Shown: positions 1-64,000 of the stretch, one piece after another
Layout: every line of letters starts with the position of its first letter
Position numbering within the stretch: the first letter of the stretch is position 1
DNA from: Piezodorus guildinii
Lineage: Eukaryota; Arthropoda; Insecta; Hemiptera; Pentatomidae
Direction: 5' to 3'
Assembly (NCBI GenBank): GCA_023052935.1
Contig: CM041294.1
Location: 24,260,641-24,324,640 of the forward strand
Length of the DNA stretch: 64,000 bases
Made by a program: the position numbers and the translations under genes
Notes under the pieces: generated by a model
The model's database searches: none
What the model saw: the letters and a program-made list of their open reading frames with translations, nothing else
Told to the model about the DNA's origin: nothing

Positions 1-352
1 TACACCACAGTGTCTCCAATTGTGGAATGAATTCCTATATTTATAAGTATAGCTCCTTCTCTATTTAATCTAAATAACTAAATTGACAAGACTTTATTAT
101 GATGCAGTTATTGTGGATTAAATTGCACTAAATTCGAAGCTGTAAGTTGTTAGGTTTTTAAAGAATGGACCGAAGGAATACAAGAGTACATGTTTTGATA
201 CTTGGAGTAGCCTCTCCAGATACCTTATCGCTAATCAATAGGAGCAATTAAATGAATTATGCAAGAGTGATAAGGGCTGATAAATAGAATATCAGTTTTA
301 GTATAGCGCTGCCACGGATCCTATAATGTCGCCCGTCGATAAGTGATCCAAT
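1..352. other. AT-rich sequence upstream of the first exon
   Basis: I see no gene or recognisable repeat here. An in-frame TGA at 344-346 lies just before the ATG at 353, so the reading frame of the following exon does not extend upstream without splicing. A promoter could lie here, but no clear TATA or initiator arrangement is convincing. Confidence 0.4.
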
Positions 353-580
353 ATGGACAGGGTTAGGATTCTCTACGGCGGGTACCGGAGGGTCGGACTA
401 AGGGAAGAGTGTGCATGTTGCAGGATGGAGGACTCCAGTGGGGGCTCTGTGCTTCGCGACGACCGCAGCGATTCTGGAGTGAGTTCGCTGAGGTCTGCAG
501 GCAGCGGCGATGAGAGGTCTGGCTCCAGGTCCAGTGCTCTGAGCCCCACCCCGCCCCCCAGCGTCAGGAAGATTGCAGAG
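353..580 (+). CDS. coding exon of an unidentified Ser/Gly-rich protein (5' part of a large gene)
   Basis: This is an open frame from ATG 353 to a strong donor (CAGAG|GTATGT at 580/581), 76 complete codons, so it ends in phase 0. It is GC-rich against a strongly AT-rich background. The peptide is disordered-looking: an acidic/serine stretch with RSDSGVSSLRS, then GSGDERSGSRSSALS, then TPPPSVRKIAE at the donor. DSGVSS fits the DSG-phi-x-S pattern of beta-TrCP/Slimb phosphodegrons. The start is uncertain. ATG 353 follows an in-frame stop at 344. A second in-frame ATG at 425 has a good context, and a possible acceptor (TGTTGCAG) ends at 423, so this could also be an internal exon beginning at 424. 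The next compatible exon is at 32778. I do not recognise the family; composition suggests a regulatory protein, which is inference only. Confidence 0.68.
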
Positions 581-984
581 GTATGTACTGTACTATTATA
601 TAGAGTTTAGGGTATTAGTGTAGTGTATAGCTATAGGGGTATATGAGGGTATGGACTTTATACATGTTACTACAATAAGAAACCACTCCAAACCGGTCAA
701 TCATAAGGTACAGTGTATCATTCATCACTGGAACTTTGAAAGGGTACACTCAATGCACCAAAAATACCCAAGATTTTGGGTTGGCCAATCACATTCTAAA
801 CAACTAGAGTACTTATGGTTAAGTACTCTTAATGGTTTCGTACTGCTAAGTATTTTAACCATACAGACTGAAACGACAAAAAACTGCTCGACGTTTTCGG
901 TACTCCAACACATACTGGATAAACCCTTCTAAATTCCACTTACCTACATGACTATCATACGGCCGATACGACTTACTGAGTAGA
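581..984. other. start of a very long intron
   Basis: AT-rich sequence follows the GTATGT donor. Open frames of 60-90 codons on both strands overlap each other and show no recognisable motif. I see no gene. Confidence 0.45.
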
Positions 985-1375
985 GATATGTGGCTCTACT
1001 AAACCATCAAATTCTTCCGTATCCAATCCCTGCAATCCACAATACTTCGTAAAATCCTCAATGCTCCTTACTCACGAATAAACTGATTCATTAAGACCTT
1101 AATATTCGTATTTGCTGATTTGGTCCGAATCAGATATCATTCCTTTCATGACGAACTCCAATCCCACCCTAATCCTCTAGTTTCAATCCTTTCTTCCACT
1201 TAAATTCCTGATAATCCTCCGAGGCGTCTAAAAGAACATGGCCTCGAGACCTCCTAGTTTAGAATATTTTTTCAATGCTGCCGCTGGGTAGCTTCTCTAC
1301 ATGTCTTGTTCATGCCTATTTTCATTTAGCCTATTTACTAGTTGTGTTGTTCAATACAGTTATAAATAATTAAAT
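985..1375 (+). mobile_element. jockey-type LINE 3' relic (family 1)
   Basis: Broken translation matches the C-terminus of the family seen best at 31932-32367 and 41338-41762: FRIQSLQSTILRKILNAPYS, then VRIRYHSFHDEL, IPDNPPRRLK. Several stops and frameshifts interrupt it. The 3' UTR is recognisable (CCGCTGGGTAGCTTCTC, ACAGTTATAAATAA). It is a dead, 5'-truncated fragment. Confidence 0.75.
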
Positions 1376-1560
1376 GCAGAATTTACGTAAAAACTATTTA
1401 TTTTAGTTTTAATCGTTAACATTGTTGTCAATAAAGTTAAAAACAGAAATGACTATCTGCGAGAAATTGACTATGAATAGGAAACTGCATGATCCCTAAT
1501 AACAATCTTTGAGTACTCGAAAGTTCTCTGATGATGGAGTTTTTGTTGACCGTTGAGAAA

Positions 1561-2444
1561 TTTTTTTTTTTTTTTTCAAATTGCTTTATTGAGAAGTAAT
1601 ACAATCTGCCACTATCAATAAGTATTAGAGATAAAAGAAGTCATTCATTCCATATGTACAAAGTGAAAACAAACAAAAAATAAAATACCTCAATAACAAA
1701 TGAAAAAAATAATAAAAATAAATGAAATAAAAGAAAATAATTATAATCTTGGCCACATTCATACCTATATACAATATTTACATACTGCCCCTGGGAACTC
1801 CGAATCGAACCTCTGTATCCAGAAATGGATGCCGAAGCACAATGTCAGGAGATCCCAGCGCCTCTCGTCAGCCGCGTCATCAATCTAGTCAGTGGAGACT
1901 GAGTGAGGGCGCTAGAGCCTCACACTCTCAGGCATGAGTGGAGAAGTTGGCCATTGCCAGCACTCCAATTGCGTATCTATAAGAGATCTCTCGGCCACTG
2001 CCGCCTCAACCTACGAGGAGGATTGTAAGGATGGTTGGTACTTGATAGAGATTGTGCCAGGGGATTAGGAAGAAGAGTAAGTTTCTGATGGAAAGTTGAG
2101 AATTTGGATGGGATGAGATCAAGGACATAAGGGATCTTGAGATCATGATGTAAGGTCTTGTTTGTAACATAATAGGGAGCATTGACTATTGTTCTAAGGA
2201 CTTTGGACTGAAAGGATTGGATACGTTTGATGTTCGAAAATTTAGTAGTACCCCATAGTTCAATTCCGTAGGTCCACATAGGTTTGAGAATTGTCTTGTA
2301 AATTAATAGTTTGTTTCCATCGGAAAGTAGTGATGTTCTGTTCAGTAGTCTATATAACTGTCCGTATCTTCTGTTGAGCTCTTGTCTTTTAAGTCGAGTG
2401 TGTGGGTTCCAGGTCAGTCTTTTGTCTAAGGCTTGAAAAATTAG
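1561..2444 (-). mobile_element. 5'-truncated jockey-type LINE (family 2)
   Basis: The element runs on the minus strand. Its poly(A) tail reads as the T-run at 1561-1576, the 3' UTR covers about 1577-1976, and the C-terminal reverse-transcriptase region is at 1977-2444. The UTR segment near 1840-1890 (GAGATCCCAGCGCCTCTCGT) recurs at 10460-10490, tying the two copies to one subfamily. The 5' side stops where the palindromic repeat at 2445 begins, so one of them disrupted the other. Confidence 0.82.
1977..2444 (-). pseudogene. C-terminal fragment of jockey-type reverse transcriptase
   Basis: About 155 codons are open on the minus strand. Conserved C-terminal blocks of jockey-clade ORF2 are readable in order: LDKRLTWNPHTRLKRQ, LLIYKTILKPMWTYGIELWG, IQSFQSKVLRTIVNAPYYV, and the terminal PPRRLRRQWPRDLL before the stop. 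The catalytic YADD region lies upstream and is absent, so this cannot be an active polymerase. The frame is intact, which suggests a fairly young truncated retrocopy. The same protein end occurs at 50246-50769. Confidence 0.85.
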
Positions 2445-2645
2445 ATGAGGAAGATGGTTGGGGGTGCGGTCATAAAATAGAAACACGCATTTAAAACAAG
2501 TGCTATTTTAATTATGTGCCGACGTTTCGGCCTACATTGTGGGCCTTCATCAGAGGTAAAAGAAACGTCGGCACATAATTAAAATAACACTTGTTTTAAA
2601 TGCGTGTTTCTATTTTATGACCGCACCCCCAACCATTTTCCTCAT
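2445..2645. repeat. near-perfect palindromic element with 84-bp arms
   Basis: The left arm at 2445-2528 and right arm at 2562-2645 are reverse complements with only about two differences, separated by 33 bp. The arms begin ATGAGGAAGATGGTTGGGG. The right arm matches the 3' half of the 161-bp insertion at 13040-13200, so the palindrome is two head-to-head copies of that unit or a fold-back derivative. The centre contains the hammerhead-like motif at 2524-2553. Confidence 0.85.
2524..2553 (-). ncRNA. hammerhead-ribozyme-like hairpin motif
   Basis: The minus strand reads CTGATGA, then A, then GGCC-loop-GGCC, then GAAACGTC. CUGANGA and GAAA are the two conserved strands of hammerhead cores. One extra base between CUGAUGA and the helix departs from the canonical form, and I could not define stems I and III. 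Confidence 0.4.
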
Positions 2646-3269
2646 CCAAAGTTCTCTGCGGTTTTAAAATCCTTAGCGTTACAATTAGTTAACTTTTCAC
2701 TATCTGCTTTACAAACTGTATTGTGTAGAATGTGATTGAGACTATTAGACACATCGATATCACGTATGTAGTCGGTGATCCACTCTTTCCAATTCAATCC
2801 CTCCAGTCTCACAAACAGAAACCACTCAAGAGATCAAATCGCATCACGTACTTTCATTCTGCCAGTTTGACTGAGTCGGACTTCTACGGGTTTTTACATG
2901 AGATTTTTGACTCTACTCTATACTTGTAACATTCATTTGATAAATGCCTACTGAACTGAGTTTTCTTATTATGCGAATCGTAAAATATCGATGGTATCTA
3001 AAAACCTTTGTGGATGTCCTTGTAGATTTGACTGGAATAAACAGCCATAACGTCGACATGAAATCCAACAACTTTCTAAACACGCAAATTGATCTCCGAT
3101 AATACATTAAGAAGTTCGAAATGAGTCCTTGAACTGTCCTGCTACAAATGGCCACTTTCTCCTAAAGTAACTGTCATGTCAGATTAATATGTCATCTCAG
3201 CGTGATTGTTGTATGTTACATTTACTGTTGTAAATATTATCAGATTATTCAATTTCTACCTTAGCTCTT
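2646..3269. other. intronic AT-rich sequence, no gene seen
   Basis: There is no splice-flanked open frame and no repeat shared with the rest of the window. The open frames of 65-80 codons here look random. Confidence 0.4.
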
Positions 3270-3960
3270 TATTATTATTATTAGTGCGATATCTCCCTAA
3301 AAGGAAGGCGCTAAGCACTTATGACTCAATTTTCTTTTTCTTGTTCTTTTTGTCTTGCCAGTATTGTCTCATTCTTTGGCTGAACTTCTCTTTTCTTTCT
3401 GCAGACCATTTGGGTCTGTATGGTTTCTGATTGTTTTGCTCTAAGTTACTTCCCATTTGTTTATTTTGTCTCTAAATATGTTTCTGTCTTGGATTTCTTC
3501 TTGTCTTATGTCTGTTCTTCGTAAGTCTTCTCGTGTCTGTTTGATTCAAATCGTAGTGCTTTTGAGTGTTGCTGTTGCTTCGTGTATTTGTCGTGTCAGT
3601 CTTGTTTCAGGTAGTCTTTGTATGTGCCCATAGAATTTCAGTCTTCTTTTCCTGATGTCTGTCTCGATGTTGGCGTTGTTTTTCTTGGTCCTAGTAACTT
3701 TCTGATGACTTTCCTTTCCTCTTTCTTTAGTTCTTCGGTTTAGTGCCAGTTTTTCACTCGCTTACAGTGCCATCTATTGGTTTTACAGGTTCTATTACAG
3801 TTCTGTAGTGTCTTATCTTTGTGTTGGTTGATATTGAATTTTTGTTGTATATGTTCTGTGTCATTTATAGTGCTCTCTTTACTTTCTGTAGTTTTGTCTG
3901 TTGTGCCTGTTTTTCTTGTCCTCTTGGTTCGATAATTTCCCCTTAGTATTTGAAGTGAGC
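3270..3960 (-). mobile_element. decayed non-LTR retrotransposon, C-terminal endonuclease/RT-type protein
   Basis: Minus-strand translation, with stops, gives RRLKFYGHIQRLPETRLTRQ, then DLRRTDIRQEEIQDRNIFRD, and ends RPKWSAERKEKF, QRMRQYWQDKKN before a stop near 3323. The FYGHI-R-P block is typical of the region downstream of the RT domain in RTE-like and related LINEs. The 3' end finishes in a short AAT repeat (3270-3285 region), as in LINEs with microsatellite tails. No RT catalytic motif survives. It differs from the 61689 family. Confidence 0.65.
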
Positions 3961-4639
3961 TCTTATTATTAAACTTAGATTACTTTGTATGACCTAATCT
4001 CTCAGCAGAAACTTTAGTAGTGAATTTCTTGATTTTTTTAAATGTATGTCCGTTCAAGCCTGATATAAACAGAAAAAAAATAAAATAAGTTCTCCATTTA
4101 CTAATAGCAACTTTAAATAAAAGACGTTATCAGACGAATGACGAGATTTTTTTTTACTGTGATAAAAATCACTCACTCCTTAATAAAGAATTTCTTATCT
4201 CTTAGAGCCTATTTACCATGTACACTTGTCTCGTTATCATTTAATATAATATGATAACTGTGATATCATTGCCAAAACGATAATATTACTGTCCACTTTC
4301 GTTTCCTCTTGTTTATACAAGCATACACCAATTAGATATTAATATGATAATATAAGCATAAAACTTGCGTTATTGCTGGAACTGTGGGTAAACATAGCTA
4401 CCACGTGTGAGGTGTGGTACATTTAAATCAGATGTTGTTTCATCTATAATAGTCTTGTCAGGATTCCCAAGTGCGTATCACATCCAAGTCTAATGCAACG
4501 TACACGAGACCGGTTTCTAATAATATTCACTTATTCATTCGAACTTTAATTATTTTTTTATTAATCGTAGAGTTCTTACAAAATTATGAGCTTCGTATAA
4601 TTGCATGTATGTATGGTTGTATAATTGTGCAATCATGTT
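3961..4639. other. AT-rich intronic sequence
   Basis: I see no gene or shared repeat. The 67-codon open frame around 4471-4674 has no recognisable motif. Confidence 0.4.
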
Positions 4640-4915
4640 CAGGCTATTACCCTTCCGTAAAGACTTGCGTTTAACCTTGAGTGTCTGTTAATAGATTTTC
4701 TCAGATTTAGAAATGTTAAGGTATTCATTTCATGATATATTTATCTCCTCCAATTATTTCTTTACATTTTTCGCCAATTGTTGTCGACGAAGCTTTCATT
4801 GACCTAGCTTTGTTTGACATTTAAAGCAATCTCATTCTCTTTATTTATTTATTTTTGGACCATTCTCAATTTTTTATGTTATCATTGACGTTTCTACTAG
4901 TTTTAGCTTCCACAT
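4640..4915. repeat. segmental duplication, left copy (5' part)
   Basis: This segment matches 9836-10130 in the same orientation with scattered substitutions and small indels, for example TTAACCTTGAGTGTCTGTTA in both. In this copy the duplicated unit is interrupted after CTTCCAC by Helitrons and resumes at 7380. Confidence 0.85.
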
Positions 4916-5811
4916 CTATACTAATATTATAAAGCTGAAGAGTTTGTTTGTTTGTTTATTTGAAACTACTGGTTCTAATTGAAAAATTCTTTTTGTGTTG
5001 GATAGTTCATTTATCGAGGAAGGTTATAGGCTATATAACATCACGCTGCTACCAATAGGACCGAAGAATCAGTCGAAAATCTGGGAAAAAAAACGGAAAA
5101 ATTTGGGAGAAAAAAAAAACCTCGCTTCCCAATGATTCCAAATGATTTACCTTTTATTTTTAAATAATTCAATTTCCCGTTAATTTATATTTTCCATTTA
5201 AACACGTAGGAATAGATTTACGTCGAGTTCGGGTTGCGGAGAAAATCAGTATGTTCTTCTGCCACAAGAAAAGAAAACTAAAAATGTCAGTTACGCGGAA
5301 GTACTTTAAAATATATGCTTTTAAAAACTTCTTAATAGCAATCATAATAACAGAAATTGATGCAGACGAAGTTGCTTTAGAATATATCAAAGGATGGAGT
5401 CGCAAAGGCTTGGGACCACCATTTTACGTCCCCTTCGAAGAAGGGCATAACTAAGGTTGTTTTTTACTCTCATTAAAAAATCTTAAGGGCACCTGGCTGG
5501 TCACTACATACAGGTGACCGACCCTTTTAAGCATATTGCGTTTCATATCTGTTTCGAGTGTAGGTTCCTATGAAAATATATTCAATTGTTATTTATTTTT
5601 TAAAAATGGTTTGTGACGATTATTTTTACATATTAAGTAATTATGGGTATAACCACTTCTACTGGTTCGCTATTGTAAATTTGACAGGAAGAAGTCAAGA
5701 TCGGGCTTTAAATGATAACAAAGAGTATTATTATAGCCAATCTCACCATAAACGCACATAAATTAATACGAAATGCAATATTCGCGAGCAAAGCTGCGTG
5801 ACACAGCTAGT
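4916..5811 (+). mobile_element. non-autonomous Helitron (first of two)
   Basis: It starts TCTATACTAATATTATAAAG and ends CACAGCTAG before T, fitting Helitron rules (5' TC, 3' CTRR, insertion between A and T). Positions 4916-5370 match the second Helitron (5812-7379). Past 5370 the sequence diverges and contains a SINE tail at 5413-5540. There is no Rep/helicase coding; it would have depended on a partner for movement. Confidence 0.75.
5413..5540 (-). repeat. SINE fragment (family A) inside the Helitron
   Basis: TTTACGTCCCCTTCGAAG and GGCATAACTAAGG match, in reverse orientation, the body of the SINE at 33963-34249. The tRNA-like head is degraded. It is nested in, and therefore younger than, the Helitron or its recombined right part. 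Confidence 0.6.
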
Positions 5812-6032
5812 ATTATATAACTAAAGAGTTTGTTGGTTTGTTTGAACGCGCTAATCTCAGAAACTACTGGTTCGAATTGAAAAATTCTTTTTGTGTTGGT
5901 AGTCCATTTATCGAGGAAGGCTATAGGCTATATAACATCACGCTGTGACCAATAGCGAAGAATCAGTGGAGATTTTGGGAAAAACGGGGGAAATCAAACT
6001 CGCCTCCCAACGATTCCAAATGATTTACTTTT

Positions 6033-6727
6033 TACTCACTTATACTTATACAGGCCCTCCAACTAAGTTGCCTTTTCAAGTCAGTGCTGAGCTCCAGAGG
6101 TCACGGTCAAGCCAATCCTCCTCCTGAAGACTCCGGCCCGCCATCTCCTCTTCCACTCCGCATATCCACCTACTTCTAGGTCGACCTCGTTTCCGCCTTC
6201 CGGTGGATGCCAATCCAAAACTCGGTTTGGCCATCGTTCGGTAGACATTCGTTTTACATGACCGTACCATCTTAGCCTTCGCTGTCCTATCCGCTGGTTT
6301 ACGGACCCAGGAGCCTCCATCCTGCCCGAACAACCTCATTTCTAATTCGGTCCATCCTTGTGAAACGTAAACATCTTCTCCAAAAGTCCATCTCCACAGC
6401 TTGGACTTTCGAGTAGAGCTTTCTAGACATCGTCCACGTTTCCGAAGCGTAAGTAAGGATGGGTTCTACGATGGCATAGTAGATCTTCCTCCTGTTTTCT
6501 ATTAAAAGAAGGTCATTCCATAGAACAGGATGGAGCATCACGCGGATGGCTTTACGGGCTTGTTCTACCTTTCTCCTTACGTCGATTTCGGAGGATCCAG
6601 TGGAGTCGAGGTACGATCCCAGATATTTAAATACATCTACCTTTGTGCATGTCTCATTATCAACTCGCAGATCACTGTCATCTATAGCGCTGATGGCCAT
6701 GTATTTCGTCTTACTGAATACTGACCC
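6033..6727 (-). mobile_element. LINE fragment inserted in a Helitron
   Basis: The insertion is flanked by near-identical copies of TGATTTACCTTTT (about 6021-6032 and 6729-6740), the expected target duplication. Coding is on the minus strand. The family is distinct from the jockey tails and from the 61689 family. Confidence 0.75.
6076..6700 (-). pseudogene. C-terminal fragment of endonuclease/reverse-transcriptase polyprotein, frameshifted
   Basis: The first frame gives VDVFKYLGSYLDSTGS, IYYAIVEPILTYASETW and MDFWRRCLRFTRMDRIRNEV. The reading then moves to other frames giving LRWYGHVKRM and GRRKRGRPRSRW. The YLGS..., TYASETW, WYGHV.RM and RGRPR.RW blocks are characteristic of the region after the RT catalytic core in many insect LINEs. 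At least two frameshifts break it, and no YADD motif is present. Confidence 0.8.
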
Positions 6728-6926
6728 ATGATTTACCTTTTAATTTTAAAATATTTCAATTTCCCGTTGTTATCTTTTGCCATAACAATTAATAAATCAC
6801 ATGGGCAAACGTTTAAACAATTAGGAATCGACTTACGTTAAGATCGGGTTGCGGAGAAAATCAGTATGTTCTTCTGCAACAAGAAAGTAAAACCAAAAAT
6901 CATTTACGCAGAAGTACTTTAAAATA

Positions 6927-7304
6927 CTGGGTTGTCCGAAAAGTTCGTATAGATTTTTAAAATAAAATTATATTAAGCTTCAAATGGAAGGTTTTCCCCG
7001 CCGTACTCTTCTGACACTGCTCCTTCGGATTTCCATATTTTTCGTTCCCTCAAAACTTTTCTACAAGCGAAATCCTACTCTTCACAAGATGTCGTTAAAA
7101 CGGACCTGTTATTGTTCTTTAAGAGTAAGGACAGTGATTTTTGGAAAAATATGGACATAAAGATAATGGACCTTAAAAGCTGTTGGGAAAGGGTAATCGC
7201 TAACGGTGGTAACTATTTTGTTGATTAAATAAACAAAGTTTTAGCCGTTGATCAATTTTAATTTTATATTAAATTTCTCTTTGAACTTTACCGAGAACCC
7301 AATT
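6927..7304 (+). mobile_element. internally deleted mariner-like element
   Basis: It begins CTGGGTTGTCCGAAAAGTTCG, a typical mariner terminal repeat, after TA at 6925-6926. It ends ACCGAGAACCCAA near 7302 followed by TTTA. The empty target is visible in the first Helitron (CTTTAAAATATATGC at about 5307). Only the transposase C-terminus is left. Confidence 0.8.
6995..7228 (+). pseudogene. mariner transposase C-terminal fragment
   Basis: An open frame of about 77 codons ends at TAA 7226-7228. It reads PPYSSDTAPSDFHIFRSL, then FKSKDSDFWKNMD and CWERVIANGGNYFVD. This is the end of a mariner D,D34D transposase, including the PSD(F/Y)H region that holds the third catalytic aspartate and the closing W-x-x-x-I-x-x-x-G-x-Y-x-x-D block. 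The DNA-binding half and the first two catalytic aspartates are deleted. It is a different subfamily from the three elements at 15711, 22503 and 51724. Confidence 0.85.
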
Positions 7305-7379
7305 TATTCTTTTAAAAACGTCTTAATAGCGATCATAATAACAGAAATTGGCGCAGGCGAAGTCGCGGGCAACAGCTAG

Positions 7380-7438
7380 TAAGTAATAAAAGTATTATTT
7401 TATGCCTATTTTATGTAGTTGGAATTTAATAAACAGTC
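7380..7438. repeat. segmental duplication, left copy (3' part)
   Basis: AAGTAATAAAAGTATTATTT through TAATAAACAG matches 10511-10566. It is the continuation of the duplicated unit across the Helitron insertion. Confidence 0.8.
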
Positions 7439-7974
7439 AGTTAATTTTCAGCGTTTCTATGACTTACAAGGAAACGTGGAAATATAGTAGCAACAAAAGT
7501 CAACTACAGAGATAAAAATAGATACCGCGTAAATGTCAACAAGCGTCGACGAATAAACGAGCCATTGCACAAGTGGACTTTGTTTGCTATTTCAGATTCT
7601 CTTTGGTTATTGATTTCTATTTTATACCTCACGTGGAATAAACTCCGAAAAGAAAGAAAACGAGCGATCCAGACTACTTGACAAACTTTCTCAACTTAGA
7701 CAAGCGACCGGAACTAGTCCTTTCCAAACATTCAGGAGCTAAGTTAAAAACTGAGGGCGACTTAGAAATTAAATATTCAGAAAATTTAGCGTTTTCAATT
7801 AGTTGTTTCTAGGCGGATAGTGGATGCTCCATTTCACAAGTAATGAATACAAATTATCTTAGGCCTGTGTCTAGAGAGAACATCGCTTAAAAACTTTCAC
7901 TGTGGACTTAAGCTAGCATTCCTCATTGATGAGGTCATCACATTGATTCGTTGAAGTTGTACTCCAGCCTTGAA
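7439..7974. other. intronic sequence, no gene seen
   Basis: I see no coding signature or shared repeat in this stretch. Confidence 0.4.
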
Positions 7975-9266
7975 ATATATATATATATAACTCGTGTCAC
8001 AATGTTTGTTCGCGATAAACTCTAATATTACTGAACCGACTTTGATCAAACTTCATAAGTATCAGTTATTTGGTCCAACTTAAAAGATTGGGTAGTTTTT
8101 ATTACTATTCTAAATGGTTGAAAAATATATTATTCTAAAACGTAAAACAAAATTTGTTAAACTGTGGCAACACTGGTTCCCTTATATAACCTTCCCCCCA
8201 TATCTTCACATATGTGTTATTAATTCAAATACAAGTGTGTGTTGATAGTTTCTACGCGTTCTTATTTATAAAATATACATTCACATAAAATACGTATTAG
8301 TTGGCGACGAGGATGGGATAAAATATATTTCACTCCATAGTTTCCAGTAATAATAAAAATAATAATACTGTTCAATTATTTTTAGTGTCTTAAAAAAATT
8401 CAAAGTGTTAATTTTTCGTTAAAAAAAACAATACATAAAAGAGCTTATTTCTGAATCCTAAAAAAACACGATTTTTTTCCGAAGGAAGGCCTAACAATTG
8501 AAGAAAATACGCATCTAACTTGCAAAGGAGTTATGGTGATATAGGTACAACGGTATTTCTTTTATATCACCTCATTCAACGTAGTCACTCTCAACATCTT
8601 TTAAATTTTAATTTAAAGCAAACAAAGATAATGAAGTGTAGTTTTTGTTCTATTTTCCCATGTGTCTCGATATTAGAAGCAAGATATTTATAGTTATATT
8701 AGATTAACTATAGTAATAGGTTAAGTTGTTTTGAAATCACTTTCCTCATCAACCGTAATTCTAGCTTTAGTCTTATAAGTTGCTATTTTATTCTGTTAAA
8801 TATACAACAGCGATCCAGTAGAAGTAGGCATACCCAAAATTACTCAATATATTTTATCTGTAACGTGATCGTGGTATATAGTCACGTTTGCAACATAAAT
8901 GTGATTGATATACATTGATTCAACGAATGGGAATATTTTCACTTGAAAACAACTTTGATAAATGTAATTGTTAAAAATATGATATTTATATTTCTTGAAA
9001 ATTTATACGTCTTATAATAATGGAGTAGTTGTTACTCGTTTTGACTATATGGTAAAGAAGTTGGTTGAGGGTGCAGTCACCAAGAAAACACACCAGTAAG
9101 AAAATAATAAAATAAATTACTTTTATTGGTAGCTTCTTTGTTACCACATCTCGGAACAACTGCTCTATCATATGCGTTTTATAGTCACTGCTCATAAACG
9201 CATTTATGGAAATTTAAATAAAGACAAAATGAAATATTCGCGAACAATGCCGCAGGTTGCAGCTAG
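7975..9266 (+). mobile_element. probable Helitron-like element of another family
   Basis: The 5' side begins with (TA)n followed by a segment reading TACTGAACCGACTTTGATCAAAC, a phrase common near Helitron 5' ends in insects. The 3' side ends GGTTGCAGCTAG before T, resembling the CTAG end of the other Helitrons here. There is no coding sequence. Near 9060-9085 the minus strand carries TGACTGCACCCTCAACCAAC, similar to the 3' tails of the units at 13040 and 48365. Boundaries are tentative. Confidence 0.4.
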
Positions 9267-9835
9267 TAATTACTTACATATGTTTCGATTAAATTCTACT
9301 GGTGCATATTATTGTTAATGATGTAAGGATAGCCTTGAAGACGCATTAATAACGTAATGTAGATCATAAAATAAACTTGAACAATGAATGGTGAGTGGGC
9401 TGCAGGTTCGGCCTTCAACAAAAGGTCGCGAGTCATTCTTCAAAATACAGAATGAGTCATTTCTTCTCAATACTTTCACAAGTATGATTTGTTTATTAAG
9501 TCTTGATTAATGGTATTTTATCTAAAATATTCTATTTTTCACTGGGAATATCTCAAGGATGTGAGTTTTTACGATTTTATTTCCATGTCTGTCCTGACAA
9601 CATATACACCGCAGATCTATAATGAATATAAATACCTCAAATTCGTTTATTTTCTTGGTATTAATTTCATGAATTACCAAAACATAAATCATTGCCCTTC
9701 AATGTTCGTGTTTTCATTTTATAACTTATTGATCAGTCAGCTTCATACATGAAAGTATAACAGTATTTGATATTTAGTGTACCTTACAAAGCATTTGCTC
9801 CAAAATATAAGGGTGGATGAATATTGAACATAGGC
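9267..9835. other. AT-rich intronic sequence
   Basis: No gene is evident. The 80-codon open frame at 9510-9752 is AT-rich and has no motif. Confidence 0.4.
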
Positions 9836-10130
9836 AATTACCCTTCCGTAAATGATGATTAAAGACTTGCGTTTAACCTTGAGTGTCTGTTAATAGATTT
9901 TCTCAGATTTAGAGATGTTGAGGTATTCATTGCATGATATATTTATCTCCTGAAATTATTTCTTAACTTTTTTCGTTAATTGTAGTCGACGAAGCTTTTA
10001 TTGATCTAGCTTTATTTGGCATTTCAAGCATTCTTATTCTCTTTTTTTATTTATTTCTTTACCATTATCCAGTTTTCATGCTCATTTAATGCTATCAATG
10101 ACGTTTCTTCTAGTTTTAGCTTCCACTTAA
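9836..10130. repeat. segmental duplication, right copy (5' part)
   Basis: This is the direct-orientation match of 4640-4915, about 5.2 kb apart. This copy has no Helitron and so shows the approximate empty site. It is instead interrupted by a LINE tail from 10135. Confidence 0.85.
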
Positions 10131-10134
10131 GTAA

Positions 10135-10503
10135 TTTTTTTTTTATTGAGAATTATTACAATCTGTTTCAGAATGAACAATAGTAATACTGATATGAGAC
10201 CACATTCATACATTATATACAGAAAATAACAATAATAGTCAAATTACATAAAATAGAAAATAAATAAATTCATATATATATACAATAAAAAACAAGATAA
10301 ATCAAAACAACAACCTATAATTGAGATAAATAAAAAGTTGGCAAATAAATAAACATCATACAAACAATGGTAACTATATACAATATATACAACTGCTAAA
10401 GGGACCCTAGAATGCGCTTTTCCCTCCACTTGTGGAAGAAAAAAGCGGAATCCAAGAGATCCCAGCGTCTCTTTCTCAGCCGCATCACTGGTCTTAGCCA
10501 GTC
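10135..10503 (-). mobile_element. LINE 3' UTR insertion (family 2 subfamily)
   Basis: A T-run at 10135-10146 is the reversed poly(A) tail. The insertion is bounded by 12-bp direct repeats CCACTTAAGTAA at 10123-10134 and 10504-10515. The UTR shares AGATCCCAGCGTCTC and GCCGCATCA with 1846-1880. No coding sequence is included; it is an extreme 5' truncation. Confidence 0.85.
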
Positions 10504-10510
10504 CCACTTA

Positions 10511-10566
10511 AGTAATAAAAGTATTATTTTATACTTATTTTATGTAGTTGGAATTTAATAAACAGC
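10511..10566. repeat. segmental duplication, right copy (3' part)
   Basis: It matches 7380-7438 and closes the duplicated unit after the LINE insertion. Confidence 0.8.
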
Positions 10567-11085
10567 CAGGCAAAGGAATTTTCTAGAAAATTAAATGTTG
10601 AAATTCTTGTTCACAAACCACGACAGATTCGTTTATTGTGAAGTATCGTGACGATGTTTATAATTTTCAGTATGTATCTGTCCTAATTTACTTGCTGTGT
10701 ATTCCTGTAGTCTTAAGATTCTGGAAAATTAAACCTTAAACCTTGTCGTTAGGTTTTTTAAAACTTATGCTATTCCACTTAAATGTGGTGTTTTTATAAG
10801 AACTAGCTTAAAAAGTTCGAAATGGACTGTATATTATTCATAGGGGACGAAATGTCCCGGAATAAAAATACTTTTTCATTTAAAAAAAGAAAAGAAAAAA
10901 CGGCTTATGCTAACAGATAGCCATTTGGAAACCTCAATTTCGATAAAATTTTCAAGCTTCAGTTACTGTGATCAAATGAAATATAAATAAATAAACCTTA
11001 TTCAAATATTAAAAATTTTGAAAAAATGTTAACAATGATTTTGGATCAATCAGAAAATATTTTTGTTTTTTTGTGATTATAGTAC
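10567..11085. other. AT-rich intronic sequence
   Basis: I see no gene or clear repeat here. Confidence 0.4.
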
Positions 11086-11665
11086 TTTAGCCTAAATGGC
11101 AAACATATGGTGAAATAAAATTGAGGTTATATTGCGATTGTAGGAAAAATTATACAAAAAATCTACGCATAAAAACTACATATAAAATAATTGAGAATAC
11201 ATAAAATATTTGAAGATAAATAAAATAATTGCAAATACATGAAACAATTGAAAATAAATAATGTGATTGAAAATTATAAAGAAAGTAAGTTAAGTTAATA
11301 ATACATGTTTTGTTCTCTTATGGGTATATCGTTTTAGTGAAAATTTATTGTAATTACCGATTTCTTTTATTAATGGGTTTTTGGACCCTGAAGTAAGAAG
11401 CTGATTGTGAATGGGCAAGTTTTTTTTATTGTAGGAAGCTGCAAGTATTGAAGCATTGATGATATTTTCGTGTATCGGGAGAAATTATTAATTATCCGCA
11501 TTGACAATTTTTGATTTCTCTTGAGTTTTTGGAAATTAGTCGAGCAGGATGAGCTCCAGACTGGAGAGGCGTATGTGATTAAAGGGCGGATGACTGATTT
11601 ATATATTGTTAATTTGTTTTGAGGACTCAAACGGGATTTTCTATTAAAGTAAGGAAACATTTGAG
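11086..11665 (-). mobile_element. jockey/I-type LINE 3' relic (family 4)
   Basis: Minus-strand frame 11370-11660 reads PYFNRKSRLSPQNKLTIYKS, VIRPLITYASPVWSSSCS, then LKRNQKLSMRIINNFSRYT. These are the K-L-x-x-Y-x-x-x-x-x-P-x-x-x-Y-A-x-x-x-W block and the following helix typical of post-RT regions. The 3' noncoding part at 11086-11369 is shared with the copy at 12655-13460. It is truncated at both ends of the coding region. Confidence 0.78.
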
Positions 11666-11869
11666 CAAATGAAATTATTTGTATTGTATACGGGCTTTAA
11701 AAGCAAATATTTAGGATATGAACGTATCCTATGTATAATATTCAAACATTATTGTTCATCAGAGATCGGGGCTGGGGTGCTTATTTTAATTAATTTCAAC
11801 TTGTATGCTTTGGAAAATACTGACAAAATATTAATTTTTTCTAACAGGACTATTCAAAGATGAGCCGAT

Positions 11870-12400
11870 GGGGATAGATAAGTGTTTCACAAGGCAGACT
11901 CTGTCCTATTATAGGTCCGTAATGTATAACATGGACTGAATGAATTGGAAGACGAAGGAGGGGATCGATCCTGAACACGATGACATTCCCCACAGCTGGA
12001 CGCCATACAAATGCTTGGCCTGAGGGGGCCCAGTGCCGCCTAGCAATGAGCTGGCGCTTTCATGAAACAATGGGTCCTCCGTTAGCTATTGTTCGCCCAA
12101 CGGTAGTCCGTGTTAGTCCTCTTCTTGGCAGCCATATTTGGTACTGTCATTCCATATCAATTACCAACTTACACGTTGGCCGGTGGACGCACCTGACTGG
12201 ACGGTGGGATATTTGCATGAGACCCGGCTCTGTACCTGGGCGTCCCCATTATAGATACCGCCCTCCCCCTCTCTCGAGGCAAAAACAGCTGTTTCCTTAT
12301 CTTCACCAAGTTTACATCTGCCTGGAGATAACTCCCTTCTATCTCTGTCCGGGTTGATAACCGTCCACCTTCCTGTAATTGCTTGTGATTCTATTTGGAA
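11870..12400. promoter_or_regulatory. GC-rich single-copy island, candidate intronic enhancer
   Basis: GC content rises sharply against flanks, and nothing else in the window matches it. The right part holds three GATA-type motifs within about 65 bp (TTATCT near 12298, AGATAA near 12328, TGATAA near 12355), a CAGCTG E-box near 12288, and an ACAATGG SOX-type motif near 12067. A 125-codon frame crosses it (11980-12357) but has no splice signals or motif, so I read it as noncoding. Function is inferred. Confidence 0.35.
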
Positions 12401-13039
12401 CAGGTCGTAAATTTATTATGTAACTGTTTAATATTTCATTCGTAAGGTTTCGTTCTTAACTTTGTTAGTTTTTCTGCAGTAGATGCTGGATAACAGAGTA
12501 TAAGATACTACATCGTGTTATGGCTTGGGAACCTTTAACTTATAGCAATGACATACTTCACGTGCAATGTTTATATATACACACTGTAATCCTACTATAA
12601 GAAAGAAGAAAATAAACTTTATTAAGAAATTGATAAATTATTTCGGATCAGACATCCTTACATCAGCAAAATGTTTTATTTATTTGCTAATTATTATCTA
12701 TTAGCCTAAATACTTAAATACGTAGTAAAATTAAATATAGATTATATATGGTTGTAGCAAAAATTATACAAAAAATCAACTTATAAAAATGGATAAAATA
12801 ATTGAAAATATAAAATTTAGGAATTATTTCAAACTAGCTTAAGTTAACAACACATGATTAATTCTTTTATGAGTGTAGCGTTTCAGTGAAGTTTTATTAT
12901 AATTACCGATTTCCTTTATTAATGGATTTTTGTAGACTGGTGTTTGATTGCGAACAAACCATTTAGTTAAAGCTGCAAGTCCTGGAGCATTTATGATATT
13001 TTAGTGTAGCGGGGGTAATTGTTAATTTTCCGCATTGAT

Positions 13040-13200
13040 TGATGATTCCGTATTGATGGACTCCTGCAGGCAACGCCTTCACGTAGTCACCCCTGATGAA
13101 GGCCCACATTGTAGGCCGAAACGTCGGCACATAATTAAAATAACATTTATTTTAAATGTGTGTTTTTAATTTATGACCGCACCCCCAACCATCTTCCTCA
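13040..13200 (+). mobile_element. 161-bp mobile unit with 11-bp target duplication
   Basis: Direct repeats TCCGCATTGAT at 13029-13039 and 13201-13211 flank the unit and are contiguous in the LINE relic it interrupts. The insert holds the hammerhead-like motif at 13093-13122 and ends GACCGCACCCCCAACCATC, matching the arms of the palindrome at 2445-2645. It is too short to code. A Penelope-type or ribozyme-bearing non-autonomous retroelement would fit, which is inference. Confidence 0.8.
13093..13122 (+). ncRNA. hammerhead-ribozyme-like hairpin motif
   Basis: It reads CTGATGA, A, GGCC-loop-GGCC, GAAACGTC, essentially identical to the minus-strand motif at 2524-2553. The same one-base excess over the canonical hammerhead core is present. 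Confidence 0.4.
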
Positions 13201-13460
13201 TCCGCATTGATAGATTTTGAATTCTTTCAAGTTTTTGATAATTAGTCAAGCAGGTTGAGCTCCAGACTGGCGAGGCGTGAGGCGTATGAGATTAACGGGC
13301 GGATAACTGGTATATTGTATATTGTAAATTTGTTACGAAGGCTCAAATGGGATATTTTGTTGAAGTATGGGAAGATTTTATATATTAATTTTTTGGCTTA
13401 ATCGATTTTTCTATTGATATGTTCTGTGAAAGTAAGGGATTTTGACCATGGGATGGGAGG

Positions 13461-13999
13461 TGCATTTATTTAACAAATTAAATAAATCCTATTATATTTA
13501 TCATTTGTCCATTCTGTTTGATGATCTATAAATATCAGTTTCAACCTGTAAAAACGAACCTTCATAACTAACAATTTATATTGGCCTGATAAAGAATCGC
13601 AAAAAAGATCTTTTAAGCACATTGAAAGTTTTTCTGAGATTCATGCCAAGGTTAAGTCCTTTGAAAAAAGGAATGCGTTTAAACACTCGAACTATATTAT
13701 TCATGTGTTCCGACAGAATACGAGGAACGTGTCGTTCTGCACATTAGGTAGCCGTCATAGATAATGCGATATCTTTGAAGAGTACTCTCGGCTCCATCTC
13801 TTATCTTTGTGCCTCTACGGTATTCCCTTGTTGTCTTCCTCATCTATAATAATGGCTCTCTTCAGTTCATTAGTTTTTCATTGGCTAATGCAGTCCTGAA
13901 TCTGAGTTCACTTATAGTTAGATAAATGTTTATTTAGAAAGATAAAAATTTGTATCTCATTCCTTTATGAGCTTTTCTCGCGAAGATTTCATTTTTACT
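13461..13999. other. intronic sequence, no gene seen
   Basis: Moderately AT-rich, with no splice-flanked frame or repeat recognised. Confidence 0.4.
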
Positions 14000-14885
14000 T
14001 TCACTAACTATATATAGTAAGGGGAAGTATTGCGATCGTAAAAATTTTCGAATTCCAGTTTTCGACGGAAATACACGTTTTAGGGTCCCCTGAGTCTAAA
14101 TAACCAAGTCCCGCAAAAAGGAATGTGTGTGTGTGTGGTAACTCCCGGGCGGAAACGGTAAGTCCTATGAAACTGGAATTTCATATTTAAGACAAATATA
14201 CGCCCGAGACGTTAAAAACCCTTTTCGTCAAAATGAGCTTACCAGAAGAGGCACTTTATACCATGCATTTTGCACCTTTTTTTGATTTTCTCGAAAACAG
14301 TTCCGACGATTTTGATTAAACTCGCTATATCGATGTAAATTTTAATGGGCTTTAATATCATGTAGGTTTTATTTGGATAAAAATGGTCTGACAGGGCTTA
14401 AATGCCGATATTTAAATTTTCTTCCCCTAAAGTACCTTTAATTTTGTAGATTCAATAATAATAACTAGATTATCTTGTTAACGCTGATGAAAAACAGGTA
14501 AATATATAAATTGAATAAATTCGATACCCAACTAAAGGAGAAAACAAAAAATATTTTTTTAATGCAATTTTACGTTTTTGAACATAAGAGCAGTAATATA
14601 CATGTATGATATACCGTTGGAAAGCTAAAGATTTTAGAAAAAATATCATCTCATACACAAGCTTTGAAAAGTTAATAGAGAGTGATGAAATGAACATAAA
14701 CTAACTGATTATTTTAGATAATAATATAATAGATTTTTTAATAAAACACATTCTATATAAATTCAATTTGATTAATTCCTTAATAGTTTCACGTATTTTT
14801 ATCTCTAACTGTATTTGAAAATTCTTTCATTGATTTTAAAAATCGAGGTAAGTGAAAGTCGTGTGTTGCCCGCACCAGATTTTTA
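14000..14885 (+). repeat. 0.89-kb noncoding interspersed repeat (family R), copy 1
   Basis: It begins near ACTTTCACTAACTATATATA and GGGAAGTATTGCGATCG, and ends GAGGTAAGTGAAAGTCGTG followed by TTGCCCGCACCAGA. The start and the AAGTGAAAGT near the end form a ~12-bp terminal inverted repeat. Other copies are at 26995-27620, 28020-28130, 30255-31055, 31577-32500 (reversed) and 42060-42955. No conserved open frame survives across copies. The class is unknown. Confidence 0.8.
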
Positions 14886-15710
14886 GATTTGAACTACAAA
14901 CTATCGCTCAATACAAAATATAAAGTCGCTTTGAAAGGACGTGAACCTTACTATTCAAAAGCCTTGACCGACCCGTAGCAGGTCGTGACCCCAGGCCATC
15001 CTATTAGCTGAGGGGATCGACACTCTTGTTCAAACTAAAAAGACTTAACCAATCATCGAAATGTGTTTTCGAACTAATTATAGCAATTATCAACATTTTG
15101 CCCGTTGAAATGAGATGTTTTGCCTTCACTCCCCTGAAGGCTACCCGATACCATCTGCTGCCGAGTTGGATAACCTAGACCACCTGTCGGAAGGACTGCC
15201 TAATCCATTTCATATGCCGGCATTCCAGTTCAGTCGGATGAATTCATACATCTGGCTCTGTTCCTCAGTTCTTAATTGGTGTATTTTTTTCACCCACCTC
15301 CACCATTTCGATATTTTATTTTAAATATGGCCTTGTTAAATGTTCTGCTTCCGCTTTTTTTTTTTTTTTTTTTTTTTTTTCTACACAGCATAAATAAATA
15401 TAAATTATTGTTAGAAATATAAATATTTAATACTAGAAAACTAACATTACCTCTAAGAATTTTTTAATAGTAAAATGGTATGCACATTTGTATTTTAAAA
15501 AATCATATATATTTTTAATTTCTTTTCTTTTATAATTTTTTAGGAAGTTTTACTTAATATTTCACACCCAAAAATGCTCTCCTTAACTTCCTTTTATTAT
15601 ACATTTATTTTTCTTCACAATTTATTACATAGTTTTTCCTACCCCATTATCAAGAATTAATTACCAATAAAAACACTTTTTAACACACAACACATTATTT
15701 AACATTTATA
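14886..15710. other. intronic sequence with GC-richer patch and poly(T)
   Basis: Positions 14940-15330 are less AT-rich and include a 69-codon frame (15115-15324) without splice sites or motif. A T-run at about 15353-15380 could be a reversed poly(A) tail, but no element is recognisable behind it. Confidence 0.35.
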
Positions 15711-16588
15711 TTGGGTTGTTTCACATGAAATGTCCGTTTTTATAGTTTCTGAAATACATAAAGGATTTTGCAGGTCTGTTGTTTTCTTCCGAATGTATAC
15801 ATATTTAAAGTAAACAGTTACTAATCCTCTACCTTTGTATTGTAAACATTAGCTTTCTAATCAATTGCCCACTCTTTAGTATACCTCCAAATATGAACAT
15901 GGAAACATGCGATTTTCGAGTTATATTTTTGTAGACAGCTAGAAATATTTGCAAGGCGTTTGGGGAAGAGAGTGTTAATGAACGGACCATTCGCCGTTGG
16001 TTTGCTAAGTTTTCAGCTGGGGATACCGACTTGGAAAACTTGCCCCGAGGAAGACCTCCGTCCGTAATAGACAACGATGTCCTCAAACTTACAGTAGAAG
16101 GAAATCCCTACCAAACAGTTAAAGGACTCTCAGCACAACTAAATGTAGGTGCACCTACTGTTTCTAGACATTTAATGTGTATTAGGAAAGTAAAAAAGCT
16201 CGATACATGGGTACCTCATGATCTCACTGAGCGGCATGTTTCAAAACCGTGCAAAAATTGAAAGAACTGGGCCATGAAGTTCTTTCGTACCCACCATATT
16301 CTCCCGACTTGTCTCCAACAGATTACCTCCTGTTCAGGAATTTAGACAACTTCGTCAAAGGAAAACTTTTTGAAAATGATGATCAAGAGAAAAGTGCGTT
16401 TTTAGATTTTGTTTCACTTCAAAGCTCAAGAGTTTTTCAGTTCGGGGATAAAAAAGTTGGCGTCACGTTGGAAAAAATGTGTAGAAAACGAAGGTAAATA
16501 CTTCGAATAAAATTATCTTGTTTTCATATCGTATTTTTAATAAAATTCCTTTACCTTGAAAACGGACATTTCATGTGACACAACCCAA
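15711..16588 (+). mobile_element. mariner-like element, internally deleted (copy A)
   Basis: The ends are TTGGGTTGTTTCACATGAAA and its inverse with one mismatch over 30 bp. TA dinucleotides flank it (15709-15710, 16589-16590). Length 878 bp against roughly 1.3 kb for intact mariners. The HTH half and C-terminus survive but the catalytic core between them is missing. Confidence 0.9.
15893..16497 (+). pseudogene. mariner transposase pseudogene (catalytic core deleted)
   Basis: The frame starts at ATG 15893 and has an early TAG in the first helix. It then reads NERTIRRWFAKFSAGDTDLE, PPSVIDNDVLK, and VKKLDTWVPHDLTER, the paired HTH domain and linker of mariner transposases. After the deletion junction (about 16228-16250) a second frame gives LKELGHEVLSYPPYSPDLSP, TDYLLFRNLDNFV and GKLFENDDQ, covering the third catalytic aspartate region. 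The first two catalytic aspartates are absent, so it cannot transpose itself. Confidence 0.85.
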
Positions 16589-16590
16589 TA

Positions 16591-17504
16591 TATCAGTAGA
16601 ACTATTTTTATAACTAAAGAAACTAGTTCCTAAAAGTGAAACATGATTTATGGATTGATTACATGTAGAGATAAAAATAAATTAGATATAAAGTATAACT
16701 CATATTTAGAAGAAAATAATAGAAAATTGAAGTTAATAGGATTAGAGGAAAAAAATAAAATAATTTGGTTATTCATTTTCTTCATATAAGTGAAAATGTT
16801 TGTATTCTTGTAGGTTATGAAGGAAACTACCATTTCTGTCCAATGTGCTTCAGTAACAAGTCGATGTTGTCTAGACAGAGAATGATTAGTTACAAAAGAC
16901 AAATACGTTATTGCCTTTCTCTTGAGTTGAAATGCTTGTAATACACTCTAATGCTTCTTGTATATTAAGACAGTGACATTGGTTGAAGTGAAAGTGGCCT
17001 TAACGCAATAGACAAAAAAAAAACTAATCGGTTAGTTATACACTCACTCAAAAAAGTTTACATACAGCATGATTTTAATTTGTAAAGCTATTTATTTTCA
17101 ACTTAACAGTTTATCTATGTACAAATTATCAATACTAATATTATATAAAAAAATATATTTATTTATTTTCATTTTATCATCAATATATTTAAAACTAGGC
17201 AGAATGTCATTTGTAAATTTTCAGTATTAACTTTACTTGGGCCTGGGGAACTGATTTCTTTTCAATATGCTCGTTAAATAATCAGTAATTGACTAAACCA
17301 AAAGCAATAAGGAATACAAATTCATATATACAAGATATAAAATTAATGCAAATAAATACAAGATTGAATTACATGATAAGCAATATAAATATATATAACA
17401 TAGTACACAGTAAGAAATTGACAAAATCAAAAGTCAATAAAGAATACATATACTTGTATACAGGATAAATATCAGAATGAGTGACGCAGGCTGGCATTGA
17501 GGAC
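16591..17504. other. AT-rich intronic sequence and LINE 3' noncoding part
   Basis: No gene seen. From about 17260 the sequence may be the 3' UTR of the minus-strand LINE that codes at 17509-18260, but no clear poly(A) tail marks its end. Confidence 0.35.
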
Positions 17505-17508
17505 ATGT

Positions 17509-18260
17509 CTAGAGCGATGAGTAATTTGGATTCAACAATTCAGCAATCTTCTCTTCACTGAGGGATTTCGCCCACATTTTAACATTGTAGTAATAATTTG
17601 AATAATTTGGAGGATTTGTGTGAAAAAATTGAAAATTTGGAGGAATATTGTTGTACACAGTAGCAATGGAATAACAAGTCTGGTGTGTCCTCCAGTTATG
17701 TTTTGGTCTTGGCACAACTAAGCTAAAGTAATTTTTCACTCTTGTAGAAAAACTATGGTCAATCTTCCCGACTAGCTCATCCCGTCTAAAATACAGCTTC
17801 TTCATAATTGAGACCATGTATAATTTTTTTGCAGACATTACATTAAGGTCCGAGAATATATTAATTGATGGGGATCCTTTATTGATACCCAAAATTACCT
17901 TAATAATCTTTCTCTGCCCAATCTCAAGCTGAAAAAGATGTGGAGCAAAAGAATTCCCCCAAATCAATATACAATATACGACTGAATATATGCAAAGTAA
18001 ATTAATCTTAATTTATTGATCGATAAAATTCCTCTTAACTTATGGAACACATAAAAATATCTCCTCAGCTGAGCAGTGACATTAGAGATATGCGCATTCC
18101 ATCTTAATCGGTAATCAAGAACAATTCCAAGATATTGAACTTGATGAACTTTCTGAACAACAGGGCAATTACAAGGAGAGCTGCAAGCACTTCGCATGTG
18201 GATTTTCAGCTCACACTTTGGATCATCGTGATATATAGAAAAGGGGATTAATTTAGTTTT
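17509..18260 (-). pseudogene. non-LTR reverse transcriptase C-terminal fragment (family 5), one frameshift
   Basis: The upstream frame (18260 down to 17964) gives KLIPFSIYHDDPKCELKIH, VQYLGIVLDYRLRWNAHI and FHKLRGILSINKLRLIYFAY. A frameshift near 17964 leads into WGNSFAPHLFQLEIGQRKII, then DLNVMSAKKLYM and VVPRPKHNWRTHQT. These are the YLG-LD--L-W and IYFAYIQS-I-YG---WG blocks following the RT palm in jockey/CR1-like elements. It is a different family from the PRDLL-ending elements. The 5' side abuts another LINE tail at 18301. Confidence 0.82.
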
Positions 18261-18300
18261 TTTTTGGATTTATTGTAAGTAACAATAAACCTTCAAAACA

Positions 18301-18900
18301 TTTTTTTATTTATAGTAATTTACAACTGTATTAAAGAACACAATAAGTAATACGAGGAATGAAATAAAAAGTCATGAAAATGTCTTGAGAAAGAACCACC
18401 TATTTTACTAACTATTTTAAGACAGTAGGTCCCGAGGCTACCTTCTTTTCAGTCGCCTTGGAGGGTTATCAGGGATATCTAAGGAAGTTAAATTACGGAC
18501 AAGTGGCTTTGTGTGGGCAGGGAGTTTAGAATGAAAAGAGAGGTATCTATCACGGGCTATGTTTGCAACAAATGGGATGTTAAGGTCATTATGAATGAGT
18601 TGATTTGTAACAAAATAAGGAGCATTCAGGATTTTGCGAAGGATTTTTGATTGTAAGGACTGGATGCGGGAGGAATTAGAGGGTTTCGTAGAGGCCCAAA
18701 GCTCGATTCCATACGTCCAAATAGGTCTGATAATAGTGATGTAAATGAGTGTTTTGTAATATACTGGAAGTTTTGAACGTTTGTCTAATAAGTGTTGTAG
18801 TAATCGATATCTTCGAGCAGTTTCTTGTCGTTTCAGTCTTGTGTGAGGATTCCAAGTAAGGCGCTTGTCAAGATGGAGACCTAGGTATCGGATTGCTCAA
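18301..18900 (-). mobile_element. jockey-type LINE 3' relic (family 1)
   Basis: The T-rich start is the reversed tail. The minus strand encodes, with breaks, the family-1 C-terminus (Q-S-L-Q-S-K-I-L-R-K-I-L-N-A-P-Y, then N-P-P-R-R-L-K-R) and upstream the RRYRLLQHLLDKR-type region and DKRLTWNPHTRLK-type region up to 18880. It is longer than most family-1 copies here. Confidence 0.8.
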
Positions 18901-18999
18901 CAGGAGTAAGGGTCCTTCAAAACTAAGAATTTATTTATAGGTGTATATAAACTTTTTTGAATAAGTGTAATTGCTCAGAGATTGGTAACTATGGATGTG

Positions 19000-19300
19000 C
19001 CAGTTCCCATCGACGGTCGGGGTACCTGCCATATGAGCGTGAATCAGCTCAGCCTATCGTAGCAAAACTGCTCCTGCATTGTCGTCAGTTGTTCGGTCCT
19101 CGTCCAAGTTGTGTTGAGCAAGTACGAGGCCTCGAAGGTTTGCGGGTTGAAGCCGCAAGGACGTGGGTTCGAGTCTCGCCCAAGGTCCCCTTGCCTTCTA
19201 AGGTCACGCTTCCTCCAATCTCCGTCCTATATCTTGCATCCTTTAGTTGCAGTATATATTTATATATCACAGCCATCTAGCGTATATGTATCTCTATATC
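19000..19300 (+). repeat. tRNA-derived SINE-like repeat (family B)
   Basis: GC-rich segment with a pol III B-box-like GGGTTCGAGTCTCGCC at about 19164-19180 and stem-forming sequence upstream (TTTGCGGGTTGAAGCCGCAA). A convincing A box and acceptor stem are not visible, so this is not a functional tRNA. The 107-codon frame across it is incidental. Confidence 0.45.
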
Positions 19301-19477
19301 AGATCTCTGAATGCATTTTAGTAGTGCGATGGATCGCTGAATATCGTTATAGGATATCGACACGTACAATACGTATTCGCTTTTAAACGGCCGGATTAAC
19401 TTAAAATATCAACTTTAATAAAACTCTGATTCTCACGGAAAGCTTTAGTTCCTTAAATAAACTTGATAATATCAATT

Positions 19478-19911
19478 ATTATTACTATTATTTTTCCGAC
19501 GGTTCTTTACGGATGCGAAACGGTGCCGCTTACTTTGAAGGACGAACAACGGCTTAAGGTTTTCGAGAATAAGGTACTGCGTAAAATATTTGGTCCGAAG
19601 AGAGATGAGGTCACTGGGGAGTTTAGAAGGATGCAAAACGCGGAATTGTGGAGTTTGTACCCTGTGAATATAATTGAGTTGATAGCATCGCGGAGAATTA
19701 AATGGGCGCGTAAAGTTGTTGGGCTCGGTGAGGAACGGATCCCGAGAAAGTTGGTATTCGCTGAACCGACTGGTAGGCGTCCGAAAGGAGTATTTCATTA
19801 AGGCTGATCTCGGGGGCTTGGGCTTGAACGGTGAACATTGGACGAGTCTGTGCAGGCGAAGTTTGGTGGTATCGTCATCGAACCTTCGGGTTCGGTAAGC
19901 CTATTATTATT
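19478..19911 (+). mobile_element. LINE 3' fragment with hairpin end (family 6)
   Basis: Flanked by TAATATCAATT at 19467-19477 and 19912-19922. The frame reads FPTVLYGCETVPLTLKDEQR, VFENKVLRKIFGPKRDE, NIIELIASRRIKWARKVVG and GLGLNGEHWTSLCRRS. A deletion near 19790 shifts the frame. The 3' end has the cUUCGg hairpin at 19879-19894 over the stop codon, then ATT repeats. It is a 5'-truncated copy of the 61689 family. Confidence 0.88.
19879..19894 (+). other. 3'-terminal LINE hairpin with UUCG tetraloop
   Basis: CGAACC-TTCG-GGTTCG: six base pairs closed by C-G around a UUCG loop, directly before GTAAGCC and the ATT tail. The same hairpin occurs in all four family-6 copies. It may be the reverse-transcriptase docking element, by analogy with stem-loop LINEs. 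Confidence 0.6.
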
Positions 19912-19989
19912 TAATATCAATTTTAACTCCAAAACAACATATTTAATAATTGAAATTTTAGATAAAGTTTTTTTAACTTAAAAAAATAT

Positions 19990-20371
19990 GGTAAAACTGT
20001 TCAATTTGTCTGGATTAAGGACACGCAGGCATTAAAGGCAATATTTTAGCAGATACTTTTGCCAAGGAAGCGACGAAAGGCCAGGTTGATAGAAATCGGG
20101 TATCATTTTCACATCTTTATGAGAGTTGAAAGTTTCCATGAAGGCAGAGTGGCCGGAAATTTATGAAAAAGAAGAAAAGGGGGTGTTTTTTAAATCTCAC
20201 TGCCCGGTTGTGTCTATGGAACCATGGTTCGGTAACAGTAATGTACCTAGATCATGGATAAGAGCAATGTGTTGGATACGAATTAATTATGCCATCTCAG
20301 GTGCCTACTTACATATCATTAATAGAAAAGATGATGAATATTGTGAATTAAGGACGATCCGAAACATATAG
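19990..20371 (+). pseudogene. decayed LINE RNase H / C-terminal fragment
   Basis: One frame reads GNILADTFAKEATKGQVDRN, close to the G-N-E-x-A-D-x-x-A-K-x-A block that carries the last catalytic aspartate of LINE RNase H domains. VWIKD just upstream in another frame resembles the W-x-x-x-H region. After a stop, a second frame gives WFGNSNVPRSWIRAMCWIRI and SGAYLHIINRKDDEYCE, resembling the segment after RNase H that carries a zinc-binding C/H cluster in R1/I-clade elements. It is broken by stops and frameshifts. Confidence 0.55.
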
Positions 20372-20608
20372 TAATGTCATGCATCAAGTATTCTGCCCAA
20401 CGCTACTTTTTTTATAAATAAAATTAAAAGTATATTAAATAAAAATAATTTATCGTATATTGACATAATAACTAATCCCAACCTTGTACTTGAAGGGTTA
20501 GGTCACTTAATAAGCTAGCTCTGCAGGTATTAAATTATAAAACAAAGCTTATTATCGATGATCATAGAATCAAAACAAAATTTCGAATTTTTTTTATTGT
20601 AACTAATA

Positions 20609-21395
20609 ATGGTAAACCCTCGTTTTAACGAACTCCAAAAGACCAACAAATTCTCTGTTCGTTATAAAAGAATTCGTTATATCCGAAAAATATATTGTAT
20701 GTATGTTATATGTCTTGGTATAAATTCAGGTGGTTAAAAAGAAACTTTTAGCTTTCAAGTACATGTTTATTTAGAAACTACAAAAGCAGTTAAAACTATG
20801 CACTATGTACATATATCTATCTTATTTCACATTTTACATAATACTTAAAGATTAACATAAACCATCATTCAAAATACAAAACTTAAAAAGGAACATACAG
20901 TGTCAAAATCACAGAAATTCTTATAAAGTTGAAATAATAAAAAAAAAAATAATTTTATCCACTTCTTGGAGAATCGCCTTATGGAGAATCGTATTTAAAT
21001 CAATTTTCCATTTTGATTCGGATTTTCAATTGAACTTGTAGGAAACTCGAATTAAAGCAAGTAATAAAAGCAATAAAACAGAAAAACTAGCTGACACACT
21101 AAAAACCAGAAGCTGTCACATACAGGGAAGAGGTAAGGATTTGGACAGAAAGGCGCCGCTCTTAACTGGGAATTAAGACGTTTCGTAATTATTTTCTTCT
21201 TTATTTTTTGTAATAACCGAACAAATTCAATTCTGAGGTCCACAAAAGTAGTTCGTTAATTCGTTATAAGAGAATAGTTCGTTATAAACGAGGAGAAAGC
21301 ATAGTTTTCTATTCATTTTTCAAGGGACGGTAACGATTGTTCGTTATAAACGGGTGTTCGTTATAACCGTGTTCGTTAAAAAGAGGGTTTACTGT
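20609..21395. mobile_element. pogo/Tigger-like non-autonomous DNA transposon
   Basis: The left end GGTAAACCCTCGTTTTAACG and the inverse of the right end (CAGTAAACCCTCTTTTTAAC) match the pogo-type terminal repeat. Several subterminal GTTCGTTATAA repeats occur at both ends (20655-20690; 21250-21385). TA flanks the right end. About 0.79 kb with no transposase reading. Confidence 0.72.
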
Positions 21396-21419
21396 AATTA
21401 TAAATATTATTTTAAATTT

Positions 21420-21860
21420 TGGCTAATGGCGCCTATTCTGTCCTGCTTGCCCTTTTTGGAGTACAGAAGAGAGTTGAGCCAAACAGCTTTATAAAGTTTA
21501 ATCCATGTGACTTGAACACCACGAAAACCCAAGCTACACGCCCTACGCTAATAGAAACTAACCCGTTGAAATAACTTAAGGAAACAGGACCGACTTGAAT
21601 CAGAGCCCTCTATCAAAGCATCGCATTACAAATGGATTCCGCCCGTGAATGCCTGTGACGCGGCATTTAATGGGATCCTTAGCTCGCTGACTCAAACCCA
21701 CTGACTCACCTTTTTGTGGTCGCTGATGCGAGATCGGTGTCTTTGGTGACCCTTCTCAGGGAAAATGAAGCGTTAATGGGTTCCATCCTTAGCGCTAATG
21801 ACGTCTTATTATTTTTGCTCTAATAATTATTTGTTTGCTCCTTTAGCCTTGTTTGTCTGG
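21420..21860. promoter_or_regulatory. candidate intronic enhancer with paired AP-1 sites
   Basis: GC-richer, apparently single-copy. Two TGACTCA motifs (21688-21694, 21702-21708) lie 14 bp apart, a Runt-type TGTGGT at about 21715, two TTAATGGG homeodomain-type motifs (about 21667 and 21773), and a TGACGTC near 21800. No open frame with splice sites. Regulatory role is inferred. Confidence 0.35.
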
Positions 21861-22502
21861 AAGAAATTTTGCGATTAACAATCCTTAGGTGAGTTTCTTA
21901 TGCAAATTTAATTTTTTTTTTAGTTTTTAACCAAATTAAACTCTGATTTTATCTGAAAACGTGAGAGAGAATGGAGTGGACGACTTGAAACTCCAGAAAA
22001 ACAAGTTCAATTAGTTGCATAACGTTTCAAGACTTAGTAATACTTAAGATGCATCGTGGCGTGACTACGTAGATAAAAACGATTTTCGATTTATCGAATC
22101 CCTAAGGATTTATAACTTTGTTGTCCGCAATCTGTTGTAAACCACGTAATTGTAATGGATTAATCCAGTACAATTGGACATTTATTCATTGACCGTATGG
22201 ACTATTAATTAATTAAAGTTAATTAAAACTATAATAAACTCGGTGTTCGTAAAAGTAAGTAAACTATTGTTAATATAATAATTGTTAATATAATAAACTA
22301 TTATTATATTTGTTGATATACTTCAATTCACAAAGGTAATTGTTAAAAAAATTAAAGGGTTCGATAATTGTTAAAGAAATTCTGTTTTGAAACACATATT
22401 TAAAAACAAAACTCTACTTAATCATATATAATTTGTTATTGAGTAAACATGTATGAGTTCTGTGACTTTGTAATATGACTTTTTATAATGCTTAATATAA
22501 TA
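21861..22502. other. AT-rich intronic sequence
   Basis: No gene or repeat recognised up to the mariner target TA at 22501-22502. Confidence 0.4.
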
Positions 22503-23332
22503 TTGGGTTGTGTCACATGAAATGTCCGTTTTCAAGCTAAAGGATTTTTATTAAAAATACGATATAAAAGATCATTTACGATTGAAGATAATTTTATTGA
22601 AGTATTTACCTTATTTTTCTACACATTTTTCCTAACGTGACACCAACTTTTCTATCCCCGAACTGAAAAACTCTGAGCTTCGAAGTGAAGCAAAATCTGA
22701 AAACGCACTTTTCACTTGATCATCATTTTCAAAAAGTTTTCTTTTGACGAAGTTGTCTAAATTCTGAACAGGTGGTAATCTCGGTGAGATCATGAGGCAC
22801 CCATGTGTGGAGCTTTTTTACTTTCCCAATACACTTTAAATATCTGGTAACGGAAGATGCACTTGCATTTAGTTGTGCTGAGAGTCCTTCAACTGTTTGA
22901 ATGGGGTTTCCTTCTACTGTATGTTTGAGGACATCGTTGTCTATTACGGACGGAGGTAGTCCTCGGGGCAAGTTTTCCAAGTTGATATTCCCAGCTGAAA
23001 ACTTAGCAAACCAACGGCGAATGGTCCGTTCATTAGCACTCCCTTCCCCAAACGCCTTGCAAATATTTCAAGCGGCCTCAGCTGCTAAATGGCCGAGTTT
23101 AAACTCATACAAAAATATAACTCGAAAATCGCGTGTTTCCCTGTTCATATTTGGTGGTATACTAAAAAGTGGGTAATTGATTGGGAAGCTAATGTTTGTA
23201 ATACAAAGGTAGAGGATTAATAAATGTTTACTTTAAATATGTAAACATTCCGAAGAAAACTATAGAGACCTGTCAAATCTTTTATGTATTTCAGAAACTA
23301 TAAAAACGGACATTTCATGCGAAACAACCCAA
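22503..23332 (-). mobile_element. mariner-like element, internally deleted (copy B)
   Basis: Same terminal repeats as copy A, flanked by TA on both sides. 830 bp. Coding is on the minus strand. The internal deletion has different end points from copies A and C. Confidence 0.9.
22640..23150 (-). pseudogene. mariner transposase pseudogene (catalytic core deleted)
   Basis: The minus strand starts at an ATG near 23147 (MNRETRDFRVIFLYEFKLGH), has an early stop, and then reads ANERTIRRWFAKFSAG, LPPSVIDNDVLK and KVKKLHTWVPHDLTE. The deletion junction follows immediately (about 22780), joining in a shifted frame to the FRNLDNFVK-type C-terminal sequence. This copy keeps the YEFKLGHLAAEAA first helix that copy A has lost. 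Both upstream catalytic aspartates are missing. Confidence 0.85.
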
Positions 23333-23334
23333 TA

Positions 23335-25373
23335 ATAACAGTAAGCTATTATTTACAAAAAATGAAAATTCACATATTAATTGTACATATGATTTCAGTT
23401 GATCTTTGCATCCTTAAATAAGAAAGAGTTAAATTTTAAAATACCACTGTTCTGTTATACAAACGTTCTTTTTAATTTGTAAGAAAACAATTTAATAAAA
23501 AAAACATTCATAAATAAATAGAATATAAACTTAAGTTAAATTTTAAACCGCGACTTTGGGCATAGAATGCTAGCCACTAGATCACAGGTGATCCTGAGTT
23601 TATTGTTAAAGAAATGCATTGCAGTTACCTATTTCTAATACTTAGTTATTGTTCTTTTGAAATATGTGAGTTTGGGCTTGGACGAAATGTATAGAGGGAA
23701 GCACTAATAAAATCCTCAATTTTTGTTAGAAAAAGGAAGGAAGTATTCGTAATCTTGTCACACTCATATATATATATGAGAATTGGATTACATTATTGGG
23801 TTTGCTGTATAAATAATATCTAAACAATAAAGTGTAAAAATAAAGCCATATTGGATTGAAGAGGTTTCACAAGATAGTGTGGATAGAAGCTCATACCTTG
23901 AAAAACCAGTCAGCGTAAAACATCCCAAGGATAACATTAACTGCCTCTTCATTTTTTTTTTCTTTCCTTTTTTCACGATCTGTCGCTCGAGGAATTTTTA
24001 TTGGCACAGAGCTTGTATTCATCTAGACTGGATTTTTTCCATAGTTACACCCGGACCTGTAATTGGGAATCGCGTTATTAACTCAGGAATCGTTTTACTG
24101 CTAGATTTACAATCGAAAGGTCGATTACTCCCATGTTTTTTCCTTTATATTGTCCATAATTGTAATTAATCGATCAACGCACACAACTTGTATTTACACT
24201 CATTTTATAAGTTTATCGAGTTTCTCATACTAAATGGTGTTTATAGAAAAATATTAAATTGAATCAAAGTTGATAAATTAATTAAAACGCTCACAAATCT
24301 TTTACGATCCTCTTAACTTATAAAATTTCATTCAGATGAAACTTGTAAGCATAGCGTAGAAGAACATTTTAATTAATTCTCTGTTTCTGACGAATATCTT
24401 GTTTATTATTATGTAAATATTCTTTGATACTATAATTTAGTTTTCAGGAATGTAATTAGATGATTTGAAAATAACTTCAATCCTATCTTTAATAATGCTC
24501 GTTTCAATTTGATAAATTCTTTGCTTGTAAAATTAAGCTGAACTAAAAATATTTTAGTTTATTAATGATACAAAGCGGCAACTTTTGATTCTAGAATACT
24601 GGAAAAAAACTAAAAAAAAAGTATATTTTAATTCGTGACTGATGAACTATAAATATTGATATAGTATGATTCATGATCGATATGATTGAAGGTAACTGTA
24701 AAAATATATTTTCTGCGATTTATTGTTTTGTTCTTTTATTTTAAAACGATTATTGCCATTGTGCATGCCACCAAATGCATTTTCTGAAATTAGTAATATA
24801 TTTACAAATCTAGAAAATACTTAGTGTGTATCTTATTACACTATTTAAGTCATAACTGTTGTTAAAAATTAAATACATTACTGTAAATTAGGCTTCAAAC
24901 AGCTTATTTGTAAAATAATATTTGTATATTATGGCTGATTTTTTTCTGAAAGATTTATTTAAAACCCTGTTAATTTTTTACAATTTTTATAACCTTATTT
25001 TCATTTCTAAGATATATTTTTTATAGAACTGTAAGTATTCTGAAAACGAATTAATTTTGTGATTTTACCGTTTTCATATTTGCAATTAAGAATAATATTA
25101 CATGGTAGTATTTGTTTTATTTTTTTTTTTTTTGTAATTTATTTGATAAGGCCCTCTGCAACTTGTTTTCACAACCATAATTCCATAGCTGAAGCTATTT
25201 TAGTATTTTTGTTTTTAGCTGTATTTTCTCTGAGAATATAAACGCTTGGGATAGACAAATATTTACACTGTTTATACTGAAGGTTATTTTCTGACGCTGT
25301 GCTATATCGGTTGGGTTGCGTGGTTTCGGTGTCCACTTTTAGAATATCTCATGGATGACAGTAATATAATAAA

Positions 25374-25375
<2 letters not shown>
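23335..25375. other. AT-rich intronic sequence, 2 kb
   Basis: No splice-flanked coding or shared repeat was found. Short open frames (23788-23976, 23879-24169, 25059-25241) are low-complexity. A possible SINE-head remnant (CACAGGTGATCC) lies near 23585. Confidence 0.4.
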
Positions 25376-25421
<46 letters not shown>

Positions 25422-25905
25422 ATAATTACAGGCTTACCGAACCCGAAGGTTCGATGCCGATACCACCAAACTCCGCCTGCACAGACTCGTACAATGTCCA
25501 CCGTTCAAGCCAAGCCCCTAGTTCAGCCTTAACGCAAACCTCCCATCGACGCTCCGGCCTACCTTTCGGACGCCTACCTGTCGGATTAGCGAATACCAAC
25601 TTTCTCGGAATCCATTCCTCAGCGAGCCCAATAACTTTACTCGCCCTTTAGAGTTTCCGATTTGTATCAACTCAATTATATTCATTGTTTACAAGCTCCA
25701 CGATTCCGTGTTGTGCAACCTTCTAAACTCCCCAGTGGCCTCGTCTCTCTTATATATTTTTTGCTGTGCCTTATTTTCGAAACCGTAGGAAGAATAATAG
25801 TTTTATAAATTCTAACCTTCAAGTTTTTAGACAGAAGCCGCGAGCTAAGTAATTTAGCAACGGAATACTAAAACGCATTTCCCACCTTTAACCGGGACTG
25901 GTATG
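25376..25905 (-). mobile_element. LINE 3' fragment with hairpin end (family 6), decayed
   Basis: Minus-strand counterpart of the 61689 family. The hairpin is at 25438-25453, followed 3' (leftward) by an AT/ATT microsatellite at 25377-25425. Coding blocks are recognisable (TGRRPKGRPE, FDASRRQFGQ-like ends) but frameshifted, with a rearranged segment near 25660-25690. Confidence 0.8.
25438..25453 (-). other. 3'-terminal LINE hairpin with UUCG tetraloop
   Basis: The minus strand reads CGAACC-TTCG-GGTTCG, identical to the copies at 19879 and 38419 although the surrounding coding is heavily decayed. Confidence 0.6.
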
Positions 25906-26580
25906 TATATATCACTTTCCAAGGAAGTCAGTAAACGTGTATTGCCATCAATAACTTATACATCTTTGTGCATTAAATTTTAATGAAAAAGTTGTTTCAG
26001 TTGAGTTGTGTTAAATAAATTTCAATTAGCTTAGTGTAAATATTAAACCTAATAATTAATCACTGTGCATTGTAAACGAACTTTATTGTAACAAACATAC
26101 TTCATTTTATCTTTTTAGATGGATGTTACGATTTCAATGATATGAATTTTAAAACACCGCATTCAAAGATATCTATTTATAGATACATATTAGATGAGGT
26201 AGTTCAGGCATCCGTTGTATAACATGCTATATATAACTGTTGTATAACAGTAACTAGAATATATGCACCGAAAGGTCATATACTTCTATGTGAAATGGCT
26301 TACTGCATATATAATTCCTTGCTGTTCTTCTGATTAATAAGCAATTCGTTTCTCCTTATTTAAAAGTAAAATTACCTAGTTCTTTTCCCTAGCAAGCATT
26401 ACTATTAGTTACAATAGCCACGCTATTACTTGGAAGAAAATACTTCCTATGCCAAGACCTTGAAATTCCTCTTAAAGTTTGCTGCGTTAAAAAACAATGG
26501 AGTGATTTTTCCCATGTTCACAGAAAATCGTTAGATTATAACTTCTCAAATCGGGTAATATTCTTATGAATCATTTATGG
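25906..26580. other. AT-rich intronic sequence
   Basis: No gene recognised. A TGAGGTAG octamer at 26195-26202 matches the let-7 seed, but the rest does not. Confidence 0.4.
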
Positions 26581-26790
26581 AAGCATTCTGAAACTACTAC
26601 GAATTTGGAGGTTATAATTTTGTAGATTTTAATTCTCCGAATTATTTTTATTTCCTTGTAATTATAATGTATATTAAAGCATGCAAGCATTCTGAAACTA
26701 CTACGAATTTGGAGGTTATAATTTTGTAGATTTTAATTCTCCGAGTTATTTTTATTTCCTTGTAATTATAATGTATATTAAAGCATTATT
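26581..26790. repeat. 104-bp tandem duplication
   Basis: AAGCATTCTGAAACTACTAC at 26581 is repeated at 26685, and the units are nearly identical over 104 bp (one A/G difference noticed). A simple recent local duplication with no coding content. Confidence 0.9.
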
Positions 26791-26940
26791 AGTCGTATTT
26801 GGTAAATTATTCACCAGGAAATGGTCATTTATTTGTTTTACGAGTACAATTATAATAACACTTTATGAATGTATTAGTTGGAACAATCTCTTCTTTTTAT
26901 TTATTATAACATATATAAAACTTGATTATAACAACGTAAC

Positions 26941-26972
26941 GTTTCGATGTACTTTCTATGCCTCATCTTCAG
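26941..26972 (-). ncRNA. degenerate hammerhead-like motif
   Basis: The minus strand reads CTGAAGA, a 20-nt insert with poor pairing, then GAAACGTTACG. The two core strands are conserved but the helix is not, so this is probably a decayed copy. Confidence 0.25.
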
Positions 26973-26994
26973 ATTATTAAAAATCATTTCCTTA

Positions 26995-27620
26995 TGGAAG
27001 GCATTTTGCCCCTTTTTACGATTTTCTCAAAAACGACTCGAACGATTTTGATTAAACTCGATATATCGATGTAAAATTTGATGGGCTTTAAAATATGATG
27101 TAGGTTTCATTCTGATTGAAATGGTCGGACAGGGCTTAAATGCCAATAATTTAGATTTTCTTCCTCTAAAGTACCTTTAATTGTGTAGATAAAAAAAATT
27201 TGGAACATCATCTTATTAGCATTGATAAATAACGGGTAAATATGCAAGTTGAGCGAATTTGATGTACAACTAAAGGATAAAAGTGCAAACATATTTTTTT
27301 ATGCAATTTTTGTGTTTTTGAACACAAGAATAATAATATAGATGTATAATATACCGTTGGATAGCTAAAGCTTTAAAAAAAATATCTAATACACGGAATT
27401 TTAAAGTTTAATGGAGAGTGATGAAAAGCCGATAAAACTAACTGATTGTTGTAGTTCAAAATATAATAGATTATTTAATAAAAACACATGTTTCTATCGA
27501 AATTCAAATAATTAATTCTATAACGATATATTTGTATCTTTAAATGTATTTAACAATTCTTAAATTTATTTTAACAACGGAGGTAAGTGAAAGTCGTTTG
27601 TTGCGCGCACCAGAGTTTTA
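26995..27620 (+). repeat. family R interspersed repeat, copy 2 (5'-truncated)
   Basis: It starts within the family R body (GGCATTTTGCCCCTTTTTAC) and runs to the common 3' end (GGAGGTAAGTGAAAGTCGT, GCGCACCAGA). More diverged than the copies at 14000 and 42060. Confidence 0.8.
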
Positions 27621-27689
27621 TTAGAGCAAAAGCTGATGTTTAGGGATAATGCAACCCTAAAACCCTTAAATTAATTTCTAATTTAACTT

Positions 27690-28015
27690 ATCAAGCCATC
27701 GTGGTAGAATCGTTACACGTAACGTTTACATAAACTTCGGACCCTGGTGTTAGGGCCGCCAATAGGTAGGACCCACTGATAAGAACCTGACCGCTGATAA
27801 GGCAGACCCGCCCTCCATTGTGCCAGAAAACCCTTCGTGCACTAAATGTTTCCCAGAAAGCAGGGACCTTTTACCGCTAAATGGTACCCGACCTTTCTTC
27901 TGGATGTGGTAGTCCTTGCTTGGTAAATGTGAGAGGCTCTCTGCGATGAACGAGTGAGTAATCTTTACTTTTGGAGCCTTTTTCTCTCTTGCCTCGATGT
28001 ACCGAGAAACATTTT
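27690..28015. promoter_or_regulatory. GC-rich single-copy island
   Basis: It lies between two pieces of family R. An 89-codon minus-strand frame (27750-28019) spans it but has no splice signals or domain. Two CACTGATAAG/CGCTGATAAG GATA-type motifs occur at about 27775 and 27791. A conserved noncoding element is possible; unproven. Confidence 0.25.
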
Positions 28016-28019
28016 TCAT

Positions 28020-28130
28020 TTGACTTTCACTTAGCTATAATTAAATTTATAATAAGGGAAAGTATTGCGATCTCTTTCTTAGTCTAAATAACCAAGTATA
28101 TTAAAATGGTTTGTGTGTGGTTTTTTCCTT
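28020..28130 (+). repeat. family R interspersed repeat, 5' fragment
   Basis: GACTTTCACTTAGCTATAA, then GGGAAAGTATTGCGATC and AGTCTAAATAACCAAG match the first ~110 bp of copy 1. It is displaced downstream of the 3' part at 26995-27620, so it is either a separate insertion or a rearranged copy. Confidence 0.7.
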
Positions 28131-28628
28131 GATTTTTTTCCTCTGAAATCGATTTGCCTGGAAGCTTTTAAATTTTTTAATAAACTCATTATAATAATTG
28201 GTTTGCTTGGGCTGGTAAATATTAAAAGATGTATATTTTTCTTTATTGAAATAGCCTTACAAAGCTTGTATGCCTAAATTTAAAAATGTCCTCCTATAAA
28301 GAACATTAAATTTTATTCATTTTGCAATATTATCTATTAAAATTACAATTTTCAAAAATTACAATCTTAAGGAATATATATAATCAAAGAATTGTATTAA
28401 CAGCTAAAACAGAAATATTTTACCTTGCTAAAAACTTATGTTTGTGTGTAAGAGTTGTGCTATGTAGGTCAAGATTGTAAAAATTGTTATGTGATACAAT
28501 AAGTCATTGAAGAAATCTTGTTTACGGAGGACGATGAAAAGTATATATATATTTAAGTGATTTTTATAGATTGGCCTTTTTATAGAATATAATTTCTACT
28601 TTACTAGCCATCTTATCGAACGGAACCG
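28131..28628. other. AT-rich intronic sequence
   Basis: No gene or shared repeat recognised. Confidence 0.4.
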
Positions 28629-28655
28629 TGATGACACACAATGTGGGTCGAAACG
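28629..28655 (+). ncRNA. degenerate hammerhead-like motif
   Basis: GTGATGACACACAATGTGGG then TCGAAACGTTGGC. The first core base is G instead of C. The hairpin can form as GAC-x-CAC/GTG-x-GTC. Downstream TGACTGCCATCTGGACC resembles the tails after the motifs at 13093 and 48375. Confidence 0.3.
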
Positions 28656-29146
28656 TTGGCAATACAGTAAATATTTATAACTATTCAATTGTTTTTTCTT
28701 TCACTGACTGCCATCTGGACCGAATCCCTCCTGAATTTATATCGTTATAAAATATAAGTTAGTCTAATATAAATGTTTATTTATTTATTACGAATTAAAA
28801 AAAAAAAAAATTAATGTGATAGGTTGAAGAGTTATAGATCGTTTAACAGCTCACGTCAACTATCTCACTGCTAAAAGGATAATATTCTGTTTAAATTTTG
28901 TCATTAATATAGTGTTGTATGAGATTCGTGTACCACTTTACAGAACTAAAGCCTTCAATTGATACTTTCTTCTACGTTCCTCTGCATTAACGTTGCACCG
29001 TGGAATTACATTTCTTCCTATATACGCCTTGCTTCTTCCTTAGCCTCAATCATATATCTTATTTTCCGACAAAAATAAAATTATAGTATAGATTAGAAGA
29101 AATCAATCATTTTGATGATCAGAGCTCTTTTTTTTTTTTTTTTTTT
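28656..29146. other. AT-rich intronic sequence
   Basis: No coding signature seen. A T-run at about 29128-29147 precedes the LINE tail. Confidence 0.35.
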
Positions 29147-29579
29147 ATAGTTAATGCTGCTTATTATGATACCTCGACCTTAATATTCCATTTATTTTAG
29201 ACCTTATACCTTCAAAAATCTCTAAATTCCATCAGAACCTTATCTATCACATTCTTATACAGCTCTACACATCCTTACCCATCCTCCTAGAAAGTTGAAA
29301 CGGCAGTGGTCTCGAGACCTCTTGTAACATGTATATTCGAGTTCTAGTGTTGGCTAGATTCTCCACTCACGTACTGTATGCTTGAGAATTGTATACAGGT
29401 ATGAGTGACTTTTCTATATATTCTTATTGATTCTGTTTATAAATATGTATATTATTTTAAAAATTTATTGTTTTGTATATATTGTGGGAATGCTGTACTT
29501 CATCACTATTAAAAATATCCTAAATTGGACTGATTGAAATATTACTCAATAAAGAATTGTTTCTGAAAAAAAAAAAAAC
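29147..29579 (+). mobile_element. jockey-type LINE 3' tail (family 2)
   Basis: Decayed coding end (AATGCTGCTTATTATGATAC, then CCTAGAAAGTTGAAACGGCA, CGAGACCTCTTGTAA) is followed by the family-2 3' UTR (GGAGTTCTAG-type, GGCTAGATTCTCCACTCA), a polyadenylation-like CAATAAAG near 29549 and a poly(A) tail to 29579. Heavily 5'-truncated. Confidence 0.82.
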
Positions 29580-29784
29580 CCAAAAAGCTCTTTTCATCAA
29601 TTTTTTTTTTTTTTTCTATCCTTTACAACCTTATGAATAGTTTAAAAAATTTTAATTTAATTTAATTTGGGCCGGTATGGCTTTATTTGCAATATATTAG
29701 TTCTTCTTAAGGGAACAAGTCCTAGAATAAAATTATTTTTCTAATTGTGACAAGTTGTATAACATGTTATATGTTATGTTGCAG

Positions 29785-29859
29785 GAAGCTAGCAGGAGTG
29801 TCCGAACGAGCTGGCCAGTGGGGCACCAAGCTGAAGGCCCTTCGCTCGAACCTAGCCAG
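29785..29859 (+). CDS. candidate 75-nt internal exon
   Basis: A GC-rich block in AT-rich surroundings lies between an acceptor (TTATGTTGCAG|G) and a strong donor (GCCAG|GTGAGG). 75 nt, so it preserves frame. Two frames are open. Frame 0 (EASRSVRTSWPV...) joins cleanly with the phase-0 ends at 580 and 32778. The +1 frame (AGVSERAGQWGTKLKALR) looks more protein-like, but would need a phase-2 upstream exon and splicing at 32780 instead of 32778. It could be an alternative cassette of the large gene, or an exon of a different transcript. Product unknown. Confidence 0.45.
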
Positions 29860-30254
29860 GTGAGGCACATTTCTTGTTTACTTTGGTCTCCTCCCTCAAC
29901 AAAAGGTCTTTTCAACCTAAGCTCCTACTTCTTTCACTGATCAAAACGCTCCTCTTTCTCTCCCTCTCTGTCCTCATTCCTTCATTACTCCGTTTCCTTC
30001 TTTAATTACTTGATTTTTTTTTAAACTTCAAAGACTTGTTGCGACTCTTCTTTTGGTCCTTTGGTTTGTGTTTGTGTACACGGGCCGTTCGAATTAGATT
30101 GTAGAAAATAAGATAAAGTTCTATAAATCAAAATGAACTTTTAAAAAACTAAAAACAGTATATTAAACATCCAGAATTACTAACTGGAAGTCGTGAAACA
30201 TTGAAAAATAAATCAGTTTGTAGAATAAAAAATGGCTCTGTTTTATTTTATTTT
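29860..30254. other. intron after candidate exon
   Basis: Pyrimidine-rich sequence (CTCCTCTTTCTCTCCCTCTC near 29950) followed by AT-rich sequence. No further coding seen. Confidence 0.4.
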
Positions 30255-31055
30255 ATCGTGAAAATTTTCAAATTTCAGTTTTCAACGGAAACTGTGGTAA
30301 CTCCCGGGTGGAAACGGTAAGTCCTATGAAACTGAAATTTCATATTTAAGACAAATATGCGCCCGAGACGTTAAAAAATGTTTTTCATCAAAATGAGCTT
30401 ACCAGAAGAGCAACTTTATACCATGCATTTTGCACCTTTTTTCGATTTTCTCGAAAGCGGTTCCAACTATTTTGATTAAACTCACTATATCGATGTAAAA
30501 TTTAATGGGCTCTGATTTCATTTAGGTTTCATTCGGATTAAAATGGTCTGACAGGGATTAAATGCCGATAATTTAAATTTTCTTTCTCTAAAGTACCTTT
30601 AATTTTGTGGATTCTATAAAAATAACTATATTATCTTGTTACCACTGATAAAAAACAGGTAAATATATAAATTGAATGAATCCGATACCCAACTAAAGAA
30701 GACAACAGAAAAAAATATTTTTTTAATAAAATTTTTTGTTTTTGAACATAAGAGCAGTAATATACATGTATGATATACCGTTGGAAAGCTAAAGATTTTA
30801 GAAAAAATATTATCTTATACTCATTCTTTTAAAAGTTAATAGAGAGTGATGAAAAGAAGATAAAACTAACTGATTATTTTAGATAATAATATAATAGATT
30901 TTTTAATAAAACACATGTTTCTATATAAATTAAATTTAATTAATTCTTAAATGGTTTCACTCATTTTTATCTCAAACTTACTTGAAAATTCTTTATTCGA
31001 TTTTAAAAACGAATTTCACTTACCGCGAAAGTCGTGTGTTGCCCGCACCAGATTT
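30255..31055 (+). repeat. family R interspersed repeat, copy 3
   Basis: It begins GTGAAAATTTTCAAATTTCA and runs through the shared body (CTCCCGGGTGGAAACGGTAA, CATGCATTTTGCACC) to GTCGTGTGTTGCCCGCACC. It is missing the first ~40 bp. Close in sequence to copy 1. Confidence 0.82.
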
Positions 31056-31576
31056 TTTTATTTCATCTTTGTTACTAAACAATTAGTAATGAAAAACGCA
31101 TGTTATGCATTAAATTTGTATTATATTAATTAAAAACTTCTGTATAAAACAGTTTTCTCAGAAAGAATTAAAAAACCACGTTTACATTTGCCGCGCTTAA
31201 AGTTCATGGTTCTTTGCCTTGTATCGAACTGACAGCCCTGACCTCATGTGGGAGACAAATTGTGTATTCATTCGAGACAAGTTCTCGAAACCTTCATCCC
31301 AAACCACTGCATATCATGCTATATTGACCGATAGGCTCAAGGGCGTTTTATCATTCAGCTAATGAATCTGCTAAATCAAAAATATTTCCTCGTTTTATTA
31401 TTTTTAAATTGTTTATTGAACCCCGACTGCAACGTTAAACAGTGACCATTTTTCTTCAAATAAGGCTTAACATTGTTAGGATAGTCGTATTGAAATATCT
31501 TTATCAAAACTTATTGTGGCTTTTAATTATTTTTTTTTGTTAATATTATTTTATTTCTTTATTATAGTTAAAAATA
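31056..31576. other. intronic sequence with moderately GC-rich patch
   Basis: Positions 31180-31380 are less AT-rich and single-copy in the window; I cannot assign them. Confidence 0.35.
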
Positions 31577-32500
31577 TGGTGCGGGGAACACACGACTTTC
31601 ACTTACCTCCGTTTTTAAAATCCATTAAAGAATTTTCAAATACTGTTAGAGATAAAACTTAATGAAACCAATAAAGAATTAATTAAATTGAATTTTTGTA
31701 TAAACATGTTTTATTAAAAAACCGATTATATCATTATCTTGAAAAATAAGTTTTATCGACGTTACATCACTTTTTATCAACTTTAATAAGCTTGTGTATA
31801 AGATAATATTTTTTCTAAAATCTTTAGCTTTCTAACGGTATATTATACATGTATATTACTGTTCTTATGTTCAAAAACAAAAAATTGGATTAAAAAAATA
31901 TTTTTTCTGTTTTCACCTTTAGTTGTTTATCGTTACCATCATCAGATCTATCTGGAGATATGGATTCGAGCTTTGGGGCTCTACTAAACCATCTAATAAT
32001 CCATAATCCTTCGCAATATCCTAAATCTTCTTATTTCGTTACGAATAAAATCATTCATAATGACCTAAATATCCCATTTGTCGCAGAACTAGCCCGAAAC
32101 AGATATGTCTCTTTTCATTCCAAACTCCCAACCCACACGAATCCTCTTGTACGCAACTTATCATTCCCATATATTCCTGACAACCCTCCGAGGCGATTGA
32201 AAAGACGATGGCCTCGAGACCTACTTTAGTTAAATTGACTTTGAAGTGGTGACACTGGGTGGTTTCTTCACAAGACATTATCACGCCCATAGGTGTAAAT
32301 TAGCCCATTTACTTGTTGTATATATTGTATGTACAGTTGTAAGTATCAATAAAATATTTAAAAAAAAAGTTGTTTATCAAATTCACTAAACTTTCATGTT
32401 TAGCTGCTATTTATCAATGATAACAAGATAACATTCGTATAAAAATTACTTGGGACAAATTAGTTCTCCCTGTTAATGATAAAATGTTAATGACCTAGTT
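31577..32500 (-). repeat. family R interspersed repeat, copy 4 (reverse), split by a LINE
   Basis: The reverse-orientation 3' end (GTGCGGGGAACACACGACTT) starts at 31577. The body reads on to 31931, is interrupted by the LINE at 31932-32367, and resumes at 32379 (TTTATCAATGATAACAAGAT) for about 120 bp before fading. Confidence 0.78.
31932..32367 (+). mobile_element. jockey-type LINE 3' insertion (family 1)
   Basis: Direct repeats AGTTGTTTATC (31921-31931 and 32368-32378) flank a 436-bp insert inside family R. Decayed frame 31960-32229 ends NPPRRLKRRWPRDLL. The 3' UTR ends with CAATAAAATATTTAAAAAAA. A clean example of nesting and 5' truncation. Confidence 0.88.
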
Positions 32501-32777
32501 TATTGCACTAAAAAGATTTATCGTCAGCATTAGTTGTTTTACAAGTGTGTTCAACAGTATGGACTCAGAACGTGGATTTATAATTATTCATTTGCGAATG
32601 TCAGATAATATCAATAAGGAAAGTTTTTTATTTACCTTTTTATAGCCTATTGTTACAACTTTTAAAATGGTATACCTTAAGGTTACTCCCCGCGCCCTAT
32701 TCTGTTGCTCCTATTTACCTCCTCCTGCCCTATTGTATTATGTTTATGTTGTATTGTATATTGTATTTATGTTTTAG
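32501..32777. other. intron upstream of the proline-rich exon
   Basis: AT-rich sequence ending in a T-rich tract and acceptor (ATGTTTTAG at 32770-32777). No coding seen. Confidence 0.4.
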
Positions 32778-32962
32778 AGTTGGCGAGAGAGCGGCGGCGG
32801 TGGTATGTCCGGCCCGCCTGGGTACCCCGCCCACGGGCTCCTCATCCCCCCGCCCTCGGCCATCTACCCCGCGCTGCCCCCAGAGCTGTGGCCCCCAAAG
32901 CCGCCGCCCCACTCCAGGTTCCCGCCTCCAGACATCTACCAGGAGAGGTTGATATCCAACAG
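32778..32962 (+). CDS. proline-rich coding exon of the same large gene
   Basis: A GC-rich exon is bounded by an acceptor (TTTTAG|AG) and donor (AACAG|GTCAGT). 61 codons plus two bases, so it starts in phase 0 and ends in phase 2. The peptide runs SWRESGGGGMSGPPGYPAHG, then LIPPPSAIYPALPPELWPPK, then PPPHSRFPPPDIYQERLISN. It is proline-rich, ending in a short helical-looking segment. It joins in frame to the exon at 353-580 (…SVRKIAE + SWRES…). An internal ATG at 32805 could serve an alternative transcript. The acceptor has AGAG, so a +2 shift (start 32780) is possible. No downstream exon is found before 64000. I do not recognise the family. Confidence 0.72.
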
Positions 32963-33951
32963 GTCAGTACCACCTTTATTTTTAAACTATAGTTGTTCTT
33001 GTCAATCATGTTCTATTTGAGGTAATCGCTCCTGCAGTGGTTAGTTTCTTAGAAATAGTGGAAGGCATTCTAATACATAAAATATATAGAAAAGAAACGT
33101 ATCCTGCGACAAGGACCTATAACAAATATCTAGAAGAAAAATAAACAATAACTGCCCAAAGAATATTTCAAAAACTCCGAACATTAATGATCATAATCAT
33201 GTATTCAATCATGTTTAAATAATTCAACAAGAGGAAGAAAACATAATTAAAGTGATATATTTATATAACTTATATTAGTTAACATCTGATTCGGGAGAAA
33301 TTTGAATAATAGTGATGGAGCATGACGGATGTTTGATGGGAGGGTATTCCATTAAGACAGTAAACTATATAGGAGCACTCGTTTTTGGTTCTACGGGATC
33401 TAGAGGTTAAAAAGATGGGATCTTGTTTTCTAGAAATACATTTCAATAAACAACCTGATAACTACCGGCTTAATTAATATAATAATAAGATCTCTCCTTA
33501 TAATATTTTAGTAGGAACTGTGTACTACATTTGTTATAAATCGTATCCAATATTTCTAAAGCAGTTATTTGATAAATGTTTTTATTTTTTCTTAAACAGT
33601 GTAAACAATAAAACATATAGATCCTAGAATTTGCGAATTTATTTGTTAATCAACAGCAATAAACTAGAATTAGACAAAAACATTAATTTATGCAATATTT
33701 GAAAAGTACCAACATTCCAAGTTCTCAGTATATTCCGTTTTATCTGGTACAAGAACGTCACCTATTGCGAATTGCTATCGTAATTTTAACGCTCATCATT
33801 AGGAGTTTTTTAAGTTTATAAAAACTAAGTCATTTGTGTCATCATCAAGTACAAAATAATGAGTTTATAATGATGAGGCTACCTAATATCATTTCGAGCT
33901 TACTTTTTTCTGAAATATATTAGAGAAATAACGGAAACGTTCTATATTTTT
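32963..33951. other. downstream intron, AT-rich
   Basis: No coding. Around 33795-33900 two related segments (GCTCATCATTAGGAG and AATGATGAGGCTACCTAATA) resemble decayed hairpin-motif tails, but the GAAAC core is absent. Confidence 0.4.
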
Positions 33952-33962
33952 AAAGAATAATT

Positions 33963-34249
33963 TGGGGATCACTTGTAGCTGGGTGGTTAGCATAACAGCC
34001 TCATATGCCAAAGGTCACGGGTTCAAACCCGCAGGTGGTCCTAGGATTTTTTAATGGGAGTAAAAAATCCTTAGTTATGCCGTCCTTCGGAGGGGACGTT
34101 AATAGGTGGTCCCGAGCCTGTGCGATGTCAGGTACTCGTTAAAGATCCCTATCCTAATAAAACCTGGATAGGCAAAATTTAGGACTCCCGCTGTAGCATC
34201 GTCCGATTAGCCATAGTAGCATAAAGTGACGTTAAATAAACAAACAAAC
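33963..34249 (+). repeat. tRNA-derived SINE (family A), full-length
   Basis: Flanked by perfect 11-bp repeats AAAGAATAATT (33952-33962, 34250-34260). A-box-like TAGCTGGGTGG at 33976-33986 and B-box GGTTCAAACCC ending at 34030 show pol III tRNA ancestry. The body has CCGTCCTTCGGAGGGGACGT and CCTATCCTAATAAAACCTGG, and the tail is (AAAC)n. Best preserved of several copies. Confidence 0.88.
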
Positions 34250-34260
34250 AAAGAATAATT

Positions 34261-35099
34261 CGGAATACGTTGTGTTGATTTTTTTTTTTTTTTTCGAACC
34301 TCGGAGAGCGTTAAATCAATCAGGGAATCTCACCCAGAGTTTTATGTTGTAATTCATTTATTACTAAACAAATATAGGTTCAAATGACAATTTGATCGAA
34401 CTTTAGAAAAGGCAAATTAAAGATTCAGAGACTGATACCTGTTGGTAGTAGGCCAGAGGAAGTGAGCTGGGCACAGGGTGTTTTGGTTGCTATTAATATT
34501 GATTAGATGAACTGATCCTGGGCCAAGGAACTAGTTATTTTTCCATTCAGTACTAGTTCTTCTATCCTATCTACTGTGTGTTTATATTTAAACGTACACA
34601 CTATAAAATAAACAATTGTATCAATTTATAAATCACAAATAAATCAGCAATATGTCGCATGATTAAAATAAACAATAATAAATAAAAATTATAATAGGAT
34701 TTACGTTTACGCTCAAATAATAGCATAAACTAAACTTAACTGAACCGGAACTTTTATTGCCCTAGTATAAACAATAACAAGCTTCCACCGACTTAAATGG
34801 TGTTGGTTTCAACGCTTGGGAAAATTTAATAACTACGTTAGTTAAAGTTTGTATATTGGTTTAGAATTTTATAATTGCTTCTGACTATTTTAACAGTTCA
34901 TATGGACATAATTTATTAAATTATAAGATTCATATTCTAAAAAATCCGTCCGTGAGTTATGGTAAGCTATAAAAATATATTTTATGATTTATCTATGAGT
35001 CATCTATTTTTATTTATTTTTTTACAAAACTAGTACATAATTTTTGTTATGAAGTATATTTTAGATTTAAAGTACTGGCTTATAAGCTTTTAACCAATT
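34261..35099. other. intronic sequence
   Basis: Positions 34420-34560 are less AT-rich and single-copy; the rest is AT-rich. No gene seen. Confidence 0.38.
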
Positions 35100-35830
35100 T
35101 CAACGATTTTTTTTTTCATTTGGTCGACATTTTTTGGTATTTATTTATTTATTAATTAGAAGAAACGGATTTTTTTTTGGAGGGGGAGGTTAAAAACAGC
35201 AATGAATTATTTCTCTATCTTCGAAAATAACGTAGTTACAAGCGTATATATAAGCGAGATAACAAATTTTTTTTCATATTTCCTTTTTTTTTTTTTTTTT
35301 TTGTTTATCGCGCTTTACTGATTCTAAAACATTTTTCCTGTTTTTTTTTTTTTGTTAAAACATTGATAAATGTTTTCTCCATCTTCAAAAATAACTTAGT
35401 TATTTAATTGAATCACTTTTAATCGGCCGCCATTTTAAAACTTAACAGCTAATATCAACGTCTAGGTGTTAGGATCATCGTTGCATGGACTGGTATTTTT
35501 GTGGCGAATTTAAAAAAAATTGAAAAATGCCGCGTACGGCGGACCAACGGATTTTTTCTCATTCGTTATTCGGATTCAACCCATATTAAAATTTTGAGTG
35601 GAGGGGGGGGTCATTTTTATTTTATTTATTTGGTCGATTACAAAGCTTCATTATTGAAAAAAAATTATATGATCTACTTATTTAAATCTGTTGTATAATT
35701 TTTTTTTAAGAACGTTGTTGAATTGTTCATTTGTGTGTATTTAAAAAAAAATCAGTCATTCCCAGAAATTTGTTTAAACCGTTCCTTGGCCATTTTCAGG
35801 ATTAAAATCTGTACTTCGAATAAGATCTTG
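35100..35830. repeat. T-rich region with internally repeated modules
   Basis: Long T-runs (35108-35117, 35287-35303, 35341-35353) alternate with related modules: TCTATCTTCGAAAATAACGT (35214) against TCCATCTTCAAAAATAACTT (35379), and CGGATTTTTTTT…GGAGGG twice (35166, 35550). An unclassified decayed repeat; no coding. Confidence 0.45.
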
Positions 35831-36029
35831 AGTCAGGTTATAAAAAAATTTTTTTTTTAAAACGTACAAGGGTCAACACTCCATATTGATTGTTTTTTAC
35901 TATCTCCAAGTGCTTGTATATTAATTGTTTATGCAATAATCCACTCGAATCCTTCGAAAATCTCTATATCTCTATTTACAATAGATTAAATTGGACTGAC
36001 ACTCTTATCGAATTCTGATCATCGACTTG

Positions 36030-36480
36030 TCACAATTCTCTCATGGTTTATGGCCGGATCAGTTGAATTGTCTCAGTGAATTATTTTATCATGTGCGCAT
36101 TATTAATCGCCTCAGTATTGCGTAATGAATTTCAATGCGTCGGATACAGCCTTCGGCCATGGAGGACGCATAAGTCAGCGTTGGTACGCGGGCGGTGTGT
36201 ACCCTACATCGTTGGTATTCCGCCAGCACAGGGCACGGCCCACATATATCAAGATAAGTTCCCCTCTCGGTGGAAGCTCAACAGCGGATTTTCTTGCAGC
36301 ACATTTCCCATTTAAGGATCTTTTGTTACCCGTGTCCGAGAATAGGCTCTCTTTGATTACAGCCTTGTTTATTTTGGAAGTGTGTTCTCCACCGTTGTAA
36401 ACTGAGTCTGTAAACATTGTTAGCAGCACTATTCAGTTGCTGCTGTATACGGTTCGATGGTTACATGTGGTCGTATGTAC
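36030..36480. promoter_or_regulatory. GC-rich single-copy island
   Basis: Overlapping open frames on both strands (36076-36315, 36125-36400, 36175-36429 reverse) with no motif or splice pair suggest a noncoding GC-rich element. It contains CTTTGAT (TCF-type) near 36350 and AGATAAG near 36251. Candidate regulatory element only. Confidence 0.28.
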
Positions 36481-36550
36481 TCCCACTAAAGTACTAGTAA
36501 ATAGTAATGAATTGCTATCTTTATCAATTGATTTTATTAAACAAAATATA

Positions 36551-36798
36551 TCTGTGGCGGTCGTGAAAAACTGGATAACTCGAGTTATATAAAAAATGAG
36601 TTAACTCCACGTATTGCTCCCTCAGACCGTCTCCCACGTTTTGTTAAATTGGTTAAAGAAATTTCTTGGTGGAAGAAATTTCAGGTGGAAAGAAAGCTGT
36701 ATGTTAATTACTCTATTTTGGGTACTACGTAAAGTTTAAGTCGCTCACCTGTAAAATGAAAGATTTTGACTTAACCACTTATTCACGACCGCCACAGA
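36551..36798. mobile_element. 248-bp MITE with 17-bp terminal inverted repeats
   Basis: TCTGTGGCGGTCGTGAA at the left end and its exact inverse at the right end, flanked by TA on both sides (36549-36550, 36799-36800). No coding. TA target suggests a Tc1/mariner-superfamily partner, though no such transposase with these ends is in the window. Confidence 0.82.
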
Positions 36799-36800
36799 TA

Positions 36801-37295
36801 TGTTATGACAAAAGTAAAAAAATAATAGTGAAAATTTTGATTTAATATTGATAAATGTTGACATATACTATGCAAATTTTAATCTAGTAAAATTCTTATC
36901 TTGAAATACCAAATTATAATTAAAAAAATATGATAAAAGAAAATTTCAAAAATTGATGCATTTAATTAGTTTACGAATATTTTTTAATTGATTAAAAAAT
37001 ATTATTATAAATATAATTGATTAAAAAATATTAAAAAATATTCGTAATTAGTTTACGAATATTTTTTAATTGATTACATTGATATAGACCGTATTGGCCG
37101 TGGTCGAAATGTGAATTGATAAAAATAATAAATAAACTTGTTAAGACGAATGGATCTTTTTGAGTGTTATTAAAAATAATTCATAACATTATGAAGTAAT
37201 GTTATCTTCAGTCTAAAAAATGATCTAATGTCGTTTCGAACTCCAAAATTTTATTTTCATAATAATAATTTTCATTCATAATTTGCATTCATCTT
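36801..37295. other. AT-rich sequence with local inverted and direct repeats
   Basis: TAGTTTACGAATATTTTTTA occurs twice (about 36967 and 37052) around its partial inverse. No gene. Confidence 0.5.
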
Positions 37296-37840
37296 CATAC
37301 AAGACTAAAACGACAAGAAACTGCCCGTAGATACCGATTACTACAACACTTACTCGCCAAACGTTCAAAACTTCCAATTCATTACAAAAATCTAATTCAT
37401 GTTAACGTCATCAGACCCATCTGAACATATGGAATCGAGTTTTGGGGCTCTACTAAGCCATCTAATTCCTCCCGCATCCAATCCTTACAATCCAAAATCC
37501 TAAATGCTCCTTATTTCGTCACAAATAAAATCATCCATAACGACTTTAATATCCAATTTGTTGCAGACCTTTCTCGTACCAGATATACCACTTTTAATTC
37601 CAAACTCCCAACCCATATAAACCCTCTTGTCCGCAACCTATCAACCTCACATATCCCTCCAAGGGGATTGAAAAGAAGATGGCCTCGGGATCTGCCTACT
37701 TAAATAAACATCGAATTACTACCGCTAGGTATTTTCTTCACAAGCCTTCTACGCCCTTTATTATAATTCAACACTTACTTATTGTATTTATGTTAATATA
37801 CAGTTGTAAAATTCAATAAAATATAAATAAATAAAAAATA
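37296..37840 (+). mobile_element. jockey-type LINE 3' relic (family 1)
   Basis: Imperfect flanking repeats around TTGCATTCA/CTGCATTCA. Encodes, with stops, RLKRQETARRYRLLQHLLAK, LQSKILNAPYFVTNKIIHND and the PPRGLKRRWPRDLP end, then the 3' UTR with CAATAAAATATAAATAAAT. It keeps slightly more 5' sequence than most family-1 copies. Confidence 0.8.
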
Positions 37841-37976
37841 TCTGCATTCACTTGTGGAATTCATTAAAATATTAAATTTACTTAGGTATTGACTGTTCAG
37901 AGGTATTAGATATGATTATCAGCTGCAACCTTCAATTAATCACATGAAAGTAATTTCATTATCTTACGTATACAAT

Positions 37977-38441
37977 GAGGAGCTTCATTGTTATAATTTA
38001 TAAAACTATTATTCTTCCAACGGTTCTTTACGGATGTGAAACGTGGCCGCTTGCTTTGAGGGATGAACAGCGGCTTAAGGTTTTCGAAAATAAAGTATTG
38101 CGTAAAATATTTGGTCCAAAGAGAGATGAGGCCACTGGGAGTTTAGAAGGTTGCATAACGCGGAATTGCGGAACTTGCATCCTGTGAATATAATTGAGCT
38201 GATTGCATCGCGGAGACTCAAATGGGCGAGTAGGGTTGTTGGGCTCGATGACGAACGGATTCCGAGAAAGTTGGTATTTGCTGATCCGACTGGTAGGCGT
38301 CCGAAAGGTAGGCCGAAGCGGAGATGGGAGGATTGCGTTAAGGCTGATCTCGGGAGCTTGGGCTTGAATGGTGAGCATTGGACGAGTCTGTGTAGGCGGA
38401 ATTTGGTGGTATCGGCATCGAACCTTCGGGTTCGCTAAGCC

Positions 38442-38473
<32 letters not shown>
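37977..38473 (+). mobile_element. LINE 3' fragment with hairpin end (family 6)
   Basis: Flanked by TTACGTATACAAT at 37964-37976 and 38474-38486. Frames read FENKVLRKIFGPKRDEAT, then after a one-base loss near 38140 NIIELIASRRLKWASRVVGL, GRPKRRWEDCVKADLG and GEHWTSLCRRNL. Hairpin at 38419-38434, then (ATT)n. Confidence 0.9.
38419..38434 (+). other. 3'-terminal LINE hairpin with UUCG tetraloop
   Basis: CGAACC-TTCG-GGTTCG immediately before the stop codon TAA and the ATT tail, as in the other family-6 copies. Confidence 0.6.
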
Positions 38474-38477
<4 letters not shown>

Positions 38478-38486
38478 GTATACAAT

Positions 38487-39589
38487 AGTTATGACTATTT
38501 TCACTCATGTTATCCGTCCCGGAGGACCTGAGGAGTCTATAAAATTATTGCTACATTATTTTAGCTAATTTATTTGTATAATTTCGCGTGGAAAAAAGTT
38601 ATATCAATAGTAATAAATGATACATCATATCATAATCATTTGAGTGAAACTTCTCGGCTCATAATACTGCAGTACACTGTTACGAATCCTAGCACTGGAT
38701 GATCTGTTACAGAAGGGGAAGCATGCAAAACCAATTGGCTATAAGATGGAGGTTATACCTCGTGCACCGGTGAAGAAATAGCATCAACTCCGACCTATCA
38801 TGTTTAGATATACCATAGAGATAAGCTGCGTCGTCCCTCGAGCCCTATCATTACTCCGGGGTCGAATTGAAGATGATTTCTAGCACGGGATTTCTCCTTG
38901 AAAAATCACTCTAGAGTTCCAGAGCATTCAGCGTCAATCAGAAGGAAAAAAAAATTGAATCAATGATTTTGAAAATATGCAAAATTCATTCGAAACAATC
39001 TCTTCCATTGTTTGGTGGTAGATATAAAATAATAACCTGAATTCTATGTTCTATTTGAATATATATATTTGGAATACTGATACTTTTTGTTACTTAATAT
39101 ATGCTGATGACCTTTATTTTTTCGCCTAAAGCAACCGCTCTCCTTGTTAGTTACAGCATCTTGAGGTTTATAATTAGATATGTTCGTAATTATAGTGACG
39201 GTTGTAGTTAAAGTGGTTCAAGTAGTGTGAAGAATATCCTTGAGCTTATTGTGATATTGTTTGTTACTTGACTTTGATTAATGTGATATAGAATTCACAG
39301 TTTTCGTATTGTTACTTAAGTATTATTAAAGATTTTAAGGTATGTGGAAAGAAATTGCTGCTTTTGGTGATAATATCCGGCCCGGAGGACCCAATTATTC
39401 TTTTTTTATTTTAGGAGTTCTTAAAGTTATACCTTTCATTTAATATCGTGACTAGTACTGAAAAAAACCTTGGAAAGCATAACCTCATAACTTACATAAC
39501 ACTCTTAGAATCTATTATATAAAATTTCTCTTTCATGAATCATTCGCTTCATCGCCCATATTTATATATATATGATGACCTTGAATAGC
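38487..39589. other. intronic sequence
   Basis: Positions 38680-38950 are GC-richer and single-copy. GTTATCCGTCCCGGAGGACC at 38510 has a near match at 39375 (AATATCCGGCCCGGAGGACC), a short unexplained repeat. No gene seen. Confidence 0.4.
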
Positions 39590-40145
39590 TATACAGCAGA
39601 TTATACAGGCGGTAGATATGATGAGACATACCGACAACAATAGATGCAGAGCCAGGCCAGGCAAGGCCGCAGGGACACCCTATCCTCCAGCTCTCTTTGT
39701 ACCTCTCTTTTCAGGGCGGACCGCTTCCCGCCGTGACCCGGCTAGGGACCAGTATGCAAATCCTCTCCTTCTGTCTCTTGCCTTTCGTTTTTTTTTTTTT
39801 CTTTTTTTTTTAAACCTTTATTTATTCGATTTATTTTTCCCTTCGCCGCCTGTTTAATGGGCGCCGATCCTGTTTGGACGAGTCCACCTCGTAAACTAGT
39901 TGTCTCCCTCCCCCTAACGCAGGTTATCCATATTTATAAAATGGCAGAACGGTATTCGGCTGTGAAGTTCTCTCGGCATTTCCGTTCTGTTATCTGGGAT
40001 CGCATTTCCTTTCCCCCTCGCTGCTGCGTTGCCTTCTCCTAACCCGTCGTGTCAGCATAATTATCCTTTTTAATAATTGAGATAACGAAAACTAGAGAGC
40101 GCTTGGCTACCTCGCTGCTAATTACGCCTTGAGTAATAATTATCC
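39590..40145. promoter_or_regulatory. candidate intronic enhancer with POU octamer
   Basis: GC-rich, single-copy, split by a T-run at 39789-39810. It contains a perfect octamer ATGCAAAT at 39754-39761, TATTTATAAA at about 39931, GAGATAACG near 40079 and several TAAT cores (40055-40145). The open frames here lack splice sites. Regulatory function is inferred. Confidence 0.33.
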
Positions 40146-40299
40146 TGTGAGTGACAACATTCCTCAAGTATGAAAATATCCCGGAAGCTTTTAGTTCAAC
40201 GTGTCGGAACATAATGGAAACATTGACCTATAGAATCTCATTTCATATTTTTACTTTAATGTAGTAATTAATTTAAATATTTTTATAATTAGGGCGGAG

Positions 40300-40690
40300 G
40301 AGGTGTGAGGGAGCGGCGTGGTCTAGTGGATAGAGCACTAGTCTAGTGTTCTCCGGGTCCTGGGTTCGAATCCCGGCTATGACATAATATTATTTATTCT
40401 GTTAATTCTACCGGGGGGGGGGGAGGTCGACCCTAGGATATGGAAACCCTCTTGGGGCAGATCCAGCCTGTTTAAAGTGGATACCCAAATTGGGGAAAAA
40501 ACCTGGCGGTTGTGCGTGATCAAGGCCTAATCACCTCATTTTACTGCCGTTGGTCTAGGACTCTCTATACGAGTCCAAGACCCTTCAAGGCCTCAACATA
40601 CTCTGTGTATTCTAAATCACTTACAAAATTCTCTCGATTTTGGGTAGAAGTAGGATTATTTTCTGGAGTCTCTGTGCTCCAGACACAACC
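40300..40690 (+). repeat. tRNA-derived SINE (family C)
   Basis: The head at 40311-40384 has an A box (TGGTCTAGTGG) and a perfect B box (GGTTCGAATCC) with a 5-bp T stem. The 5' bases do not pair with CTATGAC at the 3' side, so there is no acceptor stem and it is not a functional tRNA gene. The body runs on with a G-run at 40413-40423 and CCTCTTGGGGCAGATCCAGC. Confidence 0.65.
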
Positions 40691-41337
40691 TTTGCGATGG
40701 CTAGTTTAAAAATAAAGTTTTTATTTCTCGAATTTCAGATTTATAGTTCATTATTCTTACCGGGATATCAACTTTTTCAACAAGGGTTTATGATCATTTT
40801 CATAATAAAAAAAAAATTAATAAATAAACGATGCTTGAAGCTAGTTTGACCTTACAAGGACCTTTGACCTCTTTACTTAATTAATTGCATCATGAAAATG
40901 TGCTATTGTTTTCATCATCATCATGATATAGGCCATTCTTTAAAAACCTTCAAGATTAGGGAAATTGTTAAAAAAATTCTAACCCATCTAACAGTAATTT
41001 CTCCACAATAGATCTTATAATTAAATATCAGAAATAAATGAATTTATAAATCATCTTAATTGCTGTGTCTATGAAAATATTAATTGTGTTAAAAATAGGA
41101 AATATATTACATCAAAAAAAATAATAAAACAATGAGCTAGAAACGTTGGGAAAGACATAGATTAAACTGGTGTGAAAAGGTTGAGACGTCTGTGGCTTCA
41201 TGGCCGAGTTAGATATAGCGGTTTCGTGTGGCGTAACGACAAGGAATATTTTTCACTGTGGTTCCTATCTCTATTACGTGGTTTATCCTTCATTCTGATT
41301 TAAATTATACTACTTTTCTTCGTTATAATTAATTTTT
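40691..41337. other. AT-rich intronic sequence
   Basis: No coding or shared repeat recognised. Confidence 0.4.
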
Positions 41338-41762
41338 TATTTTTTTTATTTATTAATTTATTGAAATTTACAACTGTATTAGTAAATACATCAGGTAAAT
41401 TGGCTCATAATATAGCTAATATACATGAAAAGACATGAAGAGAATATGCCCATTGGCAACACTCCACTAGGTAATCTGCACTAGAAGGTCTCGAGGCCAT
41501 CTTCTTTTCAGAGGCCTCGGAGGATTGTCGGGAATGGAAGAGGAAGCAAGGATTGAAACTAGTGGGTTAATGTGGGAGTGGAGTTCGTCATGGAAGGAAT
41601 GATACCTCGTACGGACCAAATCAGTAACATATAAGACATTAAGGTCTTTATGGATGAGTTTGTTGGTGACAAAGTAAGGAGCATTGAGGATTTTTCGAAG
41701 GATTTTGGATTGTAGGGATTGAATAAGGGAAGAATTTGATGGTTTAGTAGAGCCCCCGTCCA
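41338..41762 (-). mobile_element. jockey-type LINE 3' tail (family 1)
   Basis: Minus-strand frame 41467-41763 is open: STKPSNSSLIQSLQSKILRK, ILNAPYFVTNKLIHKDLNV, RYHSFHDELHSHINPL, NPPRPLKRRWPRDLL. The 3' UTR and T-rich tail extend to 41338. Strong 5' truncation. Confidence 0.85.
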
Positions 41763-42055
41763 ATAATTAAATTTAAATACATATTTCTACGAATTATAGT
41801 GCTCTAATAAATTCATTCCTTTATAATGGTTTATATTTTAGAAAATTAGGCTTAATTATAAAATGTATTCATACATAAAAAAAAAATTATTTACTATAAA
41901 AGTTACACTTTTTTATATGTAAAAAATTAAATAATCAGTATTCTTATTCTTGTTTGCTTATCTGTTGAAGTGAGATGTGCTATCTGGTCTAAATTTCTGT
42001 TATCATTGTTTTGTTTTTTTGTCATTCTGATTATGTAACTGAAATTAAATTCGAA
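41763..42055. other. AT-rich spacer
   Basis: No gene seen. Confidence 0.4.
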
Positions 42056-42059
42056 ACAG

Positions 42060-42955
42060 TTTTTACTTTCACTTACTATATATAATAAGGGAAAGTATTG
42101 CGATCGTGAAAATTTTCGAATTCCAGTTTTCAACGGAAATACACCTTTTAGGGTCCCCTGAGTCCAAATAACCAAATACCCAAAAAGGTGTGTGTGTGTT
42201 GTAACTCCGGGCGGAACAAAAAGTCCTATGAAACTGAAATTTCATATTTAGGACAAATATTCGCCCGAGACTTTACAAAACCTTTTTCATTAAAATGAGC
42301 TTACCAGAAGAGCCACTTTAATAGCATGCATTTTGCACCTTTTTTCGATTTATTCGAAAACGGTTCCGACGATTTTGATTAAACTCGCTATATTAATGTA
42401 AAATTTAATAGGCTTTAACATCATGTAGGTTTCATTCTGATAAAATTAGTCTGACAGGTCTTAAATGCCGAGTTTTAAATTTTCTTCCTCTAAAGTACCT
42501 TTAATTTTGTATATTCTATAAAAATAACGATAATATGTTGTTAGCATTGATAAATAATAGCTAAATATGTAAGTTGTACGCATTTGAGAAACAACTATAG
42601 GAGAAAACTGAAAAAATATTTTTTTAATGCAAATTTTTGTTTTTTAACATAAGAATAGTAATATACATGTATGATATACCGTGTGAAAGCTAAAGATTTT
42701 AGAAAAAATATTATCTCATACACAAGCTTTTAAAAGTTAATAGAGAGTAATGAAAAGCCGATAAAACTAACTGATTATTTTAGATTAAAATATAATAGAT
42801 TTTTTAATAAAACACATGTTTCTATAGAAATTCCATTTAATTAATTCTGTAATAGTTTTACTCATTTTTATCACTAACTGTACTTGAAAATCCTTTAATA
42901 GATTTTAGAAACTTAGGTAAGTGAAAGTCCCGTGTTGTCCGCACCAGATTTTTAT
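42060..42955 (+). repeat. family R interspersed repeat, copy 5 (full length)
   Basis: The most complete copy: ACTTTCACTTACTATATATA at the start, GTAAGTGAAAGTCCCGTG then GTCCGCACCAGA at the end. The opening ACTTTCACTTAC is the exact inverse of GTAAGTGAAAGT. A (GT)n tract near 42188 is shared with copy 1. No conserved frame. Confidence 0.85.
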
Positions 42956-43689
42956 TGTTTAAAACAGTCTTAAAAATCTCTTATTCCCGAAATATGACGA
43001 GTTGAACATATCCTTTTATTAAAAATAAAGGAATAATTCTTGTCCGATCTGTGCATATTATCGTGTACACACTGCAATAGAATTACTCCCTTTTTTTCCA
43101 TTTACTGTTTCCATCTCATTTACATAACCACTTCACTTGAATAACATTGCAATGGCTTGCGTAATTCTCTTTGTATACTCGACTTATCTTGTATTGAGGC
43201 ACGAGCATTTCACGTTTTATCGCTTGTCATTTAGACATTTTTGATCATTAAGATGAGATATATTTAATTAATATAGCATTTTATTGTTTATCTTATTGTC
43301 CTTGAAGGTAATATTTAAATTAGTGTTGAGGTTAGTAAATGAGATGTTTCGGAAACTATATAAGATTGCGCTATGTTTTCAAGTATTCTAGTTTCTGTTA
43401 TTTTACGCCAATTTACTCGTTTTGGGTTGAAAGAAATTTTCTAGAAGAGCGGTTGTGTTGTAATGTTATTTCCTTTTGTTCGTTAAATTAACTTTTCTTG
43501 TACGATGTACTAAATATTTAAGAAAAAGAAATTCTTGATTATCGTTCAGACGGCCTATCTTGATTATAAAGCTAAGGAAGTACGTTTTTATTGATTTTAC
43601 AACTTCCAGTTTCCGATAGTTTGATGAGTTTTGTAATATCCCTTAGTAACATATTATCCGTATGAACTTATGTCTCTTTATCTATTTAG
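42956..43689. other. AT-rich intronic sequence
   Basis: No coding or repeat identified. Confidence 0.4.
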
Positions 43690-44105
43690 GATTTGATTAA
43701 ACAATTTTTTTTAATTTTTTTTATTTATTATTATTATTTTTTTTATTAATATTTATAACTATACAGAGTACAATAAGTTAATGAGCTATTTACAGTACAT
43801 CGGCTTGAAAAAGTCTTGAGAAGAATCTACTCAGTGGTAGCACTTCAGTGGTTATTTGTAAAGCAGGTCTCGAGGCCACCGGCTTTTCAGACGCCTCGGA
43901 GGATTATCGGGAATACAAGCTGGTTTGTATGGGCTGGTAATTTGGAATGAAAGGAGGAGTAGCTTTTTTGAGCAATTTCTGCAACGATATTCAGGTCTCT
44001 ATGGATGAGTTTGTTGTTAACAAAGTAAGCAGCGTCTAGGATTTGTCGAAGGATTTTGGATTGCAAGGATTGGATGCGGGAGGAATTCGATGGTTTAGTG
44101 GAGCC
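43690..44105 (-). mobile_element. jockey-type LINE 3' tail (family 1)
   Basis: Reversed tail (T-rich 43704-43745), family-1 UTR (GAGAAGAATCTACTCAGTGG) and C-terminal coding (CCTCGGAGGATTATCGGGAA = N-P-P-R end) up to GGTTTAGTGGAGCC at 44105. Short ATTAAAC repeats flank it. Frameshifted. Confidence 0.8.
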
Positions 44106-44609
44106 TTATTAAACGCTAATAAGCATACTGTGATAGCTTAATGTATAAAAATTAAAACTGGTTTCATTATTACATAAGATATAAGGTGTATTTCATGGCC
44201 GTTAAATAAAAAACGTCTGATTATTATTTTTTTTTTTTAATGATGCAAACTTCCAATACTTTTTGCTGTTAGCTTTTTACAATTTTCCGTTCAACTAAAA
44301 ATATTCTTTTTTTTGCTACAATGCGCTGGAACTAAGACATCATTGTTAATTTATTTATTGAATATTATCAGTTGACCCCCAGAACTATATCCGTGCCATA
44401 AAGCTATCAGTAGATTTAGTATTGACGGCTATGAGACCCAATATCAGCTTACGTGTTATAAATATCGACCTTATCTGTACTCTTAACATCCAGAGAATAA
44501 TGATTCTTTTTTTTTTTTTTATATCACTTATTAACGCTCTCATAAGTTTTACGATACCACCTTTATTAACTTTTTAATATTTGAAGTATACACGTATTCT
44601 TTTCCTGCT
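44106..44609. other. AT-rich intronic sequence
   Basis: No gene recognised. Confidence 0.4.
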
Positions 44610-44850
44610 GCTACCTATAATCTAGGATCGCCGTGAGCGAGGTGAGGAAGGATCTGTGACCCACTTTTCAACCGTTTCCGAAGGGAACGAAATCCGGCCT
44701 GATCCGAGCGTGTAATTGGTCTAACTGGACGCCCGTAGCCGTTGGGCTTCTGTCTGCTTCTACCTTTCCCTCTTCGTGGTAGATGTTGATGTTGGCTCGT
44801 GAACCGTTGGATGGAGTTTGTTCAGTGATCTGTCATCTAGAATTCCAGAT
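44610..44850. promoter_or_regulatory. GC-rich single-copy island
   Basis: Compact GC-rich stretch with no open frame between splice sites and no match elsewhere in the window. Possible conserved noncoding element; I see no decisive motif. Confidence 0.22.
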
Positions 44851-44982
44851 GGTGCATTATCTTATTTAACGTGCTAAAATGAATTTGTGTATGAAGCTGA
44901 AAACAGAACTAATTATTCTTTAAAAAAAAAAATTGGTTTCAAATTTTCGAATAATTTATTTTGTTAGTTGGAAGTACTTATT

Positions 44983-45235
44983 TGGGATCACCTGTAGCAG
45001 GGTGGCTAGCATAGCAGCCTTCTAAGCCAAAGATCACGGGTTCAAACCCACAGATGGTCCTAGGATTATTTTTATGCCGTCCTTCGGAGGGGATGTAAAA
45101 AGGTGGTCCTCTGCGATGTCAGGTATTAATTAAAGATCCCTATCCTAATTATACCTGGATAGGCAAAATTTAGTACTCCCACTGTAGCATCGTCCGATTA
45201 GCCACAGTAACATAAAGTGACGTGAAACAAACAAT
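44983..45235 (+). repeat. tRNA-derived SINE (family A)
   Basis: Perfect 11-bp flanking repeats AAGTACTTATT (44972-44982, 45236-45246). Box A (TAGCAGGGTGG) and box B (GGTTCAAACCC) are intact. It lacks about 30 bp of the body found at 34060-34080. Confidence 0.88.
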
Positions 45236-45313
45236 AAGTACTTATTCGAATATTTAGATTTATCTTTTAAACCTTATTGCTCTGATGTAATAAACAGAAT
45301 TAAAGTCGAAAGA

Positions 45314-46122
45314 CACTCAATCCTCACTGACTATACAACATCACTTACAAAAAGTACAGGATTGGTGCAAGCTGTGGAAAACAAGACTAAACTATGACAA
45401 ATGCCAACATATGACATTTACACTAAGACGTGAAACCTGCCCACCAGTGTACATCGATAATATACCAATACCACAAACAGACAGTGTCAACTACCTTGGA
45501 CTAACTTTTGACAGGAGAATGACTTGGGGCCCGCACATTAAGAAAAAACGAAAGACACTAAACCAAAGAAGTAGACTACTGCACACACTACTCAGACGAC
45601 AATCAAAACTAAAATTAAGACAGAAACTTGCCACCTACACATACTTACTAAAACCAATATGGTCTTACGCCTCTCAAATTTTCGGAGCTGCAAAAAAGAC
45701 TCATATACAAAGACTTCAAACTTTTCAGTCAAAAATACTTAGACGAATTACGCAAGCACCTTGGTATGTTTCAAACACAACTTTACACACAGACTTACAC
45801 ATGCCTACCGTCAGCGAATACATACGAACTCACTACTCTCGATTTCACAACAAATTACTAGGACATTACAACCCTCTCATAGAACAAATGGCAACAACCA
45901 ATATGCCTAACAACATCAGGAGAAGACTGAAAAGGTCATGGATGAGAGATCTTCTGTAATCTTTTGAATTAAAACATGCCACGGAAGAGATACCACTGGG
46001 TATTGTCATCTTCCTCATGCCTGACATGCCCCTTTTTATTGTAATAAATCTGACAGACAATCCACTGATTGTTATATGTATGTATAAACAGGTGTGGATA
46101 AAGAAATAAAGTTATAAAAAAA
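45314..46122 (+). mobile_element. 5'-truncated jockey-type LINE (family 3), young insertion
   Basis: Perfect 12-bp flanking repeats AAAGTCGAAAGA at 45302-45313 and 46123-46134. An uninterrupted coding end, a 3' UTR with AATAAA at 46105-46110 and a poly(A) tail follow. Lack of any coding break suggests recent insertion. Confidence 0.9.
45315..45959 (+). CDS. jockey-type reverse transcriptase, C-terminal ~214 residues
   Basis: The frame is open from the truncation point to TAA. It has QKVQDWCKLWKTRLNYDKC (the W-x-x-x-W-x-L-x-x-N-x-x-K motif just after the RT active site), YLGLTFDRRMTWGPHI, TYTYLLKPIWSYASQIFGAA, TFQSKILRRITQAPWYVSN, and ends RRRLKRSWMRDLL. An ATG at 45411 exists but the true protein start lies in the missing 5' part. 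YADD is not included, so no polymerase activity is expected. Confidence 0.85.
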   Translation, partial: TQSSLTIQHHLQKVQDWCKLWKTRLNYDKCQHMTFTLRRETCPPVYIDNIPIPQTDSVNYLGLTFDRRMTWGPHIKKKRKTLNQRSRLLHTLLRRQSKLKLRQKLATYTYLLKPIWSYASQIFGAAKKTHIQRLQTFQSKILRRITQAPWYVSNTTLHTDLHMPTVSEYIRTHYSRFHNKLLGHYNPLIEQMATTNMPNNIRRRLKRSWMRDLL

Positions 46123-46134
46123 AAAGTCGAAAGA

Positions 46135-48364
46135 GGACTGTACTTTACATATAATTTCTGAAATATTTTCCTTGTACTGTAAGTACTTAACACATATTTC
46201 AAGATGTTCTCTGTTGACTCTATGAATCTAAAATTGCGTGCGTGTACGATCTTAATTTCTATTGAATATATTAACTTTATAAATAATTATTTAGTGCATA
46301 AGTTATTAAGAATTTCTTATTAAGCCCATTTCATTGTAGACCAGGACTTATGACGCAACTCCAGGATGTCTAAGATGAAGTAGTTTCGTCATTCAGTTCA
46401 TTTATTCTGAATGTTTCCGGCTAGTCTTTGAATACTTATTTATTTAATGATCAGTCACCGGAGAACAATAACAAAGATCAGACATAATTTGTTGCGTCAT
46501 AAAAAAAAAAATTAAATAAATAAAAAATCTTATAAATAGAAAAGGTTTTTATTCAAGAGGTTGATAAAAACTAATGAAATATTATGACCTCGTGTTTTTA
46601 AAGATTGAGGTGTTTAAGATCAAAACAATGTCTATTTTTAAGCGTTGATTTATTAATGGATTTTTCGCGCTTTTTTTATGATGTGCTTTATTTTGATCAA
46701 ATAAAAAGCATTGTTTAAAAAGTACGAAAAAAAACATTACAATACCTATTTTATTATTTTCGGTATTGTATTATTTATTTTGCCTTGTCATCGTCGTTTA
46801 AAATATTAATTTCATATCAATTAACTACTCTTATCAGTGTTTTAATAATCCCACTTATGTTTTTCTAGAAACTAAATGAATTATCATGATAAATTTAATC
46901 TTATCTTTAAGTGACAAATATTTAGAATCTTATATAAAAATTATAAACATTGTCCTTCGAAAATATTTTTTTTTCTGAATCTTTGTTACAATGTATTTTA
47001 AATAAATCTTATTCCGTAGAGGGACATCCAAATGGCCCTAATTTCTATTGAGGTTTCTACGTAAATATTTGTCTTCATCTTAACTCTTTTCTACATTTAC
47101 GAAATTCATGAATAATTTTTTTTCGATAATTACCTATTACCTAAATTAGTCTAAACAGTTTTCTGAAGACATTTCCTTTTATTATTGTTTCAATGTGGTA
47201 GGTATACAAAGCATGGTACGATGTTTTGTAATTTTAATTTCTTAGAGTAATGTTGATGAGAAGATTTAAAGTTCTTTTTTTTTAATGTAATAAATACCTC
47301 AGAAAAGTTATTTATGTAGAAATAAAAATAGAGAAGCATTTAAGGTCGCTCCTTCCTAAGATTATTTTTTCTCGACTGACTGGTTATTTAATATAAAAGG
47401 TTTTAAAACAACCTTGAAAAATTTTTCGAAGTCTTTGATATACACCGTTTATGTGTTTTTCATTTTAATAATAAAGAACATTCTGTAATCACGTAAAAAA
47501 TAATTTATTTCCTCTAGTTTGATCTAGTTACTTTTTAATGTTTTTTTTCTAAGGTGCCTCGTCGATTTTATATTTATTTTTCTTTAATTGAAAAATCGTT
47601 GTTTCTCTATTGAGATATTTTTTATTGAAATAATAATTAGGTTGGTAGAAATGAATCGAATATTTGAAGACGGTGTCAGCTGTTCCCCCACCATGAGGTC
47701 TATTTTTATCTCTTTGTTATCCTTATCAGATTCCTCAATGGCACTATTGTCTTTCATGTTGTCATTGTTGTCGGAGTTTATGATAATCTGAGGGCATTGT
47801 GTTGTATTTCGCTATAATAATTAGAGAGTGGAGTTCCATAGGGAATTTGTTTAGTCAAGGGATCATTGTCTTGCTCAACATTTCCTAGTTTCGTGTTATC
47901 GGTGATTGTTGATAACTCCCCTTGTTCTTATACCGTCTGTCATAAGGTGGAGTGATTTTTAATGGGTGGGTGTCGAAATTACTTATAAACATACAATATT
48001 CATAGTCGAGAGACAGAAATAAAAATTTATGGGTTCATTAAAAAAAAAAATTAAAAAACTTTTGATAAATGTTGACATCGTTTTATATAAATATTTTTAT
48101 AGTGTTATTACATTTGTTTTTAATGTTATTCTAAATAATTTATCATCTGTTGCGAAATTCCAGTTATACCCTAATTAGAATTGTTTATTCAGTCCTCATC
48201 AGTATCAAAATTATGCTCAAAACTACTAGAATAAGAGACATCCAGATTTTTTTTTTTTTTTTTTTTTTTTGAACATTGTGTATTTTCAATCCTTCCCACA
48301 TTCGCATGCCGTGGTATCGTTTAATACCAATCAAACTACTTAAATATTGATTTAAAAAAAATGT
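46135..48364. other. AT-rich intronic sequence, 2.2 kb
   Basis: No coding. A patch at 46320-46470 is less AT-rich. Otherwise AT-rich with T-runs (48246-48271). The 67-codon frame at 47588-47791 lacks any motif. Confidence 0.4.
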
Positions 48365-48500
48365 TGGGCTCGCCCTGAAGAAGGCCTAAAATTTGGGCCG
48401 AAACGTCGGCACCATTAATTTAAGTGTAATTAAGCACCATTAAAAACTTAATTTTGTATTTATTTGACTGCATACTCAACTAACTTCTTCCATTTATGCA
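48365..48500 (+). repeat. hammerhead-motif repeat unit, diverged family
   Basis: GGGCTCGCCCTGAAGAAGGC opens it and it closes TTTGACTGCATACTCAACTA plus CTTCTTCC, paralleling the unit at 13040-13200 (motif, AT-rich middle, then TGACYGCAyyCyCAACyA, CTTCyTCC). Boundaries not proven; no target duplication found. Confidence 0.55.
48375..48404 (+). ncRNA. hammerhead-ribozyme-like hairpin motif
   Basis: CTGAAGA, A, GGCC-loop-GGCC, GAAACGTCGGC. CUGAAGA satisfies CUGANGA. Same one-base excess before the helix as other copies. Confidence 0.4.
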
Positions 48501-48504
48501 CACA

Positions 48505-48979
48505 GTCAACCATCCTCACTTCACGAGTACTTGAGTATTCGTTTATTTGTTTTTCTCTTTCATTTAATTTTAAATATTAATGTTCAAGGTCAAATTATTT
48601 GTTAACGGCAAAAAAAAAAACTTTGGAATTTGATTTAGTTTAAATTCTAATCTAATTGTTTCCATTCAGAAATACGTTTTTAGTGCGTCGTTTCGTTGCT
48701 GTAAATTCATTGTTCTTGTATAGATTTTATGGAAAAATTATTAATATTTTTCTGGTTCGTCTCTAGTTAAACAATTAATTTTTATCTGCCCAAATTGTTC
48801 TTGATCGAAGAGGCTTGTTAACATATGACCAAAATTTAAAGAGATGAGGGATCGCTTCCATTGTAGGTCAAATTTTATTTTTAATTTATTGTTGGATGTT
48901 CAATTCTGTCTTTCTTAATTCTGCCAATAAAATAAGGAATATATAGTTAGTCAAGATACCTTATTCGTCCTGGTGAATA
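48505..48979. other. AT-rich intronic sequence
   Basis: No gene or shared repeat recognised. Confidence 0.4.
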
Positions 48980-49465
48980 TTTTTTTTTAAATCTTTTATT
49001 GAAATGTACAATAAGTAAATTAGCTATTTACAGATAATTGGCTTGAAGGTCTTGAGGAGAATCTAGTAGCACTTCGATGTTTATTTGATCAGCAGGTCTC
49101 GAGGCCACCGGGTTTTCAGACGCCTCGGAGGATTATCGGGAATAGATATAGTTGAGAGGTTACGGACAAGCGGGTTTGTATGAGTGGGTAATTGAGGGAA
49201 TGAAAGGAGGTGTATGTTTTTAGGGCTATTTTTGAAACTACTGGGATATTCAGGTCTCCATGGATGAGTTTAGGTTTAGTGGACCCCCATAGATCAATGC
49301 CATGAGTCAAAATAGGTCTAATAATGGTTTTGTAAATGAGTTTTTTGTAGTAAAGAGAGAGTTTTGATCGTTCGTCAAGTAAGTGTTTTAATAGTCGATA
49401 TCTACGAGCAGTTTCTTGTCGTTTAAGTCTTGTATGAGAATTCTATGTAAGACGTTTGGTAACTT
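48980..49465 (-). mobile_element. jockey-type LINE 3' relic (family 1)
   Basis: Reversed tail at 48980-48995, UTR, C-terminal coding with an internal deletion of about 80 bp near 49265 (LWGSTKP joins directly to LIHGDLN), and upstream coding to 49460. An A-run at 49466-49483 follows. Confidence 0.8.
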
Positions 49466-49483
49466 TAAAAAAAAAAAAAAAAA

Positions 49484-49900
49484 GCTGATCTCCATTTTGT
49501 GCAAGGTTGATTCAATTCATTTTACCGATGAGCCTAATGCTATTGCTTCTACTTCTGGGTGCATAGGGAACAATGGAGACGAAAATGGTAAATAAAATTC
49601 CCCGAGAAACAATTATCCTATTTCAGGTTAAGCAATATGAGAGATGGGAAGAGGCGGGGACTGTGTAGGCCACGAACGTTGAATAATTCATGACGCTTGG
49701 TCCTGCCTTCAGAGAGGATATTATCGCTACATCTCTCTGACCTTTAACTGGTCCGTCGATATGAGGTAGTCGTCTTAGTCCTTACGATAATTTGGAGTAC
49801 GTCCACGTCAATAAGATGGTACATGTTCAGTCCTTAATTACCCTCGTCAAGAACTATATCGCTGGAATCGTTCAATACAATCAGAGTGATAACTAGTTCG
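49484..49900. promoter_or_regulatory. GC-richer single-copy stretch
   Basis: No frame with splice sites and no repeat match. It contains TTATCCT, AACAAT and TTAATTACC motifs but no striking cluster. Candidate conserved noncoding sequence at best. Confidence 0.2.
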
Positions 49901-50245
49901 TAATGAGTCCTAAAGCGCTTGTATGGAATGTTATTTGTATAAAGCTGATTTTCATGCTTGGATACGGATTGTTCATGCGTAATAGTGTTTGTATATTACC
50001 TAAATTTATTTTATGCTTATCATGTTTTGCCATTTGTTTCTGCATTAAGAAAAGATGGTAACAATTAAGTACAAATTAGATGTATATCTGAGGTGTAGAT
50101 AAAAACGAAGAGAAAACAAAATGAAATAATAAAAAGATTCCCTTTCCCTAGCACTGCCTATCTTCTAGGAGTAGATAGATAGATAACTGTTTTTTATTTC
50201 TTTAAGCATATTACAACAACAAAAACAAATATTACAAGTATAAAA

Positions 50246-50769
50246 CCTGTCCGCCAGTTTATTTCAACTCATTACCGATTCCTCTCTCAGATACAGTCCG
50301 GTATCTTGGCTTACTGTTAGACAAAAGATTGACTTGGAACCCACATACAAGACTTAAAAGACAAGAACTCAACCGACGATTCGGACAGTTATACCGACTA
50401 CTCAACAGAAAATCTGAACTTACAGTTGAAAACAAATTATTAATCTACAAGACAATACTGAAGCCCATCTGGACCTACGGACTTGAACTGTGGGGGACAG
50501 CTAAACGTTCTAACATCAAACGCATTCAATCCTTTCAATCCAAAGTCCTCCGTACAATAGTAAATGCTCCTTATTATGTCTCCAATTATACCTTGCACCA
50601 CGACCTTAATGTTCCATTTATTTCAGACCTAATTCCATCCAAATTTTCCAAATTCCACCAGAACCTCATTCATCATCCTAATCCTTTAGCTCAATCCCTA
50701 TCCAGCTCCACTCATCCATACAACCCACCTAGAAGGTTGAAACGGCAGTGGCCCCGCGACCTTTTGTAA
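50246..50769 (+). CDS. jockey-type reverse transcriptase, C-terminal ~174 residues
   Basis: Open from the insertion boundary: CPPVYFNSLPIPLSDTVRYL, GLLLDKRLTWNPHTRLKRQ, ELNRRFGQLYRLLNRKSEL, LLIYKTILKPIWTYGLELWG, IVNAPYYVSNYTLHHDLNV, and PPRRLKRQWPRDLL then TAA. Over 75% identical by eye to the frame at 1977-2444. An ATG at 50329 is internal. No catalytic RT residues remain. Confidence 0.85.
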
Positions 50770-51032
50770 ATATATTGGAGTTCTAGCACTGGCTAGATTC
50801 TCCACTCAATGTGATGTATGTATGAGTGTGTGTATGTGTATATAGGTATAAGTGAATTATTGACTTTTGTATTGATTCATTATTGTGTATATATTTTATT
50901 GTAATTTTATGTTGTGTAAATATTGTATGAATGTAGTATGTTTGATATCATTCAGCAATACTATTAATGTCCAAATTGGGACAGATTGTAAAATTTTCTC
51001 AATAAAAATTGTTATTATTATAATAAAAAAAA
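50246..51032 (+). mobile_element. 5'-truncated jockey-type LINE (family 2), young insertion
   Basis: Perfect 12-bp flanking repeats ACAAGTATAAAA at 50234-50245 and 51033-51044. Intact coding end, family-2 3' UTR (GGAGTTCTAGCACTGGCTAG), CTCAATAAAA and an A-rich tail. Inserted in the 3' UTR of a reverse-oriented LINE. Confidence 0.9.
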
Positions 51033-51246
51033 ACAAGTATAAAAAACATTTGTAGAACTATGGTCTTTTAGACCGTCAGTCCGGAGCCGATCTGTAAAGT
51101 TCTACAAATTATATAATATTCAAAAACAGGTCACTCATTCATTCTATTCAACTTCTAACTGTATTAACTTATAAATAAAACAACAGTAAAAAACAAATAA
51201 AATAACAATAATCAATTAATATCACATATTAGAAAGTTTTTTTTTT

Positions 51247-51615
51247 TTAATTATAATTAAATTCTTTACTTAGCCTATATCTATAAGGCCGTGCTATTTT
51301 ACAAAAATTGTATACAGACAACCAGTTATCATCATAGAGACATTTTATTACATCATCAACGTTTAGAGAATTCTTTCCAAAACATTTTTTTCTAATTTCA
51401 GACAGAATCGGACATACAGCTAGGAAATGAAATGTATTTTCTGTTTCTTTTTTATTGCACAAGGAACATATCACACTACTATTCGAATAAAATCTGTTAT
51501 AGTTGAGATAAAGAAGTTCACATCTAACTTTGAATATCCATTTAACCCAATTAAAGTTTATTTTATTATCATCAAGATAAGTACATTTTCTAGGAGTATA
51601 AATCCCACATTCCAT
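51247..51615 (-). pseudogene. LINE ORF2 C-terminal fragment with CCHC zinc knuckle
   Basis: 122 codons open. The key feature is C-x2-C-x9-H-x4-C (ICSLCNKKETENTFHFLAVC), the cysteine/histidine cluster found near the C-terminus of many LINE reverse-transcriptase proteins. It is preceded by KWIFKVRCELLYLNYNRF and followed by LSEIRKKCFG. No RT domain is included. A family not otherwise represented in this window. Confidence 0.7.
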
Positions 51616-51723
51616 CCGAATTATATTTAAACCATAAATCGTGGATATGATGAATAAAAGGTTTAAAGTTATTGAAAATCACTGAATAAAGTATGCTATA
51701 ACGTATTTATTAACAATGAAATA

Positions 51724-52357
51724 TCGGATTGTTTCACATGAAATTTTCGTTTTTATAGTTTCTGAAATACATACAGGATTTTGCAGGTCTCTGTTGTTTT
51801 CTTCCGAATGTTTGTGGAAGGGAGTGTTAATGGACGGACCATTCGCCGTTGGTTTGCCATGTTTTCAGCTGGAGATACCGACTTGGAAAACTTGCCCCGA
51901 GAAAGACCTCCGTCCGTAATAGACAACGATGTCCTCAAACCTATAGTAGAAGGAAACCCCTACCAAACAGTTGAAGGACTCTCAGCACTGAGCAAGACCC
52001 CATGTTTCAAAACATACCGTGCCACAATTGAAAGAACTAGGCTACGAAGTTCTTCCGCACCTACCATATTTCCCCGGCTTGTCTCCAACAGATTACCACC
52101 TCTTCAGGAATTTAGACAGCTTCGTCAAAGGAAAACTTTTTGAAAATGATGATCAAGTGAAAAGTGCGTTTTCAGATTTTGTTTCACTTTAAAGCTCAGA
52201 GTTTTTCAGTTCGGGGATAAAAAAATTGGTGTCACGTTGGAAAAAATGTGTAGAAAAAGAAGGTAAATACTTCGAATAAAATTATCTTGTTTTCTTATCG
52301 TATTTTTAATAAAAATCCTTTACCTTGAAAACGGACATTTCATGTGACAAAACCCAA
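51724..52357 (+). mobile_element. mariner-like element, internally deleted (copy C)
   Basis: Left end TCGGATTGTTTCACATGAAA (two differences from copy A), right end matches the consensus inverse; TA on both sides. 634 bp, the shortest of the three. Different deletion end points from A and B. Confidence 0.88.
51810..52280 (+). pseudogene. mariner transposase pseudogene (catalytic core deleted)
   Basis: Reads GRTIRRWFAMFSAGDTDLEN, PPSVIDNDVLK and NPYQTVEGLSA. Then a junction at about 51988 joins to a C-terminal part in other frames (LKELGYEVLP, SPTDYHLFRNLDSFVK, KLFENDDQVKSAF). The first HTH helix is also deleted. Non-functional. Confidence 0.82.
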
Positions 52358-52359
52358 TA

Positions 52360-54709
52360 CCTCGTGGTTTATTTATTTTTTGCTGTTTCTCTTCCTATAA
52401 TAAATAATTATAGTGCTGTGTGAAATACCTGTGACTCAAATCAGTGAGCTAAGAACCATCGTCAGACCGTGAATATTAAAAAAAAAAATAACTTCGACAT
52501 TACGGAATCAGACAGGTATTATGAGAGATGATCTTTTTCGAATAAGCTTCAGTCAGCTACGGTACTTCTCTAAGAAAAAATAATAACCCCAAGCTAGTGG
52601 ATCCCGTCTGCCTGAAGTAGGGAAATTTTTTGCTTTATTTTTTCCCCCTAAGTGGTTCGACCGCGAGGGTCATATAGGCGGCAATAACCTTAGCCAGTTC
52701 TGGGGCAAAAAATATAGAAAAAAAATTTCCCGTCTGTGTTGATATTTCAAGGGAATCTTTTCCCCAATCATAATACCCTTAGATTAAAATTAATTTTACT
52801 TTTATAAATTTTAAAACAAATTTATTAGACATATTCGATCGGCCATTCCTGTATTCTTGAGTAATTACTATAAAAAAAGTTCCTTTTTTAAAGTTCGAAA
52901 GTTTTAACTTACTTAAACTTAATACCATGATATAATTAATAAATTCTACTGAATAAAGGTTAATTTAAAAAAGTAATAAATTTACTGTTAACCCTCACTC
53001 CGCATCACTATAAAAATATACTACATAAATTGTAATAGCATAAAAATTCATAGTTTACGTAACGGAAATATTATAACGTTGGTATGAGGTAAACAGGAAA
53101 ACAAATATATAGAGATAATTTTATAAATATTTTTTATTTTACTCCAAGTTTTGTAAATAACAAAAATGTGATAGTAAACTACCAGGACCATTGCCTCATT
53201 TAAAATACGAAATTTATATTTACATCTTTCTTGCCGAATGTTTATTGTTTTCTATTTTAATCATAATAATATTTACCTTTTGTATTAATAATATCTTCTT
53301 ATTGAATGGTATTTGTCCAGTATCTATTGCACTTTATACTCAACCTCGTATTTAAGAATCTTCTTACCCCGATTCAGTGTTGTGTGTGATGCCTGGTTGG
53401 CGATGTCTAGAAATAACGTTTGGGAACCTCCGTTAATATACGTGCGGTAATGAAATGATTATTTTCAGTCTTATTTTTTTTTAAATATGATTTTTTTAGA
53501 AAGGAAAAAAAAATAAGTTGCCTTACTTGGGTCTATCATGTTGCAAGAAATTTACTCCTAAGGAAGACTTGATAAATTTTGAAAATCTGCCTTGGATTAG
53601 CTGTGAAGTGAACTTAAGGCATTTTTAAAAATTATTTTTTGTTGACTAAATATATCTTTTGCTTGTCGTATTTCTTATTTTCAATTCAAATAAGTTTGCA
53701 AGTTCATATTTACTAAAAAAAAAGAACCTTAATTGATAAAATAAATGATTATGGTATGTTCATGTTGTTCTTTAAAATTTAAAATATCAATTTATTATTA
53801 TTTAATGTCTGGTATGTTGTAATTGTATCCCTATTCCCTTTCTAAAACTTATATGCGGATGAAAACTCTTGGAGTATATTTTTATTTTATTTATTTTTTG
53901 CCTACTGAGAAATCATGTCTCTTGAAAACAAAAATTAATGAGTTACCAGTTATTGGTATTTAAGGAATGAAAAATAATATTATGGACTAGTGTTGTTTAT
54001 TTTATACGGACATTTTAATTTAAACTGCTTTGTATCTTTAATTTAAGTTCGCTTATGAAATAAATGAATTAGAGATAATTCACTATTACAAATTTCACTT
54101 TCAATTTGTTATATAAAATAATATTACTCCATCAAGGGGATTAATGTATATTAATTCTGTTGAAGAAGAAACGCAGATGTAAACAAGGAATTTATTTCAA
54201 TTAAACCTACACGGAAAAACCCTCATTATTCCGATCCCTGGAAAAGTTAATAAATTTTCTAATAAAACTTACAACAACATAACTGGAATGCCAATTTGTT
54301 TTGACTGTTTCCCTTTATGAATAAATGTCAGAAAATGTTTACCTCTGGAGTAAATATATTTATTTTGTATATAAGGGTTTGGAAAATGAAGATTAATGAA
54401 TGTGGGAAAACATTGTGTAAAGAGATTACTTGGAAATAAACTCGCATAAATGTTTTTTTTCTCTCTAAAAACAAAAGAATTCTCACAATTTAATTCTTTA
54501 TTTTATCTTGGAATTCTAAAACTTAATAAATTGGAAGTCAGACTTGCTATTATAAAGAAATGTTTTTCTATGTTAAAGAGATAGGCTTGAGATTATTTTT
54601 TTTTTTAAATGATTTATTAATTAATTCTCTCAGTAAAACCAAGAAGAAAACTAAATTCAAATTTGAAAATTTAATAAAAATTGAGATTTTTTTCGTTTAT
54701 TAATTTACT
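52360..54709. other. AT-rich intronic sequence, 2.3 kb
   Basis: Very AT-rich. No coding, splice-flanked frame or window-internal repeat was found, apart from a less AT-rich patch at 52540-52720. Confidence 0.4.
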
Positions 54710-54870
54710 TACTTGCCCGTGGCAGATCCGACGATGCTGCAATGGGGGACCTAAATTTTAGCTATTCAGGTTTAAGTAGGATAGGGGTTAAGGAATATTT
54801 GACATTTCACAGGCTGAAGACCGTAAATATACTAGTTTAAGTCCGTCAACTTGACCATAGAAGGTTTTAA
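54710..54870 (-). repeat. SINE family A body fragment
   Basis: Reverse-orientation match to the SINE body (TTGCCCGTGGCAGATCCGAC, TTCAGGTTTAAGTAGGATAG, ACATTTCACAGGCTGAAGAC). Head absent, well diverged. Confidence 0.55.
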
Positions 54871-54913
54871 TACATAGCCGTTACCTTCCTACACCAAATA
54901 TAGTTCTTAAAAT

Positions 54914-55197
54914 TATTTGTTTGTTTATTTATTTTACGCCACTTTATGCAACTGTGGCTAATCGGAAGATGCTGCTGCGAGAATCCTAAAGTTTGCCTAT
55001 CCAGGTTTTATTAGGATAGTGGTCTGTAACCTGACATCGCACAGGCTCAGGACCACCTTTTAACGTCCCATCCGAAGGACGGCATAACTAAGGATTTTTT
55101 ACTCCCATTACAAAATTCCTAGGACGACCTGTTTTATAACTCGTGAGCTTTGTCGTAGGAGGCTGTTATGCTAGCCACCCAGCTTCAAGTGATCCCG
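54914..55197 (-). repeat. tRNA-derived SINE (family A), reverse
   Basis: Full-length reverse copy: (TTTG)n-type tail at 54914, CCTATCCAGGTTTTATTAGG body, GGACGGCATAACTAAGG, and the head ending TAGCCACCCAGCTTCAAG. The B box is mutated. Short AAATTAT repeats flank it. Confidence 0.82.
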
Positions 55198-55470
55198 TTT
55201 TTTAAATTATCTAAATGAAGAAAAATAGAAGGAAATTGAAAGGAACTGTATATATTGCTCAATTATGTTTTGTTTTGTTTTTGTTTTTTTAGTTTAATCT
55301 ATTGTGGTTTATATTTTAAAAAAAAAAGTATATTTTTGTGATGAATTCACCAACCAGAAGTGTCCTAATTTTTTTATTTATGCTAGAAATGTATATTAAA
55401 AAATAATTCATGGGCTAAATTATATGTGCTCAGTGATTCGGATTTCTTCAATAGTTCGTAATAGTATTAC

Positions 55471-55600
55471 TTTTTTTTTTTTTTAATTATTTTATTGATA
55501 TTTACAACTGTACACAGTACAACAAGTAAATGAGCTGTTTACAGAAAATTAGCGTAAAAAAGTCTTGAGAAGAATCTACCCATTAGCAGTAGCACTTCAG
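55471..55600 (-). mobile_element. LINE 3' UTR-only insertion (family 1)
   Basis: 130-bp insert of reversed poly(A) plus 3' UTR (CTTGAGAAGAATCTACCCAT), flanked by AATAGTATTAC (55460-55470) and AATAGTGTTAC (55601-55611). Extreme 5' truncation. Confidence 0.85.
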
Positions 55601-55689
55601 AATAGTGTTACTATTTTTATTTTATTTTTATCAAATTTTATTGCTTTGTCGGTTATAATATTGAATGTTTTGTAGTAAATAATGGCTTA

Positions 55690-55960
55690 CCGCAAGCCCG
55701 AACGAGGGTTATTGACCGAAGCAACTGGTAGCCGTAGATTCCTATCTCCCGCCCTGATACTCCTATCACACTGTCAGCTGTTCATATATCGATCCGTGAG
55801 TCCTGCCCGCTGGTTATATTATTAACCGTTTCTCCCTGTCATCAGAAATATTTAATCCGTAAATATTATGAAACGAGGACATCGCATGTGCTCTTGCCTC
55901 TTCGTTTGAGATAACGGTAATCGTATGGCTTAAAATGTAGTACATCACGTCACAAGTTAT
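55690..55960. promoter_or_regulatory. GC-rich single-copy island
   Basis: Contains CTGTCAGCTGTTC (E-box/TALE-type), ATATATCGAT, GAGATAACGG and CATCATTAG-like motifs. No coding. Candidate conserved noncoding element. Confidence 0.25.
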
Positions 55961-57399
55961 ATTTATGGCGGAAAGACCTTGTCTTTGTAGTAATGATATT
56001 GTAAGAGATCTCTATTTAAAAATGATGCTGATATTTTATTTTATTATTATTTTTAAAATTATTTTGTGTATTATTCCTATTTTAATCCGTGTTTTTAATA
56101 ATTAATGTGTCTTTCTAAGAACATTAGAATTGTTGAAAATCATGAATTGATTTAATCAACAATTGAGACGTTGATTTCCAAAAGGACATTTTTTACGAAA
56201 TTGATTTTTTTACATATTTGAAGTCTCGTCATTTAGTTTTATCTAAATATTCCATTTTATGTTATCTAATGAATTCTCAAGTCCTTAAAAAACGCGATTT
56301 AGAAAATGCTGTCATTTTCTAAAAGTACTAATTACGCATTTATTTTCGTTCTAAATCATTCTAAAAAAAAAACATTTCATAACTTTAATATGATGTTATT
56401 ATTATAGTAAAAAAATAAATCTAAATTTTAAGGCTAAAAGACCCAAATTAGCTAGTTTAATAATATAGTAATGAGAGATTTTCGCGCTTCCTGTAAAATT
56501 TCCTAGAATGGATATAGTACCTTTTGGAAATCAACGTCTCAATTGTATATTAATAAATGTATTAATATTATGTAGTTAAATATCAAAACATAAATAAATT
56601 TTTACATTATAGTTTTTCCTCGTTCTATTTACAAAAATACGCCTTCTTCAATGATATAATTTATAAATCTTCAGATACTTAAGGGTAATATATTCTTACT
56701 TTTGCTTAATTTATTTATTTTTTATTATTACTATTATTTTTTGGTGCAACCATATACTTCCAATAACAATTAATGCTGAAATAACATTCATTAAATACTG
56801 TACTAAAACACTTTTTCATTTATGCAGTACAAAAACGCAGTATTTTAAAATATTAGGAATAAAGATTAATTTGTATCTCAACAAATGAAAATAGATACAT
56901 GTATAAAATGTTTATATCAATTCTAGAGACATAACATGAAGTTTTCAGAAATTCTTATTTACAGAGGGAATTCAATGTGATAAATTTAGTATGATTAGTT
57001 TTTCAAGTAACATGGCTTTAAGCTTTAAAAAAATTTTTTTTATTGTTTAATTTTTTATTATATAATGTATATATGACAGAAAAATATAGTGAATTATTTT
57101 ATGTTATTGTTAATAACACGCAATAATTCAGTGTTGACAAACAAATTTAAGAAATGTTATCGATTGGAACGATTTTTGTTCGAATATTTTTATGCTTTAT
57201 GTATGACAAACACATTTTTTTCTAGGTGTTTTTTTTTTTAATCTTTAATCTCATTTTTATTTTCACTTTTTCCTGTAGGTTATTAATCTGATAAATTCAG
57301 TTGCTCTAGATTTTCAAGTTACAAGTATTTAATTCTCTTAATTGTTAAATATTCCAACTAAAAAAGGAGGAAAAATAGATACTATTATTTTTGTTTCTA
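55961..57399. other. AT-rich intronic sequence
   Basis: No gene seen. GTTGATTTCCAAAAGG (56170) recurs inverted at 56522 (CCTTTTGGAAATCAACGTCT, with CAATTGAGACG/CGTCTCAATTG), so 56160-56545 is bounded by a ~25-bp inverted repeat and may be an old MITE of about 0.39 kb. Confidence 0.45.
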
Positions 57400-57900
57400 T
57401 TTTAAATTATTGAATAATCAACCGAACTCCTACATGGCAAACTACATCGAAAGCAATAACAGAATCTAAAATTAAAATAAAGGTTTTCGTCGTTAGATTT
57501 GAATAGATATGGTCACAATTTATCTCACTTATTATTCTCGGCTGCCTGAGTCCTGTGGTGCATGCATATATTTTCGAAACCTCAGTCATTAAGACATTAC
57601 CGTTACTCATGCTATATTCGGTCCATGTTTGTACCAAACGGCTCCTAGGTGATTTAAATACACATTAGCCTCCGCGGGGAACTGGTAAAGACCTGTTGGA
57701 CAATTTATTTAAGAGTCAAAACACCCCGGTGGCCATATTAGGGGGGATCTCGGTTGGGGGTAACGACCCCCCCAGGCCTGCCGATATTCGATTTAGGGTA
57801 ATGTCCTCTTTGTCAGAGAGTGACAGGGGGAGAGGTTATTATATCAAAGGCTCTTGCGCGATCTTTTTTCAGCCAACAGGAATAAAAGTCTTGATATTGT
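57400..57900. promoter_or_regulatory. GC-richer single-copy island
   Basis: Short frames on both strands (57407-57637 reverse, 57696-57908) lack motifs and splice pairs. The most GC-rich part is 57660-57790 with a C-run near 57768. Unassigned; candidate conserved noncoding element. Confidence 0.22.
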
Positions 57901-59841
57901 TATATTGACGTAGATTTCTAAAATAGACGTAGACCAACTAAAATATTTTTATTCCTAAGTTTTTTAAACTTCTTAATAATTTGTATTATTGTTAGAATCG
58001 TATTATATCACCATTCATTTTTTTTATTTTTTTTTTTTTATGTTAGTTGTTAAGAATCCTTTCAACGAGAATGGCGAGAATAAAAAACAAAAATTAAAAC
58101 AGTCCTTAAAATATGAAAATCGGACTTAAGTTAGACTTAAGTTATTTCGGAACGATTCTTGCATCGGGAAGAGAGCTGCGATATAAAAAACCATTCATTT
58201 CGAGACTATTGAATTTTTTAAAGAATTCTTTATTTTTCAAGTTGCCGGGTATTTGATAATATTGACTTTAATAAAAATTATTTTTTTCTTAACCAAAATT
58301 ATTTTTTGCTCCCAGTATATGTTGATTTGATTATGTAACGAAGTTACTTATTCATTATCGTTTCAACCCGGGACCTTTGTCATAGAAAGCTGTTATGTTA
58401 ACCACTTTGCTATAGGAGACCACCGAATTTGATTGATGGATGGATTGTTGGTTAATTTAAATCAGAAATGTAAGAAAGAAATTAAGGATTTCAAACTTAA
58501 CTTTTGTTTCATTGATACTAATACAACTGCTAAACGGTAGGTCTTAGGGACAAATATTATATAACAAAAATATTCTTCACTAAACTTTGACCTGGGACTG
58601 TCGGGAAATGTTCGATCTGAGCATCAACGCCACAAGCTGGGCTGTGTCAAACTGACAGAAAAAATAAAAATACTCCAGCCAAGTGACATATCCATGTCTA
58701 AATAAAATAACCTTTATTTTTCTGTATTTATTTATTATTAATTAATTACGTATTTATGAATTATATTATATTTAAAAGGAGCGAATGATCTAGTATCCGT
58801 GTTATTCTTGCCCAAATCTGGTTATTATCGAGTGGAGAGAACGCCTTGAATCAGCCGCTGGATGTTCTCAAGGCTACGCGGAAGGGCAACAGTCTCACAA
58901 ATGCCTAACTAATAAAACTTTTATTTTTCCTCTCTCTACTCTTTTATTTATTTTTCTTTTTTTTTTTTTTTGTTTTATTGGCGTATTATTTCCTTTGGCG
59001 GAAATCTAATGGCTGGGTATTTTAGATTTTTTTAAGAGCAGTTGGCACAAGCTGTTTAAACACCTGCCGTAGACGCCTGTTTGCTCTCGATAAAACAATA
59101 TAACGTAGACATTGACACAAATATTTTTTTGCTATTGAACTCGAAATTCTTGATCGCTCTATAATAGAATCTCGACATCGTACACTCTTCACATTCAAAA
59201 CAATATAAGCTTACGAAAATAAAAATAAAATATTAATCTAGCCTTATAATTTTTTTTTGGCGTGTTTTTAATCGCATTAAATTTTTCAAGACTGAAATTT
59301 CAATTTACTGTTGTTGTTTTGTTTTTTTAATTTAAAAAATAAATTAGTACGAGTGATGTTTGTATTATGTTGAATATTATTAATGTATACGATTTATATT
59401 CTGTTCTTAAGACGAAAATAAATCCCACTAGTGATTGGCATTAAAATATTCTTATCAAAGAATTACTTTATTTCACGAATTCGAATCGTGATTAGCCTCT
59501 ATTTTATCACAATAATTATTCGACTCGTAACGAACGACTTCGAAACTCGAAGTGGAATTTATTTAATAAGCCTGTTCAACTTCGACATACTGAATTTTTC
59601 CTTGTACTTTGAACCATTCCAACGAATTCATTAAACGATCCTATGACCTCAATGTTGTAAACCTGTTTTGAATTCCGTCCACTCTAACCTGCCGGTATAA
59701 TTTAATTAATTATTAGCTATCAAATCCTAATATCTCATATATGGGAGTCTATACACATATGGGAATTTATAGCCTGTCACACCAGTATTATGCGAGTTTC
59801 TGAAACTTATTTTTTTATAAACTTGCTATTTTTTTTTAGTT
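57901..59841. other. intronic sequence with SINE-head remnant
   Basis: AT-rich. A reversed tRNA-like head remnant (CAACCCGGGACCTTTGTCAT, TGTTATGTTAACCACTTTG) lies at 58363-58425. A GC-richer patch at 58790-58915 is unassigned. No gene. Confidence 0.42.
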
Positions 59842-59900
59842 TATTATAGGTGGAATAATCAGGAATCAGTCATTTTTTGAAAATTTTTAATTTTGCCAAC

Positions 59901-59931
59901 GTTTCGGCTCTGGCTTGTGAGCCATCGTCAG
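59901..59931 (-). ncRNA. hammerhead-ribozyme-like hairpin motif
   Basis: The minus strand reads CTGACGA, T, GGCTC-loop-GAGCC, GAAACGTTGGC. Five-pair helix. Part of the left arm of the 802-bp element. Confidence 0.42.
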
Positions 59932-60556
59932 GGCTACAAGACAAAGAAATAATCTCTCCCTCGTATGTCAACATCTTCCGTCTCCTTTATTTATAACTTT
60001 CTTACTTTATTGTGTAATTTATATTTTATTTACTGTATATTTATCTTTTCGTTTGTAACACATCTGGTTTTTGATTTTTGTTAGTTATTTATTTAGTTTA
60101 ATTTTTTTTTATTAAATACCTCATGAATCTTTTACATACCTCAGATTCTAGTGTTTATAATTTTCTGTTTAAAATGTTGAGCCTTATTGTACATATATTG
60201 TTTTGTTTTTCCATTTTATAATTTTGTAAACTTTTTTAAAAAAACAAAGATCAGGTTTTTTACACGAACCCCTCCCCTACTACTTATGTTTATGGTTTTC
60301 CTCAGTTTATGCTTGGACATGGCTCAGTAATGGTACGTTTATATATAATTTTTTTTTTACTTCTATATTAAAGTCCAAAGTTTTGTTTTTATGCTTATCA
60401 TCGTATTGTTTATCATATTATCATTATTTGTATATATAATATTTAAGTATTTTGGTATATTTTCTGTTTTATTTCAAATGTCATCATTGTCACTACATTA
60501 AAAAAATTTTCATGATCACATTAATATGTATCTCTTTTGTTCTGATGTTTGTAGCC

Positions 60557-60587
60557 CTGATGATGGCTCAAAAGCTTGAGCCGAAAC
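60557..60587 (+). ncRNA. hammerhead-ribozyme-like hairpin motif
   Basis: CTGATGA, T, GGCTC-AAAAGCTT-GAGCC, GAAAC. The helix is retained although the loop differs from the left-arm copy. Confidence 0.42.
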
Positions 60588-60643
60588 TGCAAAATTAAAA
60601 ATTTTCAAAATATGACTGATTCCTGATTATTCCACCTATAATA

Positions 60644-61670
60644 GTTTCTACAGTCGACTATATTATTATTATTATTTTTTGTTTTTACGGGCATAGCCTA
60701 TTTAAAAAATTTCAAAATTGATAATAATAATATTAAGTATTAACTATTTATAATAATATAATAAAGCAATAATAATAACACAAAGTAGCAATAGTAATAT
60801 AATTTAATAGTAGTAATAATTTTAGTGAATAAATATTGAACTAAATTAACTGATTAATTAATTAATTAATTGATATTGGATTAAGGTACTGATAACAATT
60901 GAAATTTATATTTTACTTATTTACATAAAAAATGCATATTATGTAGATGCATAAAAATGATAAAATTTGGAAGTAATTTGTTAAATAATAATGAAATTAA
61001 AGTGAAAAAATAAAAAAATAATTTGCATTGACTGATTATTGATGTTATTGATGAAAGAAGTAAAGATACTTGTTTATAAAATGAATCAATATTGTTGTAA
61101 TACTGTAGGTGAGGAAATCTATTGACTGTAAACATTATTCCATAGATAAGGCTGTTTTTTTTTTTCTATAGTTATTTTTGTGAGAGGAGAAAGAACTCTG
61201 AGGCACATAGAAGTTTAAGAAAGTATATAAGGGGAATCAATGAGATTGTTTCAGAGTTCATAAGGTAATAAATAAAATATATTATGTAATATTTTGTTGC
61301 TCATTAAGTGCCGTGGATTAAGTAATTGAACACGTCAAAAGTAATTGAATTATTTACGATATCAGATCTGATCTATCGACAATAGCATAAATATTTGTAG
61401 TGTAAATCCCTAAAATAAAAATCCTTACTGTAAACATATCCATCCAGTTTTTCCTAATACATTATTCAATTGTAAACAAACTGTTGAATACATTCCAAAT
61501 ATATCGCTATTTTCAAATTCATGACAACATCCGAAGTGTAAATATATTGATTTTTATGTGATGTATTAATAGAGGAAAATATCATAGTAGAACAAGATTT
61601 TCAAGGTCAGCTATTGGGATTGGATAATATCCAATTTTTGTTCTTGAATGAATAGGTAATTAGTATTTGT
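60644..61670. other. AT-rich intronic sequence
   Basis: No gene or repeat recognised before the target site of the LINE at 61689. Confidence 0.4.
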
Positions 61671-61688
61671 AATTATGCGTATCGGTTA

Positions 61689-62612
61689 AGATTTGAGGTT
61701 CGATCGGGTTTAAAACAGGGTGACTCCCTTTCACCTGTGTTATATAATTTAGCTTTAGAATATGTCATAGAAAAGGTGATGTGTACCGAGAAAGGCTTAA
61801 ATATGGGTGACAAGATTCCGGTTTTGGGGTATGCCGATGATCTGGTACTGCTAGGTGAAGACACGGAAACCATACAACTAAATACAAGGGTGTTAATAAA
61901 AACCGGTAAAGAAATAGGACTCGAATTAAATACCGATAAGACGAAGTATATGATTAATAGCAGAAACGGTGTCGATCTTGGTGATATTGATGTATCAGGT
62001 CATACTTTTGAATACGTAGAGAAATTCAAGTATTTAGGTTCAATTATAACTAGAAAAAATGAAATCCAGGAAGAAATAAAGTCCCGGTTAAAGGTGGGAA
62101 ATGCGTGTTATTATTCAGTTGCTAATTTACTTAGTCCGCGGCTTCTATCTAAAAACTTAAAGATTAGAATTTATAAAACTATTATTTTTCCAACGGTTCT
62201 TTACGGATGTGAAACGTGGCCGCTTACTTTGAAGGATGAACAACGGCTTAAGGTTTTCGAAAATAAGGTATTGCGTAAAATATTTGGTCCAAAGAGAGAT
62301 GAGGCCACTGGGGAGTTTAGAAGGTTGCACAATGCGGAATTGCGGAACTTGCATCCTGTGAATATAATTGAGCTGATTGCATCGCGGAGACTCAAATGGG
62401 CGAGTAAAGTTGTTGGGCTCGATGACGAGCGGATTCCGAGAAAGTTGGTATTTGCTGATCCGACTGGTAGGCGTCCGAAAGGTAGGCCGAAGCGGAGATG
62501 GGAGGATTGCGTTAAGACTGATCTCGGGGGCTTGGGCTTGAATGGTGAACATTGGACGAGTCTCTGTAGGCGGAATTTGGTGGTATTGGCATCGAGCCTT
62601 CGGGTTCGCTAA
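61689..62612 (+). CDS. LINE reverse transcriptase, C-terminal ~307 residues, intact frame
   Basis: Open from the insertion boundary to TAA. RT motif B (GLKQGDSLSPVLYNLALEYV) and the catalytic motif C (GYADDLVLLGED) are present, then GLELNTDKTKYMI, FEYVEKFKYLGSIITRKNEI, IFPTVLYGCETWPLTLKDEQ, VFENKVLRKIFGPKRDE, IASRRLKWASKVVGL and GRPKRRWEDCVKTDLGGL. The ATG at 61737 is not the real start: coding homology begins before it. Endonuclease and RT motifs 0-A are missing, so it is unlikely to be active. The general layout resembles RTE-like and related LINE proteins; the exact clade is uncertain. Confidence 0.9.
   Translation, partial: RFEVRSGLKQGDSLSPVLYNLALEYVIEKVMCTEKGLNMGDKIPVLGYADDLVLLGEDTETIQLNTRVLIKTGKEIGLELNTDKTKYMINSRNGVDLGDIDVSGHTFEYVEKFKYLGSIITRKNEIQEEIKSRLKVGNACYYSVANLLSPRLLSKNLKIRIYKTIIFPTVLYGCETWPLTLKDEQRLKVFENKVLRKIFGPKRDEATGEFRRLHNAELRNLHPVNIIELIASRRLKWASKVVGLDDERIPRKLVFADPTGRRPKGRPKRRWEDCVKTDLGGLGLNGEHWTSLCRRNLVVLASSLRVR
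62593..62608 (+). other. 3'-terminal LINE hairpin with UUCG tetraloop
   Basis: CGAGCC-TTCG-GGTTCG. The one change from the other copies (A to G) turns an A-U pair into a G-U wobble and keeps the stem. Confidence 0.6.
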
Positions 62613-62689
62613 GCCTATTATTATATTATTATATTATAATTATGCGTATCGGTTAGTTTGTATTCGTATTATGTATTTAACATTTTAAC

Positions 62690-63040
62690 CGAATAATTAC
62701 TTGCGTCAAATTATGCGAAATGGTATCCCTTTCTGATTGGCCGATTTGTTTCTGTGCCGTTGACTTTTATACGGTGACCAATTAGCTGTTTTGACCTGAG
62801 AGGTGCGAATGACCGTGCATTGCGAACTTGGGGTGCACGGATTCGAGTCCCGCCCGTGATGGAACAGAAATAAAAGACGATGCGGCTGGCATGATTCCAT
62901 CGGCTCATTTCCGGCCTCGCCCACGCCGGCTATTTAAGACCCTCCGCCTTCTTTGTTTTCTGCCTTCGCCTCGGTAAATGGTCTCAGCCGGGTCGAGGTC
63001 TGGAACAAAGGCCGTGCACGTTCCCTCGGCTGGAAGTTAT
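62690..63040 (+). repeat. GC-rich tRNA-related repeat or regulatory sequence
   Basis: A B-box-like GGATTCGAGTCCCGCC at about 62827-62842 and a preceding GTGCACGG stem suggest a tRNA-derived SINE head (62790-62850). Downstream, CGGCTATTTAAGACCC near 62930 looks like a TATA-type box in GC-rich surroundings. No second copy is in the window, so class is undecided. Confidence 0.38.
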
Positions 63041-63414
63041 GGAGAATTTTTTTTTTTTTAGTATGTTCAACTTAAGCGGAAAATGTCCGCATTGTACTCG
63101 TAGTCTTCGAGAGTAGGATCGTAACCCTACAATAACGATTTTTCTATGCTGCATAAAACATGAGATACCTTCTTCCTGTCGTGGTTTAATCTTGCAAAGC
63201 CAGGTACAATATTGCCATGTTTAGGGATATTTAGATTGTACAAGGACTGGTTATACTAAGTGTATAATTTCATTAAGTGGTATTTAAATATGTTACATAT
63301 TAAATTTATCAGGTCCGTGGGCCTCTTGGTAAAGCTATCACTTTTCATAACGTTCAAGCTTTTTAAAGTAACTCTCTAAGCTCTTATATTCTGTTAATAA
63401 TAATACTTAATTTG
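63041..63414. other. intronic sequence
   Basis: A T-run at 63049-63060, then AT-rich sequence. No gene seen. Confidence 0.4.
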
Positions 63415-63600
63415 TTTATTTATTTAACATCACTTTATGCTTCAGTGGTTATTCGGAAGAAGTCATAAATTTTGCCTATACAGGTTTAATTAGAATAGGG
63501 ATCTATCATGACATCACATAGGCCTGGAACTGCCATTTTACGCTGCGTCTGAAGGACTGCATAGCCAATAAGTTTTAACTCCCTTTAAAACTCGCTACCT
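63415..63600 (-). repeat. SINE family A body fragment, reverse
   Basis: AACATCACTTTATGCTTCAG, TTGCCTATACAGGTTTAATT and GACATCACATAGGCCTGGAA match the SINE body in reverse. The head is lost. Confidence 0.6.
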
Positions 63601-63776
63601 TGGGCTAATACGCTACCGGAAATATTCCTTATTGAGTTTTTCGTTAAACTTTCGGTTTTGTTCTACTTATTTGTTTATTTTTTATTACGTGGTTCCCTGA
63701 AATTTGATTACTACGGACTATTACAAATCATCATATTCTAAGTGCAAGGAGGGAATCACTTAAAATGTATAGAAGA

Positions 63777-64000
63777 GTCACCCATAGCGTAGTGGCTAGC
63801 ATAACAGCTTTCTATGCCAAAGGTTGCGTGTTCAAACCCGCGGGTGGCTCTAGGATTTTTTAACGGGAGTAAATGCCGTTCTTCGGAGGGGACTTTAAAA
63901 GGTTGTCCCGAGCTTGTGCGATGTCAGGTACTCGTTAAAGATACCTATCCTAATAAAACCTGGATAGGCAAAATTTAGGACTCTCACTGTAGCATCGTCC
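63777..64000 (+). repeat. tRNA-derived SINE (family A), cut by window end
   Basis: Head with box A (TAGCGTAGTGG) and B-box region (GTGTTCAAACCCGCGG), then the family body to TAGCATCGTCC at the window edge. Box B carries one change. Confidence 0.85.

What the first reader, a model, noticed from the sequence alone, without database searches (positions are those of the whole stretch)
353..32962. Two phase-compatible GC-rich exons define an unidentified gene with a ~32-kb intron
Exons 353-580 and 32778-32962 stand out by composition, by clean GT/AG borders and by matching intron phase 0. Together they predict a Ser/Gly-rich then Pro-rich protein segment. The window is otherwise nearly free of host coding, so this is probably the gene the whole region belongs to, and its further exons lie outside.
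Basis: partly seen in the sequence, partly recalled or inferred. Interest (0 to 1): 0.75.

Follow-up and report, generated by a model that had tools for sequence, protein, structure and literature searches.

The report
Two exons of giant KDM3 gene
The two short exons are real and belong to the bug's only detected copy of the gene for the histone demethylase KDM3, a well-known chromatin enzyme, whose coding region here is stretched over about 638,000 bases by huge introns that hold transposon remains.

Summary
The finding holds up. Both stretches are real exons of one gene, in order, across a 32,197-bp phase-0 intron, and the gene can be named: the insect orthologue of the JmjC histone demethylase KDM3 (JHDM2/JMJD1C). 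The Cimex lectularius orthologue (annotated [quoted passage not shown]) carries both peptides in order. The window's own genome gives 17 colinear matches to it, all on one contig and strand; start to stop codon spans 638,257 bp. My 16-exon model (15 introns, all GT/AG) reads as one open frame of 1675 aa, 1162 of 1607 aligned residues identical to Cimex. One correction: in the main transcript exon 1 starts at 424 (ttgcag|GATGG), not 353; an upstream exon 21.4 kb away ends in AG and completes a split Arg codon, as the Cimex protein predicts (...SSPFR|MED). 353-423 is at most an alternative first exon. The next exons start 72.7 kb and 92 kb after exon 2. No RNA evidence was available. The gene is ordinary; its size and a Ser-rich segment in exon 1 are of mild interest.

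The parts
424..580 (+). Coding exon (second in my 16-exon model) of the KDM3 orthologue: MEDSSGGSVLRDDRSDSGVSSLRSAGSGDERSGSRSSALSPTPPPSVRKIAE; starts with the third base of a split Arg codon, ends in phase 0
   Evidence: 81% identical to Cimex P0028 residues 474-527 (tblastn; that match starts at 419, 5 bases before the exon)
353..423 (+). Open, GC-rich (0.56) stretch from ATG 353 to the acceptor; not in the main transcript by homology, possibly an alternative first exon or 5'UTR
   Evidence: in-frame TGA at 344-346; 21 of 23 residues kept in one close relative P0002, not kept in P0003; of the 45 proteins found only P0002 holds it
581..32777 (+). Phase-0 intron, 32,197 bp, gtatgt...ttttag, with transposon remains
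32778..32962 (+). Coding exon (third in my model): SWRESGGGGMSGPPGYPAHGLLIPPPSAIYPALPPELWPPKPPPHSRFPPPDIYQERLISN + split R; fast-evolving Pro-rich segment, ends in phase 2
   Evidence: SW 116 to the Cimex segment against a shuffle maximum of 78; not reported by tblastn or genome search at their cut-offs
32963..64000 (+). First part of the next KDM3 intron (72,705 bp; next exon at window coordinate 105668 = C3:24366308)

Best explanation
The two exons encode part of the N-terminal half of the insect KDM3 (JHDM2/JMJD1C) histone demethylase. Shown by sequence: one gene on contig C3, + strand, from an ATG at 23,756,205 (start by homology) to a stop at 24,394,461; exon order; phases; a C-terminal JmjC domain with HxD...H residues; Cys-rich segments upstream of it; and a DUF7030 domain at the N terminus. 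Inferred from the family: the protein removes H3K9me1/2 and keeps genes active. Inferred from composition only: the exon-1/exon-2 segment is a flexible Ser-rich then Pro-rich linker used for regulation rather than catalysis. Giant introns hold the exons apart and must be spliced out.
For: The Cimex KDM3 homologue carries both peptides in order with a JmjC domain. In the own genome 17 matches at E<=0.001, 17 of 17 on C3 + strand and colinear (lower bound, 20 candidates scored). Model of 16 exons, 15 of 15 introns GT/AG, one open frame of 1675 aa, 1162 of 1607 aligned residues identical to Cimex. JmjC PF02373 5.7e-14 in the model and DUF7030 PF22989 5.4e-19 in the first exon's peptide; both are listed for Cimex P0028. 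Best PDB sequence matches of a peptide from three of the JmjC exons are human KDM3B (2.7e-77) and JMJD1C (1.3e-65). 17 of the 19 proteins listed have the JmjC signature after the exon-1 motif.
Against: No RNA evidence for the 580-32778 junction in this species. Exon 2 alone passes no database cut-off and rests on position, phase and the alignment. The exon at -21240 was likewise not reported; it was found from a short tblastn match (E 0.27-0.77) and by eye. Cimex residues 235 to about 430 are low-complexity, so exons may be missed. No tree was built. Enzymatic activity is inferred.
Confidence: 0.97

Rival explanations
1. Exon 1 with its left edge at 353 is a true alternative first exon: a second promoter starts a short KDM3 isoform (MDRVRILYGG... 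or from ATG 425) that lacks the N-terminal DUF7030 region.
For: 353-423 is open, GC 0.56, and 21 of 23 residues are kept in the close relative P0002; after the exon-1 donor only 4 of the first 6 residues match before the frames part, a very short comparison. The beetle entries P0031, P0033 and P0043 begin close before the same motif (SDSG at residue 22, 17 and 17).
Against: Of the 45 proteins found only P0002, a 91-aa prediction, holds the stretch; none of the 19 does. P0003, another relative, does not keep it. The Cimex protein runs from ...SSPFR straight into MED, and the matching upstream exon with AG|gt exists here. Beetle short forms may be annotation artefacts.
Confidence: 0.25
2. The two exons belong to two different genes, or exon 2 is an isolated chance ORF.
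For: Exon 2 is Pro-rich, and neither tblastn nor the genome search reported it.
Against: Cimex holds both in order; phases fit on both sides of exon 2 (phase 0 in, phase 2 out, completed by G of the exon at 105668); its score is far above shuffles and it is the best open stretch over 105 kb.
Confidence: 0.02
3. The segment is from a transposon or a retrocopy rather than a working host gene.
For: The introns hold reverse-transcriptase and mariner remains.
Against: The gene keeps its introns, only one copy was detected, it is open over 1675 codons and colinear over 638 kb.
Confidence: 0.01

Closest known systems
Cimex lectularius KDM3 orthologue (annotated: probable JmjC domain-containing histone demethylation protein 2C isoform X3; P0028)
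   Same: Both peptides in order, flanking sequence, JmjC domain, DUF7030; 1162 of 1607 aligned residues identical
   Different: Exon-2 segment is 62 residues here and 75 in Cimex; a run of 16 Ala-Gln pairs in the big exon here, at most one such pair in a row in Cimex
Drosophila Kdm3 (PMC10081847: outline, abstract and section 9 seen)
   Same: By family assignment the same insect gene; the paper says Kdm3 prevents cryptic piRNA production, acts antagonistically to egg, and needs Hfp for splicing
   Different: Not compared at sequence level here; in Drosophila it shares a 5'UTR with CG8176, which could not be tested here
Human KDM3B / JMJD1C (PDB 5r7x, 2ypd)
   Same: A peptide from the C-terminal exons matches at E 2.7e-77 and 1.3e-65
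   Different: The exon-1/exon-2 peptide has no PDB match of note (best E 0.65) and was not compared with full vertebrate KDM3 proteins

Membership tests
KDM3 (JHDM2/JMJD1) histone demethylases | C-terminal JmjC domain | tested here: met
   PF02373, E 5.7e-14, best stretch residues 1495-1595 of the model; KDM3B/JMJD1C best PDB matches
KDM3 (JHDM2/JMJD1) histone demethylases | Fe(II)-binding HxD...H of JmjC enzymes (motif recalled) | tested here: met
   HLDISDAVNVM at model residue 1449 and PAGAPHQV from 1575, both also in Cimex; the Pfam stretch starts after the HxD
KDM3 (JHDM2/JMJD1) histone demethylases | Cys-rich zinc-finger segment upstream of JmjC | tested here: met
   CRECR at 908 and CDVCETT...CGKCGFVVCIDC at 1022-1047, aligned with Cimex; Pfam called no zinc finger at E<=0.01
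KDM3 (JHDM2/JMJD1) histone demethylases | Orthology: colinear match to named insect KDM3 proteins | tested here: met
   17 of 17 genome matches on one contig and strand, in order; no tree built
KDM3 (JHDM2/JMJD1) histone demethylases | H3K9me1/2 demethylase activity | not testable with these tools
   needs an enzyme assay
KDM3A, KDM3B or KDM3C (JMJD1C) subgroup | Assignment to one vertebrate paralogue | tested here: inconclusive
   insect entries are named 2C, 3A or 3B alike; a passage of PMC2579438 places one Drosophila KDM3 in a clade with four human KDM3 genes

The most novel reading that the evidence does not exclude
KDM3 of this bug has two promoters: one at 23.756 Mb for a long form with the DUF7030 module, and an internal one just before window position 353 for a short form that starts at M353 or M425. 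The short form skips about 0.5 Mb of intron and lacks the N-terminal module, so its amount would not depend on transcribing through introns that H3K9 methylation could silence. Linked to it, the exon-1 segment DDRSDSGVSSLRSxGSGDERSGSRSSALS, whose DSGVSS fits the beta-TrCP/Slimb degron pattern DSGxxS (pattern recalled), would tune KDM3 turnover by phosphorylation across insects.
Probability: 0.15. Interest if true: 0.45.

Novelty: new member of a known kind. Interest (0 to 1): 0.2.

Why it matters
It settles what the window is: a tenth of one very large KDM3 gene, with 342 coding bases found in 64 kb. It shows that composition and splice cues alone picked out true exons 32 kb apart. A 638-kb coding span for a chromatin enzyme that in Drosophila prevents stray piRNA production is a useful case for asking how large transposon-bearing introns affect such a gene.

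Tried and rejected
Rejected: my first guess that the gene is GSE1. The Pfam search for it did not complete, and the downstream exons proved to be KDM3. Direct splicing of exon 2 to the big exon at 125103 with its tttcag acceptor breaks the frame (sequence); this pointed to a missing exon, found at 105668 with the help of the Cimex protein. Pfam and PDB searches with the joined peptide gave nothing of note (best E 0.21 and 0.65). Rfam: 0 matches in the window at gathering thresholds. Viral contigs: 18 pattern matches for P0002, none a relative. Literature: 0 papers held all four terms of a GSE1/Drosophila search; of 578 papers in a JMJD1C/degron search the 8 listed do not mention JMJD1C; of 126 papers in a Kdm3/gene length/intron/Hemiptera search the 6 listed do not mention Kdm3. 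The tblastn of Cimex residues 201-480 and of the matching leafhopper part against 324 kb around and upstream of the window printed no row at E<=0.5, not even the known exons there, so it says nothing. Counts of the exon-1 motif are biased, because the proteins were found through that motif.

Full report
What was claimed. A reader without tools pointed at two GC-rich open stretches, 353-580 and 32778-32962, with GT/AG borders and matching phase 0, and proposed one unidentified gene with a 32-kb intron.

The observation. Both stretches are there. GC is 0.65 at 424-580 and 0.70 at 32778-32962 against 0.32-0.38 beside them. The donor 580|gtatgt, the acceptor ttttag|32778 and the donor 32962|gtcagt are canonical. 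The left edge at 353 is not a splice site: it is an ATG 6 bases after an in-frame TGA at 344-346.

Identity. The joined peptide found 26 proteins at E<=10. The best, P0002 (2.3e-38), covers exon 1 only. Others, such as a Timema protein (P0004), show DDRSDSGVSSLRS..SGDERSGS.SSALS followed by a Pro-rich stretch ending in ERLIR or similar. The own genome is held: the window is C3:24260641-24324640. Reading 150 kb downstream showed a 739-codon open frame at window coordinate 125076 and JmjC exons from 130 kb. A peptide joined from three of these exons matches human KDM3B and JMJD1C structures (E 2.7e-77 and 1.3e-65) and Pfam JmjC.

Linking the N-terminal exons to JmjC. A search with a composite protein, scored on its first part only, found the Cimex lectularius KDM3 homologue at E 2.7e-23 and, with a composite that follows the final model from M353 on, at 1.6e-23. 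Its sequence reads ...DDDDGPLPASSPFR MED...SGDERSGSRSSALSTTPPPTQRKVSE QVWREGGM...PPELW...GRLMR ...AVHKHFEESLRLAQSK RNNMGWINSLPGP.... Of the 19 proteins listed, 19 hold the SDSG core and 17 the JmjC signature (not P0029, a read-through gene model, nor P0040, 907 aa). A W[RKQ][DE] motif follows the core in 16 of 19 with the strict pattern and in 17 of 19, within 91 residues, when one Ser/Cys difference is allowed. The proteins were found through this core, so its presence is partly a selection effect.

Gene model. With Cimex as guide I placed 16 exons from window coordinate -21240 to 133821 (coordinate w is C3 24260640+w). All 15 introns are GT/AG, one frame is open over 1675 codons to a stop, and the other two frames have 73 and 145 stops. 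Global alignment with Cimex gives 1162 identities in 1607 aligned residues. Introns around the window are 21,444, 32,197, 72,705 and 19,287 bp. The exon at -21240..-21021 ends in ...SSPF-AG|gt; exon 1 opens with G ATG after ttgcag, the AG being 422-423, restoring Arg where Cimex has it. Exon 2 ends in AG and the exon at 105668 opens with G, again restoring Arg; that exon ends in phase 0, as the one at 125103 needs. Joining exon 2 directly to 125103 breaks the frame, so the intermediate exon is required.

Weak points of the model. The exon at -21240 surfaced only as short tblastn matches (E 0.27-0.77) and was read by eye. Neither it nor exon 2 was reported by tblastn of Cimex KDM3 at E<=0.01 or by the genome search.

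Exon 2 on its own. It evolves fast. Its alignment to the Cimex segment scores 116 against a maximum of 78 in 2000 shuffles, and in six frames of 581-105650 it is the best open stretch of 20 or more codons; the only other hit at 45 or more is the reverse strand of the same place.

Whole gene. Searching the genome with Cimex KDM3 gave 17 matches, all on C3, + strand, in order: residues 1-57 at 23,756,205, 52-112 at 23,902,051, 141-206 at 23,913,973, 205-234 at 23,945,821, then exons of the model to 24,394,378. The first starts with ATG (MSFKIREEIVGKRF...), aligned with residue 1 of Cimex, and its peptide carries DUF7030. From this ATG to the stop is 638,257 bp. No second copy was listed; the tool scored 20 of its 20 candidates and calls such counts lower bounds. 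The gap from 23.946 to 24.239 Mb may hide low-complexity exons; most of it was not read.

The stretch 353-423. It is open and GC 0.56. In P0002, an unnamed close relative, 21 of 23 residues are kept; after the exon-1 donor 4 of the first 6 residues match and then the frames part. In P0003 it is not kept. Of the 45 proteins found in the three searches only P0002 holds it. Three beetle entries start close before the same motif, so a short isoform starting in this exon is possible but not shown.

How it works. By family membership the protein demethylates H3K9me1/2 (PMC2579438, passages seen, for human KDM3A and KDM3B). In Drosophila, Kdm3 prevents cryptic piRNA production, acts antagonistically to egg, and depends on Hfp for splicing (PMC10081847, outline, abstract and section 9 seen). 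The window exons code for part of the N-terminal half; that this part is disordered and regulatory is inference from its composition.

Novelty. An ordinary orthologue of a known enzyme. The size of the gene and the Ser-rich segment are the only points of interest. The few papers listed touch neither, which is weak evidence because only 8 of 578 and 6 of 126 were listed and the library is partial.

Noticed in passing
window 61659-62612 (+), 45297-45959 (+): Reverse-transcriptase ORFs (PF00078, 3.7e-14 and 6.7e-6, the latter below the curated cut-off), i.e. retrotransposon remains inside the KDM3 introns. ORFs at 1977-2507, 6299-6739, 17509-18012, 18438-18896 and 50206-50769 look alike by eye but gave no Pfam hit.
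   Followed up: partly
window 15935-16261 (+), 22729-23067 (-): Mos1/mariner transposase HTH_48 fragments (3.7e-11, 2.8e-8); a similar ORF by eye lies at 51766-52143.
   Followed up: partly
window 26577-26786: Two tandem copies of a 104-bp unit, 98% matching: a recent duplication.
   Followed up: no
L013:1103-3265 (KDM3 exon at window coordinate 125103-127265): Run of 16 Ala-Gln pairs in the KDM3 coding sequence; Cimex and the leafhopper P0035 have no more than one pair in a row.
   Followed up: partly
window 32778-32962 against P0028-P0046: The stretch VRHVHSVQHQxLLMSH, common after WRD/WRE in other insects (14 of 19 proteins match my pattern for its first part), is missing from this bug, Cimex and Nesidiocoris: a possible loss in true bugs. 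P0037, P0038 and P0041 also failed the pattern and were not looked at further.
   Followed up: partly
window 467-493 (SDSGVSSLR in exon 1): DSGVSS fits the beta-TrCP/Slimb phosphodegron pattern DSGxxS (recalled) and sits in the best conserved part of exon 1.
   Followed up: partly
L004:8760-8979 (upstream KDM3 exon): Lys/Glu-rich low-complexity exon ending ...DDDDGPIPLSSPF with AG before the donor; not listed by the similarity search.
   Followed up: yes
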